64,000 nucleotides of DNA from Stentor roeselii (Eukaryota; Ciliophora; Heterotrichea; Heterotrichida; Stentoridae). The stretch lies in the NCBI GenBank assembly GCA_006503475.1, contig RSEH01000165.1:44380-108379 (forward strand), written 5' to 3'. Shown one piece after another: positions 1 through 64,000 of this stretch. The notes beneath the pieces were generated by a model. That model was not told where the DNA came from. It saw nothing but the letters and a program-made list of their open reading frames with translations, and did not search any database. Both the position numbers and the translations under genes were made by a program. Each line of letters starts with the position of its first letter. Within the stretch, counting starts at the first letter, position 1.

Positions 1-1032
1 GGATCGAGTTTGGTCTCAAAACTCACCTGCTCCATGTCGAAACACGCTTTGCAAGTATTGGGAATAGGAAAAGTGCCATGCTTAGTACTTCCTTTAGCTA
101 CTGGGATGTCGCTTACTCTGTGTTTATTGACTCTAAGACAAGTCAGACCTGTGATTGAAAATTAGACTAGCCAAATAGTTATATGGAGCAGAATAGATCA
201 GAAAACTTGCCTGAAGTGCATCTTTACTGCCGGGCTGCAGGTTGAGGTACTTGAAGGTCGACTTGATGGGGAAAAGGTAGTAACTGGAGATTTGGAAAGT
301 TTGATTGATCGAGTTGGTCTGGATAATATATTATGTGTAATGACTACTACCAGTTGTTTCGCGCCAAGAGTCCCCGACGACATCGAGTCAGTCTCTAAAA
401 CCTGCAAAGAAAAAAACCTCCCTCACGTGATAAACAACGCTTACGGTCTTCAATGCACAAAAATCTGCCATCACATAAAAGAATCAATAAGATTAGGAAG
501 AGTGGATTTCATAGTCCAAAGCACCGACAAGAATTTTTTAGTTCCAGTTGGAGGAGCGATCGTAGCCAGTCCAAACAAGTCTCTCCTCGACAAGTTGAAC
601 ACTCTTTACCCAGGAAGAGCTTCGATGTCAAACGTCATGGACCTCTTCATCACTTTTTTAGCGATGGGGACAAAGAAAATGACCGACTTGGTCAAGACTC
701 GCAAAGCCTTGGCTGTTGAATTCAAAGAAAAACTTTCAATCATTGCACAAAACTTCGAAGAAAAAGTTATTGACAGTAAAGAAAATACTATTTCTTTTGC
801 AGTTACTTGCAAAAGAGAAGACCTGGGAAGTAAATTGTTTTTAAGAAGGGTCTCTGGATGTAGGTTCATCGGAAGTGCAGAAAAAGAAGTGTGTGGAGTA
901 AGATTTGGAAACTATGGAAGTAGTTTTAGTGGTTATCCTTTTAAGTACTTCACAGCAGCTTGTGCTTTAGGTCTTTCAACAGGTGAAATCGAGGTGTTTT
1001 TAGAACGTTTAAAAGGTATTCTTAATGATTAA
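1..1032 (+). CDS. SEPSECS: O-phosphoseryl-tRNA(Sec) selenium transferase (SepSecS), 5' end outside window
   Basis: This PLP enzyme converts phosphoseryl-tRNA(Sec) to selenocysteinyl-tRNA(Sec) with selenophosphate, the last step of eukaryotic selenocysteine synthesis, in the cytosol. The frame is open from base 1 (GSSLVSKLT, a block typical of the family), so the start lies upstream; 338 residues are visible. A 15-nt intron at 151-165 carries an in-frame TAG; removing it joins RQVRP to TSQIVIWSRIDQKTC, a conserved family block. Other family marks are SCFAPRVPD, VINNAYG and VQSTDKNFLVPVGGA; the lysine at 529-531 in that last block is the expected PLP lysine. YPGRAS follows. The protein ends with TAA at 1030-1032, at the expected family C-terminus. 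Its presence implies that the organism makes selenoproteins. Identification is strong; only the N-terminus is missing. Confidence 0.95.
151..165 (+). other. 15-nt spliceosomal intron (SepSecS)
   Basis: GTGATTGAAAATTAG lies between codons (phase 0). It contains the only stop in the conserved frame, and its removal restores an unbroken SepSecS alignment. It starts GTG rather than the GTA of the other four introns found here. Confidence 0.92.
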
Positions 1033-1141
1033 AGCTTTTGAATGGAAACTATTAAAATGGTATAAAAAACTGAAAGTTTAATAGTAAAAATGTCGAATGA
1101 GATCCGTTTCTAGCTAGATTAGAATATAATAATCACTCATA

Positions 1142-1606
1142 ATGGACTTGTCAAATTTGATCGAAATCATTCATTCTCTCGGAGTCTCTCTACAAAAAAC
1201 GACTCCAGTCCACTCGACCTTCTTGCTTTTGCTTGAAGAAACGAACCACAAGATCCAAGGCATTCTTCAGACGATAAATTTATCTGGAGATCTTCTAAGT
1301 TCTCCTGAAATTGAAGCTTATGAAAGATATATCAACAACCTCACTTCGAAGCTTATTCAAGAAAACATCACTGCTGTCTTCGCACTACTCAAAGCTATCG
1401 AAGATGATCTTAGATGTAAGAAAAAGATCGGAAAATCGGAAAATTATGGTTTTTTGACGAAAACTGAAATTAAAAAACTTTGTAGAGATTTGAGAAGTGA
1501 ACTACTTGTTAATAAAGATCTTCTTAGCACTTGCCAGGACTACTGGGGGAGTTTGTATCGACTGATGAAGTTTGAAGATTACTTTCAAAAAGTCAGTGTA
1601 ATGTAA
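1142..1606 (+). CDS. Small helical protein of unknown function
   Basis: I do not recognise this 154-residue protein. It starts at an ATG 109 bp after the SepSecS stop and ends TAA. It is predicted by eye to be mostly helical, with leucine-rich amphipathic stretches, no signal peptide, no membrane segment and no metal-binding motif. The middle (residues about 60-95) and the basic KCKKKIGK-like stretch near residue 92 are followed by another helix. Codon usage matches its neighbours and the frame is clean, which supports a real gene. Its function cannot be inferred from the context. Confidence 0.7.
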   Translation: MDLSNLIEIIHSLGVSLQKTTPVHSTFLLLLEETNHKIQGILQTINLSGDLLSSPEIEAYERYINNLTSKLIQENITAVFALLKAIEDDLRCKKKIGKSENYGFLTKTEIKKLCRDLRSELLVNKDLLSTCQDYWGSLYRLMKFEDYFQKVSVM

Positions 1607-1621
1607 AATTAATTATGCTAG

Positions 1622-2167
1622 CTAGCTTAGATTTACCTTTTGGGGCTGTTTACGTCTGCAGCAACAAAGTCTTCGACATATGTTAAACGACTTTCGAGGC
1701 GGATTAACCAATACTTCAACAGCCAATGATAAAGCACTCCTGAAACCAGGATCAAGTAAGTAACTCAAAGGACTATCTTCCGGATTTTCATAACAAAGAA
1801 GTCCCATAACATCCCCAACACTAACCTTCAACTTTTTCTGTCCAATCAAAACAAAAACGCATTCATCACGCCGAGTTGCAAAAGCTTTTTGAGCAAATCT
1901 CATAGCTTCAATTGACTTTTTCCTTAAAACCAACTCAATAAACTCTTGCATATGAAACTGAAGACTGAGTTCCGAAGGGTCAAATCGTGACTCTTTCAAT
2001 AAAGAAAACGCTTCTAAAGGAAATCCAAGAATGATAAGTTTCTGACAATTATAAGAAAGTTCAGAGGTAGACCTGACAGTACCAGGAATGATTTTAAAAT
2101 TTTCCAACTCAATGAATTCCTCAGAGTCCTCAAGTTGTTTATATTTTATACTCGCGCGTGTTCCCAT
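1622..2167 (-). CDS. CTLH/CRA-domain protein (GID8/RanBPM-like)
   Basis: This 181-residue protein contains a CTLH module (residues about 45-90, LGFPLEAFSLLKE followed by FHMQEFIELVLRKKSIEAMRFAQKAF). A CRA module follows (about 118-150, MGLLCYENPEDSPLSYLLD), in the order found in GID8, RanBPM and MAEA. In those proteins the modules assemble the GID/CTLH E3 ubiquitin ligase. The usual N-terminal LisH motif is not obvious, and the protein is shorter than GID8 (about 230 residues). A cysteine-rich basic tail (ICRRLCCCRRKQ) is unusual and could be palmitoylated. The domain call is solid; membership of the ligase complex is inference. Confidence 0.8.
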   Translation of the reverse strand: MGTRASIKYKQLEDSEEFIELENFKIIPGTVRSTSELSYNCQKLIILGFPLEAFSLLKESRFDPSELSLQFHMQEFIELVLRKKSIEAMRFAQKAFATRRDECVFVLIGQKKLKVSVGDVMGLLCYENPEDSPLSYLLDPGFRSALSLAVEVLVNPPRKSFNICRRLCCCRRKQPQKVNLS

Positions 2168-2214
2168 TTATCATGTAATAATTACAAAGACTCATCAAAC
2201 ATCTCTAATCATTA

Positions 2215-2430
2215 TTAAGCAGCAGAACTTCTATCAAGAATATTGTAATTCAACAGTTTCCCAATCAAATCAACATGTGTCAAAAGCATTCTTCTGCAAC
2301 AATACCTCTTCAAGTTCAGCTGATCAAGAGCTTCTCCTTCAGGAACATCTTCTTCAAGCAAGCTGAGATATTTTTCCCATTTGTTTCCGACGACTTTTCC
2401 ACAAGTGAAGCACCTAACAGGAATAATCAT
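2215..2430 (-). CDS. POLR2L: DNA-directed RNA polymerases I, II and III subunit RPABC5 (RPB10)
   Basis: RPB10 is a small zinc-binding core subunit shared by the three nuclear RNA polymerases. The 71 residues match the usual family length. The N-terminal [18 protein letters not shown] carries Cys7 and Cys10, and the atypical C-C pair (Cys44, Cys45) sits in [10 protein letters not shown]. Together these form the family's zinc site. It lies 47 bp downstream of the CTLH gene's start on the same strand and 35 bp from the RBR gene's stop. Confidence 0.97.
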
Positions 2431-2465
2431 TATAAATGGCTAAGATCCGGATCTATTACTCTAAA

Positions 2466-3698
2466 TTATTCACATTTGCACCCCTGGTAACTTCCACAAG
2501 TATAACAAAAAATCGTTCCACATGTGCATCGAAGGCGAATCGAGTCAGTTTTTTCCACCCAAAAGCCGCACATCATGCAAGACTTGAACTTCTGACCCGT
2601 CGCCATTCCCACCACGCGATTCACTCTTCCCGGCCAAGGTAAGTCCTCACAAGTATACCCCGGGTGGGCGACTCTGCGACAATTGAGGCAGTATCCGCGA
2701 TTGCAAAGTTTGCAGTGGTAGTCGTCTTGACCCTCTTCGTATTCAAACATGTTTCGACAACCTGCAGTGGGGCAACTGCTGAAGACTGAGTCTTCACTGT
2801 GCATGAAGGCTTTGAAGGTCAGGTCTGAGTAAAGCTGGGACTGTCTTTTTGAAAGGTTTGAATTGATTTCGACGATTGTTAGTTCTGTCTTGCAGGACTT
2901 GCATTTTATTGGAATCACTTTGTTATCGAGGTCTTTTATTATCTGGTCTTTTAGGCACTTCTTGTGGAAGAAGTGGGAACATTTTTCAAGCATGCAGAGG
3001 TCTTTGTCTTGAACTTTTTCTTTGCAGTCTGTGCAACGGATCGCTTGTTGTTCTCGTCTTTTTTCGTCTTCTAACTGCTTTAATAGCTTTTCTTGGTACT
3101 CTCGTTCAAGTCGGTCTTTTAATTCTTTTGCTTCTTTTTCAGAGTCGAGTCGTTTTTGCTCTTCGAGTTTTCTTTGAAGTAAGGCTTCTTTTTCGTCGAT
3201 TCTTTTCAAGATTCCGAGAACTTCGAAAGCTTGTTGTTCGATTTTTTGGAGATCTTCAGGGGACATTTTTTTTTTTGCTGTAGGAAAGTTTTTTAGTTGT
3301 TCTGATGTTGAAGAGTTGATGGGCTTGATGTTTATTTCAGGGATTTTTGGTGATTTGATATGAATTGGAACTTTTAGGCTCGGCTTTGAAGAGCTTTCGG
3401 AATTTCCGTTCAATTCTGGCTTTGGGCCTTGCGGCTTGGACAGGTGAGATTGAAGAAGCTTTTTGCCTTCTTCGACTTGCCCTTGGTATAGGTGGAACTC
3501 GATTATTGCTTTGTTTGTTTTGGATAAGGTATCGTTGTCGAAGGCTGCTTGGGCTTGTTTCAGAGTTTCTAATATTTCGGTTAGGTTTGATTTGGACCTG
3601 GCTAGTGAAATCCCTGCAACGAAAATCGCCTCCGCTGTTAGGTCTTCTGAGTAGTTGATCACTTCTTTTAGGTCCTCTAGAAAAGATTTGATGTTCAT
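2466..3698 (-). CDS. RBR-type (RING1-IBR-RING2) E3 ubiquitin ligase, RING2 atypical
   Basis: The 410-residue protein has a helical N-terminal half, with a Glu/Lys-rich coiled coil at about 145-220. It ends in a C-terminal RBR module. RING1 starts at about residue 222 (CTDC, then CSHFFHKKC and CKSC), the IBR domain covers about 305-350 (CRNMF, CKLC, CLNC) and RING2 about 375-410 (CMMC, CTCG, FCYTCG). RBR ligases pass ubiquitin from RING1-bound E2 to a catalytic cysteine in RING2, normally in a GGCxHMxC-like segment after (I/V)EK. Here the segment after VEK reads TDSIRLRCTCG, with no cysteine at that point, so HECT-like transfer may be lost. The protein ends directly after RING2. The family call is strong; activity is doubtful. 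Confidence 0.9.
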   Translation of the reverse strand: MNIKSFLEDLKEVINYSEDLTAEAIFVAGISLARSKSNLTEILETLKQAQAAFDNDTLSKTNKAIIEFHLYQGQVEEGKKLLQSHLSKPQGPKPELNGNSESSSKPSLKVPIHIKSPKIPEINIKPINSSTSEQLKNFPTAKKKMSPEDLQKIEQQAFEVLGILKRIDEKEALLQRKLEEQKRLDSEKEAKELKDRLEREYQEKLLKQLEDEKRREQQAIRCTDCKEKVQDKDLCMLEKCSHFFHKKCLKDQIIKDLDNKVIPIKCKSCKTELTIVEINSNLSKRQSQLYSDLTFKAFMHSEDSVFSSCPTAGCRNMFEYEEGQDDYHCKLCNRGYCLNCRRVAHPGYTCEDLPWPGRVNRVVGMATGQKFKSCMMCGFWVEKTDSIRLRCTCGTIFCYTCGSYQGCKCE

Positions 3699-4098
3699 TG
3701 TTATTAAAATTTTTGAAAGGGATTAAAGGATTTTTTGGAAGATTTTAAAGGGCAGGGTTTTTGAGGTTACCTTTAATTTTTTGAGCCTGGTAAAGAATGA
3801 TTAATTTTTTAGTGAAAACTGGGAAAGTTTTCGGGGTCAAGAAGAAAGTGGATCTTTAAGTAAATGATTTTAATAATCATCTTTTTCAGTTTCGAGAAGG
3901 TTAACAAACTTTTTCATGTTCAGTTTAGTTGATCACGAATATTAACTGAAAACCCTAAAAAATATCATAAAACCCTCTAAATTTCACAAAAATGAGTATT
4001 TAAATTAAACAAAAAAAATTCTCTACTCAAATAAAAAATTCCAAACCATCAAACCTTTCTTCTCTTAAAACTACTCAAAAAACATTAAACAGTTAAGT
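3699..4098. other. Intergenic gap, about 400 bp
   Basis: No reading frame or RNA gene was recognised. The sequence lies between a gene start and a gene end, both on the minus strand. It is G/T-rich at the left and switches to A/C-rich near 3930, so it holds one of the composition flips described in the findings. Confidence 0.6.
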
Positions 4099-4710
4099 TT
4101 AATTCTTCCCCTTAGGACTAGTACTCATTACTTTAGACTTTTTAATAGAAATCTTTCCCAGTCCTCCTCTTTGATCCCCTTTGCGATCTTCAAGCCCTTT
4201 TCCCTTATCCATCATTTGAAAATAAGCAGGAATCCTAGCTTCAAGCTGTGCAAGTTTACATCCCTGAAAACTCATTCTATTCTTCAAATCTTTAAGTTTC
4301 TTCTTCTGTTTTTCAATAACTTTATCAAGTTTTTCGATCTTTTCATCTTTACTCGAGACTTTCTGTGACTTTTGAGCCAAAACGCTTTTAAGATAATCAA
4401 TTGACTTCTTCAAGAACTCGACTTCAACTTTAATGACTTTGAGTTTCTTGTCAGTTTTGGCTTCTTGAGATGATTCGATGCCAATTTCAGGAAAATTAGG
4501 AAATTTTATTTGAATTGTATTGTGGATGTCAAGATCTTTTAGTCTTTCTGAAGGTTCTGCACTGTTTGGACTTATTGGAGTTTGGGGAAAGATGAAGTTC
4601 TGGGATTCATCTTCAGGTTGTAGCATTGACATTGAAAGGGCTGAGACGTTTTGGATGATTGACGACATTCCTTCAGACTCATCACATTTAAGACTGTCTT
4701 CGAGCTCCAT
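4099..4710 (-). CDS. Coiled-coil protein of unknown function
   Basis: I do not recognise this 203-residue protein. The first 85 residues are acidic, Ser- and Pro-containing and probably disordered (MELEDSLKCDESEGM). A strong coiled coil of Lys/Glu/Leu heptads spans about residues 90-150 (LKVIKVEVEFLKKSIDYLKS). The C-terminal 50 residues are basic and glycine-rich (KGKGLEDRKGDQRGG). There is no membrane segment. It is divergently arranged with the PH/ORD gene, 188 bp apart. Clean frame and matching codon use argue for a real gene. Confidence 0.75.
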   Translation of the reverse strand: MELEDSLKCDESEGMSSIIQNVSALSMSMLQPEDESQNFIFPQTPISPNSAEPSERLKDLDIHNTIQIKFPNFPEIGIESSQEAKTDKKLKVIKVEVEFLKKSIDYLKSVLAQKSQKVSSKDEKIEKLDKVIEKQKKKLKDLKNRMSFQGCKLAQLEARIPAYFQMMDKGKGLEDRKGDQRGGLGKISIKKSKVMSTSPKGKN

Positions 4711-4898
4711 TTATAAAAATCGTTTATTTTCGGAATTATTAAAATTTGGAAGAAAATCATTCAAATTTTCTTTGGTTTAATTGAGTTTTTTTAAGATTTA
4801 TTTTAATTGATAGGAATTTGGTTTTGTTGAAATTTTCAGGCTTATTAGTCTTAGCTTTCGAATAAATCTTTCATTTTTCCTTTAATAGCTATAAACGT

Positions 4899-7316
4899 AT
4901 GGAAGCCAAAGAACCTTTAAAGGGACAGTTATATCATCGGGAAAAGTCACAACGTTACCTTTATGTCCTTGATGAAGAAATTGGAGCTGTTTATTGCTTT
5001 AAAAGAAAGGTGAACCAAATTCGCTCCAAAGTTTTGATTCTTTCTGGATGCGAGTTTTTGGACTACCCAAGTAAAGTTTAAGCAGATTGTCTTCTTTCTG
5101 AGAATGGATATGCTGCCAGTTTTGATCTGAAAATTGATGAACAGACTTATGCTGTTGTTTGTGAAGATGGTCTTAACCTTGCATCAATTAAAAGTAAATT
5201 TGAGGAATGTTCTAAGCTTCCTATTCCTTTAACTTATCGCAAATGTTGTAGAGTCTTTCGAGGAGTAGGCTTTATCTTGTCAATTCCTTTCAAGTTTTCA
5301 AATGCTTTATGCACAGGTCTTGAAGCAGTAGGTGATCGTTTCAGCCAAGCTCCAGACCGAGTATTCAAGATCCCAGTAAACGAAAACCGAAGAAAGCAGC
5401 CAGGAAACTTCGCAAGTGGAATTTTCATGGGTACAGGAAAGATGTTAATCGGTATCGTAAAAGGAATCGGAGGACTAATCTACGAGCCGATAAAAGGAGC
5501 GAAAACCGGAGGATTCAAAGGCGCAACAAAAGGTTTCGGAAAAGGCATCCTGGGTCTAGTCTGCAAGCCAGTGGCCGGAACAATCGAGTTCGTGACTTAC
5601 ACAGTGCGAGGAGTGAGCAACACTCCTTCATCCGTATACAGAATGGCAGCGAATATATATAAAAAGCGTCAACTTCGAAAGCAAAAACAACTCAATTTCA
5701 ATGGATTGATCGACAACGCACCTTACACCCCGAAACTCGGTGAATACAACGATGACGATGAACAAAATCCAGATATGGAAGGAAATCAACAGGATGATAA
5801 AGAACCTCTTGACCCAGATGAGTTGATTTTGCCTATTTTAGATAGAAACAACCGTTTAAGGCAGTGGATTCTTGAACTTTCTCAGGTACTCAGGCAAGAA
5901 ATCGACCTGCTCTTTGAAGAAAATGATGAAAATGATGTTTTAGAGTACAGGGTCCAAGAAGCTACTGAACTTGGCAGAGCTTTAAAGGAAAAAATCATTT
6001 ACATGATTGAGGAAATCAAAAAGGTTCATGAGGAAAGTCAACTTGATAATGATCTGGTCAAGGACTATAATAATCGAATCATTTCAGGCTTGAAGGACCT
6101 TGGAATTGATGTGACTGGCTTTGAAGTCTTGGAACTTGCCAGTGATATCGAAGAAATTCTGATAGAGGAAAAAGATCTTGAACTTCAGAGCATAAAAAGC
6201 TTTCTGGAACCTGAAGTTGTTGTTGAACCTCCGAAACCCGTTATTAATTATTTTGTGGAACAAGCGAAATCCTGGAGGCCGAGTTTGCTTAAAGATGATT
6301 ATAGAGTACCTGAGGCTGGACCCAATGGAGGCATTCCTCTCACTGATGACCAGGTACTCAAGAAATTAAGGGATGTTGGAAAAGAAATTGTTAAGTCGCT
6401 TGGAAGGGAGATACTTCGAGGAAACTTCAATTTAACTACGGTTTCTTTTCCTATTAAATGCATGCAACCGACTACCACACTTCACAATACTCTTAAGTCT
6501 ATGACTTTAGCTCCTCTTTTCTTTACTAAGGCTGGACTCTCTACTAACCCTATTGAAAGACTCAAGTTTTTAGCATGTGGAACTATGGGAACATATCGAA
6601 ATACTAGTGCTTTTTTGAAACCTGTAAGTTTTATATAGCTCAATCCGATAATAGGCGAAACGCTTAATGCTGAAATGGAAGATGGAAGCAAGATGTACTG
6701 CGAGCAGACCTGCAACCACCCTCCCACTTCTCACTTTTACCTAGTCGGTCCAGACGATTTATACACAATGAGCGGATACGTGATTTTTTCCACTTCAGCA
6801 GGTTTCAACTCACTAACAGTATTTTCCAATCAGCTCCGAAATCAAGGTAAAAAGCAAATAAAATTCAAAGACGGTTCAATAATTCAAATAACATTTCCCG
6901 ACGACCAATTCGTGAAGACCTTCATCGGGACCATGCGTCAAGAGACCTTCGGCAGTTTTACAATCGACGACAAAAAAAACAAGCTTCAATGTCTTGTCAA
7001 CATCGGCAACGTGAAAGGCAAACTTTCAGACTACGTGGAAGGTGTAATCGTAGAAGACGGTAAAAGAATCGTGAGTAAATTAACAGGGACTTATCTCGGG
7101 TACTTCGAATTCGACGGTGTCAGGTACTGGGACGCTCGAGAAGTTTCTGCTTTTCCCATGATTCCCAAGACGATTTTACCTTCCGACTCAGATTTAAGAG
7201 AAGATTTAAAATATCTGAGAGAAGATCGACTTGTTGAGGCGCAAGCCTCAAAAGAACAACTCGAAGCAGTTCAAAGAAATGACAGACGACTTCGAGACCT
7301 TCATAAGCCACATTAG
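4899..7316 (+). CDS. PH domain / VPS13-C-like / oxysterol-binding (ORD) fusion protein
   Basis: The spliced product is about 795 residues, from exons 4899-5070, 5086-6623 and 6639-7316. Residues about 5-100 look like a PH domain (LKGQLYHREKSQRYLYVLD). Residues about 169-234 match the glycine-rich VPS13 C-terminal signature (GIGGLIYEPIKGAKTGG, GFGKGILGLVCKPVAGT). An acidic helical linker follows. Residues about 510-770 form an OSBP-related lipid-transfer domain: removal of the second intron creates KPLNPIIGETL, followed by EQTCNHPPTSHFYLVG, where NHPP replaces the usual HHPP. ORDs move sterols or phosphoinositides between membranes, and VPS13 proteins are bridge-like lipid carriers; here only the VPS13 C-terminal part is present. 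A role at membrane contact sites is inference. Only 11 bp separate it from the next gene. Confidence 0.88.
5071..5085 (+). other. 15-nt intron 1 of the PH/ORD gene
   Basis: GTAAAGTTTAAGCAG, phase 1, ending CAG. The unspliced frame stops inside it. Removing it keeps the PH-like domain open into the long second exon. Confidence 0.9.
6624..6638 (+). other. 15-nt intron 2 of the PH/ORD gene
   Basis: GTAAGTTTTATATAG, phase 0. It splits the ORP signature exactly between KP and LNPIIGET, so its removal is strongly supported. Confidence 0.97.
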
Positions 7317-7327
7317 GATAAATTTAA

Positions 7328-8044
7328 ATGTCGAATACTCGTATAGACAACTCATTACCAAAAAACGCGAAACCTCCAACAGCGGTGACTGTGCAGAACA
7401 CTTTAACGAGTTCAGAAGACTCAGAAGAGACTCGTGAACTTCAGATAATCTTGGAATATCGAAGTCTTCGAGCCTTTGCACCTTCCGGGGTTTACGTAAT
7501 TCCGACGATTCAAGATCTTTACAAGTGGTATGGACTGTTGTTTATCAGAGGAGGAGAGTATCAAGGCGCTATCTTCAAGTTTAGACTCGAGATTCCAAAG
7601 GACTACCCTTGCTCACCCCCTGCAGTCTTTTTTCTGTCGCATGTTTTTCACCCCCTGGTCTGTCCTGAGACTGGACAATTAAACTTGTCGCCGAGGTTTC
7701 AGACTTGGACTCCTAAAAAAGACTTCATTTTTATGGTTCTTTCACATATCAAGGTCTGCTTTCATAGTTATGAAAATTGGAAAGATTTGAAGTACGTCAA
7801 GAATACTAATGCTAGTACTTTGTTTGAAACTGATGAACTTCAGTTTATTCGGGAAGTCAAAACTTGTATCATGGCTTCTCTTGATGACCTGCAGGATAAT
7901 AATGATGATTTTCCTATCAGACTTAAAAGTTTCAATACTTTTCATAAAAAAGTACTTGATGAGATCAAAAGACCTGACCGAGGTTCAACGCCTCCTGAAC
8001 AAAGTGAAGCATTTATGAGGTGGTTTAAAAATACTTTTATTTAG
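7328..8044 (+). CDS. AKTIP/FTS-like inactive ubiquitin-conjugating (UEV) protein
   Basis: This 238-residue protein has a UBC fold at about residues 40-170: LEYRSLRAFAPSGVYVIPT, WYGLLFIRGGEYQGAIFKF, IPKDYPCSPPAVFF and HVFHPLVCPETGQLNLS. This arrangement resembles AKTIP/FTS, the E2-variant subunit of the FTS-Hook-FHIP complex that links endosomes to dynein. The active-site cysteine of true E2s should follow the HPLV...G segment; here the sequence is GQLNLS, with no cysteine, so it is predicted to be catalytically dead. The C-terminal helix and tail are longer than in a plain E2. The family call is good, but the partner proteins are not visible here. Confidence 0.85.
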   Translation: MSNTRIDNSLPKNAKPPTAVTVQNTLTSSEDSEETRELQIILEYRSLRAFAPSGVYVIPTIQDLYKWYGLLFIRGGEYQGAIFKFRLEIPKDYPCSPPAVFFLSHVFHPLVCPETGQLNLSPRFQTWTPKKDFIFMVLSHIKVCFHSYENWKDLKYVKNTNASTLFETDELQFIREVKTCIMASLDDLQDNNDDFPIRLKSFNTFHKKVLDEIKRPDRGSTPPEQSEAFMRWFKNTFI

Positions 8045-8145
8045 CTTAGAGGCTTATTATTCAAGTTTTTCATCTTAATCAGGTGCTATCAAAGATTCTT
8101 AATAATTAAAGAAAGCTCTAAATCTATTGATTACAATAATTAATA

Positions 8146-9597
8146 ATGGGCTGTATCAGTTATTCCAAGCGGAAACCGAAGAACCATTTGAACCACTTAA
8201 CAATCATGCTTTACCCAGGGCAGTTCATCCGTAATTTAAAAGAAAGTGTTTACTCTTATTACACAATCATGCACGAACTGGGATCTGGGTCTTTCGGACG
8301 AGTCATATCAGCAGTGCACAACATTACACATCAACACCGAGCAATAAAAATCATAAACAAATTTTCCATCAAAAATGATGAAATTCGAGCCCAGATCATG
8401 AACGAAGTCACTATTTTAAAGACTCTTGACCATCCAAATGTCGTCAAAATTTATGAATTTCATGAAGACGAGTTTAACCTCTACCTCGTCATGGACATCT
8501 GCACTGGCGGAGAACTCTTAGAAGCCATTTTAAAAGCAGGACATCTCGACGAAAGCACTGCAGCGGATTATATGCGACAGATTCTTTCCACTTTAATTTA
8601 TCTCCATTCACAGAAAATCATTCATCGTGACCTGAAGCTGGAAAACATGCTGATTGACGAGCCTGGGTCAAATAACTTGAAACTTATTGATTTTGGTGCT
8701 GCAACTTTTTACAAAAAAGACGATTTGCAGTCTTTAAGGGTAGGGACTGTCAACTACATCGCTCCTGAAGTGCTGAACAAGAAATACAATGAAAAATGTG
8801 ACGTGTGGAGTGCAGGAGTCATTCTTTACGTCCTCCTCAGTGGAAAGCTTCCATTCAGAGGAAGTTCTAAAATGGAAAGCATCAGGTTCATTAAAGAAGG
8901 AAGATTTTCTTTGCAAGGAGGCGTCTGGGACTTAGTCTCTGAAGACGCAAAAGATTTAATCAAAAAACTTTTGGATAATAATCCGAAAACCAGACTTTCC
9001 GCTCAACAGGCCTTCAACCACCCCTGGATTCAAAGATCTAAACTTCCTGCTTTGAAGAATAATTTATTAGAAATTGTTTCTAGTAACTTGAAGACTTTTC
9101 ATCTTACTTCAAAGTTGCAAAGAGCAGTTATAAGATTTATTGCTTGTCAACTTTTGACTAGTGTTGAAAAAAAAGAATTGAATGAAATTTATAAGTATTT
9201 AGATGCGGAAGGACATGGGAAGATTAGTAAGGATCAGCTGAGTACCTTTTGGATGAAAATTTTAGGAAATCGTCTTGAGGAGGATGAGGTGAGTGGCATG
9301 ATGACCAGGCTTGACACTGATAAAAATGGATTTGTGGAGTACTCGGAGTTCATTGTTGCTGCCATGGACAAGAAAAAACTTCTGAGCTCTGAAAGACTTG
9401 ATGCTGTTTTTAATGCTTTTGATAAAGATCATAATGGAAAAATCTCTGCTTTTGAACTTTATGATATGCTTGATGATCACCAGGAGTTAGAAATGAATTT
9501 GTATCAAAATGTTATCAAAGAAGCGGACTTGAATGGGGATGGACAAGTTGATTTTACTGAGTTTAAGAAATTGATGTTTTGTTTAGTTAATTCATAG
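8146..9597 (+). CDS. Calcium-dependent protein kinase (CDPK)
   Basis: This 483-residue Ser/Thr kinase is activated by calcium. The N-terminus MGCISYSK fits myristoylation at Gly2 and palmitoylation at Cys3, suggesting membrane attachment. The kinase domain covers about 40-294: GSGSFG loop, Lys68 (AIKII), HRDLKLEN with Asp162, DFG with Asp182 and APE. A junction helix leads to four EF-hands with loops at about 353-364, 390-401, 426-437 and 461-472. Loops 2-4 have the full calcium ligand set (DTDKNGFVEYSE, DKDHNGKISAFE, DLNGDGQVDFTE). The first (DAEGHGKISKDQ) lacks the terminal Glu and may not bind calcium. The architecture is the typical CDPK of plants and alveolates. Confidence 0.96.
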   Translation: MGCISYSKRKPKNHLNHLTIMLYPGQFIRNLKESVYSYYTIMHELGSGSFGRVISAVHNITHQHRAIKIINKFSIKNDEIRAQIMNEVTILKTLDHPNVVKIYEFHEDEFNLYLVMDICTGGELLEAILKAGHLDESTAADYMRQILSTLIYLHSQKIIHRDLKLENMLIDEPGSNNLKLIDFGAATFYKKDDLQSLRVGTVNYIAPEVLNKKYNEKCDVWSAGVILYVLLSGKLPFRGSSKMESIRFIKEGRFSLQGGVWDLVSEDAKDLIKKLLDNNPKTRLSAQQAFNHPWIQRSKLPALKNNLLEIVSSNLKTFHLTSKLQRAVIRFIACQLLTSVEKKELNEIYKYLDAEGHGKISKDQLSTFWMKILGNRLEEDEVSGMMTRLDTDKNGFVEYSEFIVAAMDKKKLLSSERLDAVFNAFDKDHNGKISAFELYDMLDDHQELEMNLYQNVIKEADLNGDGQVDFTEFKKLMFCLVNS

Positions 9598-9660
9598 ATG
9601 AAGGATTTTTTTTCGATGAATAAATATTTAGGCTGATTTGATATACTAAATTGAATATTT

Positions 9661-10970
9661 CTAACTAATATGACCCGAAAAGACATAAGGATCTATTTCT
9701 TCGTTGTCCATTCGAACCTCAATCCAAGGTTTCAGCAAAACTAAAAGTAAAGTCCCGAGAGCACAAAACCCAGAAATTACAATCCACATCTTCCAGCATT
9801 CTCTTTCACCATTTTCAGGACAAAACTCATCTAGCATAAGGCCAGAAGTAAAACCTGTAAAAATTGCATTAAATGCATATGCGATACTTGATATTCCATA
9901 GTAAAACCCTTCTTAACCCTTCACAGAGGCGAATCCATTGTAATCTATAATCCTTGCCTCAACAATAGCCCCTCCAATAGCAGTGATAAAACATAAGCAG
10001 CTATCCCAAAGTATCTGCTATCAATAAAGAACATTAAAGGCCCAATAGCAGTGATGAACCCTCCAAGTACTATGCAATTATAAATTGACAAGTAATTCGT
10101 AATAAAGTTAAAGAGTATGCTGAAAACTCCTAACATTAAAGAGAAACCTGCAAAAAACAAACCGTATCCGAAAATTGATCCCACCTCCCTATCCATATAT
10201 ATCGGAAGGATTATTCCCACGAAATAAATTCCACCCATTGGAATAGCTGATAAAATTATTACAAATAATGTTTTCCAGAACCTTTTTTGATTCAAGATTT
10301 CACATATCCTTATCTGGGATTCGAAAGAAGAAGAAGGTTTTTCTAGTTTAGAGAATAGTATAATTAAAATAAGTTCTAAAAGGGAAATACCTATAAAGAC
10401 CAAAAATATTATTCGAAATGAAGTCATGTTTAAACCGTTTAAATAAATAACTAGTTCATAAAATAATCCAAGCATGATGCTTGAGAAGTTTGAAGCTGAG
10501 ACATAAATTGAAAAACCAAGTGACCTGTTTTCCAATGTTGTCGATTCTGATAATCCCGCTTTTAACGATGCATATATAATTACCACTGCTAAGCCTAAGA
10601 CCAAGTTTATCAAGATTACATGAATCACGATGTTTTTAGTCACTATGAGAAGCAGAAATGCGATTGCTACGATTGAAATTGATATTAAATATGTATTTTT
10701 AATACCATATCTCTCAATTAGCATACCTGGAAGAAGCATGAAGATAATTTGAGAACAATTAGTTGCTAGAAAGATACCTGCAAGGCGATCATCCACATGA
10801 AAGATTTTAATGTAATAGAGTGTGACCATGCACATTGAAAAATTAATCACAAATGAAGATAAGAAATCTAGAACTATAGTAAGGTTGAACTCTGAATTTT
10901 TGTACAAAGATTTGAAAAGAGCTGTAATCTCAGGTTTTGATTTATTTATCAGAGGTTTAGATTCTTCCAT
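9661..10970 (-). pseudogene. Decayed MFS-like transporter, copy A (frameshift plus nonsense)
   Basis: This copy starts MEESKPLINKSKPEI at 10970 and aligns by eye with the intact transporter at 13037-14347 over its whole length. Near 9983 one base is missing, so the frame leaves the family sequence and ends after LLLRQGL at 9945. The correct frame resumes and is recognisable to VFSGH and a TAG at 9661-9663, but it also carries a TAA at 9913-9915 where paralogues have His or Gln (VKG-stop-EGF). Two independent lesions make a pseudogene more likely than a sequencing slip. It is the least decayed of the broken copies, so inactivation looks recent. Confidence 0.88.
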
Positions 10971-11049
10971 ACTATTCGTTTTACAAAATATACACATATA
11001 CAAATAGAAATATGATAACTAAAAGCACCATATACATTTTATATATGAA

Positions 11050-11097
11050 TGAATCTGAGAACAATTGTTGCAAGTGCCTTCAACACTCTCAGATTCA
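11050..11097. repeat. Imperfect hairpin between two decayed transporter copies
   Basis: Left arm 11050-11060 (TGAATCTGAGA) pairs perfectly with right arm 11087-11097. Inside, GTTG at 11067-11070 can pair with CAAC at 11081-11084, leaving a 10-nt loop and a small internal loop. It sits between the start of copy A and the end of copy B. Its function is unknown; it could be a 3'-end structure or a chance inverted repeat. Confidence 0.5.
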
Positions 11098-11149
11098 CCT
11101 GATTAAATATTAAAATTCTATAAATAATATTGATCAAACCTATCTTAAA

Positions 11150-12410
11150 TAACTCAAAGAAACATAAGCATCATCTCTTCGTGTTCCATTCTGACTTCAA
11201 TAAAAGGTTTCAAAACACTAAAAGTTAATTCCTAAGACCACAAGACCCCGAGAGTCCACATTTTCTAGCATTCCCAATAACCATGCTCAGGACAGTACTC
11301 ATCCAACATGAGCCCAGACCAAACCTGGTAAAAATATTGATAAAAGCATATCAAATACAAGTATTCCATGGTGAAACCCTTTCATGTCCCTCCACAGATA
11401 CCACTCCATTATAATCTAGAATCCTAGGTCTTACAATACCACCTCACACAGCAGTGAAGAAGACATATGCAGCAACAGCAGAATAATTGCTATTACAAAC
11501 AAAAACCAAAGGCCTGACAGCAGTGATAAACCTTTCAAGTAAAACTCAATTTAGTGCGACAAATATTTAGTAATAAAGTTAAACAGAATGTCGAAAACCC
11601 CCAACATCAGCGAGTATCCCTCAAAAAACAAGCCGCACTCAGTAGTTGTTAAAAGTTCTCAATCCATTTAAATCAACAACACAATGACTAAAACATTACC
11701 CACTCATAAAGGAATAGACGACAGAATAATAATAATATCCAAAGTCTTTAAGTACCTTTTTTGGTTAAAATTTTTTTAATTTTAATTACGAGACACTGGA
11801 TGAGCTTTTGTCGAGGTTTGAGAAGAAGATGATGAAAATGATTTCTAAGAACAATAAACAGATAAAAACTCAGAAAATGATTCGAAATGAAGACATTTTT
11901 ATCCCTTTTTCGTTAAACATAAACTCATTGTCTAACTGAGGAAGGTTGTTGAAAAGTTATACGCTGAGTTTAATATCGAGAAACCAAGAAACCCGTTTTT
12001 TAACGATTTCGCTTCTGGTATTCCTGTTTTAAAGAAGTTAATGTGAAGTTTATCAATACCACGTGAATATAGATGTTTTCAATGAATATTAGTACTAGAA
12101 AGATGATCAGGATGATTGATGCTGAATGTTATTAGGTAATTTTATTCAATATTCTTCGATTATAACACCTGGAACTAGCACCAGGAGGATTTGAAAACAT
12201 TTAGTTATTAGAAAGATTCCTGCAAGATTTTCTTTTATTTTCCAGACCTTTATATACAAGATCGAAATAGTGTGCTTGAAAAAATGAATACCACTGATGG
12301 AATGAAGTTCATGATGATTTTTGAGGCAGTATTTTAATAAACTAAGTAATTATTAAGAAGGGTTTTGAATCTTGATTTTAATATTTAAATAATGGTTTGA
12401 ATTCTTCCGT
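11150..12410 (-). pseudogene. Decayed MFS-like transporter, copy B
   Basis: No long frame remains, but translated pieces in shifting frames follow the transporter family in order. Near the 3' end (about 11170-11380) one can read VWSGLMLDEYCPEHGY, a stop in place of the family Trp, KMW and then VLKPFIEVRMEHEE. At the 5' end (12408-12410) the initiator ATG has become ACG, followed by EEFKPLFKY and a stop. Many frameshifts and stops lie between. This copy is much older than copy A. Confidence 0.8.
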
Positions 12411-12439
12411 TTATTTTTGTTTCTTACTAATTCTAAATA

Positions 12440-12892
12440 ATAAGATTAGAAGCTTTGAAAAATATTTAAAACTAGTTGAAATACCGCTTCTATTAATCCT
12501 GCTTTTAACAATCCAACTATAATTATTATAGCTAAGAATTAGATGAAATTAATCAAGATTGTACGAATTCAACAATTTTAAATAATATTTAGAAGAAGAA
12601 ATGTAATTTCTATGATTCAGGTTTATGGCAAGTGTATAAATTTATCAATTAGTTTACCTCAGAAAACATGAAAATGATTAGGAGAAGTTGATTGTAAAGA
12701 GGGTGCTTACTAAGCGATCTTTCACATCTAAGATCTTGATGCTATAAAGAGAAACGATTTAGTTTGAAAATTTAATAACGAAGGAACAGAAATCTAGAAA
12801 GTTTGTATGGATGATGAATAATTAGTACAAAGATTAAAAAGAATTGTAAGTTTTGGTTTGAGTTGATTTATCAGAGGTTTAGATTCTTTCAT
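12440..12892 (-). pseudogene. Decayed MFS-like transporter, copy C (N-terminal half only)
   Basis: From 12892 downwards the sequence reads MKESKPLINQLKPKL and then degrades through stops while keeping family traces up to about transmembrane segment 3 or 4. Copy B begins directly beside it, so the C-terminal half has been lost by deletion or by unequal recombination with copy B. Confidence 0.7.
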
Positions 12893-13036
12893 ACTAGTCG
12901 TTATAAATTTACCTAAACAGTTATTAATATTGATATGCAAAGATATAAGTTAAATAATCTTCAAGATGCATCAAAATTTCCTTAAACATCCTAAAATTTC
13001 CATAATAATAAATCATAAATAATTCTACTAATAACC

Positions 13037-14347
13037 CTAGCTTAAATGTCTAGAAAAAACATAAGGGTCAGTTTCTTCATGATCTCTTCTAACCTCAATG
13101 CAAGGTTTAAACATGACCAAAAGTAAAATTCCAAGAGCACAAAACCCCGAAAGTCCACACCACATTTTCCAGCATTCCCTATGACCATGTTCCGGACAGT
13201 ACTCTTCCAACATAAACCCAGAAACAAATCCAGTGAATATGGAAGTAAAAGCATATCCAATACTTGCAATTCCAAAATAAAACCCTTCATGTCCCTTAAC
13301 CGAAGCCAATCCATTATAATCAAAAATCCTGGGTTCAATGATAGACCCTCCAACAGCAGTGATGATAACATAAGCAGCAACTGCAAAATGATTATCACCC
13401 ACAGTAAACACCAAAGGTCCAAAAGCAGTAATCATTCCTCCAAGAACGATACAATCATAAAGCGAGACGAAATTCGTGATAAAGCTTAAAAGAACGCTAA
13501 AAACTCCTAACATCAGCGAATACCCAGCGAAAAACAAGCCATATCCAGTAGTTGATCCAAGTTCTCGATCCATATAAATCGGCAAAACAATCCCAGGGAA
13601 ATAAGCTCCTCCCAAAGGAATCCCTGACAAAATAATAACAGCTAAGGTCTTCCAGTACCTTTTTTGATTTAATATTTCTTTTACTTTTACTTGCGTGTTG
13701 AAGGTTGAAGTCTTTTTTCCCAGTTTTGAAAAAACTGAGATCAAAGTGATGTTCAACAAGAAAAGTCCTATCATAACCCCGAAGATGATGCGATAAGACG
13801 TCATGTTTATCCCGTTCAGGTAAAAAACCAACTCGTAAATCAACCCCAGAACTATTGTCGAGAAGTTAAACGCTGAATTAAATAAAGAAAATCCTAGAGA
13901 CCGGTTCTCTAATGTTGTTGTTTCTGTAGTTCCTGCTTTTAATGCTCCCCAAAGAAGAGTTGAAGCGAATCCAAAGCTGAGACTTATCAAAAGAACATGA
14001 AGATAAATGTTTTCAATCACAATTATCAGCCCGAAAGTCGCGATTGTCACCAAAGTCCCGAAAATGTAAGTGAATTTTATACCGTATCTCTCGATTAGAA
14101 GCCCAGGGACGAAGATAAAAAGGATCTGTGAACAGTTAAGAGCTAAGAAAATACCAGCAAGGTTATCGTCTACTTTCCAGACCTTTATGTAAAAGATTGA
14201 AACTAAAGTACTTGAAAAGTTTAGCACAAGTGAGGAAAAGAAGACAAGGACTATGGTAAGACGAAATTCTGACTCACTGAATAACGATTTGAAAAGCTTG
14301 TTGAAGTCTTTTTTTTCGCTTTTCATTAGAGGTTTTGATTCTTCCAT
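13037..14347 (-). CDS. Major-facilitator-like 12-TM transporter, copy D (intact)
   Basis: This intact 436-residue polytopic membrane protein begins MEESKPLMKSEKKD, with a short cytosolic N-terminus and about 12 hydrophobic segments by eye. The loop after the second segment, LLIERYGIKFTYI, resembles MFS motif A. Family-specific blocks shared with the neighbouring copies are SLGFSLFNSAFNFST, LPIYMDRELGS, PRIFDYNGLASVKGHEGF and an EYCPEHGHRECWKMW loop. The C-terminal tail ends DPYVFSRHLS. The substrate cannot be told from the sequence. It is one member of a local expansion and is flanked by broken relatives on both sides, which suggests tandem duplication. MFS is the best fit, but I cannot name the subfamily. 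Confidence 0.85.
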   Translation of the reverse strand: MEESKPLMKSEKKDFNKLFKSLFSESEFRLTIVLVFFSSLVLNFSSTLVSIFYIKVWKVDDNLAGIFLALNCSQILFIFVPGLLIERYGIKFTYIFGTLVTIATFGLIIVIENIYLHVLLISLSFGFASTLLWGALKAGTTETTTLENRSLGFSLFNSAFNFSTIVLGLIYELVFYLNGINMTSYRIIFGVMIGLFLLNITLISVFSKLGKKTSTFNTQVKVKEILNQKRYWKTLAVIILSGIPLGGAYFPGIVLPIYMDRELGSTTGYGLFFAGYSLMLGVFSVLLSFITNFVSLYDCIVLGGMITAFGPLVFTVGDNHFAVAAYVIITAVGGSIIEPRIFDYNGLASVKGHEGFYFGIASIGYAFTSIFTGFVSGFMLEEYCPEHGHRECWKMWCGLSGFCALGILLLVMFKPCIEVRRDHEETDPYVFSRHLS

Positions 14348-14389
14348 TTATAACCATGTCGAAACGATTTAGAACTTAGTTTCAGGAAG

Positions 14390-15600
14390 ATATCTAGAAT
14401 CTCAGTCTAGGCTTTAAACTTAATGAATGGTTTAGAAATAAATAAAAGTGAGGTCCCAGCAGCTCCTGCTTAAAAATTCACATTTTCTAAGAATCTCTCT
14501 CTCCTTCTGCAGGGCAAAACTCTGAGAGGAAAGGACCTGAAAACATTCAATAATAACTCGCAGAAACCGCATATTTAACACGTTTCATCTCATAATAAAA
14601 CCACCAGGTAGCAGCGAAACCGTTATAATCAGAAATTCTAGGTTCAGTGATTGCAGCTCTAAGAGAGGTATTAAAAATATTTCCCGCGATGACGAAAAAG
14701 TTGATTCATAGAGCGATGACTAGAGAATCAGAAGCGAATACAAGCCCTCCGATGATGATGCAATTATAAAAGAAAGATAATTAGTTAGTAGACTAAGCAG
14801 GACAGAAACCTGAGATCATAGGGAATAAACAGCGAAAATCACGCCTACCCAAACGGTGAACCCGAATCTCGGTCCATGCAAATAGGCAGAACTATTTCGG
14901 GAAAAAAGCTATTTTTAATGAAACAGGTGAAAAATTATCACAGCCTTTTATTAGAAAACCTCGAAATTTTGCATTAGTACCTATTCTGACTCTACTCTTT
15001 AGTTTAAAGTAAGATGCTGTTAAAGAGGAGATCAACCTAGCAGAATAATGAAAATTTTGAAATAAAACTTAAATGAGTATAAGTTTAGTTTGTTGAGGGA
15101 AAAAAGTAACTCTTAGGTCAGTCCGAGGGCCACTGTAGAGCAGTTGTAGCCGCAGTTGAATATGGAAAAATATAAAGATCGGGGTTCAAGTGTCGTCGAT
15201 TCCACTTAACTGGGTTCAAGTATCCTCAAGGATAATTGAAGGAAAGCCAAAACTGAAACTTACGAGAATCACTTTGAACCAAAGATATGAGATGAAAATT
15301 ATCAAGATAAACAGAATTAGGGTGCTAGATGAACAGAATTTTAATGTGAATTGATACTCAAGTTTCTTATCAGCAGTCCTGGTAAAAATTATTAGAATCT
15401 GAGAACTTTTCATTACTTAGTAGATATTCGCTGTGTTGAATTCAATTTTTCACACTTTTATGTAAAAATTGATAGGAGAGACCCTGTGAGTTTAAAACCA
15501 GCGCTGATGTAAAAAACTAGGAGGATTGTTAAAGGAATTTATGGGATTTGGATAGAGAATTGAATTTTGGCTTTGATTGGGTTAATATATCTGATACTTT
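14390..15600 (-). pseudogene. Decayed MFS-like transporter, copy E
   Basis: Fragments in several frames follow the transporter order: FLSEFCPAEGERDS near 14500 (the FCPEDGER block), and near 15130-15200 the string PRSLYFSIFNCGYNCST, matching the ENRSLGFSIFN block of the intact copies. The frame 15216-15413 is the remnant of the motif-A region and third segment. Stops and frameshifts are frequent, so no product is expected. Confidence 0.78.
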
Positions 15601-15830
15601 AAACATTTATTCAGAGTAATAATTATTATTAGAGAAGTTATTATAATTGCCGCCGATATACCAAAGAGTTTGGGATGGTTCAAGATAAATTTATCTACGG
15701 TAAGACCTGGTACAATAATGAACATAGATATATATTGTGAATCATTAAAATTTTATTAGGACTTAAATTAGAATGGTTCAAAAAAACTATTGATATTAAA
15801 TTGAGTGCATTTCGTTTATGTAACTTATAA
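15600..15830 (-). pseudogene. MFS-like transporter relic, copy F (short fragment)
   Basis: One reading of the minus strand gives NDSQYISMFIIVPGL followed by TVDKFILNHPKLFGI. This matches the paralogue order NSSQILFIFVPGL then IERYGIK...FG, covering the second and third segments. The fragment lies upstream of copy E and is a separate copy, since copy E contains its own version of the same region. Confidence 0.55.
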
Positions 15831-16474
15831 TCATAAGCACACCCTGATTACAAATAAGCAAAATATCAAATTATTATTTAAAAAATAAACAATTATTGTC
15901 ACTTTATTGCTTAGACATTTTCAAATTTAAAATATTCACAAAACTAAAGCCTCATCTGAATATAAAATAAACACAATAAATTTAGTTGATTATAATTATT
16001 GAACTAATTACTAAATATAAGGTTTAATCTAATCTGTAGGGTGTAAACTGATGAAATGATATTTAAAATATGTATAAATATGAGTGAATGTGTAAATTTT
16101 TTGAATTTCAGACTTTCTGTAAGTGAAAAAAATAGTTTTGATAGCTTAAGTCTAATACTAACTAAAGACTATAAGAATGATCAAGGTATTTAACTTGGAT
16201 TAAAATATAACTCGATTTTTTACTAACCAAATATAAATTTTCCCAAAAAAACAAGAATATATTATAATAATTCTTTGAATCCTTCAGAAATAAACTACTA
16301 ATAATGTTTAAGATGAATTATTTGCATTCCAGATTACTTAATCTTAGAATTTACTAAAATTTTGAATATTGATGATATAAATTACCTAATTTTTTCTAAC
16401 TTGAACTGAAACAATCCTGAAATTATCATGTGATTATATAATTATCTCACCAATATTTTCATTTGACTAATAAT
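15831..16474. other. AT-rich intergenic gap upstream of the channel gene
   Basis: About 640 bp of very AT-rich sequence without a credible frame or RNA gene. It is long for this genome and contains TAATTATA-like runs just before the start codon. It may include the promoter of the channel gene and unreadable transporter debris. Confidence 0.55.
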
Positions 16475-19400
16475 ATGAAAGTTGAAGTTTTAGAACCATT
16501 AATCTCCCAGCAAGACGAGATGATGAGTCAATCAAATATCCCGAGTAGCCTTCCAAAAGGGATTTCAGAGATTCAAAAAACACTTGATTTTATTCAGTCG
16601 CTTCGCTCCAGCACCTTTGAGGAGCTTTATTCGAAAAAAAGAGGCCAGGTCAAAGAGACCTTTCAATGTTTAAAGTCAATCCACTACAACAAGTCATTGA
16701 AACTTCTAGCCTATCAGACCAAAAACAACTACATAACAGTTCGTTCATCAGAAACAGAGCAAAGAAAGTCCTCAATAAAAGCTTACTCAGAATACATAAC
16801 ATCAATATGCATCAGCAATGACGGAAACTATCTAACATACGGCTCAGAAGACAAAAACATTCGACTTTGGGATCTTTCCGAAGGCCGTATGGCTGCAACC
16901 TTAAAAGGCCATTCAAGTCCAGTGAAATCAGTGGTTTTTACAAATAACAGCCAATACCTAATCAGCGGAAGTGCTGACTGCATAATAAAATTTTGGAACC
17001 TCTCAAAAAGAAAAGAAGAATTTTGGCTTAAAGACCATACTAAAGCAATAAACTGCCTGATAATCAACAAAGACGACTCTCTTCTAGCCAGTGGCTCTGA
17101 TGACTGCAGGGTAAAATTATGGGATATCAAAAGTAAAGCAATGAAACAAACCCTTGAAGGCTCGAATAGTGAAATTTTATGCCTCGCTTTCAGTCCAGAT
17201 GAGGAGATCCTAGCAGGAGGCAGTAAAAGTTCAGGGATTCTTCTTTGGAACTTGGGAGGCGGGTCTAAGTGCAAGTCAATCACGAAAGAAACTTGCTCTA
17301 TCAACTCTCTCAGTTTCACTGAATTTATGCTTCTGATTAGTGGGTCCGCTGATGGAATAATCAACATTTTTGACTCAGAAGGAGAGTTGATTCAAAGTTT
17401 TAAAGAAGACAATACAGTTGAGTCTTTTTATGTCTCAGATAAGAAAATAGGGATTCTTCTGAAAGACTTGTCATTGAAAACCAGGACACTTGAATACAAC
17501 CAAGACGATATTTATTTGAAAGATTACGAGAAACCTATAACTGGAACTAACTTCTGTTCAGATGATCTGCTCATTGTCAGTGTCGAAGGTCAAGGAGTTG
17601 AAATTTGGAACTATAAGGAAAAAAAGATCTTAAATGAAATGTCTTCTGTCCTCGACTTAAATAAAGTCACTAATGTCGGGTTTGTTAAAAGTACCTCAGT
17701 ACTTATCGCATATACTAATGATAAACTTTTAGTAAAAAACTTCGCGGATCCTGATAAAAGTAAATCCGTTTCTGATGAAGAAAGATTTTTTGATAGTGTC
17801 TGGATCACTAAAGACGAGTCATTTTTAATAATCACCGGGTCTTACTTTGGAATGTCAGAGATCCGGAAATGGAATCTCAGCACATTTGAAGACGATTTTT
17901 TAATTTCATGTGAAAATCCTCAAGAGGGAAAATTTTGCCTTCTAAGCAGTTTAAGTCCTGATGATCATTATTGCGTTGTTTCTTACAATCACATGATTCA
18001 AGCATATGACTTGACCTCCGATGTTCGAGAACATTATATATACTCAATTCCTGAACAGCCAGTCCCATCAATGAAAATCTTTCACAGTCCAAATGGTGAA
18101 CTTTTAGCTTGTTTTTGGGATTCGAATCAAGTGAAGATTTTAGAAGCATCAACAGGTAAGACATCTGCTGAACTTCAAGCAACGGAAAATTTTTTATGTC
18201 TTCAGTTTAGCCCTGATAGTAAAAACTTGATCACTGCAAGTAAACAACAACCTTTATTTGTCTGGGAAATTGAAACAAAAGAAATAAAGTTCAAGGTAAA
18301 TATTCAGTACTTTTGTGTGACCGCTTTGACATTTTCTCCTGATAAAGAGTTTCTTTCGTGTAGTAATACAGATGGAGTTCTTTTACTGCTCAAAGTTTCA
18401 AAAAATCTTATACCTTGGAAGCAGGAAGAAGATGAAACTATTCAAGAAAATATGGAAGAAATGTTGAAACATTTTAAAAGTATTGAAATAAAAACTACAA
18501 GAGAACAACTTTCATTTGATACTACTTCGATTTTAGCTGAAGAAAGCTTTGATAACCAGGAATATTGTGATACTTTGTACTTTATCATGAGAGAAGATTA
18601 TGAATCCATCACTGAAAGTAACTGGAATCGACTTATCAGTAACTTGAACTACACTCCCCTCCACTTCGCTGCTTTTAAAGGAGAAACTTCTTCTATTGAG
18701 CAGTTGATGAAAAATAGCTACAGGTTGAATATTTTAGCTGATGCTTTAGGAAAGTCTCCTCTTTTTTACTCGATTTTTTATCATCATCGGAGAGTCACTG
18801 ACTTGCTTATTAGTTACTTGGTTAAAGTTTCAGAAAATGGGGAGTTTCAAATGTACTTTGATTGCTTCAACGCTATCAAAAATGACTTACCGAAAATCAT
18901 AGAAAATTCTTCGAAAGAACTCTTTACGCTGCTTGAAAAATCTATTTTTATCAGTCAAGAACCTCCGCAATTCGGAGTTTTAAAGGAACCTATAAAATTC
19001 CTTGAATCAAGATTTGCGAACTTTGAAGATTTCGCCATCAGCCAAGAAGGGTCTGGAGAGCCACTTCGGATAAACTATTCAGTATTTACCCTTCCATCGA
19101 ATATCGGCTCAGAATCAAGTATTTTACTTCTTCAGTCATTTTTAAAGTCAACAGAAAAAGAAATCTTCAAAACAAGTTTAGTAGAATCTTTCATCCGATG
19201 TCGCTGGAGAGAACTAGTCTCAATTATTTACATGCATACGATTTTCCTCTGGCTAAACCTTCTGATGTTACTAATGTTATTCACATATCAAGATAATCTT
19301 TCAGACATTCTATTTTTGATTACTTTTATATTGATTAACATAGTTCTTGTGCTTTGGGAAGGAATTCAAATGATCCAAACATCAAAAGCCGAGTACTTCA

Positions 19401-20113
19401 GCGACTGGTGGAATTACGTCGACATCCTGAGAATAATCCTCAGTTTCATCTGGCTTGTCTTCAGATACTTTCAAATACACTACTCAATCCTAAGCTGGTT
19501 CACAGTCCTCTTCAACATAATTCGAGGAGTTTCCGGTTTCCGTGCATTCAGCACAACCCGTCTCTACATCCAGCTGATAACCAATTCCCTTAAAAGCATC
19601 GCCCATTTCTTATCAATCTTTTTCTACACAACTTTTTGTTTCGGGTTCCTATTGCACACATCATCTGAGCAATTAACAGAAATTTCATTTGGAGAACTCT
19701 GGGCAAAATCATTCGGTATGGCCATCGGCGACATTGATGAAATCAAGTCTCACGAATTCACATTGCAATACGTGACTTTCTTCATCGCAGTAGTAATCAA
19801 CGTGGTCTTGATGTTGAACATGCTTATTTCAATTCTGGGAGACTCTTTCGACGAATTTCAATTATTTTGCATTTTTTACGATAACAAAGAGATGACTCAA
19901 GTAGTTCTTGAAATTGAGTACATCTTGTCATTGACCACTCCACTTGATACTAGAATGCATCTTCATATTTGTGAGAATTATTACAAGACCACTGACGATA
20001 TCTGGGAAGGCAAAGTGATCGACTTGCGGAAAATCATTGACTCACGGGTGTCAGTCCTTGAACGGAAACTTGAAAGCATTGAATCAAAACTGGACCGTCT
20101 GGTTCCTAAATAG
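16475..20113 (+). CDS. WD40-ankyrin-TRP-like ion channel fusion
   Basis: The likely start is the ATG at 16475 (MKVEVLEPLISQQ); an in-frame TTG lies four codons upstream. The 1212-residue protein begins with many WD40 repeats (about 60-640), for example GSEDKNIRLWDL, SGSADCIIKFWNL and SGSDDCRVKLWDI. It continues with an ankyrin-like stretch (about 725-790, TPLHFAAFKGETSS). A membrane domain follows at about 920-1145. Its pore region reads FGMAIGDID and is followed by a last helix with NMLISILGDSFDEF, both like TRPV-type channels. A short coiled coil ends the protein (VLERKLESIESKLDRL). A cation channel gated through its large cytosolic WD40 part is inference. It interrupts the transporter array and converges with copy G, 14 bp stop to stop. 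Confidence 0.88.
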   Translation: MKVEVLEPLISQQDEMMSQSNIPSSLPKGISEIQKTLDFIQSLRSSTFEELYSKKRGQVKETFQCLKSIHYNKSLKLLAYQTKNNYITVRSSETEQRKSSIKAYSEYITSICISNDGNYLTYGSEDKNIRLWDLSEGRMAATLKGHSSPVKSVVFTNNSQYLISGSADCIIKFWNLSKRKEEFWLKDHTKAINCLIINKDDSLLASGSDDCRVKLWDIKSKAMKQTLEGSNSEILCLAFSPDEEILAGGSKSSGILLWNLGGGSKCKSITKETCSINSLSFTEFMLLISGSADGIINIFDSEGELIQSFKEDNTVESFYVSDKKIGILLKDLSLKTRTLEYNQDDIYLKDYEKPITGTNFCSDDLLIVSVEGQGVEIWNYKEKKILNEMSSVLDLNKVTNVGFVKSTSVLIAYTNDKLLVKNFADPDKSKSVSDEERFFDSVWITKDESFLIITGSYFGMSEIRKWNLSTFEDDFLISCENPQEGKFCLLSSLSPDDHYCVVSYNHMIQAYDLTSDVREHYIYSIPEQPVPSMKIFHSPNGELLACFWDSNQVKILEASTGKTSAELQATENFLCLQFSPDSKNLITASKQQPLFVWEIETKEIKFKVNIQYFCVTALTFSPDKEFLSCSNTDGVLLLLKVSKNLIPWKQEEDETIQENMEEMLKHFKSIEIKTTREQLSFDTTSILAEESFDNQEYCDTLYFIMREDYESITESNWNRLISNLNYTPLHFAAFKGETSSIEQLMKNSYRLNILADALGKSPLFYSIFYHHRRVTDLLISYLVKVSENGEFQMYFDCFNAIKNDLPKIIENSSKELFTLLEKSIFISQEPPQFGVLKEPIKFLESRFANFEDFAISQEGSGEPLRINYSVFTLPSNIGSESSILLLQSFLKSTEKEIFKTSLVESFIRCRWRELVSIIYMHTIFLWLNLLMLLMLFTYQDNLSDILFLITFILINIVLVLWEGIQMIQTSKAEYFSDWWNYVDILRIILSFIWLVFRYFQIHYSILSWFTVLFNIIRGVSGFRAFSTTRLYIQLITNSLKSIAHFLSIFFYTTFCFGFLLHTSSEQLTEISFGELWAKSFGMAIGDIDEIKSHEFTLQYVTFFIAVVINVVLMLNMLISILGDSFDEFQLFCIFYDNKEMTQVVLEIEYILSLTTPLDTRMHLHICENYYKTTDDIWEGKVIDLRKIIDSRVSVLERKLESIESKLDRLVPK

Positions 20114-20127
20114 TTAGATTTAATTAT

Positions 20128-21423
20128 TCACCACATCTCATCATTCAACCTTTTTTCAGGCACTTCTATGAATGGCTTAAGAAGGACCAATAGAAAAGTC
20201 CCGCCAATGCAAACGAAGGACAAGCCGAGCCACATCTTCCAACATTGTCTTTCACCGTCTTCAGGACAGAACTCTTTCAGCATGAACCCACTGAAGAACC
20301 CAGTTGAAACAGCAGTGACAGCATATCCGAAACTAGCAAGTCCATAATAAAACCCTTCCTGCCCCTTCACTGAGACAAAACCGTTATAGTCAAAAATTCT
20401 TGATTCTAAAATGGCAGCTCCTATTGCAGTGACGAGAATATAACAAGCAATAGTGATGTAGTTATTCGCAACTAAGAAAAAAAGAGGACCAGTTGATGTG
20501 ATGATCCCTCCTAACACGATGCAGTTATACAAACTCAAGTAATTAGTAAGAGGGTCGAATACAACACTGAAAACTCCAGTCAAAAGTGAAAAAACTGCAA
20601 AGAAAAAACCGTATCCGAAAGTAGAACCAAGTTCTCGGTCCATGTAAATAGGAAGAACGATTCCTGGAGAAAATACGCCTGTCATTGGAAGGGCTGAGAA
20701 AAAAATAACGACTAGAGTTTTCCAGTATCTTTCTTCTTTTAAGATCTCCATGATTCTGATTTTTTGGCTTGTGAGGAGCTTGCGCTTTAGTTCAGAGTAC
20801 CTTGCGATGATGAAGACGTTAAGGAAAAAAATACTGATTAACACCCCGAAAATGATTTTATAAGAAGTGACATTGACACCATTCAAGAAAAACACTAATT
20901 CGAATATGATTCCAAGTAAAATCGTTGAAAAACTCATCGATGCGTTGAATATAGAAAAACCAAGAGAACGATTTTCTTCTTTTGTTGATTCTGTTATTCC
21001 TGCTTTCAAAGCTGCGTATAAAACAACTGAACTGAAACCGAAACTCACGTTTAGGATTACCAGTTGGAAGTAAAGGTTGTGGATTAGAATCACAAGTGTC
21101 ATTGAAACTATTGCAACGGATAAACTGATGTAGTAGGTGTTTTTTATACCGTAGTTGTCGATCAACACCCCAGGAAGGCATATGAAGAGGATTTGGCTGC
21201 TGTTTAAAGCGAGAAATACCCCGGCGAGCTCGTCATGCACTTCCCAGATCTTTATGTAAAAAATTGATAGCAGTGTCCAGGAGAAATTTAATACCACTGC
21301 TGCAAAAAAGACTATCGTTATTGTTAACTTGTATTCACGTTGCTTCATCAAGGATTTCCATTGAAAACACATGGTTTTTTCAGAGGAATTGCAAGGTTTG
21401 ATTAGGTTTTCAGATTCTTCCAT
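20128..21423 (-). CDS. Major-facilitator-like 12-TM transporter, copy G (intact)
   Basis: This 431-residue paralogue of copy D begins MEESENLIKPCNSSEK, so the MEES N-terminus is kept. It has the same hydrophobic pattern, a motif-A-like loop (VLIDNYGIKNTYY), LPIYMDRELGS, SRIFDYNGFVSVKGQEGF and FCPEDGERQCWKMW. The C-terminus differs: it ends EVPEKRLNDEMW and lacks the DPYVFS tail of the other copies. The gene converges with the channel gene. The substrate is unknown. Confidence 0.85.
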   Translation of the reverse strand: MEESENLIKPCNSSEKTMCFQWKSLMKQREYKLTITIVFFAAVVLNFSWTLLSIFYIKIWEVHDELAGVFLALNSSQILFICLPGVLIDNYGIKNTYYISLSVAIVSMTLVILIHNLYFQLVILNVSFGFSSVVLYAALKAGITESTKEENRSLGFSIFNASMSFSTILLGIIFELVFFLNGVNVTSYKIIFGVLISIFFLNVFIIARYSELKRKLLTSQKIRIMEILKEERYWKTLVVIFFSALPMTGVFSPGIVLPIYMDRELGSTFGYGFFFAVFSLLTGVFSVVFDPLTNYLSLYNCIVLGGIITSTGPLFFLVANNYITIACYILVTAIGAAILESRIFDYNGFVSVKGQEGFYYGLASFGYAVTAVSTGFFSGFMLKEFCPEDGERQCWKMWLGLSFVCIGGTFLLVLLKPFIEVPEKRLNDEMW

Positions 21424-21618
21424 GTTTCAGTTAAATATTTAAATTTTTAATTGGGTAATGGTAAAAAAAATGCAGGTTTTTTACAATGATTAGATGTTTT
21501 AAGAGGTTATAATAAGGAGAAGTTTATATTCGACTCCACTTTCCTAGTTACAAATAAAAACACTTATGATCAAACCTCAAACTTAAAATAATTACTTCTG
21601 TAAATTAATCTCCATATC

Positions 21619-22938
21619 CTAATCTTTACTTCCAGAAAAAACATAAGGATCATAATCCTCCTGGTCATATTTAAACTCCAGGACCTTCCTAAAACTAACA
21701 AACATCAAAGTAGCAAAAAACCCAACACCCGAAACAATGACCCAAACCATCCAGCATTTTCTTTCGCCATCATCAGGACAAAAGGCATCCATGCTATACC
21801 CAGAGACGATTCCAGTGACAAGAAAAGCAAGAGAATACGCAACATTAACAAGAGTGATATAAGTCCCTCTCATTCCTGGAAGAGCAGCCAATGCATGATA
21901 ATCAGTCAGTCTTGATTCAAAGATACAGCTTCCAAAAGCCATAACAATTACATAAAAAGAAACAGCTGAGTACCCCGATCCAATCACGAAAGACAACGGC
22001 GCCACTGCCATGATACCTGAGGAAATCACTAGAAATGTATAAGGCTCGGCCAAGGGAAACAGAGGCACAAGAGCAAATGAAAAAATAATAGTACAAAATG
22101 AATAACCAAGCACAAACAACCCGTAATTAGAACTGTTATCAAGTTCTCTTATCATGTAAATTGGAAGAATCATCCCCACCTGATACACAAGGGTCAGTGA
22201 AAATGAACTAATCAAATTAACTCCGATGAGCTTCCAGAACCTTTTCATGTTAATCGCTTGTTTGAGATTATTAAAAGAATTCCAAGAATTCGCTTTTAAC
22301 CCTGAGATTTCATTAGAATCTACAAACAACAGAGTCAATGTAAGACTAATCACAAAAAAAAAGATTGTCAAGAGAAAGATCAAGTTAAAAGCCTGGGTGC
22401 TAATTCCGTAAAACATAAAAATCAGTTTTATTGTCCCGCCGTAAACTATTGAACTGGTCTGAGTCGCGCAGTTCATCATTGAAAAGCCGAAGGATCGGTT
22501 TGAGTTGTCTGAAGCGAGAGTCATATGAGTTTTTACTGTTGTGAATACGATCACGGCGTCGAAACCTAGGAAGAGACTTATGATTATTACGTGAAGATAC
22601 AGGTTCTTTATGAGAAGCAACATTCCGTAAGAGATCATTCCTAATATTGATGCTAAGATGTAAGAGTTTTTTATTCCTATTCGGTCGATTAGGTTCCCGC
22701 CGATGAAACTGAAAAGTAGTTGAACTGTGTTTAGACTTACCAGGTAACCCGCTGTTACGTCGTCGATGCCCCAGATCTCGATGTAATATGTTGATGCGAG
22801 GTAAAATACGAAGTTTATTGAGGATTTTAATAGGAAAACCTGCAGGATGATCAGGTGCAGGTTATTGCTTGAATTGTGAAATGATGAAATCTGGTATTTG
22901 AGACTTTCCCAGTACCCTCCTTTTAGTTTTGAATCCAT
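21619..22938 (-). CDS. Major-facilitator-like 12-TM transporter, copy H (intact)
   Basis: This 439-residue member is the most divergent at the N-terminus (MDSKLKGGYWESLKYQ), without the MEES start. It retains the motif-A-like loop (NLIDRIGIKNSYI), LPIYMIRELDNSS in place of MDRELGS, SRLTDYHALAALPG, FCPDDGERKCWMVW and the DPYVFSGSKD tail. The substitution of the usually constant MDREL block suggests a changed substrate or gating, which is inference. It lies 195 bp upstream of copy G on the same strand. Confidence 0.85.
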   Translation of the reverse strand: MDSKLKGGYWESLKYQISSFHNSSNNLHLIILQVFLLKSSINFVFYLASTYYIEIWGIDDVTAGYLVSLNTVQLLFSFIGGNLIDRIGIKNSYILASILGMISYGMLLLIKNLYLHVIIISLFLGFDAVIVFTTVKTHMTLASDNSNRSFGFSMMNCATQTSSIVYGGTIKLIFMFYGISTQAFNLIFLLTIFFFVISLTLTLLFVDSNEISGLKANSWNSFNNLKQAINMKRFWKLIGVNLISSFSLTLVYQVGMILPIYMIRELDNSSNYGLFVLGYSFCTIIFSFALVPLFPLAEPYTFLVISSGIMAVAPLSFVIGSGYSAVSFYVIVMAFGSCIFESRLTDYHALAALPGMRGTYITLVNVAYSLAFLVTGIVSGYSMDAFCPDDGERKCWMVWVIVSGVGFFATLMFVSFRKVLEFKYDQEDYDPYVFSGSKD

Positions 22939-23037
22939 TATTAAGCTATGTGAATTTCTTATAAGAATGAGAAAATTTATCTTTTAATAAAATTCCTCAA
23001 AAATTCATCATTTCAATCAATTAATCAAATAAATACT

Positions 23038-24363
23038 TTAAATCTTTTTACTATCTACCCGATCCTCATCCTTCGAAATCACATAAGGATCACTTTCCTG
23101 ATTATCATAGTAAAACCTGATCCAAGGAGCAAACAAAACCATCATCAAAGCAGCTAAAAACGTATACCCAGCAATAACGACCCACATAATCCAAGAGCGT
23201 CTTTCACCATCTTCAGGACAAAAAGCCTCTAAAGTGAACCCAGTGGCCAAGCCAATCACAAGAGTTGAAACCGCAAAAGAAATTTGAATAATTCCATAAA
23301 AGTAAATCTCAAGTCCTTTAATAGCAGCGAATCCAAGATAATCAACATACCTCGATCCCACGATTCCAAAGCCAACAGCAAGCAAGGCCAGATACAAGCT
23401 GATAGTAAAAAAATTATTTCCAATTAAAAATGCCAGAGGTCCTAAAGCGATGATACCAGTGCCGACGATAAGATTATCGTAAAGACTTAACAATTTCGAT
23501 GTGAAGTTAAGTAAAAGACTTGCTATTCCTGAGACTAGAAAATATAATGCGTAGAGTATTCCAAATCCTGAAGTACTTCCTAGTTCCCGGTCCATGTAAA
23601 TCGGGAGAATGAACCCGGGAGAGAAGCTTGTAGCGATTGGAAGTGAACAGAGCATCATCATTGTGAAAGCTTTCCAGAACCTTTTGAGATTTATCATCTT
23701 CCAAATGTCGACTTTTTGATTAGAGACAGGCTTTTCGAAGGGTTCATAGAAAAAAATGATGAGGATTAAAGCGAAGACAAGAAGGAATGAAAGAGTTCCG
23801 AAGATTATTTTGAATGTGTTTAGGTTCAGCCCATTGAAAAACACCAGAATTTCATAAAAGAGACAAAAAAAAACTGTTGCAAAGTTGTATATCGAGTTTC
23901 CTATACTATAGGCTAAAGATCTGTTGACAAGAGTAGTACGAGACCCTATTTCTAACAATATACAAGTGAAAAAAACTGGAGGGAAGTAAGAGAATAAAAT
24001 TGTCAAAGTCACTATTTGAAACGGTAAGTTTTCTACTAGAATCAACATTATGAATAAAACAATTGCAATCAAAAAAGACCATAAATAAATCCCTTTCAAC
24101 CCGATAATTCGTTCCAAGGTGGCTGGTAAGAATGAGAAAGCCGCTTGAAGTACTAGTAAAGCTAGTAAAATTCCAGCAAACTCGTCAGAAATATCTAAAA
24201 TAATGATATAATAAATCGCCAGTAAGGAAATTGAGAAGTTTACAACAAGAGTCGAGATCATAAATAAAATAAAAACTATCCACATTCCATTTGAAGTAAT
24301 TATTTCACGGTAACTTGGTTGCTGGTGGGCTTCTTCACTATGAAGACGTTCTGATTCTTCCAT
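23038..24363 (-). CDS. Major-facilitator-like 12-TM transporter, copy I (intact)
   Basis: This 441-residue member begins MEESERLHSEEAHQQ and keeps LPIYMDRELGS, SRYVDYLGFAAIKG and FCPEDGERRSWIMW, where Ser replaces the usual Cys. Its tail is DPYVISKDEDRVDSKKI. The motif-A loop is weaker (TLERIIGLKGIYL). It is the outermost copy of the array. Its start codon is only 21 bp from the start of the oppositely oriented NFRKB-like gene, so both promoters must overlap or lie inside the genes. Confidence 0.85.
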   Translation of the reverse strand: MEESERLHSEEAHQQPSYREIITSNGMWIVFILFMISTLVVNFSISLLAIYYIIILDISDEFAGILLALLVLQAAFSFLPATLERIIGLKGIYLWSFLIAIVLFIMLILVENLPFQIVTLTILFSYFPPVFFTCILLEIGSRTTLVNRSLAYSIGNSIYNFATVFFCLFYEILVFFNGLNLNTFKIIFGTLSFLLVFALILIIFFYEPFEKPVSNQKVDIWKMINLKRFWKAFTMMMLCSLPIATSFSPGFILPIYMDRELGSTSGFGILYALYFLVSGIASLLLNFTSKLLSLYDNLIVGTGIIALGPLAFLIGNNFFTISLYLALLAVGFGIVGSRYVDYLGFAAIKGLEIYFYGIIQISFAVSTLVIGLATGFTLEAFCPEDGERRSWIMWVVIAGYTFLAALMMVLFAPWIRFYYDNQESDPYVISKDEDRVDSKKI

Positions 24364-24384
24364 TATATCCCTTTTACTATAACA
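24364..24384. promoter_or_regulatory. 21-bp divergent intergenic region (shared promoter space)
   Basis: The whole interval between two divergent ATGs is TATATCCCTTTTACTATAACA up to the plus-strand ATG. It contains TATA-like and CTATAA-like AT-rich elements. Any 5' untranslated regions must be extremely short, or transcription starts inside the opposite gene. Confidence 0.5.
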
Positions 24385-25719
24385 ATGGACGACTGGATAT
24401 CTTTATCGCCTTCTTCCTCTATTCAAGAAATCGCTTTTTCCTCAGATAGCGAATGTTCAGACTCGTCAGTTGTAGACACTGAACACAAATTATTCAAAAT
24501 TCAAGGAAAAACTTTCTCTTTTCCCAAACAAATTGATCATGTCGACCTATCCGAGATCCTGACAGTAGACGTATGGAGCGACATGTTAACCGACAAAGAG
24601 CGACAAGAGTTAATAAAGCTCCTTCCAGAGGGTAAACTAAACGAGACTCTAGAAGACCTTCTAACTCACCAGATCTTCCACATCTCGAACCCAATCCAGC
24701 AGTTCAGCGAAAGTCTTCGTAAAGGTCACTTCAGCAAGCATCACAAAAAATCCTCAGACCGTCTTCAAGCCGAGTGGAACGATTTCATCTTCAAGCATTC
24801 AACAAGTCTTCTCGAAGACCTTCCCCAAGCAATTTCAAATTTAAACTACCCTTCCCAAGTAAATTCCAGAAATCGAAGAAACCTTGCCTACCATCATTTC
24901 ACATCCGACAGTTCAAGTGACGAAAGTGTTTTAAGTGCAGATTTCGAGCATTGTCACAGTGGTGACTCTACAATTCTCGACGAGGAAGAAGAAGCGATTT
25001 ACGAGTTAAACGAAAGAAACAAGCGTGGAGAAGACGAAGAAAAAGAAATCGAGTTAAAAAAAGCAGGAAACATCGACTGGGTGAAGTACAGTGTACGGTT
25101 CAAAGACCTGAACATTCACAAGAACCAGTTGACGATCAAGATGAGTTCGATGGACTGGATCGAGAACTACCGTCGACAAGAGACCGAGCGATATAAAAAC
25201 CCGACTCAGCCTTGGAGTTACCAACTTGAAGACTCTTCTTTTACAGTCGTCGCACCTGTGAGCAAGAAAATCGCTTCAGGCAACATCAAGCCCCGTGATC
25301 ATCAATGTCTTAAACCAGACAGGCCCGGGTACTTGACTCTTCTTTCTTTGACTCGTGACGCTGCTGCCAGGCTGCCTGATGGGGTCGGCACTCGAGCTGA
25401 TATTTGTCAACTCGTTCGTGATAGTCAGTTCATTGTCGAATCTGCCTCAGATACACAAATCAGCAACCTCGTCAGTGGCGCACTTGATAGACTTCATTAT
25501 GAAAAAGACCCTTGTGTCAAGTATGATACTGATAGAAAACTCTGGCTTTATCTACATCGTGGAAGAGGACTCGATTTTTATTCTTGGAAAAGCGATTTGC
25601 CTATAAAGAGAGGAAGACCTGCAGCTTTCAGTCCTCCTGAAATTATTAGCAAGGATTACTGGCCTCCTTATCTGGAAGATGATGTGATTGTTAAGAGGAA
25701 TAAGACTAGGGCAAAGTAA
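24385..25719 (+). CDS. NFRKB: NFRKB-like INO80 complex subunit
   Basis: The 444-residue protein has two NFRKB hallmarks. Residues about 48-110 form a DEUBAD-like domain (ILTVDVWSDMLTDKERQ, LIKLLPEG, FHISNPIQQF). Residues about 315-395 form the NFRKB winged-helix domain: LTLLSLTRDAAARLPDGVGT, QLVRDSQFIVES and SGALDRLHYEKDPCVKYD, then KLWLYLHRGR. In animals NFRKB binds the deubiquitinase UCHL5 and anchors it to the INO80 chromatin remodeller. The protein is much shorter than the human one because the long C-terminal tail is absent. Between the domains lies an acidic Ser-rich stretch. The protein should be nuclear. Confidence 0.93.
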   Translation: MDDWISLSPSSSIQEIAFSSDSECSDSSVVDTEHKLFKIQGKTFSFPKQIDHVDLSEILTVDVWSDMLTDKERQELIKLLPEGKLNETLEDLLTHQIFHISNPIQQFSESLRKGHFSKHHKKSSDRLQAEWNDFIFKHSTSLLEDLPQAISNLNYPSQVNSRNRRNLAYHHFTSDSSSDESVLSADFEHCHSGDSTILDEEEEAIYELNERNKRGEDEEKEIELKKAGNIDWVKYSVRFKDLNIHKNQLTIKMSSMDWIENYRRQETERYKNPTQPWSYQLEDSSFTVVAPVSKKIASGNIKPRDHQCLKPDRPGYLTLLSLTRDAAARLPDGVGTRADICQLVRDSQFIVESASDTQISNLVSGALDRLHYEKDPCVKYDTDRKLWLYLHRGRGLDFYSWKSDLPIKRGRPAAFSPPEIISKDYWPPYLEDDVIVKRNKTRAK

Positions 25720-25742
25720 TTATTTAGTTTGGTGGAGTAAAA

Positions 25743-28700
25743 ATGGAGCCTGACTATAGCGATGAAGAAATTGGAGACCTCTACTCCAAAGCGCCAACTT
25801 ATAGCAAACCTGGCTGTGAGTTCCAGTTACAGAAGTTAATTGACTTGCTGACTCTCTTCAAAGAAAAGCTGAACGACGTCCAAAAGATAAGAACGGAAGA
25901 ACCGTGTTACCCAAGAGCGATAGCAGTCGAATACCAAAGCTATGAACGAGCTGTAGGTATTCTTGAACTAGTCACAACATCGAACCAAGACCTCAACAAA
26001 GTACTGACAGTTTTTACTTACCTCATCTCAGAAATTAAAATCGCTCGTGATTACATCGACAACAATGTAGTGATCGCTTTGAACTTTTATGGAGAAGGGA
26101 AAATGCAAGCTGAGCAAATGCCTGAAGGAGACCCGGAGTTGATGGTTGGAGAAATGATGCCTTTTTTTTCTGAAGTCTTTGAAAGTCTTTCATATGTGAA
26201 TAGCTTAGTGGTCAATATGGTCACACAGCTCCATTCTTTGTACTACAAAAAACAACCAAAAAATCATGATCTTTATGGAAACCTTTTCAAGTATGTTCAT
26301 CTCAACAGCGCTTTTGATGCACTTGGAAAAATGCTTGGAGGACTCGCTATGATTGACTCGGTTGTAGAGGAAAATGTGAATTTAGCGAATCATTGGGAAA
26401 TTTATAAGAGAATGATGCAGTTTGCGAAAAATGAGCCTTCAAAATATGGCCTGAATGAACGGCAAGAGAGACAACTCAGAAAATGTCTTCTTTTTTTAGA
26501 TAAATCGATTCTTAGTGGGAACTGTCTCCAAGCCTGTTTGCAACACAAAGGTTATGAAGCTGCAATTTCATCGAACAAAGAACTGCAAAATGAGTTTTTA
26601 AACTACTTTAAAGTTAAGACTGACAAACTGACTAATTCGATTGAAAGTCAGTTCGAATGGCAAGAGTCAAAAATGGTAATCGACGTGGTTTGTCTTTATT
26701 TCCTTTACCGAAAACTCTTCCCGAAGGACTTCGATAAAAACCTCTTTAAATCCATCTGGGGTCTCATCAAAAAGTCGCCTTGTGTTTGTGTCACTGGTCA
26801 AGTCGTAGTCTTCACCTCGGAACTTATTCAGAAAATCGCTCCTCCTCCTAAAAGTGTCACTGTCGAGCCGAAGGACCCTAAACAGTATCTTAATATTTAC
26901 ATGCAAAAATCTGATGAAAATCTTGATAAAAATATGCAGAACTGGCTTCAGAAGTTTTCTCTTTGGTCAAGTAGAATGCAGAGCTTTTTGAATAGTTCTT
27001 CAAGTCTTCAGGACTCTCAGGTTGTTAAATTGCAGGACTCTAGAGGAAAGCTTTTGTTGCAGGGAATGCTTTTGGCTTATCAGATACAGAATTATATTCA
27101 GGTTAATACTGCTTTACATGAACATCTGGGAGTTCCTTTTAAGGCGAATTTTATTCCTTTGCTTATGCAGGCTATTGAGTTGATTAAGGCTATTGGGTCT
27201 ACTTTAGAGAGGAAACAGGAAATTATTGCACTTTATCTTGGGTCGATTATTAGACTTATATTTAAGGATGCGATTAAACCTTATGATGCTATTAGGGATA
27301 AGATTGGCTCGAAACCTTCAGGGGTTGGACAGGATATTATGAGTATTTATAAACTTGTTAATGAGCTGGGCACAGGCTGTTTGAATTCAATCAGATCAGA
27401 CCTCTTAAAGCTCTGCAACGAAATAATCGACATAAAAAACATCTTACGAGACAACGAAAAGGCAATAGTGGACGACGGTTTATGGAAATTCGAAATCCTA
27501 GTCGAATACCAAAGCAACTTAAAAAACTCAACAGACTGTTCATTCATCTACTGGATCCAGCAGTTAAACACTCATTTCTTAAAATACATTTACGACGAGC
27601 CAGCAAACGTGCACCGTCTTCGTTTCCTCTACATGGCTCTTGAAGACTCAGCCAAGCAATTCCAATACGTGCGGCACGTGGAAGACGCAACGACTTTAAA
27701 GAACCAGTACATAAAAGACCGTGAAAATGAATTAATGGAAAAAGTCATCATGCCTCTTGCAAGAGCAATTGAGTCAGACCTGCGACTTCACATTCACAGT
27801 CTTTACATTTCAGGTATCGAGAAGCAGAATCCTTTTCAATCAAGTAACTTGTGCTGGTTCCTTGATAGTCAGCCGATAGTCTTCTGTGAAAAAGTTATCG
27901 ACTTGAAAAGGAAAATAGAGATCTACCTTGATGAGACCTTTTACAATATGACAGCTTTGAACTTGAATGACTGGAGGACTTATGAAGAAATGAGGTCTTT
28001 GGCAAAGCAGAAGTATAAACTCAACCTAAGTGAAGTGCATCTTCCAAGCAAGCATCTAGATCAAGGCATGGACCTTCTTGAAATCACTAAAAAACTTCCT
28101 GGCTTTGTCAACAAATTCAAATATAACCTGCACAGTCAGTTCTTTATCGAAGCCACTGAAGGAGATGATAAACATGTAGCAGTTGTTTCTTACACCCACA
28201 TCTCAAACTCACTTAGAACTCACGGTCTTGGTTTAATCAACACGACAATCAACTCCTCTTACAAGCTCCTCGCGAAAAAATTCCAGATATTCTCTCAGTT
28301 CATTTATGATGACCATATTTACTCACAACTAGTGAAAGACCGGAAATGGTTCATCAATAACAGAGAACAACTCAGTCAAATGTATCAATATGACAGAGCT
28401 GAGAACTTTTTAAGAGAAGTGAAAAAACTTGGAGTCTTTGAAAAAAACTTGACACTTATTGATAAGTTTCGAGTCCTTATCACTCAAATCGGTAACACCC
28501 TGGGACTTATCCGAATGATTAAAACAGCAGGATTGAACTTGACTGCTACCAGGACTCAGTTCATTCCTAACACCCAGAATATTCCGAAAATCAAAGAACT
28601 TGCTGAAAAGTTTTCAGATGCGACGAAGACTGCAGCTGGGTCTTTAGATGAAATAATGGAATCTCTTACTCAGAACTTCACGGCTGATACTGATTATTTT

Positions 28701-29123
28701 CAGATACTTGTTAGTACTTTTCAAGGAGTTTTGAATAATAGTGAGTCTATGCATTTGAAGATGTTTCATATGATTATTCCTACTCTTACTATTAGCTATG
28801 TGGAAAGTATGCTTACTGCTAAGGATAAACTCACGAAAAAGAAAGCTATTGACATGTTTTTCACTGATGATGGATTCGCTGTTGGATTGGCTTATATTTT
28901 AAGGGTTCTTGAACAGGAGCATGACTTTGACTCTTTGCATTGGTTTGACTCTGTTGAAAATAAATTCGCTCAGGAAGAAGAAAAACTTAGTGTTATCAAG
29001 GCGAGTGAAGAAATGCAGAAGATGCAGAATATGAGTTTGAAGAAAATCACGGTTTTTAGAGAAGAGTTTGAATTGCTCAAGTATTGTTTCTTAGGTGCGA
29101 GGATCTTTTTCAATAACATTTAG
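25743..29123 (+). CDS. WASHC4: WASH complex subunit 4 (SWIP)
   Basis: This 1126-residue protein aligns by memory over its whole length with WASHC4/SWIP, which is about 1170 residues in animals. SWIP is a scaffold of the WASH complex that drives Arp2/3 actin branching on endosomes. Diagnostic blocks are ALNFYGEGKMQAEQM near the N-terminus, LDETFYNMTALNLNDW, YEEMRSLAKQKYKLN, VHLPSKHLDQGMDLLEI and NSLRTHGLGLINTTINSSY in the C-terminal half. Near the end come FTDDGFAVGLAYILR and FDSLHWFDSV. The frame has no introns over 3.4 kb. A sharp shift in base composition occurs near 27380 inside this gene. Start codon 23 bp after the NFRKB-like stop. Confidence 0.97.
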   Translation: MEPDYSDEEIGDLYSKAPTYSKPGCEFQLQKLIDLLTLFKEKLNDVQKIRTEEPCYPRAIAVEYQSYERAVGILELVTTSNQDLNKVLTVFTYLISEIKIARDYIDNNVVIALNFYGEGKMQAEQMPEGDPELMVGEMMPFFSEVFESLSYVNSLVVNMVTQLHSLYYKKQPKNHDLYGNLFKYVHLNSAFDALGKMLGGLAMIDSVVEENVNLANHWEIYKRMMQFAKNEPSKYGLNERQERQLRKCLLFLDKSILSGNCLQACLQHKGYEAAISSNKELQNEFLNYFKVKTDKLTNSIESQFEWQESKMVIDVVCLYFLYRKLFPKDFDKNLFKSIWGLIKKSPCVCVTGQVVVFTSELIQKIAPPPKSVTVEPKDPKQYLNIYMQKSDENLDKNMQNWLQKFSLWSSRMQSFLNSSSSLQDSQVVKLQDSRGKLLLQGMLLAYQIQNYIQVNTALHEHLGVPFKANFIPLLMQAIELIKAIGSTLERKQEIIALYLGSIIRLIFKDAIKPYDAIRDKIGSKPSGVGQDIMSIYKLVNELGTGCLNSIRSDLLKLCNEIIDIKNILRDNEKAIVDDGLWKFEILVEYQSNLKNSTDCSFIYWIQQLNTHFLKYIYDEPANVHRLRFLYMALEDSAKQFQYVRHVEDATTLKNQYIKDRENELMEKVIMPLARAIESDLRLHIHSLYISGIEKQNPFQSSNLCWFLDSQPIVFCEKVIDLKRKIEIYLDETFYNMTALNLNDWRTYEEMRSLAKQKYKLNLSEVHLPSKHLDQGMDLLEITKKLPGFVNKFKYNLHSQFFIEATEGDDKHVAVVSYTHISNSLRTHGLGLINTTINSSYKLLAKKFQIFSQFIYDDHIYSQLVKDRKWFINNREQLSQMYQYDRAENFLREVKKLGVFEKNLTLIDKFRVLITQIGNTLGLIRMIKTAGLNLTATRTQFIPNTQNIPKIKELAEKFSDATKTAAGSLDEIMESLTQNFTADTDYFQILVSTFQGVLNNSESMHLKMFHMIIPTLTISYVESMLTAKDKLTKKKAIDMFFTDDGFAVGLAYILRVLEQEHDFDSLHWFDSVENKFAQEEEKLSVIKASEEMQKMQNMSLKKITVFREEFELLKYCFLGARIFFNNI

Positions 29124-29179
29124 ATAAGAATCTTCAGTAGTTTGGTAGGATTCTAGGATATCACCTTCCATTGCAATAA

Positions 29180-30421
29180 ATGGAGGACAACGCAGCTCTA
29201 ATCCAGGAATACCGTCTAACAATAGAGTCAATGCAAGCGGAGGTTGATTCTCTAAAGTTCCAACTATCGACCTCAAATCTCTCCCCAGAAGAACTCCGTC
29301 AAGAACTCGAATCCTTGACAGCAGAAATCGAAGAAAAGTTTGCAGAAGTCTCAGAAAAAAACTCATCTCTGACCGACCTTCAAGCTGAGCAAGACTGGCT
29401 GAGTTTTAAATACCCGAAGTAATCCCCACCTAGGTCAGCCCAAATCGTATCCCTGTCAAAACAAGTGAAAAACGCCAGCCAGTCCCTAAGCAAGGCTCAG
29501 GAAAAGCGTTTGCAGGAAGAAAGCCAGCTATTCGAGGTTGAAAAGCTGAAAACAGTGAACCCTAAACTTCACCTGCTTGTTAAAAAAATGATACAAGCTG
29601 ATAGGACTAACTTTGACTTGAAAAACGCGATTTTGACTGCAGAAGAAGACAGAAAAAACATGCGACAAGAATACTCAAAAATCACCACCGCCCTTGGCTT
29701 GGAAGATAAAGTTAAAAGAAAAATAAAAGAAGTAGAAGTCCAGGTCGCCACAAAGAGAACTGTCGTCGAAAACCTTAGAAAAAAAGTTGAAACTGTGCAA
29801 AAAATGACTACAGATACTATCGATAACATTGAAAACTCTGTAGTTAAAGAAATTATCAGAAAATGCAATGAAACTCGCACTATTCGCGCATTTTTAGCTG
29901 AACAGATTCAAGGACTGCAAAAAGAATTCGATGACCTGGTGGAAGAAATTGACAACGCGGAAAAAAACCCGAAAAAAATCGCTCCTGCTGTCGCGAATCA
30001 GAACTTAAGGACTGAAGTCAAGTCTTTAGAAGCCAGCATCACTGAGAGAAGCAACTTGGTCAAAGAACGTGAACGTGAAAAACATCAACTCACTTTCCAC
30101 TTAGAGCAAAGCACTAAAGAACTCGTTGAATTAAGAACCAAAGTAGAAACGCTCATCAAAAAACAAGAAGAACCGAAAAAAACTCCAGTGGTCGTCAAAA
30201 GTCCTGAAAAAAAACCGGTCGTCAAAGGACTCAGTCAAAAGGCGATTGAAGCGAAAAGAGACTCAGTCCTTGAAATTCTAGGAAAAGGGGTCACTGAAGG
30301 AATGGGAAAGGAAGTCATGAAAGTACTCAAAGGAGTTGGACAGCCTGGACAAGGACTTGCTTCAAAAGTCCTCGAGTTAAACCGCAGCCAGTTCCCATCC
30401 AAGTCAATAATTTCCAAGTAG
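29180..30421 (+). CDS. Coiled-coil protein with one 15-nt intron
   Basis: Exons 29180-29418 and 29434-30421 give a product of about 408 residues. Nearly all of it is predicted coiled coil (for example LRQELESLTAEIEEKFAEVS and RKKVETVQKM), with a basic Pro-rich stretch (KKTPVVVKSPEKKPVVKG) at about 325-345. A short C-terminal segment, GMGKEVMKVLKGVG, is followed by the end. There is no membrane segment. It may be a cytoskeletal or axonemal protein, but I do not recognise a named family. It starts 56 bp after WASHC4 on the same strand and converges with the importin-like gene, 11 bp apart. Confidence 0.8.
29419..29433 (+). other. 15-nt intron (coiled-coil gene)
   Basis: GTAATCCCCACCTAG, phase 2. 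Without splicing the frame stops at its first TAA. Splicing joins two halves of one continuous coiled coil. It is unusually C-rich for an intron in this AT-rich genome. Confidence 0.88.
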
Positions 30422-30432
30422 ACTAATTAGAA

Positions 30433-31890
30433 CTAATTAAGATTCAAGAAATCTTCGCTGAAATCCTGTAAAATCTTGAGAGACTCTCGAGAAATCCTTT
30501 CATTTCTATGAACTTTCAATAAGTCTAAAATGTCGAAACCGGATAACTCGTAAAATTTTAAAAGAAACAATGAATGGTTTTCAATTCCTTGAAAATCTTT
30601 TGATCGGTTTAAGATGTTATGCAGGGCTTTTAAAGATTCAAATAAAATTTGCTCTTCTTGGCTTTGGAGAAGGTTGACCAGGTGCCAAAGGACGTTAACT
30701 TTTTTAAGACAATTAAAAATTTTTCGAGATTTCTGGTAAGTCGAGTTGCAAAGTCCTAAAATCGCGTATTTTTTTATTTGATGTTCAGGATTTGAAGTGT
30801 TTTCTAAGATCTGGGTAATTAAATCACTTTGAACTACCTTCAAAGCAGTTTCTTCAGTGCAGGCTAAGATGTTGCTGAGGATGAAAAACACTTCTTTCCG
30901 CACTTGGAGGATGGGGCTAGATGTGAGTTTAGAGATTTTTGGTAAAATGCCGAACGATATCAGGGTGTTAGTTTGATTATCGGTGCCACTTGCGATGTTT
31001 CCAATGATTTTTAAAAGAGGTTTCAGCAACTCGGACTCGGTCTTGTCGAGAAGTTGAAAGATGAGAACTATGACTTGGCTTGTAAGGACTTTATCAAGAA
31101 TCAAGCTGTGGGCGTCGAGAAGGTAAAAAGTGATCCAGGCACAATGCTCGATTGTTTGGGAGTCTTCGGATTCTAGTCCAAATTGGATTGTACGGAAAAT
31201 GCTGAAGGCAGAGGCTAAAGATGGAGCGGGCTTCTGACAACTGATGGAAAATAACACCCAGTAAGAAGACCTCTGCACTTCTTGGTCCAGGCTCGAGGAA
31301 TGGTTTAGAATTTCTTGTAAGATTGCGTCGGCTAAGACTAGATCTCGGAAGATGATGCTTTCTGAGACTATGTTTCCGAGTAGCCAGAGACAATGGTCGA
31401 CAATATCAGGACACTCGACATTCTGAAGAACCTTAGTAAGCACATCAAGCACTCCATGATTAACAAACGCTTCAATCGACCTTCCAGAATGATGAAACTC
31501 ATTAATAAGTATCCAAAGCGCCGTGTTTTGAATACTGAGCACATCAGAACTAACCATAAACAAAAACTGCTTAAGCAGCACCAGATCCAACCAAGCATAA
31601 AACGAAAAATCCGCGACTTGCGATGACAGAAGTTTGAACCTATGCAATAAAATCTCAGTCCTTTCAACATCCACAACAGTCCTAAGCTCTCCAATTATCT
31701 GTTCCAAGTGACTATGAAGTCCTAAAGGATTATCATTTGAAGAATTACAGAAAATCGCGCGTTTTTTTTTAATCAAATAGTTCCTCTTTTGTTTTCTCAA
31801 TTCAACTGCGAAGTTTTCTCTCATAGCTTTGATTTCTTGGTCTTCTGGGGCTTTTTGGTAATATTTGTTGCGTTCTTGTGTTTTATTCAT
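30433..31890 (-). CDS. Importin-alpha-like armadillo-repeat protein
   Basis: The 485-residue protein has a basic N-terminus (AVELRKQKRNYLIKKKRA, about 28-45) that resembles an importin-beta-binding segment. Armadillo repeats follow from about 60 to 470, including QNTALWILINEF, DHCLWLLGNIVSES, EHCAWITFYLLD and IKKYAILGLCNSTY. Importin-alpha carries proteins with classical nuclear localisation signals into the nucleus. The Trp and Asn residues that build the NLS groove are only partly kept (LWxLGN is clear in one repeat), so this is a divergent member or a related ARM adaptor. A composition flip lies inside this gene near 31390. Confidence 0.78.
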   Translation of the reverse strand: MNKTQERNKYYQKAPEDQEIKAMRENFAVELRKQKRNYLIKKKRAIFCNSSNDNPLGLHSHLEQIIGELRTVVDVERTEILLHRFKLLSSQVADFSFYAWLDLVLLKQFLFMVSSDVLSIQNTALWILINEFHHSGRSIEAFVNHGVLDVLTKVLQNVECPDIVDHCLWLLGNIVSESIIFRDLVLADAILQEILNHSSSLDQEVQRSSYWVLFSISCQKPAPSLASAFSIFRTIQFGLESEDSQTIEHCAWITFYLLDAHSLILDKVLTSQVIVLIFQLLDKTESELLKPLLKIIGNIASGTDNQTNTLISFGILPKISKLTSSPILQVRKEVFFILSNILACTEETALKVVQSDLITQILENTSNPEHQIKKYAILGLCNSTYQKSRKIFNCLKKVNVLWHLVNLLQSQEEQILFESLKALHNILNRSKDFQGIENHSLFLLKFYELSGFDILDLLKVHRNERISRESLKILQDFSEDFLNLN

Positions 31891-31899
31891 TAGAATTAT

Positions 31900-32949
31900 C
31901 TACGCTTTTAAAGAAGGCTTCAAAACTCTAACGTCCGCCCATTGCCAAAGCATCAAAGGTCGCCCAGCGACATGAATTTCGAACTTGCTGACCTGTTTGT
32001 CCTTTTTTCTCAAATTTTCAATGAACGGCCAGAGAATCTTTCCAGTTTCCCCGCCAAGACTGCTGAAAATTTCATCTTTGAGGTTTTCTTCAGGGATTCC
32101 ATGTTCCGGGGTGTCGTCAACATTTGCCTTAAGCTGAGTTTTGATGATTTCAAACATTTCAGCAGCTTTGTCCCTCAAAACTCTTTCTTTTTTCACTTTG
32201 ATCAGTTTGAAGACGAGAACAAGGAAGAAGACGAAGCCAATCACGAGGTAGTAAAAGTTATCCTGCCAAAATACCTGAATAATTTGAAAAACTCCTAAAA
32301 AAGGACGTTTTGCGAAGAAAACTTGAGTCCCAGACCTGTAATCTGACAGTAGTTTCGTTGATTTCAATGATGTCAGCAGGTCTATCATCTTATCTTGCAC
32401 TGGGTCTGACTCTTTAAACAGCTGGTCCAGTTCTGAAAGACTTACCTCGAATTGAGAACGGTCTTCCAGGTACTTTTCGATTGACTTTTCAAGGATGTAC
32501 TTTTCAATCCGGTTCAAGTGCTTGTAAGCTTTTTGGATTATTTCTCGGTCCTCGATGCACTCGTGGCCTGCCTTTATTAAAGGAGGGATGCATGAAAAGT
32601 CACCGTTTTCACAGGTGCTGTGAAGGGGACATGGAAGACAGTTCTGGGAAATATTTGGAGAGCAAAAAATTGGCTTCGAACTCAGTTGTTTGTAGAGGTA
32701 GATTAATGATAATAGGGAAAGGGAGAAGAATAGAATCAGGGATATTTGGAGAAGAAATTGTCGCACTTGTGTTGATGATGAACGCGCTAGGTCTGCTTGG
32801 ATCTGTCCTGAAGATTTTTGCATTTGGGACATTCGGGATTTGAAGATGTCTAGATTGTGGTTGGATTTTAAGGAGTCGGAATTGTAGGAGTGGAAATTTG
32901 AGGATTGGTTCACGGACTTCAAGTCGTATTTGATGTTTGAAACACTCAT
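31900..32949 (-). CDS. MAN1/Heh2/Src1-like inner nuclear membrane protein
   Basis: The 349-residue protein has a short Ser/Gln-rich N-terminus and a first membrane helix at about 66-88 (LLQISLILFFSLSLLSLIY). A lumenal part carries CLPCPLHSTCENGDFSC, then a second helix at about 222-244 (YYLVIGFVFFLVLVFKLI). The C-terminal region LWPFIENLRKKDKQVSK followed by WQWADVRVLKP matches the MSC (MAN1-Src1 C-terminal) domain. Such proteins span the inner nuclear membrane twice, tether chromatin and recruit ESCRT-III. No N-terminal LEM or SAP-type motif is visible. The domain call rests on pattern memory of the Cys-rich lumenal start and the MSC motif. Confidence 0.82.
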   Translation of the reverse strand: MSVSNIKYDLKSVNQSSNFHSYNSDSLKSNHNLDIFKSRMSQMQKSSGQIQADLARSSSTQVRQFLLQISLILFFSLSLLSLIYLYKQLSSKPIFCSPNISQNCLPCPLHSTCENGDFSCIPPLIKAGHECIEDREIIQKAYKHLNRIEKYILEKSIEKYLEDRSQFEVSLSELDQLFKESDPVQDKMIDLLTSLKSTKLLSDYRSGTQVFFAKRPFLGVFQIIQVFWQDNFYYLVIGFVFFLVLVFKLIKVKKERVLRDKAAEMFEIIKTQLKANVDDTPEHGIPEENLKDEIFSSLGGETGKILWPFIENLRKKDKQVSKFEIHVAGRPLMLWQWADVRVLKPSLKA

Positions 32950-33075
32950 TTATTTTGGAATATGAAATGGGCACTTTGAATTATTCTTTAAGGGGATATG
33001 GATGAGTTGCCTCCAAACTGAATCTAATTTCAAACCACTTCTCAAAAAGCTATCATTCGTTAGACATAAGCTTAT

Positions 33076-34410
33076 TTACTTAAGATGTAAAAGCATCAAA
33101 GAAGGATTTTCAATCAAAGCTTTCCACCTCGCTACAAACCTAGCAGTGGTCGCTCCATCCAACAGTCGATGATCAGCGCTCCAGCTGGTCTTGAGAACCA
33201 TTTTTTCCTCAATATTTCCAGCGACTTTCTCTAAAACAGGCCGGGTGGCTCCCAGGGCTCCAATAAAGACCTGAGGCGGTAAAATGACTGGAGAAGTGTA
33301 GGTCCCGCCTATTGTTCCGATGTTGGAAAGAGCTATTGTTCCACCTTTCAAGTCAACATCTGTCAGTTTTCCTTTTGCTCCTAAATCAGTGATTCTTGAC
33401 ATTTCTTGAGAAATTTCATAAATTGACTTGGTTTGAACGTCTTTTATGTTTGGAACAATCAGTCCGAAGGGTGAGTCCATTGCGAAGCTCACGTTGTGAG
33501 ATGAGATTAAAGTGTATTCGGATTTCGGCTCGTGAAATATTGAGTTCATTATTGGAAAGTCGAGAATTGCTAAGGATAGCGCCTTGATGAAGAATGGCAT
33601 GAATGTTAGTTTCATGTTTTTTAAGTTTGCTTTTAGCTGATTCCTCAAAGCAATAACCTGATCCATATAAACATCTTCACAATAAGTCAAATGAGGAATT
33701 TTCAAAGCTTCAGTCATAGACTTAACCATCGCCCTTTGTACAGGAGTGAGTTTTACAATTTTATCTTCAGCATGAGTTGAAATCAAAGGACTAGCAGGAG
33801 GATTGATATAAGTCGGTTCATCCAACTTCGAATTCGGGACTTGACTTGAAGGTTTTTCTAAATATTTCAACACATCTTCTTTAGTAACTCGACCATCAAG
33901 TCCTGAAGCCGGAACTTGTTTCAAGTCCAGGCCATGCTGACGGGCCAGGTTTCTTGTGGCTGGAGTTGCCAGGACTTTATTTGGAAGAACGCTTAAAATG
34001 GATTCTGGAAGATTTACTTGGGGAATTTCTTGGCTTTGGACTGATGAATCAGGGACTGTCTTTGATGGATTGGAAACCTCTTCAAGGGGAATGTCTTCTG
34101 GCATTCCTTTTGCATTTGGTGAAGATTCAACGTCGATTTTGTAAAGGGCTGAACCGATTTGAGCCATTTCTGATGGCTTATAGCAGATCTCCTTCAAAGT
34201 CCCCTTAAACGGAGACTTATATTCAATGAACCCTTTATCACTTCTAGCTTCACACAATACCTGAAATTCAGAGACTATCTGATTGGGCGAAACAAGCCAC
34301 TGAACAATCTCGACCTCAGCAATACCTTCACCAGGTTGAGGAATGATGAAAGTTTCAAGTCGATTAACTTTAAGCGAGCTTCGAAAGCCCCTAGCAAATC
34401 GAAGAATCAT
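33076..34410 (-). CDS. DBT: Branched-chain alpha-keto acid dehydrogenase E2 (lipoamide acyltransferase)
   Basis: I take the ATG at 34410 as the start; a longer open frame upstream overlaps the Ku80 gene. MILRFARGFRSSLKV is a plausible mitochondrial presequence. The 444-residue product has a lipoyl domain (about 18-95) with Lys59 in EARSDKGFIEY as the lipoate site. It also has a peripheral-subunit-binding domain (about 145-186, ATPATRNLARQHGLDL) and a catalytic domain (about 210-444). The catalytic motif DHRLLDG contains His414 and Asp418. The enzyme transfers branched-chain acyl groups to CoA in mitochondrial leucine, isoleucine and valine breakdown. The order and motifs favour DBT over the pyruvate or 2-oxoglutarate E2. 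Its start lies 13 bp after the Ku80 stop. Confidence 0.93.
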   Translation of the reverse strand: MILRFARGFRSSLKVNRLETFIIPQPGEGIAEVEIVQWLVSPNQIVSEFQVLCEARSDKGFIEYKSPFKGTLKEICYKPSEMAQIGSALYKIDVESSPNAKGMPEDIPLEEVSNPSKTVPDSSVQSQEIPQVNLPESILSVLPNKVLATPATRNLARQHGLDLKQVPASGLDGRVTKEDVLKYLEKPSSQVPNSKLDEPTYINPPASPLISTHAEDKIVKLTPVQRAMVKSMTEALKIPHLTYCEDVYMDQVIALRNQLKANLKNMKLTFMPFFIKALSLAILDFPIMNSIFHEPKSEYTLISSHNVSFAMDSPFGLIVPNIKDVQTKSIYEISQEMSRITDLGAKGKLTDVDLKGGTIALSNIGTIGGTYTSPVILPPQVFIGALGATRPVLEKVAGNIEEKMVLKTSWSADHRLLDGATTARFVARWKALIENPSLMLLHLK

Positions 34411-34423
34411 GTTTATAAGATAA

Positions 34424-36433
34424 TTATTCAATTTCATCCAAATCAGCAACCGGATTATTTCCCTGCGGTTTTTGCACTTTGACCAGAAAAGCCTTTGCTT
34501 CATTTTGACTGACTCTACTAGCTTTCGACTCATCTTTCGAAATAAGACTGACTCCCTGATCGACCATGAAATTCCAGAAGTCCGTATGAATGCCTTGCAA
34601 GTTTTTGATTTTAATAGCGAGAAAACTGTTGAAGTCACTTGGTAGGTCTTCATCAATGCATCCTTTTCTAAGAGTTTTCAGACATTCCAGGACCTTTCGA
34701 TGAAGATTTCCCCGGAAGTCTTTTTCCAAGAGCCTTAAAATGACGTCTTCCATTTGACTGACTGCTGCATCAACGAGATCTTTTTTTCGATCTTTCATCA
34801 TTTTTTCAAAGTCACTGACAGGGTCGAGGTCTCCAACAGTTCCAACTTGATCATCTTGGGGTTCATCATTTTTTCCCTTCAACAAATCAACGTACATTTT
34901 TTTTTCCTTATTAACAACTTCCACTTCTTTTAACTGAAAGGCATTCATAAAAGCCAAACAATGTTCTTCAGCAGCATTAAACATTTCTCTATCAGGTCTA
35001 AGGTACCTCTCAATATTTTCATCAAGAGCCGGTAAAGGAACTCCAGGATTTTCCGCTCTAAAAGCAAGACATTGATAAAAATACTGAAGAGTCGGACTAA
35101 AAAGCGAGGAAGGTTTAAGTCTTTCTTCGTTTTCATCTGTTTTGTCAAGTGAAAGCGAGTTGATAAAAGCTTCAGCTGCGTCTTGTTGAGCAGTAGTTGA
35201 CTCTGCAAGTTCATTGAAAGGAAAGTCTCTATAGTCTTCAGAGGTAGGCAGGTAGTTGAGCCAAAGACAGATGAGTTCAGGTTTAATGCAAGGGGTAAGA
35301 ACAACGAGTCTCACACTTTGATTGTCTTTCGCGGAGTACCTGGCGAGGACGACGTCATCTCTTTGGTAAAGCGCTTGGACATAAGCGGCAAAGCCTCGCT
35401 CGTGGTCAGGGTCGGGCGCAGGGAGGACCATATCAACACCCGCCATGAAGAAGTGCCTTGGAACAGCGGCAGAGCTGAGGTATCCAAGTACTTTCAAACA
35501 TTTTCTACTGGGATACCTTAAAAGTTCTTCATCATCAACAGACACAGGCACCACAGACTTTCCATAAAAGTAAGCCTTGATGATATCTTCTGAATCAACA
35601 ACAGTACTCGAAGGGTCATCTTCTAAAGCAGCTTCACGACTCATTTTGACAAGTCCTTCTTTCGCGTCATTTGAAAAATCAACAACTGTGCTGTGCTTTT
35701 TCAAAGAAGGAAGAGGCTCTTCTTTAGTCTTTCCATAAATGCACACGTTTAGACTGTACCCAAGGCCGAGGTCTAACGGGCCTTTGTACTTGGCGACAGG
35801 GTAAACTGCTCTTTTTCTGAATTGTTTGTAAATCTGCATCGCCGTGTTGCTTGGGTAAAGTGCGCCTTGCACGGAATCGATTAACTTGTGAAGGACCTCA
35901 GAGATGATTTTTTGCTGTTTGTTTTGAATTTTTTCATCTAAAAAGCCCAAAGCGATGATATTCACGCGAATGTCTTGAATGTTCAGCTGGTCGATTATGT
36001 CTTGAAGTTGGTCTGAAGAGTCAGCTAAACAGTTCCCGTCAGTTAGGATGAAAAGTCGTTTTTTGTACTTTTTTTTACCGATTTTTGACTCTATCATTGT
36101 TATTGCTACTACTAAAGAGTCTAAAATGTCTGCCTCGCTTGATGATGCCTCGATTGCTGAGAGAAGAGTCAGTGAATCGAGAGATGGAACGTCGAGCTCC
36201 TCGAGGACTGTTATGTGCTCGTAGCCTCCAAGGGTTTCTGATAACTCGTTGTGAGTGTCTTCAGTTCCCATTAGGATTATTCCTACTTCGTGGGATTTTG
36301 AGAGGATTAACTTCTGTTGGAGGAGAAGTTTACTTGCTTCTATTGCAGTTTCGATCTTTTTTTTACCGTCGAGGTTTTGGAGCATTGTTTTACCTACATC
36401 GATTATTATCACTACCGCTTCTTTTCCGGCCAT
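34424..36433 (-). CDS. XRCC5: Ku80 (XRCC5-like) DNA end-binding protein
   Basis: The 669-residue protein has a vWA-like N-terminus (AVVIIIDVGKTMLQN, VGIILMGTEDTHNEL, KRLFILTDGNC). A Ku beta-barrel core follows (GLGYSLNVCIYGKT, MAGVDMVLPAPDPDHERGF, LVVLTPCIKPELICLWLNYL). A helical C-terminal region contains FWNFMVDQGVSLISKDES. Ku80 with Ku70 binds double-strand ends and starts non-homologous end joining. In some ciliates a Ku80 paralogue couples DNA cutting and repair during macronuclear development; whether this copy does so cannot be told here. The length fits a Ku80 with a short C-terminal extension. Confidence 0.94.
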   Translation of the reverse strand: MAGKEAVVIIIDVGKTMLQNLDGKKKIETAIEASKLLLQQKLILSKSHEVGIILMGTEDTHNELSETLGGYEHITVLEELDVPSLDSLTLLSAIEASSSEADILDSLVVAITMIESKIGKKKYKKRLFILTDGNCLADSSDQLQDIIDQLNIQDIRVNIIALGFLDEKIQNKQQKIISEVLHKLIDSVQGALYPSNTAMQIYKQFRKRAVYPVAKYKGPLDLGLGYSLNVCIYGKTKEEPLPSLKKHSTVVDFSNDAKEGLVKMSREAALEDDPSSTVVDSEDIIKAYFYGKSVVPVSVDDEELLRYPSRKCLKVLGYLSSAAVPRHFFMAGVDMVLPAPDPDHERGFAAYVQALYQRDDVVLARYSAKDNQSVRLVVLTPCIKPELICLWLNYLPTSEDYRDFPFNELAESTTAQQDAAEAFINSLSLDKTDENEERLKPSSLFSPTLQYFYQCLAFRAENPGVPLPALDENIERYLRPDREMFNAAEEHCLAFMNAFQLKEVEVVNKEKKMYVDLLKGKNDEPQDDQVGTVGDLDPVSDFEKMMKDRKKDLVDAAVSQMEDVILRLLEKDFRGNLHRKVLECLKTLRKGCIDEDLPSDFNSFLAIKIKNLQGIHTDFWNFMVDQGVSLISKDESKASRVSQNEAKAFLVKVQKPQGNNPVADLDEIE

Positions 36434-36605
36434 TTATAAGAATTGATTGGAATGATAGGGATGTTAATTGTAGGCAGTTTTTACGGTGATGGGAGGTTTG
36501 ATTAGTGATTGGGTTTATTTCTAGATTATTTTTTGTATGAAGGTTTAGGTTAGTTCTCAACATCATTATACTCAATACATCAACTTAATAAAACATTAAT
36601 CTTAC

Positions 36606-39278
36606 TTAAACAAATATGCTATCACTCTGGGAAACATAAGCTGCAGCTTCCAACAAGCATTTTTGAATATCCAAAAAATTTCTGCAATTTATCAAAATTC
36701 CAAAAGGTGTTACTTTGACAAGTGTTTCAATTTTCTGAATAACACTTTCCTGGCTGCTAACAAGAACAACCACAAGGTTTGCAGAGCTCGAGTATAACTT
36801 TCTGAGAAGTTTTTCCTGATTGACTTCACTTCCATTATCTTCTCCACAAGTGATAACAAGAATCCACTGTTTCCGAGAGCCTTCTTTAGCTAAAAAGCTC
36901 TGAGGAATAATAGAGTTAATCGAGCTAAGTTGAACCAAGGCCATATGAACCGCATCATACAACAAAGTTTTATTAAAGTCCAACAAGGAGCTGATAAGAC
37001 TAGTCCTTCTCGTGACACTTGTCGTTAAATTACAGATGACCTGGCAAGATTCATCAAACTGAATAAAAGAAATCCTATCATTTTTCACAAACAAGTTATC
37101 AGTAAACCCTTGAAAAGTCCCTTCATCCACTCCATCCGCAAGTCTTTTTTCAAAAACAACAACAAGATCTTTCGGAGCTTCCTTAAGTCCCTCATTCAAA
37201 ACATCAATCTGTTCAACTGGAATTTGAAACTTTTTGAATATTTTCTTTAAAAGACTCAAACATTTCCTTCGAATGGCTCTATCAGTAAGACAAAATCCTT
37301 CAAGAGCTTCAGTGCAAAGTTCCGCAGCAAGTCTAAACCTTTCTTTATTATAAGCATCTAAAGCTTGTAAATATCGAAACCTTTGAACCAAGACAAGAGT
37401 CTCACAATTTTCTTCCAAGACCTTCAAATACTCTTCAGCGCGAGACATTTCACTATAAACATTATCCTTGTTCATCAAAAGACACTCGATGAGGTCCAAG
37501 TAAATCGGAACCTTCATCGAAACTGACTTATTCGAGAAGTGGTTCAAAGCCTGATAAAAAAGATTTTTTCCTTTTTCCACCCTGGTCTTCGCCTTCAACA
37601 TCGCGGTGGCTGTTTTGATTTGTCGACAAGCGATTTCAGAATCTTCAAGTCCGATTTCTTGAGCGATCATCAAAGAGCAGTGATAGTTCATCGCGGCTTC
37701 TAGTTGTCGATCGAAGAAAACGTGAAGATTTCCGATTTCTTGAAAACACTTCTCCATTGCGCGCTTGTTGTTGAAAGAATGAAAAAGTCGCAAGGCCTGG
37801 GCGTAGTTCATCAAAGCTTCAGTCGGGTCTTTGAAGAGCTTCGCATCTTCGAAGCGAAGGATCAGCCGAAGTCTGTCGAAGACTTCGTAAAGGTCAGTCA
37901 CTTCAGGAGGTCCTTTTTTGATGTGGCTTTTTACGTTTACACCCAAGTCTTTGTGAAGACGCTTGAGGATATTGTAAAGGTCGTCGATTGGAGAGATGAC
38001 TGAACTAGTTATCTTGTAAGAGATCAACAAGACTATTACGATATTCCCGATTAGAACAACAGTGAAAACAATTATTTGAATGTAAATAGTTTCTGAGAGT
38101 TTTACTGAAAGTTTCACGAACTTTTGAGACATTTTGGTTTTTTTTGTCTCTAAAATTGATGAAAAGGTTCGCACTGAGTCTTGTAAAAGGGGAAGGCTTA
38201 TGTTGATTGGAGATACTGCTGAAACTTTTCTTGGTTTAGAAGGCAGGTCGTATTCGATCACTGAGTTAATGTGACTTGTATGTGATTTTATTGCTTTGGG
38301 AATGTCGCACACTGAAGAGTCTCTTGAAACTGAAGAAAGATGACGACTTGAATAAGTTTTTGAAGATTTTTCAATGTCGAGGTCTTTTGTTTGATTTTTT
38401 AATTCTGTACAGTCTGTACAGTTGAAGCCGAAGTATACTTGGCAGTAGTCTTCTCCTAGTTTGTTTATAGGAAGGTATATTTTGAAGTTTTCATCAACTA
38501 TTCGAAGTTCTTCTTCGTCGGAGTACTTAATGGAGGATTTTTTAAGACTTTCGGGGTCGTAGTTCACGCATACTAATGTTCCGATCGCTTTGTTTTGAAG
38601 GGTTAAAGGCTTGCAGACCATTGTTATGTTACCGGGAATAAAAGTAAGTTTTTGGGTTATTTGAGTCAAGTTCCAGAATTGGCTTAGAGAAAAACTGTAT
38701 TTATTACTTGCAGGATTGTAATCATTTGCCATTTTATCTATTTTACTCACGTTGCAAGGAAATAAACCGAAAAAATCGTCGATGAATGTCAAGTGGCTGG
38801 AATCGATTGTTTGGGGAAATTTCTTACCGATGCTTACTATTGGCTGCATTAAGTAGTAAAATCTTGAAGTGTTGAGATACTGAGCATCTTTAGTGATATC
38901 CCCAAGATCTGAAGCCGCAATTCCACAAGTATCACAAAACTGAGGATTATCAGTATAATTCTTTAAAATCCCCAAGTTCTCCCAATCCTTTTCAATTTCA
39001 ATCCTTCCAAAATAAACATTAGTAATCAAATTCGAAGTAAGTTGAGTAAAAGCAGAAGCAAGTCCTAAAATGCCAACAGACTGCCTGACAGCAATGACTT
39101 TATTAAGTTCCATCATAATATGTTCCTCATACTTGACCATATGCTGATCATAATCATGAATATAATTTTTATACTCCAAATAAAGCGGCACACAAGTAAC
39201 AACAGTAATAATAATCATTCCTAAAAACAAAGGAACAATAATCGCCAATGTCACCCTTTTCCTTAAGTCTCGAGCCAT
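36606..39278 (-). CDS. Two-pass membrane sensor with CACHE-like ectodomain and vWA-like C-terminus
   Basis: This 890-residue protein begins MARDLRKRVTLAIIV with a first membrane helix at about 8-32. A large extracellular region (about 33-390) follows, and it looks like a sensor domain of the CACHE type. A second helix sits at about 395-420 (IIVFTVVLIGNIVIVLLIS), followed by a HAMP-like linker. The cytosolic part has helical TPR-like repeats (about 470-700) and a C-terminal alpha/beta region (about 740-890) resembling a vWA fold. There is no kinase or cyclase domain. I recall proteins of this layout in ciliates but know no function. The assignment to CACHE and vWA is by fold pattern only. Confidence 0.7.
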   Translation of the reverse strand: MARDLRKRVTLAIIVPLFLGMIIITVVTCVPLYLEYKNYIHDYDQHMVKYEEHIMMELNKVIAVRQSVGILGLASAFTQLTSNLITNVYFGRIEIEKDWENLGILKNYTDNPQFCDTCGIAASDLGDITKDAQYLNTSRFYYLMQPIVSIGKKFPQTIDSSHLTFIDDFFGLFPCNVSKIDKMANDYNPASNKYSFSLSQFWNLTQITQKLTFIPGNITMVCKPLTLQNKAIGTLVCVNYDPESLKKSSIKYSDEEELRIVDENFKIYLPINKLGEDYCQVYFGFNCTDCTELKNQTKDLDIEKSSKTYSSRHLSSVSRDSSVCDIPKAIKSHTSHINSVIEYDLPSKPRKVSAVSPINISLPLLQDSVRTFSSILETKKTKMSQKFVKLSVKLSETIYIQIIVFTVVLIGNIVIVLLISYKITSSVISPIDDLYNILKRLHKDLGVNVKSHIKKGPPEVTDLYEVFDRLRLILRFEDAKLFKDPTEALMNYAQALRLFHSFNNKRAMEKCFQEIGNLHVFFDRQLEAAMNYHCSLMIAQEIGLEDSEIACRQIKTATAMLKAKTRVEKGKNLFYQALNHFSNKSVSMKVPIYLDLIECLLMNKDNVYSEMSRAEEYLKVLEENCETLVLVQRFRYLQALDAYNKERFRLAAELCTEALEGFCLTDRAIRRKCLSLLKKIFKKFQIPVEQIDVLNEGLKEAPKDLVVVFEKRLADGVDEGTFQGFTDNLFVKNDRISFIQFDESCQVICNLTTSVTRRTSLISSLLDFNKTLLYDAVHMALVQLSSINSIIPQSFLAKEGSRKQWILVITCGEDNGSEVNQEKLLRKLYSSSANLVVVLVSSQESVIQKIETLVKVTPFGILINCRNFLDIQKCLLEAAAYVSQSDSIFV

Positions 39279-39302
39279 TTATATCCCTATTCAAATTAAA
39301 TA

Positions 39303-39986
39303 TTACTTGTAAGTCGATTTCTTGGGATTCCTCTGAAGTTGCAGAAGTAGGGACGGGTTCTTAACTTTAACCAGCGCTGAAATATCCTGCAAACGGGCCT
39401 GTAAAATAGCAAGTTTGCTTTTAACAGAGTTATAACGATAAGTAATCTGTTGTCTCACAGATTCTTCAGAGCTCGCCACGAAATCCAAAGACAAAAGCTC
39501 AATAAACTTATACTCAATGTTCTGAATAAAATCAAGTCGCGCTCTGCCATCGCGATGCATGATGAAGACCGCAAGAAAAGAATGAGGTTCTTTAATACAA
39601 GCATTTAACATCCTGACTAAAATCGTAGGCAACTCGCTGAATTCTATCATCAGCTTCTGAGACTCCTGCATTCTGCGGAATCCAGTTTCATCTAAAGTAT
39701 GGATGTAGTGGAAAAACAAGTCATTCTCACTTGTTAGTTCTACTTTTATATGTCGTGGGTTCGCGTCCTCCCCAAGGACCAGGACTTTCGTCTTTATCGC
39801 TTCAAGAGTTCCTACTTCTTGAGGCCCGCTGCCTGAGTCTTGGATTCTCAGCTCGAATGGCACTTCTCGGTCGTATGTCACGTGATGGCCTTCGGATAGA
39901 CTTGGATCCATTTCTTCGATTGCGGAAAAATCGAAGGAGTTCATGATGCTGTCGCCTTTGTCCTCTTGCATTTTATTTATGGCCAT
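39303..39986 (-). CDS. SAS6L: SAS-6-like protein (stand-alone SAS-6 N-terminal domain)
   Basis: The 227-residue protein matches the SAS-6 head domain at about 45-200: VPFELRIQD, LTSENDLFFHYIHTLDE, FRRMQESQKLMIEF and LDFIQNIEYKFIELLSLDF. A short helix follows and the protein ends at residue 227. True SAS-6 has a long coiled coil that forms cartwheel spokes; its absence fits the SAS6-like group known from several protists, where the protein is found at the basal plate or apical structures rather than in the cartwheel. A basal-body or flagellar-base role is inference. An alternative start is the Met at residue 6. It is divergent from the RING gene, 227 bp apart. Confidence 0.85.
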   Translation of the reverse strand: MAINKMQEDKGDSIMNSFDFSAIEEMDPSLSEGHHVTYDREVPFELRIQDSGSGPQEVGTLEAIKTKVLVLGEDANPRHIKVELTSENDLFFHYIHTLDETGFRRMQESQKLMIEFSELPTILVRMLNACIKEPHSFLAVFIMHRDGRARLDFIQNIEYKFIELLSLDFVASSEESVRQQITYRYNSVKSKLAILQARLQDISALVKVKNPSLLLQLQRNPKKSTYK

Positions 39987-40213
39987 ATATTCACGGTCAT
40001 TGGATTTCGAGGAGTTGGAAGGAGATTTGAGGATGGATGGAATTGGAAATTTTTATTATTAGAAGAAGGAAGGGTTGGAGTCTTGAAAGAGGATTGGGTG
40101 TTGAATTAGGAGGAAAAGGAAGAAGATGAGGGTTGGAGGGTTGAAGGGTTTTTTATATTGAAATTTATTTGGAAAAGTGGTGAAAGTTTTAGTGTGTTGA
40201 TAAAAGTATTAGA

Positions 40214-41425
40214 ATGGAGTCTGCCAGGGAGTGCCCAGTTTGTTTTGAGGTTTATTCTTCTGATAGGAAACCACTGATATCTTCGTGTGGACATAGCTTG
40301 TGTGAGTTATGTGTACTTGACATACTTAAAAAATCACCTGTTTGTCCTTTGTGTAACTCTGAATTACCTTCTGATAGGAAATCATTTATTGTAAACTACA
40401 GTCTTATACCTCATTCATCACCTCCAAGACAATTGAAACGACCGGCTGTGAACCATGAGCCACTTATAAAAAAACTGCAAAAAGAAATCAAGTTTCATGA
40501 AGAACTCTTGAAAACTTTAGAAATAATTTCAACAGACATTAACAGAAACCTTGAAAAATCTCAGATGGAAGTTTTAGATTTTTTTAACTTCTGGGCGAAA
40601 ACCTTGGAAACAACTAGAAATTCTTTAATCAATGAAAATAAAAGAATAAAAACACAAAATGAAGAAAAAGTTAAGAAAAATCAAAGAGAAATTTCTGGAA
40701 TTATTGAAAAAAGGAAAAAAATCTTAATGAATATTCTAGAATCTCAAAGAAAAAACATTGAAATCGATGCTTTAGTAACTTCAGAATTGAATTCCCTTGA
40801 AAAAGTTGCAAGTTACGAAATCGAGTTAATAAGCCATCATTTCAATTCTAAATACTTTCCATTAAACCCAGAAGATTTCAAAGAAACTTCCGAAAGCTTA
40901 GAACAACAAGTCCAAAAGTTTCAATTCGATTACGAAATAGAAGATCCTCAAATTCCTCAAGTTCCTCAAGTTCCACAAGTAATTCCACCAAACCCAAAAA
41001 AAATCCAAATCCCGTTAAAAAATCCTTACAACCCTCAACACAACCACCCTGATTTTTCCCAAAACCACCAAAAACGCGACATGTTCCAAGAAAACAATGA
41101 AAAGCCAGGTCATCCTAAAATTTCTCATCCAGAAGTTCCAGTGAAAAACCATCGAGACAACCAAAGAGCCCCATTCGACTACAGCGACCCGAACTTAACA
41201 TTTTCCTGGTCAGTCCAAAGCGCTTCAGGCGAAACTCTGTTGCCAGACTTCGCCTCTGGGCAAATCGAGCGTCTGCGGAAGTCAAACAAGAAGCAAATCA
41301 AGATTTTCCGACAAGGGTCAGCGATGTTCATGGCAGATCTGGTGAAAATGGAGTATCACAAACTAGACGCAAGAGAATTCATAATCCCAGGACAGTCTTC
41401 TCGGCTGATAAGCCGTTTGGAGTGA
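40214..41425 (+). CDS. RING-finger protein with coiled coil and WWE-like C-terminus
   Basis: The 403-residue protein starts with a C3HC4 RING finger (about 7-49: CPVCFEVY, CGHSLCELC, CPLCNSE), so it is probably an E3 ubiquitin ligase. A coiled coil covers about 80-230. A Pro/Asn/Gln-rich linker with repeats (PQIPQVPQVPQV) covers about 240-320. The last 75 residues (LTFSWSVQ, IKIFRQGSAMFMADLVKMEY) resemble a WWE domain, which in RNF146 and Deltex proteins reads ADP-ribose; this part is tentative. It ends TGA, which shows that TGA is a stop here. The stop lies 3 bp from the stop of the next, convergent gene. Confidence 0.8.
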   Translation: MESARECPVCFEVYSSDRKPLISSCGHSLCELCVLDILKKSPVCPLCNSELPSDRKSFIVNYSLIPHSSPPRQLKRPAVNHEPLIKKLQKEIKFHEELLKTLEIISTDINRNLEKSQMEVLDFFNFWAKTLETTRNSLINENKRIKTQNEEKVKKNQREISGIIEKRKKILMNILESQRKNIEIDALVTSELNSLEKVASYEIELISHHFNSKYFPLNPEDFKETSESLEQQVQKFQFDYEIEDPQIPQVPQVPQVIPPNPKKIQIPLKNPYNPQHNHPDFSQNHQKRDMFQENNEKPGHPKISHPEVPVKNHRDNQRAPFDYSDPNLTFSWSVQSASGETLLPDFASGQIERLRKSNKKQIKIFRQGSAMFMADLVKMEYHKLDAREFIIPGQSSRLISRLE

Positions 41426-41428
41426 TTA

Positions 41429-42499
41429 TTAGTTAAAATCAATAAAGTACTTTCTTCTAAAACTAGAAAATTCGCCGGAATCTTTAAATTGTTGAAAAAT
41501 TTCTTCAAGGCTCTCAACCATGCACATTTTTAAATCGTCGTACATTGATTCTTCAAGTAACTCTCGGTAAGAAGGATCGAAAAGTTCTTTTAATTCAGTT
41601 CCTCGAACGTTAATTACTTCATAATTTTCATAAAAACTACCTTTTGCCAGTTCTTTCATTGTGTTAACAGCGCAGATTTGTTGATCATTTCCTTGTTTTT
41701 TAGTAAAATCCAGAAAGGCATAGTAAAGTTCTTCGATTTCGAAGATTTCTAAGATTTCCAAATCGACTGGAAGAGGAGGTCTCTGACTTTCAGCGTCGAT
41801 TTTAAGTGAAAGGAAGCTGATGAGGACTAAAACGTTGTTTCTGATTGGAATTTCAAATAACCACCGGCCTTGGTATTGAAATTTGTATTCAAAGCCTCCT
41901 GTGAACCAGAGAAGAGAGTAAATAAAGTACTCGACTGACAGTGAAGGGTGGATTTTAAATTGAAGCACGATTAGAGATAAGACTAAGAAAAGTGTTGATT
42001 CAATTAAGTAGCATGAGTTGTTAAAGTAAGGCAAAAGAGATGGAGAAAGGTGAGACTGAAATACTATCATTGATATTATCAGCAGTGAAAGACCTGCATA
42101 TGAAAAGCATAGAAAGTAAATAACTTTGAATGAACTTAGCCTTGTGAAGGAAATTCGTGAAATTTCACCATTGCGGAACTTGTGCAAGATCATTATTCGG
42201 ACCATTCTTAGTAATGTGCAGCAAGCGTAAAATCTGCTTGTGAAGATGATTAGGTTGAATAAAACTAACTCGGTTGTTCCTATTTTTTTTGATATGTAGC
42301 TTGAGTACCCACATATTATGTTTAAGACGATTTCGATGAAATTCGAAAAGTTACTGACAATCATCAAGTAACCTGAACGTTCAAACATTGGACCTGATGC
42401 CTTGCTGTTTAGTTTAAAAAGAGAGTAGAGCATCAAGACAAAAAATAAGGTTTCTATTAAAAGGATTAAGAGAAAATTGAGTAAGCTGTAGTCCACCAT
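41429..42499 (-). CDS. Seven-TM protein with C-terminal RGS-like domain
   Basis: The first 240 residues of this 356-residue protein hold about seven hydrophobic helices, for example FLLILLIETLFFVLMLYSLF at the start. The C-terminal 120 residues (EELYYAFLDFTKKQGNDQ, GSFYENYEVINVRGTELK, EEIFQQFKDSGEFSSFRR) match the helical pattern of an RGS box. RGS domains speed GTP hydrolysis by G-alpha proteins; a 7TM-RGS fusion is known from plants (AtRGS1) and some protists. It is therefore a candidate receptor-like regulator of G-protein signalling. No ligand-binding signature is visible. The RGS call needs a profile search. Confidence 0.72.
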   Translation of the reverse strand: MVDYSLLNFLLILLIETLFFVLMLYSLFKLNSKASGPMFERSGYLMIVSNFSNFIEIVLNIICGYSSYISKKIGTTELVLFNLIIFTSRFYACCTLLRMVRIMILHKFRNGEISRISFTRLSSFKVIYFLCFSYAGLSLLIISMIVFQSHLSPSLLPYFNNSCYLIESTLFLVLSLIVLQFKIHPSLSVEYFIYSLLWFTGGFEYKFQYQGRWLFEIPIRNNVLVLISFLSLKIDAESQRPPLPVDLEILEIFEIEELYYAFLDFTKKQGNDQQICAVNTMKELAKGSFYENYEVINVRGTELKELFDPSYRELLEESMYDDLKMCMVESLEEIFQQFKDSGEFSSFRRKYFIDFN

Positions 42500-42582
42500 A
42501 TCATATATAATTGAATTAACACCCTTTTAACTAAGATTCTAACAAACATTAATAATCCTATCAATTCCTATAATCCCTCAAT

Positions 42583-44928
42583 ATGAAATCATCATCAGAA
42601 GGTTTAGTCTCCGCGATCCAAGAATACCTTCTAAAATCAGGTTACTTTAACACCCTTGAAGTCTTCCAACACGAGTTAACAGCCGAAAGGTCATCATCAC
42701 AAGACACTCAGTCCTTATCCCTTCTAACGAAAAGTCTCGAGGCGGGCGACCAAGACTCTTTTTTCAAAGTCTGGACACGATTTCTGCCAGTCTCCGCAAC
42801 AAAATCAGGAGAAGGACAAAAGCTAACATTTTACGCTTACGTCTTTTTCGCGATCTTCCCTCTTCACCCTTTAAACCGTTCAACGAAGCAGGCTCCAGAC
42901 TCTGACTTCAAGACCCGAATGGAGATTTTCAAAGACTTTCTAAACACAAAAGGCTCAGAACTTTCAAAAACCGAAGAATTTCTTCATTTTTACGCCTTGC
43001 CTTTTATTCCCAGTCCTCAAGAACACCCAGCTTTTAAGGTCTTATTCACCCGAGGCTGGGTAACTGAGTTAAAAGAGAGAATTTCGAAGTACTTCAAAGC
43101 GAACGCGGCTCCAAATCAACAACCGGCTTTGGTTCAAATCTTTAAAAACTTCAGTGACAGCAAAAAAAAACCGCCGACAGGGAAAAGTTCTTCAAAAAAA
43201 GGAGTTGAAGTGATTTTTGACGGAGGCGAATTGGAAAAAGAACTGACTGATTTAAAAAACCAGCATATTTTACTACAACAGAGAGAAGAATACACCAGGA
43301 ACACCCTGGTTGAAAGTCAGACGAAGTGGACTTCTTTTTGCAAGGACATCCTTAACCTGACGAAGGACCTTTACTCGTGCATGGAGAATATGAGGAGGGG
43401 GTTTAATGTGGATTATAATTTGATTTCAGGGATTTTAGAAAAGGTCAACCGTTATGAAGCCTTCTTAAACTGCAATGGCGACGACGTTTCTGTGTCTTAC
43501 TCTCAAGCCGACCATAGCATTTCAGATCTGACTCCTTCTCCTCATCGAAGAGAAGTTTCTGAGTCTTCAGTCGCGCCGATTCACTTGGAAAAAGAAATGA
43601 TTAAAGGATACTCGACTTTGCCTCACTTGAACTACGCGATTGTCATTCGTGATTTGAATAACTTGCAAGACGATCTTCAGGTCTGCAGCTTGTTGCAAGC
43701 TTTAAGATGGAGACTCTCGAGGTCTCAAGCGTATTTGAGGAAGGAGATCCTTGGAGCTTATATAAAATACAATATTTTATGCACTACTAAACCACATGAT
43801 TTACTTCTTGATAAATTACTGAATTGGGAAGGGAGAGTTAAAGAGTTTTGTGTCAGGTTTTTGAATGTCATCGCGACTGAATGCGCAGGAAGGAGCTACT
43901 TGCTTACTAAGGACAGCCTCATCAAGATACTCACGAAAGTCTTGTATATTGAAAGGGAAGATACCTCCTTGAGGCAGAATACTTTAGGAATTCTTCAGAA
44001 ACTCTCTTTGAGGAGACATGCACAGTCTGCTATGATTGAACTTGATATGATCGACTGGCTTGGAAGGGTCTTGAAGAATGAGTTGCATAGTATTTCTTAT
44101 TATTCGTTGGAATATGCGACGGCTTTGCTTATGAATCTCAGTCTTAGGACTTTGGGAAAGGATAAGATTCAAGGGTCGCAAATTGACTTGTTGGTTGTAC
44201 TTAATCACTTGTTGGAACATGATAATACTCAGGTCAGGACTTATGTTAATGGAACTCTTTATAGCATTTTAACTAGGCAGAAACTTAAGGAAAGAGCTAT
44301 TGAATTGAGAATGGATAAGAAACTTGTTTCGCTTAAAGATAATTCTGATGAACATTTTAAGAGACAGATTCAGTATATTTTAGATCAGCTTAAGTATGAT
44401 AGCACTGATGATTGCTTGTCTGATGATAATGATGATGAGGTGGAGGACAGGGATGATGATGAAAACGACCTCGACGAGTTCATCGCAGAAGACGAAGACA
44501 TGGACGACCTGATCCAAGATCCAATCCTAACAGGCGAAGAGCTTCTAGTCCAAAAATACATGGCAAAGCCTCCAAAAAACAAAGAAGAAAAGCCCTTCAG
44601 CCGTCCAGCAACTCCAGGAAACCTGGAAAGAAACCTTCCAAGCGAGTTACGTTCAAGACCAAAGATCCCTCGATCACCAAGCGAGATGCTTCGAGAAGAG
44701 GCGAAAAAGCAGAAAGAATTATCAAAACCAAAGCTAAAAGACTCAGAGTCAAAAAAACTCGACTTATCAGAATTATCCGACGCATCAGTTCCAGAAAAGC
44801 TAGTCCAAGATCCTCCATCAGAGAAAAAACCCGAGCAGGCCGAGAAGCCAGAAGGAAAACCAGTGGGAACAGGCGAGTTTTCATACGCTTTTAAAAGTAG
44901 AGACCGCATCCCCAGGTCGCCTTTGTAG
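42583..44928 (+). CDS. ARMC9: ARMC9 (LisH and armadillo-repeat protein of cilia)
   Basis: The 781-residue protein has an N-terminal LisH motif (about 6-38, VSAIQEYLLKSGYFNTLEVF). The following blocks match ARMC9: LNTKGSELSKTEEFLHFYAL, PFIPSPQEHPAFKVLF and LLQALRWRLSRSQAY. In the armadillo region are LQKLSLRRHAQSAMIE, YSLEYATALLMNLSLRT and YVNGTLYSIL. An acidic stretch (DDNDDEVEDRDDDEND) follows and then a low-complexity tail with SRPATPGN. ARMC9 acts at the ciliary base and tip and is mutated in Joubert syndrome. The base composition flips sharply near 44460 within the acidic stretch. Only 11 bp separate it from the K+ channel gene. Confidence 0.96.
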   Translation: MKSSSEGLVSAIQEYLLKSGYFNTLEVFQHELTAERSSSQDTQSLSLLTKSLEAGDQDSFFKVWTRFLPVSATKSGEGQKLTFYAYVFFAIFPLHPLNRSTKQAPDSDFKTRMEIFKDFLNTKGSELSKTEEFLHFYALPFIPSPQEHPAFKVLFTRGWVTELKERISKYFKANAAPNQQPALVQIFKNFSDSKKKPPTGKSSSKKGVEVIFDGGELEKELTDLKNQHILLQQREEYTRNTLVESQTKWTSFCKDILNLTKDLYSCMENMRRGFNVDYNLISGILEKVNRYEAFLNCNGDDVSVSYSQADHSISDLTPSPHRREVSESSVAPIHLEKEMIKGYSTLPHLNYAIVIRDLNNLQDDLQVCSLLQALRWRLSRSQAYLRKEILGAYIKYNILCTTKPHDLLLDKLLNWEGRVKEFCVRFLNVIATECAGRSYLLTKDSLIKILTKVLYIEREDTSLRQNTLGILQKLSLRRHAQSAMIELDMIDWLGRVLKNELHSISYYSLEYATALLMNLSLRTLGKDKIQGSQIDLLVVLNHLLEHDNTQVRTYVNGTLYSILTRQKLKERAIELRMDKKLVSLKDNSDEHFKRQIQYILDQLKYDSTDDCLSDDNDDEVEDRDDDENDLDEFIAEDEDMDDLIQDPILTGEELLVQKYMAKPPKNKEEKPFSRPATPGNLERNLPSELRSRPKIPRSPSEMLREEAKKQKELSKPKLKDSESKKLDLSELSDASVPEKLVQDPPSEKKPEQAEKPEGKPVGTGEFSYAFKSRDRIPRSPL

Positions 44929-44939
44929 TTATCTTATAA

Positions 44940-47222
44940 ATGGAGCCAGCAGCTAAAAGAAACTTCACAAAAATTTTCCCGAAGATCTCTCAGGGACCGA
45001 TTGACGACCCTGAAGTTGAAGGCACAAAAGCTTTGACTAGGTTGAAGGACAACAAGTCAGAGGTGACCAAGGCGATAGTTAAAAGTGAGTCAAAGGAAAG
45101 TAAGTACCTGATCAACCCTGAGTCTTATGGGAAATTGGCTTGGGATATCATGTGCATGGTGTTTATTGTGTACTTGTCGATCACTGTGCCGTATAAGATC
45201 TGTTTTAATATCACGAGTTCTGAAGCTTGGTCTTATTTTGAAATGGTTGTCACGCTTTTTTTCATGGCAGATGTTTTTGTTACTTTTAATACTGGGTTTT
45301 ATTCGAAAGGGGCTCTTGTTACTAATAGAAAAGCTATCGCTTTGAATTATATAAGGTTTTGGTTCTGGATGGACCTTGCTGCAAGTATTCCTTATTCTTG
45401 GTTTATTGATGGAATCGTTGAAAAAGAACCCTCGGATAATGGAGGAGGAGGTGGAGTTTATCAGGCTCCTCAGATGTTAAGGCTTATTAGAATTACAAGG
45501 TTTCTTAGGGTTCTTAGGTTGTTGAGACTTGCTAAGTTGAAAAGGGTTTTGATGAAAATTGAAGATTATATTGCTAGTAATATGCTTGCTACTTTGTTTG
45601 TTTTTGCTAGGCTGCTCTCTGTTGTGTTTTTTATTGCGCATTGGACTGCTTGTTGGTGGTTTTATATTGGCACGCAGGATATGGACACAGAACCTATGAC
45701 TTGGATCACTAAGGCAAAGATTGAGAATAAGTCTAACTCGGAGAAATATATTACTTCATTGTATTGGGCTTTCACCACAATGACAACAGTCGGTTACGGA
45801 GACATCACTGCAATCACAATAAACGAAAAGATCTACGCAATGTTTTCAATGATAGTAGCATGCGGGGTGTTCGCCTACACAGTAGGAAGCATCGGTTCTC
45901 TAGTATCCAAGCAAAACGCGATGGAAAACGCTTACCGAGAGCAAGTAGTAGCTGTCAATCGCTACATGCGTAAAAAAGAACTTCCATACGACCTCCAGTT
46001 CAGAGTGCGCAGATACCTCGAATACGTTTGGGAAAACAAAAAAAGAAACAATTTAGACGAGAAGCAAATTTTAAAACTCTTATCAGAACCGCTTCGAGAC
46101 GAGATCTACGCACAGATCCACGGCGACATCATAAAAAAATGCCCGATTTTCAGCGACAGTGTCTTCGAAGCTCACTTCCTCAATCAAGTCACCCGCGCCC
46201 TGGAAGGCGAGACCTACGCGCCAGGGGACACAGTAATCGAAGAAGGCGAAATGAGCACGAAAATGTACTTCATTCAAAATGGAAAAGTCGACATTTTTCA
46301 CCATTCCACTAAAAGTACTTTCAAAGAACTGAAAAATGGAGACTATTTCGGTGAAATCGCTTTTTTCTCGGAAAGACCCAGATGCGCCTCTGCCAAATGT
46401 CTTGATTTCGTCGATTTACTTAGTCTTTCAAGAAATAGCATGAATGATATTCTTGAAAGGTTTCCGGAAGCTAAGAAAAAAGTCAATGAATTGAATAAAG
46501 CTTGTGAGGAAAATCGATTCGATGAACTGGGAGTCAGGTGCTATGTTTGTGATAAAAAAGGACATTTCGCTATCAAGTGTACGAAAATCTTGCTTAATGT
46601 TGATCGAGATGAAACTCGCAATAATTGGCTTGAAAAGCGAAAAAATGCTCTTCAGAAAAATGTGAAACCTGAAGATGAAAACAAGCCGAATTTTCAGAGA
46701 TTTTCAAGAAAAAGAATAAAAATTCCAGTGAAACTTAGAAATGTGATAGGAATGAAACAACCTAATGGTGAAATTTTCCCTGAAAAACAGGAACTTAACT
46801 CGAAACTTACTAAGTACCTTGCAAGGAATAGCGCTGATGATCGACCTGCTAATCTTGAACTTCAGAGACCTTTCCCTGTGAATCGCCCGAAATATACTCT
46901 TATTTATAAAGACTCTGAAGGCTCTGCTGAAGGAGGGGACGAAGAGGTTTTTGCACAGGAAATTCAGTCTGATGATGAACAACAAGAAAAAAATTTGAAG
47001 ATTTTTGAAGACTCGAATCTTGGATCGCCTTTTGATATTAGCAGCCTTGAAAGTAACTCGAAAAATGAAAAAGAAAGAGGATTTTCGGATTTGGTTGGAA
47101 AACTTAGTCGAATTGAAATACCTGATTTTAATAACTTTGAAAGAGAATCTGATGGGAAGTCTGTTGAGTTTTCAGCTGGGTCGCCTGTTAATTTACTTGT
47201 TCCGCCTAAAAGTCCGAGATAG
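44940..47222 (+). CDS. Voltage-gated K+ channel with cyclic-nucleotide-binding domain and zinc knuckle
   Basis: This 760-residue channel has six membrane segments between about 65 and 330. The S4-like helix is rich in Arg (LRLIRITRFLRVLRLLRLAK). The selectivity filter is TTVGYGD at about 282-288, the signature of K+ channels of the EAG/CNG class. A C-linker and a cyclic-nucleotide-binding domain follow (about 405-510, YFGEIAFFSERPRCASA). Then comes a CCHC zinc knuckle (CYVCDKKGHFAIKC, about 537-550), which is unusual outside ciliates. The C-terminal 200 residues are acidic and Ser-rich. The phosphate-binding Arg is kept (ERPRC). Such channels set ciliary membrane potential in ciliates; that role is inference here. 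Confidence 0.94.
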   Translation: MEPAAKRNFTKIFPKISQGPIDDPEVEGTKALTRLKDNKSEVTKAIVKSESKESKYLINPESYGKLAWDIMCMVFIVYLSITVPYKICFNITSSEAWSYFEMVVTLFFMADVFVTFNTGFYSKGALVTNRKAIALNYIRFWFWMDLAASIPYSWFIDGIVEKEPSDNGGGGGVYQAPQMLRLIRITRFLRVLRLLRLAKLKRVLMKIEDYIASNMLATLFVFARLLSVVFFIAHWTACWWFYIGTQDMDTEPMTWITKAKIENKSNSEKYITSLYWAFTTMTTVGYGDITAITINEKIYAMFSMIVACGVFAYTVGSIGSLVSKQNAMENAYREQVVAVNRYMRKKELPYDLQFRVRRYLEYVWENKKRNNLDEKQILKLLSEPLRDEIYAQIHGDIIKKCPIFSDSVFEAHFLNQVTRALEGETYAPGDTVIEEGEMSTKMYFIQNGKVDIFHHSTKSTFKELKNGDYFGEIAFFSERPRCASAKCLDFVDLLSLSRNSMNDILERFPEAKKKVNELNKACEENRFDELGVRCYVCDKKGHFAIKCTKILLNVDRDETRNNWLEKRKNALQKNVKPEDENKPNFQRFSRKRIKIPVKLRNVIGMKQPNGEIFPEKQELNSKLTKYLARNSADDRPANLELQRPFPVNRPKYTLIYKDSEGSAEGGDEEVFAQEIQSDDEQQEKNLKIFEDSNLGSPFDISSLESNSKNEKERGFSDLVGKLSRIEIPDFNNFERESDGKSVEFSAGSPVNLLVPPKSPR

Positions 47223-49223
47223 TTCTGAAATTATTAATAAGCATTAATTAGTATTATTATTGAAAGTGGTTTTTATAGTTCATAATGTTGTTTGGTTTAA
47301 TTTAGAGTTTTAGGATTTTATTTATTGATTTTGAATTACCGAATGGAATATCATGGAAAAGACTATCTATAATCTATTTACAGTTAAATTCATGCAGGTT
47401 TCAGTTGCATATTAACAAATCCCTAACTAGTTATTAAATTAACACTTTCACTTTTTCGAAGACTATGCCAAAGTTTTTCAATTATTTTTCTAATTCCAAT
47501 TTAATATATTTATGGGATAATCATCCATTTACAAGTTATAAACTTTTGAATCTATTCTTAGTATTTAACTTGGATTTGATTCCTCCCTTCATTTAATTTT
47601 GAAAATTCATAGAAAGATAGACTTTTGTTATTTTTATCCAGGAAAATCACATTTAAGTATAACTATTTGATACAAAGAACTCAAATCCATATCCTTTATC
47701 ACTTTTAAGGTATTTAGTATAATAATCTTGACTTGATAAAATTTTTTTTGAATCAAGCTGTAAAGTTCTGATCAATACATGAATGATAAAGCCTTGATCT
47801 CTAGATCACTCACAGTAAATTCATCTTTTAATTCTAAGGTTTAAAATATGTACAGTTTGAATTTTATTTTTGGAATAGAATGTGGTAGTCGTTGCATTCA
47901 AATCATTGAAGTACTCCAAACTAGCAAGTATCAAATTTAACCTTCTTTCATGTTAAAGTAGAAATTATGCAGGGATGACAATATTGAGAATATGAGCGTG
48001 ATATACAGCTTTCTATTTAGGTATGACGAAAGGTTCTTTAATCCAATACTTTATTAATTTAAATGAAAAAATTATTAAAGATTGCAAACATCTCTTTTTA
48101 ATTTAGACATATTGCGATTAGCGCTCCTGCCTATCAGCCAAAACATTTTTTTAAATGCCAAATTCTGAATTTATTTTTAATCTTATAGGTCGTTGAGATC
48201 TTATAACAAAAAAATGATTCTGAGCTCGAAAAAAATTGAAAACCCGAGATCAATATACTCAACTCACTGACAGGAGTGGAAATTATTTTTGGTATCTTAT
48301 AAGGTGATTTCAAGAGTGTTATAAAAATACTTGAAAACTCTAAATTTAAAATTCTATCTCAACTTTAAATACAACTTTTATTTAAGATTTGAAGAACTTA
48401 CCGCCATTAGATCTCAATCAAATATTTAATTTTCAAAATCCTAACAGAAAAATAATTGAAGAATCGGAGAACATGAATTTTTTATTAAAGTTTACGTGTT
48501 GCCAATATAGATTCTATTTAGCAGTTTTTTCATAATTGTTTAAAATTATTGCTTTTTCTTCGGGTAGAATTCGATCAAGTTGCATTGATAGCCTTTCAAA
48601 AGTTAAAAATATAAAGATTGAGAAAAATTGATTAGTATGAAATTAGATATGCAAAAAAGTACTGAAATGTATGTTCATACATTTGCTTAAAAACAAATCA
48701 TATATTTAATTCTTGAATCAATTTATAGTGTTAAGTTTAAAATATATTTGAATCCTAATAAAGATCACGAAGGAGCTTGACTAAGACATCCCCATGATTC
48801 AATATCATTTAATGTTGCATCAAAACTTATAATAAGATAATTATAATCTTAGAATTTTTGATTAAAAACTACATTACTTTTCAAGATAGAAAAATCTCTA
48901 TCATTCAATATAACTTACATACCTTCACTTAAAAGAGGCTGAGTCTTATATAAAGATTTCATATGAAAACTTTTCACAATTCATTCTTTTGATAAATCTC
49001 GAGTAAATCTACTATGTTAAAATTTTATTCATTCATTCAAATGGTAAGATATTTTCATTATGCCAAAGTTTAAGATATGAAAATAGTACTATTTTATTAG
49101 TTCAGGTTTAAATTTATATTCAATCCGGTAAACGAATTTATACCTTGACAAATCCTAGATTATCAAACATAATTATATCGGATACTATTAATATTCAAGA
49201 GAAATCTTATCAACATAATCAAG
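47223..49223. other. 2-kb AT-rich gap without recognisable genes
   Basis: No credible frame of 60 codons, no RNA gene and no repeat unit was recognised on either strand. The strand-composition teeth seen elsewhere fade here. It is the longest empty interval of the window and may hold decayed sequence too old to read, or a non-coding element. Confidence 0.6.
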
Positions 49224-50432
49224 TTAATTATCTTTTAATGTTTTCAAAATCCTAATCCTATAACTAGGTAGCTTCTGATTAATCACTTGAGAAGCCTTTC
49301 GAGAACTCTGGATAGACGGCACATTGCTATGTCTATGCTTTTTTTGAAACAACGGTGGTGAATTGGGTAGTGAAAAATTGACAGAAGTCTGAGACTGTTT
49401 GCGCGAGCTTTCATTATCAGGACTAAGCATTCCATAAATCCTCTTAAACTCTTTATCAACATCATCCTGAGAAACCTGCTTAGAGTTCCCTTGAACCGAA
49501 AATTTCGCATAAGTTTTAGAAAGAATTTCAATAAAATCATTGAATTTATCATTATCCTCATCATTCCCCACTCTTTTCTTCCTCACATCTCTTTTAAAAA
49601 CGCTATTTCTGCGAGCAGGTCCGATATTCTCAATAAAATCATCTTTAGAAGAGCTTTCCGAGTCTTCTTCAATTGAAAAGTTGCTGATATCCGGACTTGC
49701 AATGCTGGGAACATTAAAAAAAGACTTGAAACTATCAAAGCTCTGACTTTTCGCCGCCCAATTCAAGTCAACTTCTTTGAAATTTTCAAGACAGAGTTTG
49801 TTTTCATCATCATCAACAACGACACAAAAAGGAACGTCGAGTATCCAAAGGGCAAAGTTGTCATCAGAGATCAGTTCGACCTTCATCTCCACGATTTTCT
49901 TGAAACGTTGAGCCTGGACAAAGGCGATGATGAGACTCGCGATGTCCTTCGCTTTTTCGTAAAAATTCTTCACTTTGCAAGCCACTAACAAGTTGTCTTT
50001 GCGTTCTTGAAAGGTTGACTCATAAGTCCCTGCAGTGAATGTGAGACTGAATTGAAAAGTTTTGATTTCTCGGAAGTAATTTGATTTGGTCAACTGGACT
50101 TTAGATATTTTCGGAAGTAATAGAGTAGAAGAAGAAAGATCTTTTAATTCTTTGTAGTTCACGAAGTCTCTCGTGTTTTTAGTTGATATGCAGCAGATTC
50201 TTTCGCTCAGTCTTCGAAGTTTGTTTTTTATTGAAAGTTTGCAGATGAGTTCGTTTAAATATTGGGAAATTCCACAGGTTTCTGAGAAAGATCTTCTGAG
50301 AAGTCGGTTGTCACTCACCAGGTACCCACAAAAGAGTTTCTCGTCTTTGAAGATGTAAGTGTCTAGCAGAGGGATGTAGTAGGTCCCTTGAGATATCGTG
50401 TAAAGTATCCAAGAAAAAGAGACTTCTTCCAT
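49224..50432 (-). CDS. Protein of unknown function with Ser-rich C-terminal half
   Basis: The likely start is the ATG at 50432 (MEEVSFSWILYTI); an in-frame TTG lies six codons upstream. The 402-residue product has an alpha/beta-looking N-terminal 240 residues with conserved-looking aromatic motifs (GTYYIPLLDTYIF, KLFCGYLVSD). An acidic and basic Ser-rich tail follows (EEDSESSSKDD, RRNSVFKRDVRKKR). It ends with short basic stretches. There is no membrane segment. The RRNS sequences could be kinase target sites. I cannot assign a family. Confidence 0.72.
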   Translation of the reverse strand: MEEVSFSWILYTISQGTYYIPLLDTYIFKDEKLFCGYLVSDNRLLRRSFSETCGISQYLNELICKLSIKNKLRRLSERICCISTKNTRDFVNYKELKDLSSSTLLLPKISKVQLTKSNYFREIKTFQFSLTFTAGTYESTFQERKDNLLVACKVKNFYEKAKDIASLIIAFVQAQRFKKIVEMKVELISDDNFALWILDVPFCVVVDDDENKLCLENFKEVDLNWAAKSQSFDSFKSFFNVPSIASPDISNFSIEEDSESSSKDDFIENIGPARRNSVFKRDVRKKRVGNDEDNDKFNDFIEILSKTYAKFSVQGNSKQVSQDDVDKEFKRIYGMLSPDNESSRKQSQTSVNFSLPNSPPLFQKKHRHSNVPSIQSSRKASQVINQKLPSYRIRILKTLKDN

Positions 50433-50529
50433 TAACCAATTAATACTCAAGTAATTTACCGAAAACTACTACGATTGTTAAGAAGAAATTATAGCGATTA
50501 TTCCCTAGTCCAGCAGAGGTGTTCTTATG

Positions 50530-51800
50530 ATGGTGAACTTTTACTTTCCAGGAACAGTCAATTTATCGCGAGATGCGTGAGAGAGAAGGCAATTGCATGA
50601 AGATGAAGACCAAAGGCCAATCCTGTATAAAATATAGGTCATAAAAGAAAATAGAGACAACGATAGGACTCAAAGACACAAACACATGGTTCACTACAAC
50701 GACTTTTTAATTTCATCCACTTTTGTACAGTACTGCCAGGTGAGAATTTAATCTGAAATGGTCAGAGATTTGATCGGATAGCAGGTGAGGACATCAACAG
50801 TGGGCAGATCACGATCAAGTACTCAGCCTCTTTCCAAAACGTCCCTAAACTATGCACACCGCAGAAGTACTGAAAAGCAGCGAAGCCATTTTAGGAAAAT
50901 CGTTTAAGTAGAAAGACACAGTCATTCCAATTAGTGAGCAAAGCACAAAACACGTCAAAACCGCAAGAAAGTTGATTGTTCTTAGGTTTTCTCTTTTTTT
51001 GAAATCACTTGAGAGATACTTTGCACATGGATCTGGAAGGAAGACGCGAACAGTAGGATTGAAATCGAGAAAGGAACTTATTTCAAGTCCATCAGCAATG
51101 AAAAAAGTAGTAATCGTCTGACAGCATCCAAAAGAATGAATAAGGCAAATAAGGAATATCACTAAGAACCTAAAGAAAGAAGTAATGATCTGGACGAATT
51201 ACTGCTCTTAATCCTGATCACAGTCAAATCGCAGACAATCCCGCCGTAGATAGTTAAAAAAAACCAGTAATTCAGTCGACAGTCATAAAAAAACTGCTTG
51301 GCTGTAGATGTCGCAGATTGGAAGAAAGTAAATCGGAACGTTTGAATTGAATGAGCTGGAGATAATCGCACCATAAGCCACCATCGTGCCGAAGATGTAA
51401 AGTCCGAAGGAAATTATGTAGAACATCCCCTAGTTCACCCCGAAGGCGAGTTTAACGCATTAGAAGTGTTTATCAATCGGTTTGAAAGTCTCGGCTCCAT
51501 GCCCAGCAGGAGCTCTGATGACTTCGGTTAAAAAAAGGACTTGAAGGATTGAAGTTTCGTTTTTATGCCTAAGTCTTCCTTGTTTAAAATCACCTCGACT
51601 CATCACTTCGATTATCTGATTGAAAGGTGATAGGCTTGGATGTGGGTTAAGATCATGCATGTCAATGAAAACAACAACCTGAGTTTTCGAAGGCCCATGG
51701 AATACCTAAGAAGCCTGCTCCGATTATGCAGTTTATTGTGAAAAATTAACCTGTAAGCAAACAGAATCTTCGAGGTTTGTAATCAGAAGAGTCCATTTAT
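50530..51800 (-). pseudogene. Decayed amino-acid-permease-like (AAAP/SLC38-type) transporter
   Basis: Three open pieces (51460-51660, 51162-51374, 50845-51162) in different frames, broken by several stops, read as one membrane protein in order. They include YIISFGLYIFGTMVAYGAI, then WFFLTIYGGIVCDLTVIR and NFLAVLTCFVLCSLIG, followed by ASLLFSTSAVCIV. The spacing and motifs resemble the AAAP amino-acid permease fold, but this is tentative. Stops at several family-conserved points and frame changes exclude a product. The outer limits are approximate. Confidence 0.55.
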
Positions 51801-52212
51801 CTCAAGGTTTGGAAAGGGACTTATATCTTTTATTATACTTAAAGTTATGACTTAAGAATTTTCCCTGATGAATTATTAAGAATGTTTATTAATAATGAAA
51901 GAATATTTTTTTCTTTTTAAGTACTGAGAAGAAGTGGAGATGATCAGTTTCAAGCTAAAGATAAGAACCCTTTCTAACTCAGATGACTTTAGACATGTTT
52001 AAAGCTGTTGAATGCTTGACTCACTCATCTATTTAAAAAGTTTTCCAAAAGACTTCACCTATTCTTTAAAAAAAATCAAATCTTTCTCCAATAACCCCTT
52101 TTCCCCCTCCAAACCACAAAAAATTAATCAAAAGTCAATGAAAACCCTATTTTTCTGACTGCTGAATAATTCGAATATAAATATTCAAACTAACATTCAG
52201 CATTAACAAATT
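51801..52212. other. Intergenic gap of about 410 bp
   Basis: AT-rich, with no credible frame. A C-rich stretch (CCCCTTTTCCCCCTCC) at about 52095-52112 precedes the start of the next gene. Confidence 0.5.
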
Positions 52213-53442
52213 ATGTCATCTAGAAAATCACTTCTAACGGTTTCAGCGTCTCCAGCATCTCTTCTATTGCAAGAATCTTCATTATCAGTTATCGAAGACC
52301 TGCAGTCTTTATTACCAGACCTCAATGAAAGCGATCACATCAATTTATTCTCACAAATTTTCTTCAAGACATCCTCTCTCCTCAGCTCTTTCAAAGAACT
52401 AGAACAAAGAATCAAGTCATCTTCAGAGCCCTCCTCGTCAACTTCTTCAAAGGGAGGTGCAAAAACCCGAACAAATTCAGAAAAAAAGCTGAAAATCAGC
52501 AAAGTCCTCGTTTTTTCTCATGAAAAGTCTTGGAAAAAACACGAAAAACGAGTGGTCCGCAAAATGAAAAACTATCAAAAAGCCTGGCAAGGAAATCTTG
52601 AAGATCTTCAAAAAATTCTTGTCAGAAACAAAGAAACTTGCCCAGGACTGATGAAAAAGCTGAACTTCATCGCAGACGGGCACTTTTCCAGTGTTTTCGC
52701 AAATGAAAACAAGGGAAGTTCTGAGAGCCTGCATGGAAAAAACAGAAGCAACGATAGTGTCGAGTTCGAAAAGTGCATGGCTGAACTGGAAGGCAACCAG
52801 TTGATGACTACCGGGAATCCTTGCGAAATTTCCATTGAAAAGTCATTTGGAGGCTGGAAAAGTGAATTTGAAAGCGATAATGAGAACTCTTTTCTTGCTT
52901 GCACGGAAGATGTCAGGGCTGCTGTTCAGGTCCTTCAAAAGGCGAATTTACTTGACCCGAAGTACCTTCCCAGGCTCAGCCAGATCCATGAGATGCTTGC
53001 AGAAGAGGGAAAATTCGAAGATCTCCGTGATCTGCTCTCGCAAGTCGACAAACTCAGATTTTCCAGGTCTGAGAAGCCTCCTTTGGCCTCTCAGAAATCT
53101 GAAATTGACTTCGGAGAAATGAGTCTCACTGCCACTAAAGAAGTTATTGACTTGCCTCTTGACTTGTGTCTCACTTCGACTTTACATACCTCGTATTCAG
53201 GCAAGGCCGGCATCAGATATCGGACTGAGATGATAAGAAAAGATGAAATGTCTGACTCTGAAAACTTGACAAATCTTTTAAAAGAACTCAATTGTCTCGA
53301 CTTGCAGGCAGCCGAGCGGGAACTTGACAAGAATCAAAGTACTAAGATTGAAAGTCAAATCACTGAAAGCACCTTACATGGCAAAGCTTTGAATGAAGCT
53401 CTGGGCAGCAGTTCATGTTTCAGCTTTTCATTAAATTTTTAG
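52213..53442 (+). CDS. Ser/Lys-rich protein of unknown function
   Basis: I do not recognise this 409-residue protein. It is largely helical and polar, with a Ser-rich stretch at about 75-95 (SSSEPSSSTSSKGG) and a basic region at about 95-125 (KKHEKRVVRKMKNYQKAWQG). No membrane segment or catalytic motif is visible. It is followed in the same direction by another unknown protein after 106 bp. Confidence 0.7.
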   Translation: MSSRKSLLTVSASPASLLLQESSLSVIEDLQSLLPDLNESDHINLFSQIFFKTSSLLSSFKELEQRIKSSSEPSSSTSSKGGAKTRTNSEKKLKISKVLVFSHEKSWKKHEKRVVRKMKNYQKAWQGNLEDLQKILVRNKETCPGLMKKLNFIADGHFSSVFANENKGSSESLHGKNRSNDSVEFEKCMAELEGNQLMTTGNPCEISIEKSFGGWKSEFESDNENSFLACTEDVRAAVQVLQKANLLDPKYLPRLSQIHEMLAEEGKFEDLRDLLSQVDKLRFSRSEKPPLASQKSEIDFGEMSLTATKEVIDLPLDLCLTSTLHTSYSGKAGIRYRTEMIRKDEMSDSENLTNLLKELNCLDLQAAERELDKNQSTKIESQITESTLHGKALNEALGSSSCFSFSLNF

Positions 53443-53548
53443 TAATGATAAAATTAATGCAATTCAAACTCTTGAAAATTTAGAAATCAATGAATCTAAA
53501 AACATTAAAATATTCAATAAAGGATCATCTAAGTCATAATAAACCTCA

Positions 53549-54343
53549 ATGAAAACCTTATTCGGGAAGAAAAGATCAGGAGTCTCCTACCCGCCGCCCA
53601 GTTCTCCAATAACCGCGACGTTTGCTCAAGAAATGCTAGAGCTTGAAGAGCGTTTAAACATAAACTGCAGTCTTCCAATAGTGACCCGTTTGATTTCCTT
53701 ATACACAAAAGCAATAGAATTTTACGAGTCAGAACAGAACCTGAAGCACCTGCACTACCAAGAAAGACTTCATCATCTGCTATCAAAGACGAACGTGCTT
53801 TTTTTATTCAAAAGTTCAAATATTGGAAGTCCGAAGGTCCACAATTCGCCGCGTCAAGTCACAACTGAGCTGGTGCTTGAGAGAAACTGTGAAAAAGTGT
53901 TGAAAGATCACATGTCAGGTAATTTTAATGTGGCTCAAAAGATTCAGGATAACTTGAAAGGACAGGCTGAGAGTCTTACTCAGAGAATAATGATGCGAAA
54001 ACTCACTCATTCACCAAAGTCTGACCAAAAGTTCCTTTTTGATGAAAGCTCTACTGATAGGGACAGCGGCACCAACAACCCTGTCGAGGAATTCGAAAAG
54101 GAAGTCGAGGAAATACTGGAAAAGTGCCTTAACGAGAAAAATAAAGCGAAAAAAGAGATTAAGGAAAAGTATCAGCAGCACTTTGATGAAACTCAACACT
54201 TTCATGGAGAGATCAAGGAAATGCTTGTTAATGAGTTGAAAAATCGCATGTTGATTGAAATCAATCAAGCATTCACAGATGCTGATTTACAACGGAATGA
54301 TGAGGTGGCCAATGCGAGACAGAAGCTGAACAGCCGGATTTAA
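53549..54343 (+). CDS. Helical protein of unknown function
   Basis: This 264-residue protein begins MKTLFGKKRSGVSYPPP. An early helical hairpin at about 30-90 (TRLISLYTKAIEFYESEQN, HYQERLHHLL) looks like a MIT- or TPR-type helix pair. The C-terminal 110 residues form an acidic/basic coiled coil (EEFEKEVEEILEKCLNEKNK). The function is unknown. It converges with the PKG gene, 23 bp apart. Confidence 0.72.
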   Translation: MKTLFGKKRSGVSYPPPSSPITATFAQEMLELEERLNINCSLPIVTRLISLYTKAIEFYESEQNLKHLHYQERLHHLLSKTNVLFLFKSSNIGSPKVHNSPRQVTTELVLERNCEKVLKDHMSGNFNVAQKIQDNLKGQAESLTQRIMMRKLTHSPKSDQKFLFDESSTDRDSGTNNPVEEFEKEVEEILEKCLNEKNKAKKEIKEKYQQHFDETQHFHGEIKEMLVNELKNRMLIEINQAFTDADLQRNDEVANARQKLNSRI

Positions 54344-54366
54344 TTAATGTTTTCATATCTACAGCC

Positions 54367-57048
54367 TTAGAAGTTAGCGTCCCAATCCAAAGGGATGGTG
54401 AGTCGATACTCATCAAGTTCCGGGTCATTGATTTCAATGGGACTACTGGCGCTGTCTGCAGATTCACGTTCAATCAAGTCTTGATTTTCATCAACCATAT
54501 CCTCGTCAATATCATCAAGTGGTTCACCGACATCAGGAGTGTAAGGTGCATTCAACGTGAGTTTCAACAGTCCATCCCAATCAAAGCCATTAAACCAGTC
54601 ATTTCTTTTCAGACTTTCAATTCCGCCAGTGCATCGAAACTCAGGGAACTTGTTAAGCAGCTGCTGCACAATGAACTGTTGAGCGGCTTCACTGGGCTGT
54701 TCGATATCCGAAGGGAAAATGATGCGATACTCAAGGATAGCTTCGTAGATATCATAAGGGTCTTCGAAGTCCTCGCCGAAAGGAACACTTCCGCAAAGAA
54801 ACTCGAACAAGCAGATGCCCAAAGACCAGACGTCTGCATTTTTGTTGTAGCCTTTTCCCACTATCGCCTCAGGAGCCATGTAATGAGGAGACCCGATCAG
54901 GGTGTAAGTCCGGCCTTTGTGGATTTTCGCGGAGCCGAAATCAATGAGTTTGATGTAACCGTGAGTGTCGATCATTATGTTCGAAGGCTTCAGGTCACGG
55001 TAGATGATGTCTCGCTCGTGGAGGTACTGAAGCGCGAGGATGAGACTTCCGATGTAAAAAAGACAGTCGTTGTTTGAAAGAAGACCTACGTGCTTTAAGA
55101 TCGCGTTTAACTCCAGACCGTGAACGTACTCAAGCAAGAAGTAAATTCTTCGGGAGTCTTTGTAGGTCTTTACCAGCTTCATTATGAATGGACTGTCAAT
55201 CATTCGGAGAATTTCTCGCTCTTGCTAAGTAGCCTTTACCTGGATGTGCTCCTGAATCACTAATACGTTGATTTTCCGTCGGGGTAAGACTTTCAAAGCG
55301 TAGAGCTTTTTTGTGTTTTTTACTCGGACTAAGTACACCCTGGCGTAGACACCTTTTCCGAGACGTTTGATGACTTCCAAGTCGTGCAACTGGGCTTTTT
55401 CGTCTTGCATGTTTATTCGGTCGAATAGTTGTTGCTTCATTTTTTCGTTTAGGATGTTTATGAAGTTGTTCTTTGAGATTATCCAGAGTGAAGCGTTGCC
55501 GTCGGCTACACATGATGCTGAGGTCGTGCTTTCACTTAGGATTCCTCGCTCCCCCACATAGTCATGTTTGCATATTGTTCGCACTATCTGATTATTTTTT
55601 AGAACATTTATTTTACCTCTTTTGACGATGTAAAGATTATCACAGAATGTGCCTTCCTTGAAAATTATTTCTCCGTCTCGGTATTTTTTTATATCTATCA
55701 TTGAGAACAGGTCTTTCAAAGTCTTCGAATCTAAACTACTGAAAAGATAAACTCTTCTAAGTACATTCATAGCATTATTCTCCCTGACAACTTCTTTATA
55801 CTTGCCTCCAATAGCATTTTCGAATTTATACTTGGTAAGTTCTCCTATTTTGACATCACATCCGGCGATCATATCATCCTCATACCGTGCCTGGTCCTGG
55901 TTGCTAAGAGTGACGAAGTCATCTCCAATACAAGCTCCCTTCTCCGAAAACGGTAAAGAAGTCTTGGCATAATAAAGCCTTCCACTGATAATAATATAAA
56001 GGTTTGACTGGCAAAGTGACTGATTAGGTATAACAATATCTCCAGCTTTATAAGTCCTATATTCAAGATCCCTTAAAATGCCTTCCTTCTGGTCCTTGCT
56101 CAAAAAGTAGAGTTTGACAGATTTATTCAACGCTTCTAAAATCGTATTTTTTTCAATGATTTCAGTTAACTGGTTTCCAAGGGCCTTTTGCAGGTCATCC
56201 CTGCTGAGAACGACGCACTTGACGCCTCCTTCCATAGCGATGCAAGTGGCCTGCCTAGGAACCTTATAAAGCAAGGCCATTTCTCCGAAGAAGTCTCCTT
56301 TGCCGAGCCTCGCAAGTTCCATTTGTCCTTTTTTGACCTGCACGGTTCCTTCCCTGATGATATAAAGATTATTTCCTTCATCGCCTTCATTGATGATCTT
56401 CTGCCCAGCGAGGTGTTTTTCACTGACAAGAGAAGCTGCAAGTGAGTCCTTCTGTTGCGGGTTGAGAGGCTGGAGCAGATGAACTTTTTCCAGGAATTCT
56501 CTGTTTTGCTCATAAATCGTGGTGTTCATCTCTTCAATAACCCTTCTGAACGTCGCCCGGTCAATGCCCCACATGGCTGACTTTTCCAAGGTCCTGACAG
56601 TGGCTGCCCTGGGGTTGTCATGCAAAAGGGCCAACTCGCCGAAGCCTTCGCCTGCGTGGATCTTGCTCACTCGTTTGCCGTTGACCAGCACTTCAAGACT
56701 GCCGTATTTGACGACGTAGTAACTTTTACTTGTTCGGTCTTGCTCGAAGACTACTTTTCCGGCTTCGAACTTGTACAGCTGCATTGTGTCTGAAACTACA
56801 TCTTTGTCTTCTTCGGTTAGACTTGTGAATATGAAATGGTTGTTTAGGGCTTGCAGAATCGTTTCACGGTCTTCTTTTGGAACTTTTATGCCTACCTCGA
56901 TTTCAGCTGCTGAGGCCTCGATGTAGTTTTGGCTTTGGTGACGGCTTAAACGGCCACGGACTCCGCGCTGGACTTTTGGGTCTAGGTTGTTGGTGTCTTG
57001 GTTTTTTATTGTTTTGGGTACTTCCAGTTTCATGCAGCCGGTTCCCAT
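54367..57048 (-). CDS. PKG: cGMP-dependent protein kinase with four cyclic-nucleotide-binding domains
   Basis: Exons 57048-55240 and 55224-54367 encode about 888 residues. The N-terminus MGTGCMKLEV could be myristoylated and palmitoylated. Four cyclic-nucleotide-binding domains follow at roughly 68-170, 188-290, 308-410 and 430-530. The first two have complete binding cassettes (FGELALLHDNPRAATV, FGEMALLYKVPRQATC), the third is degenerate (IGDDFVTLSNQDQARY) and the fourth is partial (VGERGILSESTTSASC). The kinase domain has GKGVYARVY, ALKVL, YRDLKPSN and DFGSAK; the gatekeeper position in FLLEYV appears to be Leu. The C-terminal tail DWDANF is the usual PKG ending. This layout matches alveolate PKG, which controls calcium and motility in apicomplexans. 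Confidence 0.95.
55225..55239 (-). other. 15-nt intron (PKG gene)
   Basis: On the coding strand GTAAAGGCTACTTAG, phase 0. It contains the only stop between the ATP-binding lysine region and the rest of the kinase domain; splicing joins IQEHIQ to QEREILRMI, restoring helix C. Confidence 0.96.
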
Positions 57049-57349
57049 TAGAATTAATTGTTGGAGGATTAAATGTAAGTCTGGATTAAAAGTGAATTAG
57101 AAAGTGATGCTTTATTATATATTTTTATATTTTTTGAAAGGATTTAAAGAATTACTTTTTCAGAGGAATTGAGTTAATTTAGATTATCGTTATTTCATTG
57201 ATTTATTGATAGAATAAATTCAGAACACTTAATCACTTCTTTTTCTTACTTTTACCAAGAACTTTTTTTAGCTGTAATAGAACCTAGATCATTATAAATA
57301 AAACTTTTATACTCCTAAGACAAAGAATCTACTTATTCAGGGAGAACTC
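57049..57349. other. Intergenic gap of about 300 bp
   Basis: AT-rich sequence between two genes on the minus strand. I see no frame or RNA gene. The right half is A/C-rich. Confidence 0.5.
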
Positions 57350-57835
57350 TTAGTTCCCATGGTTAAGTATGTTAAGTTTGCTGTAGTTAATCTTTTTCAA
57401 TATCGCAACAGACTCTTTATACTTTGCCTTGTTTATGAAATCATGGAATGACAAATTGTGGTTTGTTACAATATTGACGTTGACATTGGTGCCGATATCC
57501 AAGATCGCATTAACAATATCCAATTTCCCTGCCTTCATCGCCACAAAAATAGGAGGACATCCGTAATAATCCAAAGCATTGATATCAGCTCCAGAGTCAA
57601 TCAGATAAGCCACAAGACGCTTATCTGAGAACTCAGCTGCTAGATGCAAAACAGTTCTTCCCATAAAAGAAGGCATTTTGTACTTGATGTCGAAGCAGGT
57701 TTGGATGAATTGCTTGATTTCGTCTTGTTTGTTTAGTTTAAATGCAGCGTATATTTCGAACTGGTACTTTTTGCTGTCTTTTGTTTGAATCAGTTTTTGT
57801 TTATCGGTATCTGGTCTGGTTTCTGAGCAACCCAT
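57350..57835 (-). CDS. Short ankyrin-repeat protein with N-terminal acylation motif
   Basis: The 161-residue protein begins MGCSETRPDTDK, which fits myristoylation at Gly2 and palmitoylation at Cys3. Ankyrin repeats cover about 58-130 (MGRTVLHLAAEFSDKRLV, YLIDSGADINALDYYG, PIFVAMKAGKLDIVNAIL). It is too small to be a channel and is likely a membrane-attached adaptor. The neighbouring small gene encodes a similar MGC N-terminus. Confidence 0.85.
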   Translation of the reverse strand: MGCSETRPDTDKQKLIQTKDSKKYQFEIYAAFKLNKQDEIKQFIQTCFDIKYKMPSFMGRTVLHLAAEFSDKRLVAYLIDSGADINALDYYGCPPIFVAMKAGKLDIVNAILDIGTNVNVNIVTNHNLSFHDFINKAKYKESVAILKKINYSKLNILNHGN

Positions 57836-58252
57836 TGGATTATATTTGATTTCATATTAGTTAAAATTTAAGATTTCACTGGATGAGAAGAGATTACTGG
57901 AAGTGGGATTCAAGATTAAATGGAATTGGTCGGGAGTGATTTTTAAATTTTAATGAATAGTTATGATTAGGATTTTTTCATTAAGGACATGATTTTATTA
58001 TAAATTTTTTTGATAAAGGTTTTCATTCAGAGCTTGACGGTAAACTAAATCAATTTTTTTACATGTCTTGCAAATTTTTGCTTTATTATTTAGATCGAAA
58101 ATGGTCTAGAATCCATATTAAAGGCTGTTTAAGACTAAATTGAAATTTTTATGTTTTGGAAAGATGACAATTATATTAAACGATACTCAACTAACTCAAT
58201 CTTGGAGTTGATGAGAAGGTGCATCTGTAATAAGATTTTTTGAATTTTTGTT
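57836..58252. other. Intergenic gap of about 417 bp
   Basis: AT-rich with no credible frame. The left half is G/T-rich, as is usual upstream (3' on the plus strand) of minus-strand gene starts here. Confidence 0.5.
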
Positions 58253-58429
58253 TTATGAGTGAGTCTCCGAAATTTCATACTCAGGAGGAACTTCATCAAT
58301 AGCTTTAAGCCCACACCTGTTATACTTAATTATGATATGATTATATTTCAAATGAATCCTTGAAAGTGATCTTGTTGTCGAATCACTTTTTTCTCTTCTA
58401 GTAAAACTTTTCGAATTTGCACAACCCAT
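58253..58429 (-). CDS. 58-residue protein with MGCANSK acylation motif
   Basis: This small frame runs from ATG at 58429 to TAA at 58253-58255. The product begins MGCANSKSFTRREKSDS, a strong match to a dual myristoyl-palmitoyl N-terminus followed by a basic Ser-rich stretch. The middle reads HLKYNHIIIKYNRCGLK and the end is PPEYEISETHS. It is too short for standard gene calling, but codon use, the motif and the neighbouring MGC protein at 57350-57835 support it. The function is unknown; a small membrane-anchored peptide is the simplest reading. No homologue is known to me. Confidence 0.6.
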   Translation of the reverse strand: MGCANSKSFTRREKSDSTTRSLSRIHLKYNHIIIKYNRCGLKAIDEVPPEYEISETHS

Positions 58430-58831
58430 TTTATTTGGTTATTCAAAACTACTGTACAATCTGTCAGTATAATCATGAAATTTACAAGATGTTTTGATAA
58501 AATAATTACTATATTCATAATCAAGTAATTCTTGATTTTTTGAAGTAGAAAAATTATTTAATATGAAAGAGAGTAAATTTCACATCTATGCATGAAAATT
58601 TAACGAAAATTCATAAAACTCGAAAATTAATTAGCTTTATATTGAGGATTTTTGCGATTTGAATATAAATAATCTAGAGCAAATTAGTAATAGTGATTTT
58701 AATGTAGTAAAGAATATATATAAAGTGATAAAATCAGGTTCATGGAATATTCTTAAGCTAATAGATTCAACGATATAATTCAAGATATTTATTTGATGTT
58801 AGTGTTGAGTCAAATATATAACAAATAGGAT
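58430..58831. other. Intergenic gap of about 400 bp
   Basis: Very AT-rich, with no frame or RNA gene recognised. It includes the presumed promoter of the small MGC gene and the 3' flank of the sirtuin gene. Confidence 0.5.
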
Positions 58832-60109
58832 TTAAAAATAAGAGAGTAAGGTTATAATATAATAGATGAAAACGCAAATAATAAACAAAGTAACAGCTTT
58901 GCCCTTTGGTTTTTCAGGTGCCTTTAAGCATAAAGTGTCAAGTCTTTCAACGCTTTCCCACTTTTTAGCAATTGGATCAAAGACCATGTGATAAACGACT
59001 GTATGCATGTTATTTGTATTCAAGCTAATATTTAAAGCACTTTCTCCATAGTGACCTTGGAACCTAAGTGTGAGTTTATAAGATCCAGTAATCTCATCAT
59101 CCAAATACATCATTGAGCTTCCCTTAAGTTCTGCCCAACTATTTCCCTTAGCAACAACAATAGAAGTGAATAAAGAATAAGGGCATCCATCAAGATCAAC
59201 ACCCAAGAATCTAAGACAATCATATTCATTCCCATCAACAATTTCAACCCCTTTAGTGACTTTGAGTCTTCTGTTAAGTTTAAACTGAGGTATTCCAAAA
59301 TTGAGTTTTTCCATGAGCATCTGAATGACAGTATCACAAAAAGCATGTATTTTCAAATCAGCATATTGATCCAAAGGAGTTTTTTGCAAGTTGACAATCA
59401 CCAGCCTACCCCCTCGATCACTGACAGTTTTAGGCATATCAGCAGCAGGTCTAACAGTTAAACTGCTTCCCATAGCAAGACACAAGTCAGCTTTTTCAGA
59501 ATGTTCGAATGCATTTCTAAGAACTACCGGGTCCAAACTATCTCCAAAGTTAATGATACTGTCAACAAGAGTCCCTTTGCAGTTGCGATCATCACAAAGC
59601 CTTCCAGTTTGATGATCATGCACGTCTGTCGCAGTGCGGACAGTGAAATCCCTCATGTACTCTTTTTTGCACTTCAAGCACTTTTCAAGGTTCGTGTTTC
59701 CGTGGACTTCTGCTAGTTTCTGCGAAGGGATTCCACTTCTTCGATGAAGACCGTCCGTGTTTTGGCTTATCAGGTACTTCATGAGTCCTTCTTCCATTAG
59801 TCTCAGTAACGCCATGTGGGTTGGACTTGGAATCGCTTTAGACATCTCGCCTCGAATGTTTGGCCTACTGGATGCTAGTCCATTCGCTTTTAGCTCCCAA
59901 CAGCCTGGACCTGTCGGAAGAATTGTTTTCAGACCTGAACGGAAATCAGGAATTCCTGCAGATGTTGAAATACCGGCTCCTGTAAAACTGATGAAGTGCT
60001 TTGATTCAAGGATCCATGATGCTAGTTGGCTTACTTTTGCTTCTAAATCTTCTGGTGAGTCAAAGTACTCTTTTTTCTGATCTTCTGATTTTAATGCAGT
60101 GTTCGCCAT
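58832..60109 (-). CDS. Sirtuin (SIR2 family, SIRT6/7-like) with C-terminal membrane helix
   Basis: This 425-residue NAD-dependent deacylase has the Rossmann start FTGAGISTSAGIPDFRSG (about 42-59), SQNTDGLHRRSG (about 115-126) and the catalytic His136 in EVHGN. Zinc ligands are Cys144, Cys147, Cys172 and Cys177. The NAD motif is MGSSLTVRPAADMP, followed by LVIVNLQKTPLD. The order and the LVDSIINFGDSLD segment favour the SIRT6/7 class. After the sirtuin domain (to about 275) a beta-rich extension of some 130 residues follows. The protein ends with a hydrophobic helix, AVTLFIICVFIYYIITLLSY, that looks like a tail anchor. No GT-AG intron could remove it. A membrane-anchored class IV-type sirtuin would be unusual. 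Confidence 0.9.
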   Translation of the reverse strand: MANTALKSEDQKKEYFDSPEDLEAKVSQLASWILESKHFISFTGAGISTSAGIPDFRSGLKTILPTGPGCWELKANGLASSRPNIRGEMSKAIPSPTHMALLRLMEEGLMKYLISQNTDGLHRRSGIPSQKLAEVHGNTNLEKCLKCKKEYMRDFTVRTATDVHDHQTGRLCDDRNCKGTLVDSIINFGDSLDPVVLRNAFEHSEKADLCLAMGSSLTVRPAADMPKTVSDRGGRLVIVNLQKTPLDQYADLKIHAFCDTVIQMLMEKLNFGIPQFKLNRRLKVTKGVEIVDGNEYDCLRFLGVDLDGCPYSLFTSIVVAKGNSWAELKGSSMMYLDDEITGSYKLTLRFQGHYGESALNISLNTNNMHTVVYHMVFDPIAKKWESVERLDTLCLKAPEKPKGKAVTLFIICVFIYYIITLLSYF

Positions 60110-61959
60110 TTATAGAAAGGTGGATAATTAAGTTCTAGTTTAGTTGTGTAGAACTAGATAAATTTTAGGGTTTTAATTATTGATATTCAATGATTTTAAT
60201 GAACTTAAGATAATTTTTATTTTAATTATTAGAGTGTTGATATGCTTAAAATTTATTGTTAAGAGTTTTATTATATCGGAATTAAGAATGAGATTAGTTT
60301 GATATTTAAGTATATCTTTGTGATTTAATATTTAAATTTGGTCTGATGAATAACTACTTATTTTAAGTTATGAACTATTAAAGTGTTGAATGATTTAATT
60401 GGTATAACTATGAAAATAATCCATGAAAGACTTAAGGCTGCTGAACTATTAACAATATAATTTCATAAGAATTAATTTCTGCAATTTTAGATAAATTAGC
60501 TATTCCTTAAGTTTATGTTTGAGTATTCATCACTTAATCAATTTGTATTAATAAGTCATCTTTTATGGTTTTCGTACTCTTTTAAGTAAAAAACAACAGC
60601 ATTTTTTCAAATCTTCAAATTTTCCCACTCAAATAGCCCATCCAACGTTCTAGAATCTTCAGGAGAAGTGGAGAATATAAGACACAGAAGTTTTTCAATT
60701 CATCGGAGGTTCTTCGTTATCGCTTTGTTTTTTGCTGAGCGATCACATATTATGGCTATTTACCGACATGGTAACAAATTCGAAAATGTAATTTCGAGGA
60801 TTTAAGGCTTTTCCAAGTTACTAGATATCATGAACTCAAAAAAATAAATTAGTTTGGTAAATCTCTTACTTATCAGTTAAATCTGTCATTGATTATATAT
60901 GGGTTTGGAGTTTTTCATATGTATTTTAGTTCTCTATAGACTAATGATTGGCTGGGTCAACTTTAACACTCTTTCTTATATATTTTTTCCTAGTCCTGCT
61001 GACTTTTGTGAAACTTTTATGGATAGTAAAATTGTCAGTTATTTTAATATCATTAAATAAGTTAATTCTAATTTTAAAATACTTATTTAATTGAAATCTA
61101 GAATAGTTTCTGTTGAAGAGCTATTGTAGAAGATGATGCTTGTATTTCGGGTATGGAAAAGTTAACGATGGTTAGATAAGTAGATTTTGATGGATCGCTG
61201 TTTAAATGCAATAGGCATCGGTGGTCCAGTCATCCAGATTGTAGAACAACCATATATTTAAAAGATCATCTTTAGAGCATATACTGAAGGAATTTAAAAT
61301 ATAGTGTCTTCACCGATGATCAAATGTCAACTTCACTTAGACGCTTGAGAAGTCATCTTGTCATTCCTCCGAAGGACGATATCTGATGTTTATCATGATT
61401 TCAACCACACTGTCTACACTTCAAACATCATCGATGACTCCAACGCTTTTTACACAGCTACTCTCTTGCACTTCTAGCCAAGCTCGTCAATTACAAATCA
61501 AAATGCAGAAATTATATATTGGAAAATCAGATCTTGCCCAACCTTTATCAGACATCAACAAAGAGAAAATTTATTTTAAAATATCATCCTCAGCCGAAAA
61601 TTGAATTTTCTATGATTAAGATTGCTTTGAGAAAGTCTAAAAATTCAATCAGCCCATGAGGGCTTTTCCGGGATCCTTAAAAAGTCATCGATTCTGCATC
61701 AAAAGCCCTAAACGACTGAGAAACTCTTCGAAAATTTACCAAAAAGTCTGCTTCAACAAAAAAAACTCTCACTTCTATAATCTTTAGATCAAGAAACTGC
61801 TTCAATCCATAAAAAAACAAAAAATTTCACATTCTCTCTTTTAAGAGATAGTAGAAATCACCGAAAATCACTTAGAAACGATCAAAGATAAGGTAAAACA
61901 GTGGAAAAGGAAAAATCTTTAAACAATTGAAAATGAATCAAGAATCCTCTGATGGATTG
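60110..61959. other. Gene-poor region, about 1.85 kb
   Basis: Mostly AT-rich sequence. A frame of 72 codons at 61386-61604 (plus) and Ser/Lys-rich traces to about 61950 may be the decayed 5' part of the WD40 gene that follows, but I cannot match them. No RNA gene was recognised. Confidence 0.5.
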
Positions 61960-63296
61960 ATGAAAAGTCTCGTTTTTCGTTAATAACATTGGAAAGATTA
62001 CTTCTATTTCTCTCAGCAAGTCTGAAATTTTATTTGTTTTCAGGTCTGAATACTTTACTATGAGAGTTTTCAACGTTTTGATAGAAGAATTGAATGTATT
62101 ATGATTATATCTGGGAATAATTTATGTGTTAAAATGAGCGATTCAGAAAAACTCGTGATTTCTGGTTCAGATGATAAAACAGTCAGGGTGGATTCAGCCT
62201 TAAAAAAATATTGAAAATCTTGAGGAATCATTATCAAAGGGTTAAATGATTTCCTTATCAGATGATGATAGGTATTCAATCAGTTCAGATGCTAATGAAA
62301 AAGCTTTCGTTTTAAAGCTGTCAGAAAATTTGATTATCTTAAAAGTGATTCTATCAGCTGACTAATCTAACCATTGTTCAACAGTCCAAGCACTTTTGTA
62401 TAAGATCGTAATAAAAGCTTGAAAACTAATTCGATTTTAAGATTGGATTTCAAAGAATTTTGCATATACATCTATCAGCTGTTTTACTCTTTGCAATTAG
62501 AGGAAGAATTCATTATTAGTGTTTAGATACCTTTATTTGATAATAGAAATATGGCTCAGCAAGATCATACAACTTCGGAAAATTTTTATCAAACCTAATC
62601 AATTTAAGGACGTTTATAGAGCTTCGGCTACATCCCAAAGTCAGTTTATTTATATCTCTTAGATAAAGAGATACAACTTTTACAAATCTTTAACCAATGC
62701 AAGGATGTTAAACTTATGCATTTAAAGAGCACACTTTATAATATCCATCCAGTATTTTTTTTATCCTCAATAACTCTATCGCATTTTATAAGATCCCTGA
62801 AGATGAATCGAGAGGTTTATATTTTTCATATTTCGACGCAATGGTTTCAATTACTTCCGATGACATTACTTTATTGCTATCCCATCATTTAAAACCGAGT
62901 TTTCCTTTTTAAATCGAACTGGTCAAAGTAATTTGGGAACTTCTAGGGCATAGCTGTAAAGTCACTAATCTTGTGATGAGTAAAAGCAACTAGAGTATTA
63001 TCTCGACTAATTCAAACGGCGAGCTGAAAGTATGGACTCTGGAAAAGGTTGCTTTGGTATCTTTTTTCATCCGTGAATCCAATAATTTTACTTGTAATGC
63101 TTTCAGAAAGAACTCTTTCACTTTGAGCTTAAATGATAAGACAGTCGCCTTGCACGGTCTTCAAGACTCTCTCGAGATCAGCAAGTTTGATATATGTCTA
63201 ACTATTTTGAAGAGTTTATTCATTTCACATGATGATTTTTTTTTAATTGGAAAAGAAAATAGACCTGGTAATCAAATTAACACATTGAAAAATAGG
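61960..63296 (+). pseudogene. Decayed WD40-repeat gene
   Basis: Pieces in different frames show WD40 repeats: KITSISLSKSEILFVF near 61990, LKMSDSEKLVISGSDDKTVR at about 62125-62190 and STNSNGELKVWTLEKV at about 63003-63050. An open stretch then runs to 63296 (LNDKTVALHGLQDSLEI). Many stops and frameshifts separate them. The style matches the WD40 part of the channel fusion at 16475-20113, so this may be a dead paralogue of it; the channel part is not visible. The limits are approximate. Confidence 0.72.
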
Positions 63297-63299
63297 TAA

Positions 63300-63706
63300 A
63301 ATTGAATTTATTTAAATGTTAAATAAATAAACTCATGAATATAGTGATCTCCTTTAAATAAACCCAACGCATGAATAGTCAGATAAATCGATTGAATAAT
63401 TATAATACCAGTGTTTGATTTCAGTAATCAGTTTAATTATCTAAAAATTAGGGAATACAAATAGAAGAACTTTAACCATGGAGCTAGTTTTGATTAAAAA
63501 TAAAAAAAATACAAATCAACACTTTTATAGGGTAATCATGAATTTCGAATATAATCATTTATACTTTTAATCAGCGAAACAATCGTGTCGTACTAAGAAT
63601 TTATTTTTAAGGTTTAATATCCGAAAGCTCGACTGCTGAGAAACATTTTCAAATCTACTTAATACAGGAAAAAATTAAATTGAAAAAAAGAGATTTCTAA
63701 ACTAAT
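63300..63706. other. Intergenic gap of about 400 bp
   Basis: AT-rich sequence with no frame or RNA gene recognised, between the WD40 relic and the 3' end of the last gene. Confidence 0.5.
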
Positions 63707-64000
63707 TTATTTTTTTGGGTTCATGATTTCAAGTAACTTGGAAAGCTGGGAATTGATCTCATCAAATTTTTTATCAAATTTTTCTTCAATCTTTTTAGTA
63801 TTCTCATCAAACTTCTCATTAATTTCTTCAATCTTTTTAGTGTTCTCATCAAACTTCTCATTTATTTCTTCAATCTTTTTAGTGTTCTCATTCATCTTTT
63901 TATTAACCTGATCGATCTTATCCCCAATTTCTTCAATTCTTTTCTCTTGTCTTTGCTCTGCATACATTAATCTCCCTTGCCAGTCTTCATTTTCTTCTCT
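63707..64000 (-). CDS. C-terminal part of a coiled-coil repeat protein (5' end outside window)
   Basis: The frame is open to the window edge (REENEDWQGRLMYAEQ at the visible start), so this is the end of a longer gene; 97 residues are visible. The Met at 63967 is probably internal. The product is a regular coiled coil with a 14-residue tandem unit, ENTKKIEEINEKFD, and shorter variants, and it ends LSKLLEIMNPKK. The function is unknown. Confidence 0.7.
   Translation of the reverse strand, partial: REENEDWQGRLMYAEQRQEKRIEEIGDKIDQVNKKMNENTKKIEEINEKFDENTKKIEEINEKFDENTKKIEEKFDKKFDEINSQLSKLLEIMNPKK
63765..63895 (-). repeat. 42-nt tandem repeat inside the coiled-coil gene
   Basis: Two near-identical 42-nt units and partial units encode the 14-residue heptad pair ENTKKIEEINEKFD. 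The repeat keeps the frame and the coiled-coil phase, so copy-number change would lengthen the rod without breaking it. Limits are approximate. Confidence 0.75.

What the first reader, a model, noticed from the sequence alone, without database searches (positions are those of the whole stretch)
1..60110. Saw-tooth strand composition: A/C-rich drifts to G/T-rich, then flips back abruptly, across genes of both strands
Reading the plus strand, stretches of about 1-2.5 kb begin A/C-rich, end G/T-rich and then switch abruptly to A/C-rich again. Hand counts of G+T: 105/180 at 27181-27360 against 44/120 at 27421-27540; 70/120 at 44341-44460 against 41/120 at 44461-44580; 35/60 at 31321-31380 against 20/60 at 31441-31500. 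Further flips appear by eye near 0.36, 1.15, 3.93, 5.34, 6.7, 9.7, 33.65, 34.19, 36.55, 38.88, 42.48 and 45.77 kb. Several fall inside uninterrupted reading frames (WASHC4, importin-like, ARMC9, DBT, K+ channel) and change synonymous codon choice at once. An A/C-to-G/T ramp is unchanged by reverse complement, so every gene tends to be A/C-rich 5' and G/T-rich 3' on its own coding strand whatever its orientation. I know of no description of this. Possible causes are replication- or transcription-linked mutation bias, an R-loop or chromatin constraint, or boundaries of ancestral fragments; all are inference.
Basis: partly seen in the sequence, partly recalled or inferred. Interest (0 to 1): 0.85.

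Follow-up and report, generated by a model that had tools for sequence, protein, structure and literature searches.

The report
Sharp strand-bias flips across Stentor genome
In a Stentor genome the letter balance between the two DNA strands reverses abruptly at fixed points about every two thousand letters, even inside genes, as expected if one strand were repeatedly laid bare and mutated beside recurring DNA breaks.

Summary
The window is from a Stentor ciliate; a separate 200-kb stretch of the same assembly shows the same pattern. Third-codon G+T balance varies about 3.5 times more than codon-preserving shuffles, and sharp steps run almost only one way, GT to AC (38 against 2 with 100-bp flanks). 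I steps in 264 kb. Each is a dipole: a GT-rich arm on its left, an AC-rich arm on its right, both fading by about 600 bp, with a switch narrower than about 50 bp. It appears in intergenic DNA, in genes of both orientations and in amino-acid composition, and follows a DNA-strand rule, so codon selection is an unlikely cause. No motif was found at the steps and TA is not enriched. The bias fits more C-to-T (x2.2) and A-to-G (x1.7) on the strand whose 3' end points at the step, the polarity reported for human meiotic-break mutagenesis. Best reading: recurrent germline breaks (or fork stalls) at fixed sites, with about 420 bp of 3' single strand exposed. Shape, polarity and bias are measured from composition; break, resection and meiosis are inferred. 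The chromosome-end test was not run: the genome server did not answer.

The parts
27370..27371 (.). Flip inside WASHC4 (+), about codon 543 from its ATG
   Evidence: z 9.4; T in 18/18 NNY codons in the 300 nt upstream, 4/32 downstream; G/T-ending 81/98 then 22/97
31399..31400 (.). Flip inside importin-like gene (-)
   Evidence: z 6.4; G/T-ending 79/97 then 32/97, NNY T 21/23 then 10/23 on the coding strand
38876..38877 (.). Flip inside ORF 36606-39278 (-), no Pfam match
   Evidence: z 6.9; G/T-ending 76/96 then 36/96, NNY T 29/30 then 13/29
44461..44462 (.). Flip inside ARMC9 (+), about codon 626
   Evidence: z 8.8; G/T-ending 75/99 then 24/97, NNY T 27/31 then 1/16
45772..45773 (.). Flip inside cyclic-nucleotide-gated-type channel (+), about codon 277
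   Evidence: z 8.0; G/T-ending 72/90 then 23/94, NNY T 16/19 then 3/22
42492..42493 (.). Flip at the 5' end of minus-strand ORF 41429-42499, between divergent genes
   Evidence: z 7.3; listed
350..351 (.). Flip near window edge
   Evidence: called (z>=4.5); not refined
1684..1685 (.). Flip
   Evidence: called, refined position listed
3931..3932 (.). Flip
   Evidence: z 6.7
5340..5341 (.). Flip seen in third codon positions only
   Evidence: z 5.5; not in the all-base list
6688..6689 (.). Flip
   Evidence: called, listed
9640..9641 (.). Flip beyond the 3' end of an MFS gene copy
12885..12886 (.). Flip beyond the 3' end of an MFS gene copy
21530..21531 (.). Flip between two MFS gene copies
   Evidence: z 6.6
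22971..22972 (.). Flip between two MFS gene copies
   Evidence: z 7.0
25776..25777 (.). Flip at the 5' end of WASHC4
   Evidence: called, listed
33009..33010 (.). Flip
   Evidence: z 6.6
34183..34184 (.). Flip
   Evidence: called, listed
36555..36556 (.). Flip between ORFs 34424-36433 and 36606-39278
   Evidence: z 6.8
40392..40393 (.). Flip
   Evidence: called at 40308, refined to 40392
51950..51951 (.). Flip
   Evidence: called at 52018, refined to 51950
55716..55717 (.). Flip
   Evidence: called, listed
57212..57213 (.). Flip
   Evidence: called at 57174, refined to 57212

Best explanation
Each flip marks a fixed site in the germline DNA at which a double-strand break has formed again and again over evolutionary time. 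The 5' ends are cut back, leaving about 420 bp of 3' single strand on each side: the top strand left of the break, the bottom strand right of it. Those single strands gain C-to-T and A-to-G changes faster than paired DNA, so the left arm becomes GT-rich and the right arm AC-rich whatever is encoded there; where sites lie 1-2.5 kb apart the arms merge into a saw-tooth. Meiosis is the likeliest source, since only micronuclear changes are inherited, and the very low background mutation rate of ciliate germlines would let break repair dominate the spectrum. Shown here: dipole shape, polarity, sharpness, density, presence outside genes, and the strand-specific compositional bias. Inferred: single strand, break, resection, germline timing, meiosis.
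For: Only GT|AC steps are sharp, 38 down against 2 up. Arm profile of 67 isolated steps: plateau to about 200 bp, zero near 600 bp, mean 423 bp (395-445), like the survival curve of a tract length. Switch narrower than about 50 bp (72 steps against simulations). Flips called from codons only still sort intergenic DNA: left C .071 G .171, right C .174 G .087; codon-derived K also sorts DNA outside the chosen ORFs (C .213 to .073, G .071 to .197 between extreme deciles). Exposed-strand T/C is 2.17 (1.94-2.44) and G/A 1.71 (1.58-1.85) times distant intergenic DNA (these flips were called with intergenic bases included). Intergenic C loss and G gain depend little on either neighbour, unlike APOBEC, AID, UV or CpG signatures (recalled). 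Context effects at four-fold sites mirror between sense and antisense genes (r .85.76 after removing the context-free base effect; largest of 200 label permutations .70). Protein composition shifts: V+A+G +4.1 points (2.8-5.3), P+H+S+Q -4.1 (-5.6 to -2.9), 112 flips. [quoted passage not shown]
Against: No break, single strand or germline DNA was observed. No motif explains how sites stay fixed. The human centre (about 100 bp either side) lacks asymmetry, while here it runs up to the switch. GGT and CGT codons fall on the exposed strand and GAA/GAG is flat, which C-to-T plus A-to-G alone does not predict. Opposite-strand neighbouring genes show no clear continuity of the bias. Left and right arm strengths are not positively correlated (r -0.21, n 67).
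Confidence: 0.45

Rival explanations
1. Each flip is a fixed two-way replication-fork barrier or termination point. Forks stall there from either side and leave the lagging template single-stranded for a few hundred bases (top strand on the left, bottom on the right), giving the same polarity and substitutions.
For: Same predicted polarity and sharp switch; flips are 1.4-2.2 times enriched near gene starts and stops.
Against: Ordinary fork polarity should persist to the nearest origin rather than fade by 600 bp. No motif for a barrier protein. The spacing (median 1.7-2.2 kb) would need very dense barriers.
Confidence: 0.2
2. Flips are places where germline-only DNA (internal eliminated sequences) sits in the micronucleus. 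Breaks or fork trouble spread within that DNA collapse to one sharp point once it is removed from the somatic genome.
For: Sharp and motif-free. 64% of 115 flips lie in ORFs against 76% of random points; Blepharisma IESs are about 70% intragenic where genes cover 77%, and number about 40,000 in a 41-Mb genome (PMC9942856 passages; PMC9942806 section).
Against: Most Blepharisma IESs are TA-bound; TA stands at 24% of 115 switches, against 29% (SD 4) simulated if none and 45% (SD 5.5) if all were at TA. No micronuclear sequence was available. IES excision itself occurs in the somatic line and would not be inherited.
Confidence: 0.15
3. Selection on codons or mRNA: each message drifts from A/C-ending to G/T-ending codons and is reset in places.
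For: On the coding strand genes start slightly AC-rich and end slightly GT-rich (mean -0.06 and +0.04, against 0.15 at flips). C-ending NNY, GGT and CGT, all commoner on the AC side, resemble optimal codons of some eukaryotes (recalled).
Against: Intergenic DNA flips at steps called from codons only; Leu first positions and amino acids shift; context effects mirror between sense and antisense genes.
Confidence: 0.05
4. Flips are scars of fused ancestral chromosomes or fragments whose ends carried opposite composition.
For: Same end polarity as a telomere-capped molecule; outside the chosen ORFs exposed strands are rich in TTTTG, GGGTT and GGGG (131/6, 60/0, 41/0 against the protected strand).
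Against: Flips fall inside conserved domains, and near-saturated codon use (T in 18/18 then 4/32 NNY codons) needs a continuing process. The direct test on chromosome ends could not be run.
Confidence: 0.03

Closest known systems
Strand-asymmetric mutagenesis around human meiotic double-strand breaks (PMC7615360, passages read)
   Same: Opposite-strand mutation on the two sides of a point; C and A mutate on the forward strand left of it; arms of several hundred bp to kb.
   Different: Human signal is seen in de novo and rare variants at PRDM9 hotspots with an unbiased centre of about 100 bp; here it has become the standing composition of the genome, runs up to a switch narrower than about 50 bp and is denser.
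Skew N-domains of human replication (PMC3320577, passages read)
   Same: Saw-tooth compositional skew with abrupt jumps.
   Different: Megabase scale; skew jumps up and then falls linearly. Here about 2 kb, jump down, arms that fade by 600 bp.
Deamination gradients of single-stranded mitochondrial DNA (recalled)
   Same: C-to-T and A-to-G together on the strand left single.
   Different: One long gradient per genome set by replication; here a very large number of short dipoles in nuclear DNA.
Break-associated mutation showers (kataegis) by AID/APOBEC (PMC3628087, passages read)
   Same: Cytosine mutation attributed to single strand exposed by resection near breaks.
   Different: Deaminase context signatures and single events; here nearly context-free and genome-wide.
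Blepharisma internal eliminated sequences (PMC9942856 passages; PMC9942806 one section)
   Same: Similar order of density; mostly intragenic with slight depletion in genes.
   Different: Those are DNA segments, mostly TA-bound; no TA enrichment at flips, and no germline DNA was examined here.

Membership tests
Meiotic double-strand-break mutagenesis | Mutations of C and A on the forward strand left of a point and of G and T right of it | tested here: met
   From standing composition, not observed mutations
Meiotic double-strand-break mutagenesis | Physical meiotic breaks and single-strand DNA at the sites | not testable with these tools
   No break or ssDNA data for Stentor
Meiotic double-strand-break mutagenesis | Central zone of about 100 bp either side without asymmetry, as in humans | tested here: not met
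   Arm value is 0.149 in the first 50 bp, same as the plateau; steps were aligned on their best-fit point
Replication skew N-domain | Upward jump followed by linear decrease read 5' to 3' | tested here: not met
   Sharp jumps are downward, 38 to 2
TA-bound IES junction | TA at the site | tested here: not met
   TA at 24% of 115 against 29% expected without and 45% with it
TA-bound IES junction | Extra DNA at the site in the micronucleus | not testable with these tools
   No micronuclear sequence held
APOBEC/AID kataegis | Preference for TC, CC or WRC contexts | tested here: not met
   C/(C+T) on the exposed strand falls to 0.58-0.75 of the distant value whatever the 5' or 3' neighbour (ratios taken from the table)
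Chromosome end or telomere-addition site | A telomere-capped end shows one arm of the dipole | not tested
   Genome server did not answer
Translational codon selection | Effect confined to reading frames | tested here: not met
   Strict intergenic DNA shows it at steps called from codons only

The most novel reading that the evidence does not exclude
The somatic Stentor sequence carries a readable map of where its silent germline genome breaks, perhaps at germline-only DNA that the somatic assembly lacks: about 19,500 fixed sites per genome (extrapolated from 116 in 264 kb to 44.4 Mb), each located to a few bases by its strand-mutation dipole, strong enough to set synonymous codon choice and shift protein composition.
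Probability: 0.3. Interest if true: 0.93.

Novelty: new variant of a known kind. Interest (0 to 1): 0.82.

Why it matters
If right, codon choice here is set largely by distance to a break or exposure site rather than by tRNAs or expression, and germline breakage could be mapped from a genome sequence alone. Questions about ciliate meiosis, germline-only DNA and why ciliate germlines mutate so slowly would become directly testable. Even without the mechanism, codon-bias, skew and dN/dS analyses in this Stentor are confounded by kilobase-scale position effects.

Tried and rejected
Sequence motif at flips: k-mer counts, position-resolved counts and a palindromic EM search (70 flips) gave nothing above control windows 200 bp away (log-likelihood 12.6 at flips against 23.0 and 29.4 for width 8; 26.3 against 25.6 and 32.7 for width 12). 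TA, ATA and TATA are mildly raised within about 40 bp, but TA at the switch itself is not.

Continuity of the bias across gene boundaries: inconclusive, partly against me. Opposite-strand neighbours r -0.51 (37 pairs), -0.10 without a called step (23); tandem -0.21 (68) and 0.36 (44). At 60-150 bp the mean product is 0.060 within genes, 0.021 convergent, 0.000 tandem, -0.038 divergent; at 150-300 bp 0.029, -0.051, -0.005, -0.013. Steps called on plus genes go with K -0.60 (SE 0.06, 135 sites) in minus genes to the right; steps called on minus genes with +0.11 (SE 0.08, 166 sites) in plus genes to the left; the other two sides had no sites.

Null for step counts: permuting blocks of 3, 30, 60 and 150 bases gives means of 0.03, 1.2, 6.2, 16.7 down-steps in the window (22 seen) and 0.03, 6.2, 24.4, 65.0 in C77 (94 seen); long blocks keep the signal itself.

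Paralogues: six tandem MFS copies (five by Pfam; the one near 11.2 kb by DNA similarity) share the profile (mean r 0.29; random sets of six from 51 genes 0.03, SD 0.09, maximum 0.42 of 2000). A second pair (C77 54050 and 157791) does not share an internal flip.

Orthologues: amino-acid differences of WASHC4 from four relatives show no relation to local K (r 0.12, -0.01, -0.06, -0.04; 44 to 232 differences); uninformative, or relatives share the landscape.

Greedy dipole fitting gave 30 GT|AC and 8 AC|GT dipoles in the window, 90 and 42 in C77; six 60-base block permutations gave 2-5 and 1-4, 10-18 and 10-21. I read the reversed ones as centres between close flips but did not prove it.

A viral-contig scan for relatives found none. 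Rfam (gathering cut-offs) and tRNA scans of the window found nothing.
Full report
What the window is. The window is G000:C76:44380-108379 of a 44.4-Mb, 522-contig assembly. Its WASHC4 protein is 92% identical to an unnamed relative and 86% to Stentor coeruleus SteCoe_14412. Long frames are open under the standard stops, and a 15-nt intron (29419-29433) joins two frames into one protein. Codon-position GC1 44.2 and GC2 33.1 in my ORF set are close to the published S. roeselii values 44.26 and 33.29 (PMC10384029, table passage), although third positions differ somewhat (C3 20.4 against 19.3, G3 17.8 against 14.9); it is probably that species or a near one, by inference. Intact frames suggest the somatic (macronuclear) genome.

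The observation. The hand counts are exact. In synonymous third positions the G+T against A+C balance varies about 3.5 times more than in shuffles that keep each gene's protein and codon counts, and its increments are strongly skewed (pooled, 4.8 times at 60 codons). The purine axis is near its shuffles (0.0278 against 0.0254 at 40 codons) and the GC axis moderately above (0.0374 against 0.0209).

Shape. Steps at z>=4.5 with 250-bp flanks: 22 down and 9 up in the window, 94 down and 61 up in C77. The up-steps are the gradual rises between close flips: with 100-bp flanks 38 down-steps stand against 2 up-steps. One call near the window edge was dropped, leaving 115 for later work. The 67 isolated steps have arms with a plateau to about 200 bp that reach zero near 600 bp, mean 423 bp. 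The switch is narrower than about 50 bp by comparison with simulations of 0, 40, 100 and 200 bp (72 steps), and simulated steps are located with a median error of 5-6 bp. Teeth of 600-1500 bp look like two overlapping arms.

Where. 64% of 115 flips lie in ORFs against 76% of random points; 17% lie within 100 bp of a gene start against 11%, and 22% within 100 bp of a stop against 10%; the 60 inside genes of at least 900 nt are spread along them. In the window, WASHC4 uses T in 18 of 18 NNY codons in the 300 nt before the flip and in 4 of 32 after it; ARMC9 27/31 then 1/16; a channel 16/19 then 3/22; an importin-like gene 21/23 then 10/23; ORF 36606-39278 29/30 then 13/29.

DNA level, not translation. 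With flips called only from codons (84), strict intergenic DNA, outside my ORFs and outside coding-like segments, is C .071, G .171 on the left and C .174, G .087 on the right (1,897 and 2,204 bases). Leu first positions shift (C 53% to 12.5% between extreme K deciles), and so does amino-acid composition. Four-fold-site context effects on the exposed strand agree between sense and antisense genes. Against this, the bias is not clearly continuous across opposite-strand gene boundaries in the small sample available; the test that calls flips on one strand's genes and reads the other's is clear on one side and weak on the other.

Substitution bias. Under a two-state equilibrium the exposed strand has T/C raised 2.17-fold and G/A raised 1.71-fold over distant intergenic DNA (flips called with intergenic bases included), with little dependence on neighbours. 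Both transitions together recall single-stranded mitochondrial DNA (recalled). GC content near flips is not raised, so biased gene conversion is not visible. Left unexplained: GGT (9/17/38% of Gly on exposed/distant/protected) and CGT (6/11/24% of Arg) go the other way, and GAA/GAG is flat; on the exposed strand T is disfavoured after G and A favoured before C at four-fold sites. Because this is mirrored between strands it belongs to the DNA process, but it is not simple deamination.

Mechanism. The GT|AC polarity requires that the strand whose 3' end points at the flip is the one that mutates. That is what 5'-to-3' resection of a break leaves exposed, and the polarity reported for human meiotic breaks (PMC7615360, passages). 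It is opposite to the jump at human replication origins (PMC3320577, passages). A two-way fork barrier gives the same polarity and cannot be excluded. Heritable change in a ciliate must occur in the micronucleus (established knowledge), hence meiosis is the likeliest time; very low germline mutation rates reported for ciliates (PMC5585995, search listing with start of abstract) would let break repair dominate. The sharp, motif-free positions are the weak point. Breaks spread inside a germline-only element would collapse to a point in the somatic sequence, and flip density and placement recall Blepharisma IESs, but flips are not at TA.

Literature. In the held library, Stentor with strand asymmetry gave 0 papers, Stentor with internal eliminated sequences and micronuclear genome 0, and ciliate with skew, strand asymmetry and replication 5, which by their listing are not about such a pattern. 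A ciliate codon-usage paper that includes two Stentor species does not use the words strand or skew. I therefore know of no description within that library; most subscription papers are not in it.

Noticed in passing
window 29419-29433: A 15-nt spliceosomal-type intron (GTA...TAG) whose removal joins two reading frames into one protein, as expected in heterotrichs.
   Followed up: partly
window 9661-24402: Tandem array of at least six minus-strand MFS transporter copies (about 65-70% DNA identity where aligned), interrupted by a WD40 gene; their flips lie at matching places near the 3' ends.
   Followed up: partly
window 34424-36433: A Ku-type DNA end-binding protein gene (Ku_N, Ku, Ku_C and Ku_PK_bind matches).
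   Followed up: no
window 47222-49224, 14347-16463 and 60110-64000: AT-rich stretches (GC about 0.2-0.3 in places) without long ORFs, where the strand bias is weak or absent in 200-bp windows.
   Followed up: no
L003 1143-1531: Short tandem duplication (204 bp, 91% identical) beside a chaperonin gene.
   Followed up: no
flanks of flips in window and C77, outside the chosen ORFs: Words TTTTG, GGGTT, TTTGG and GGGG occur almost only on the GT-rich strand (131/6, 60/0, 88/3, 41/0), more than single-base composition predicts and resembling the G strand of telomeres.
   Followed up: partly
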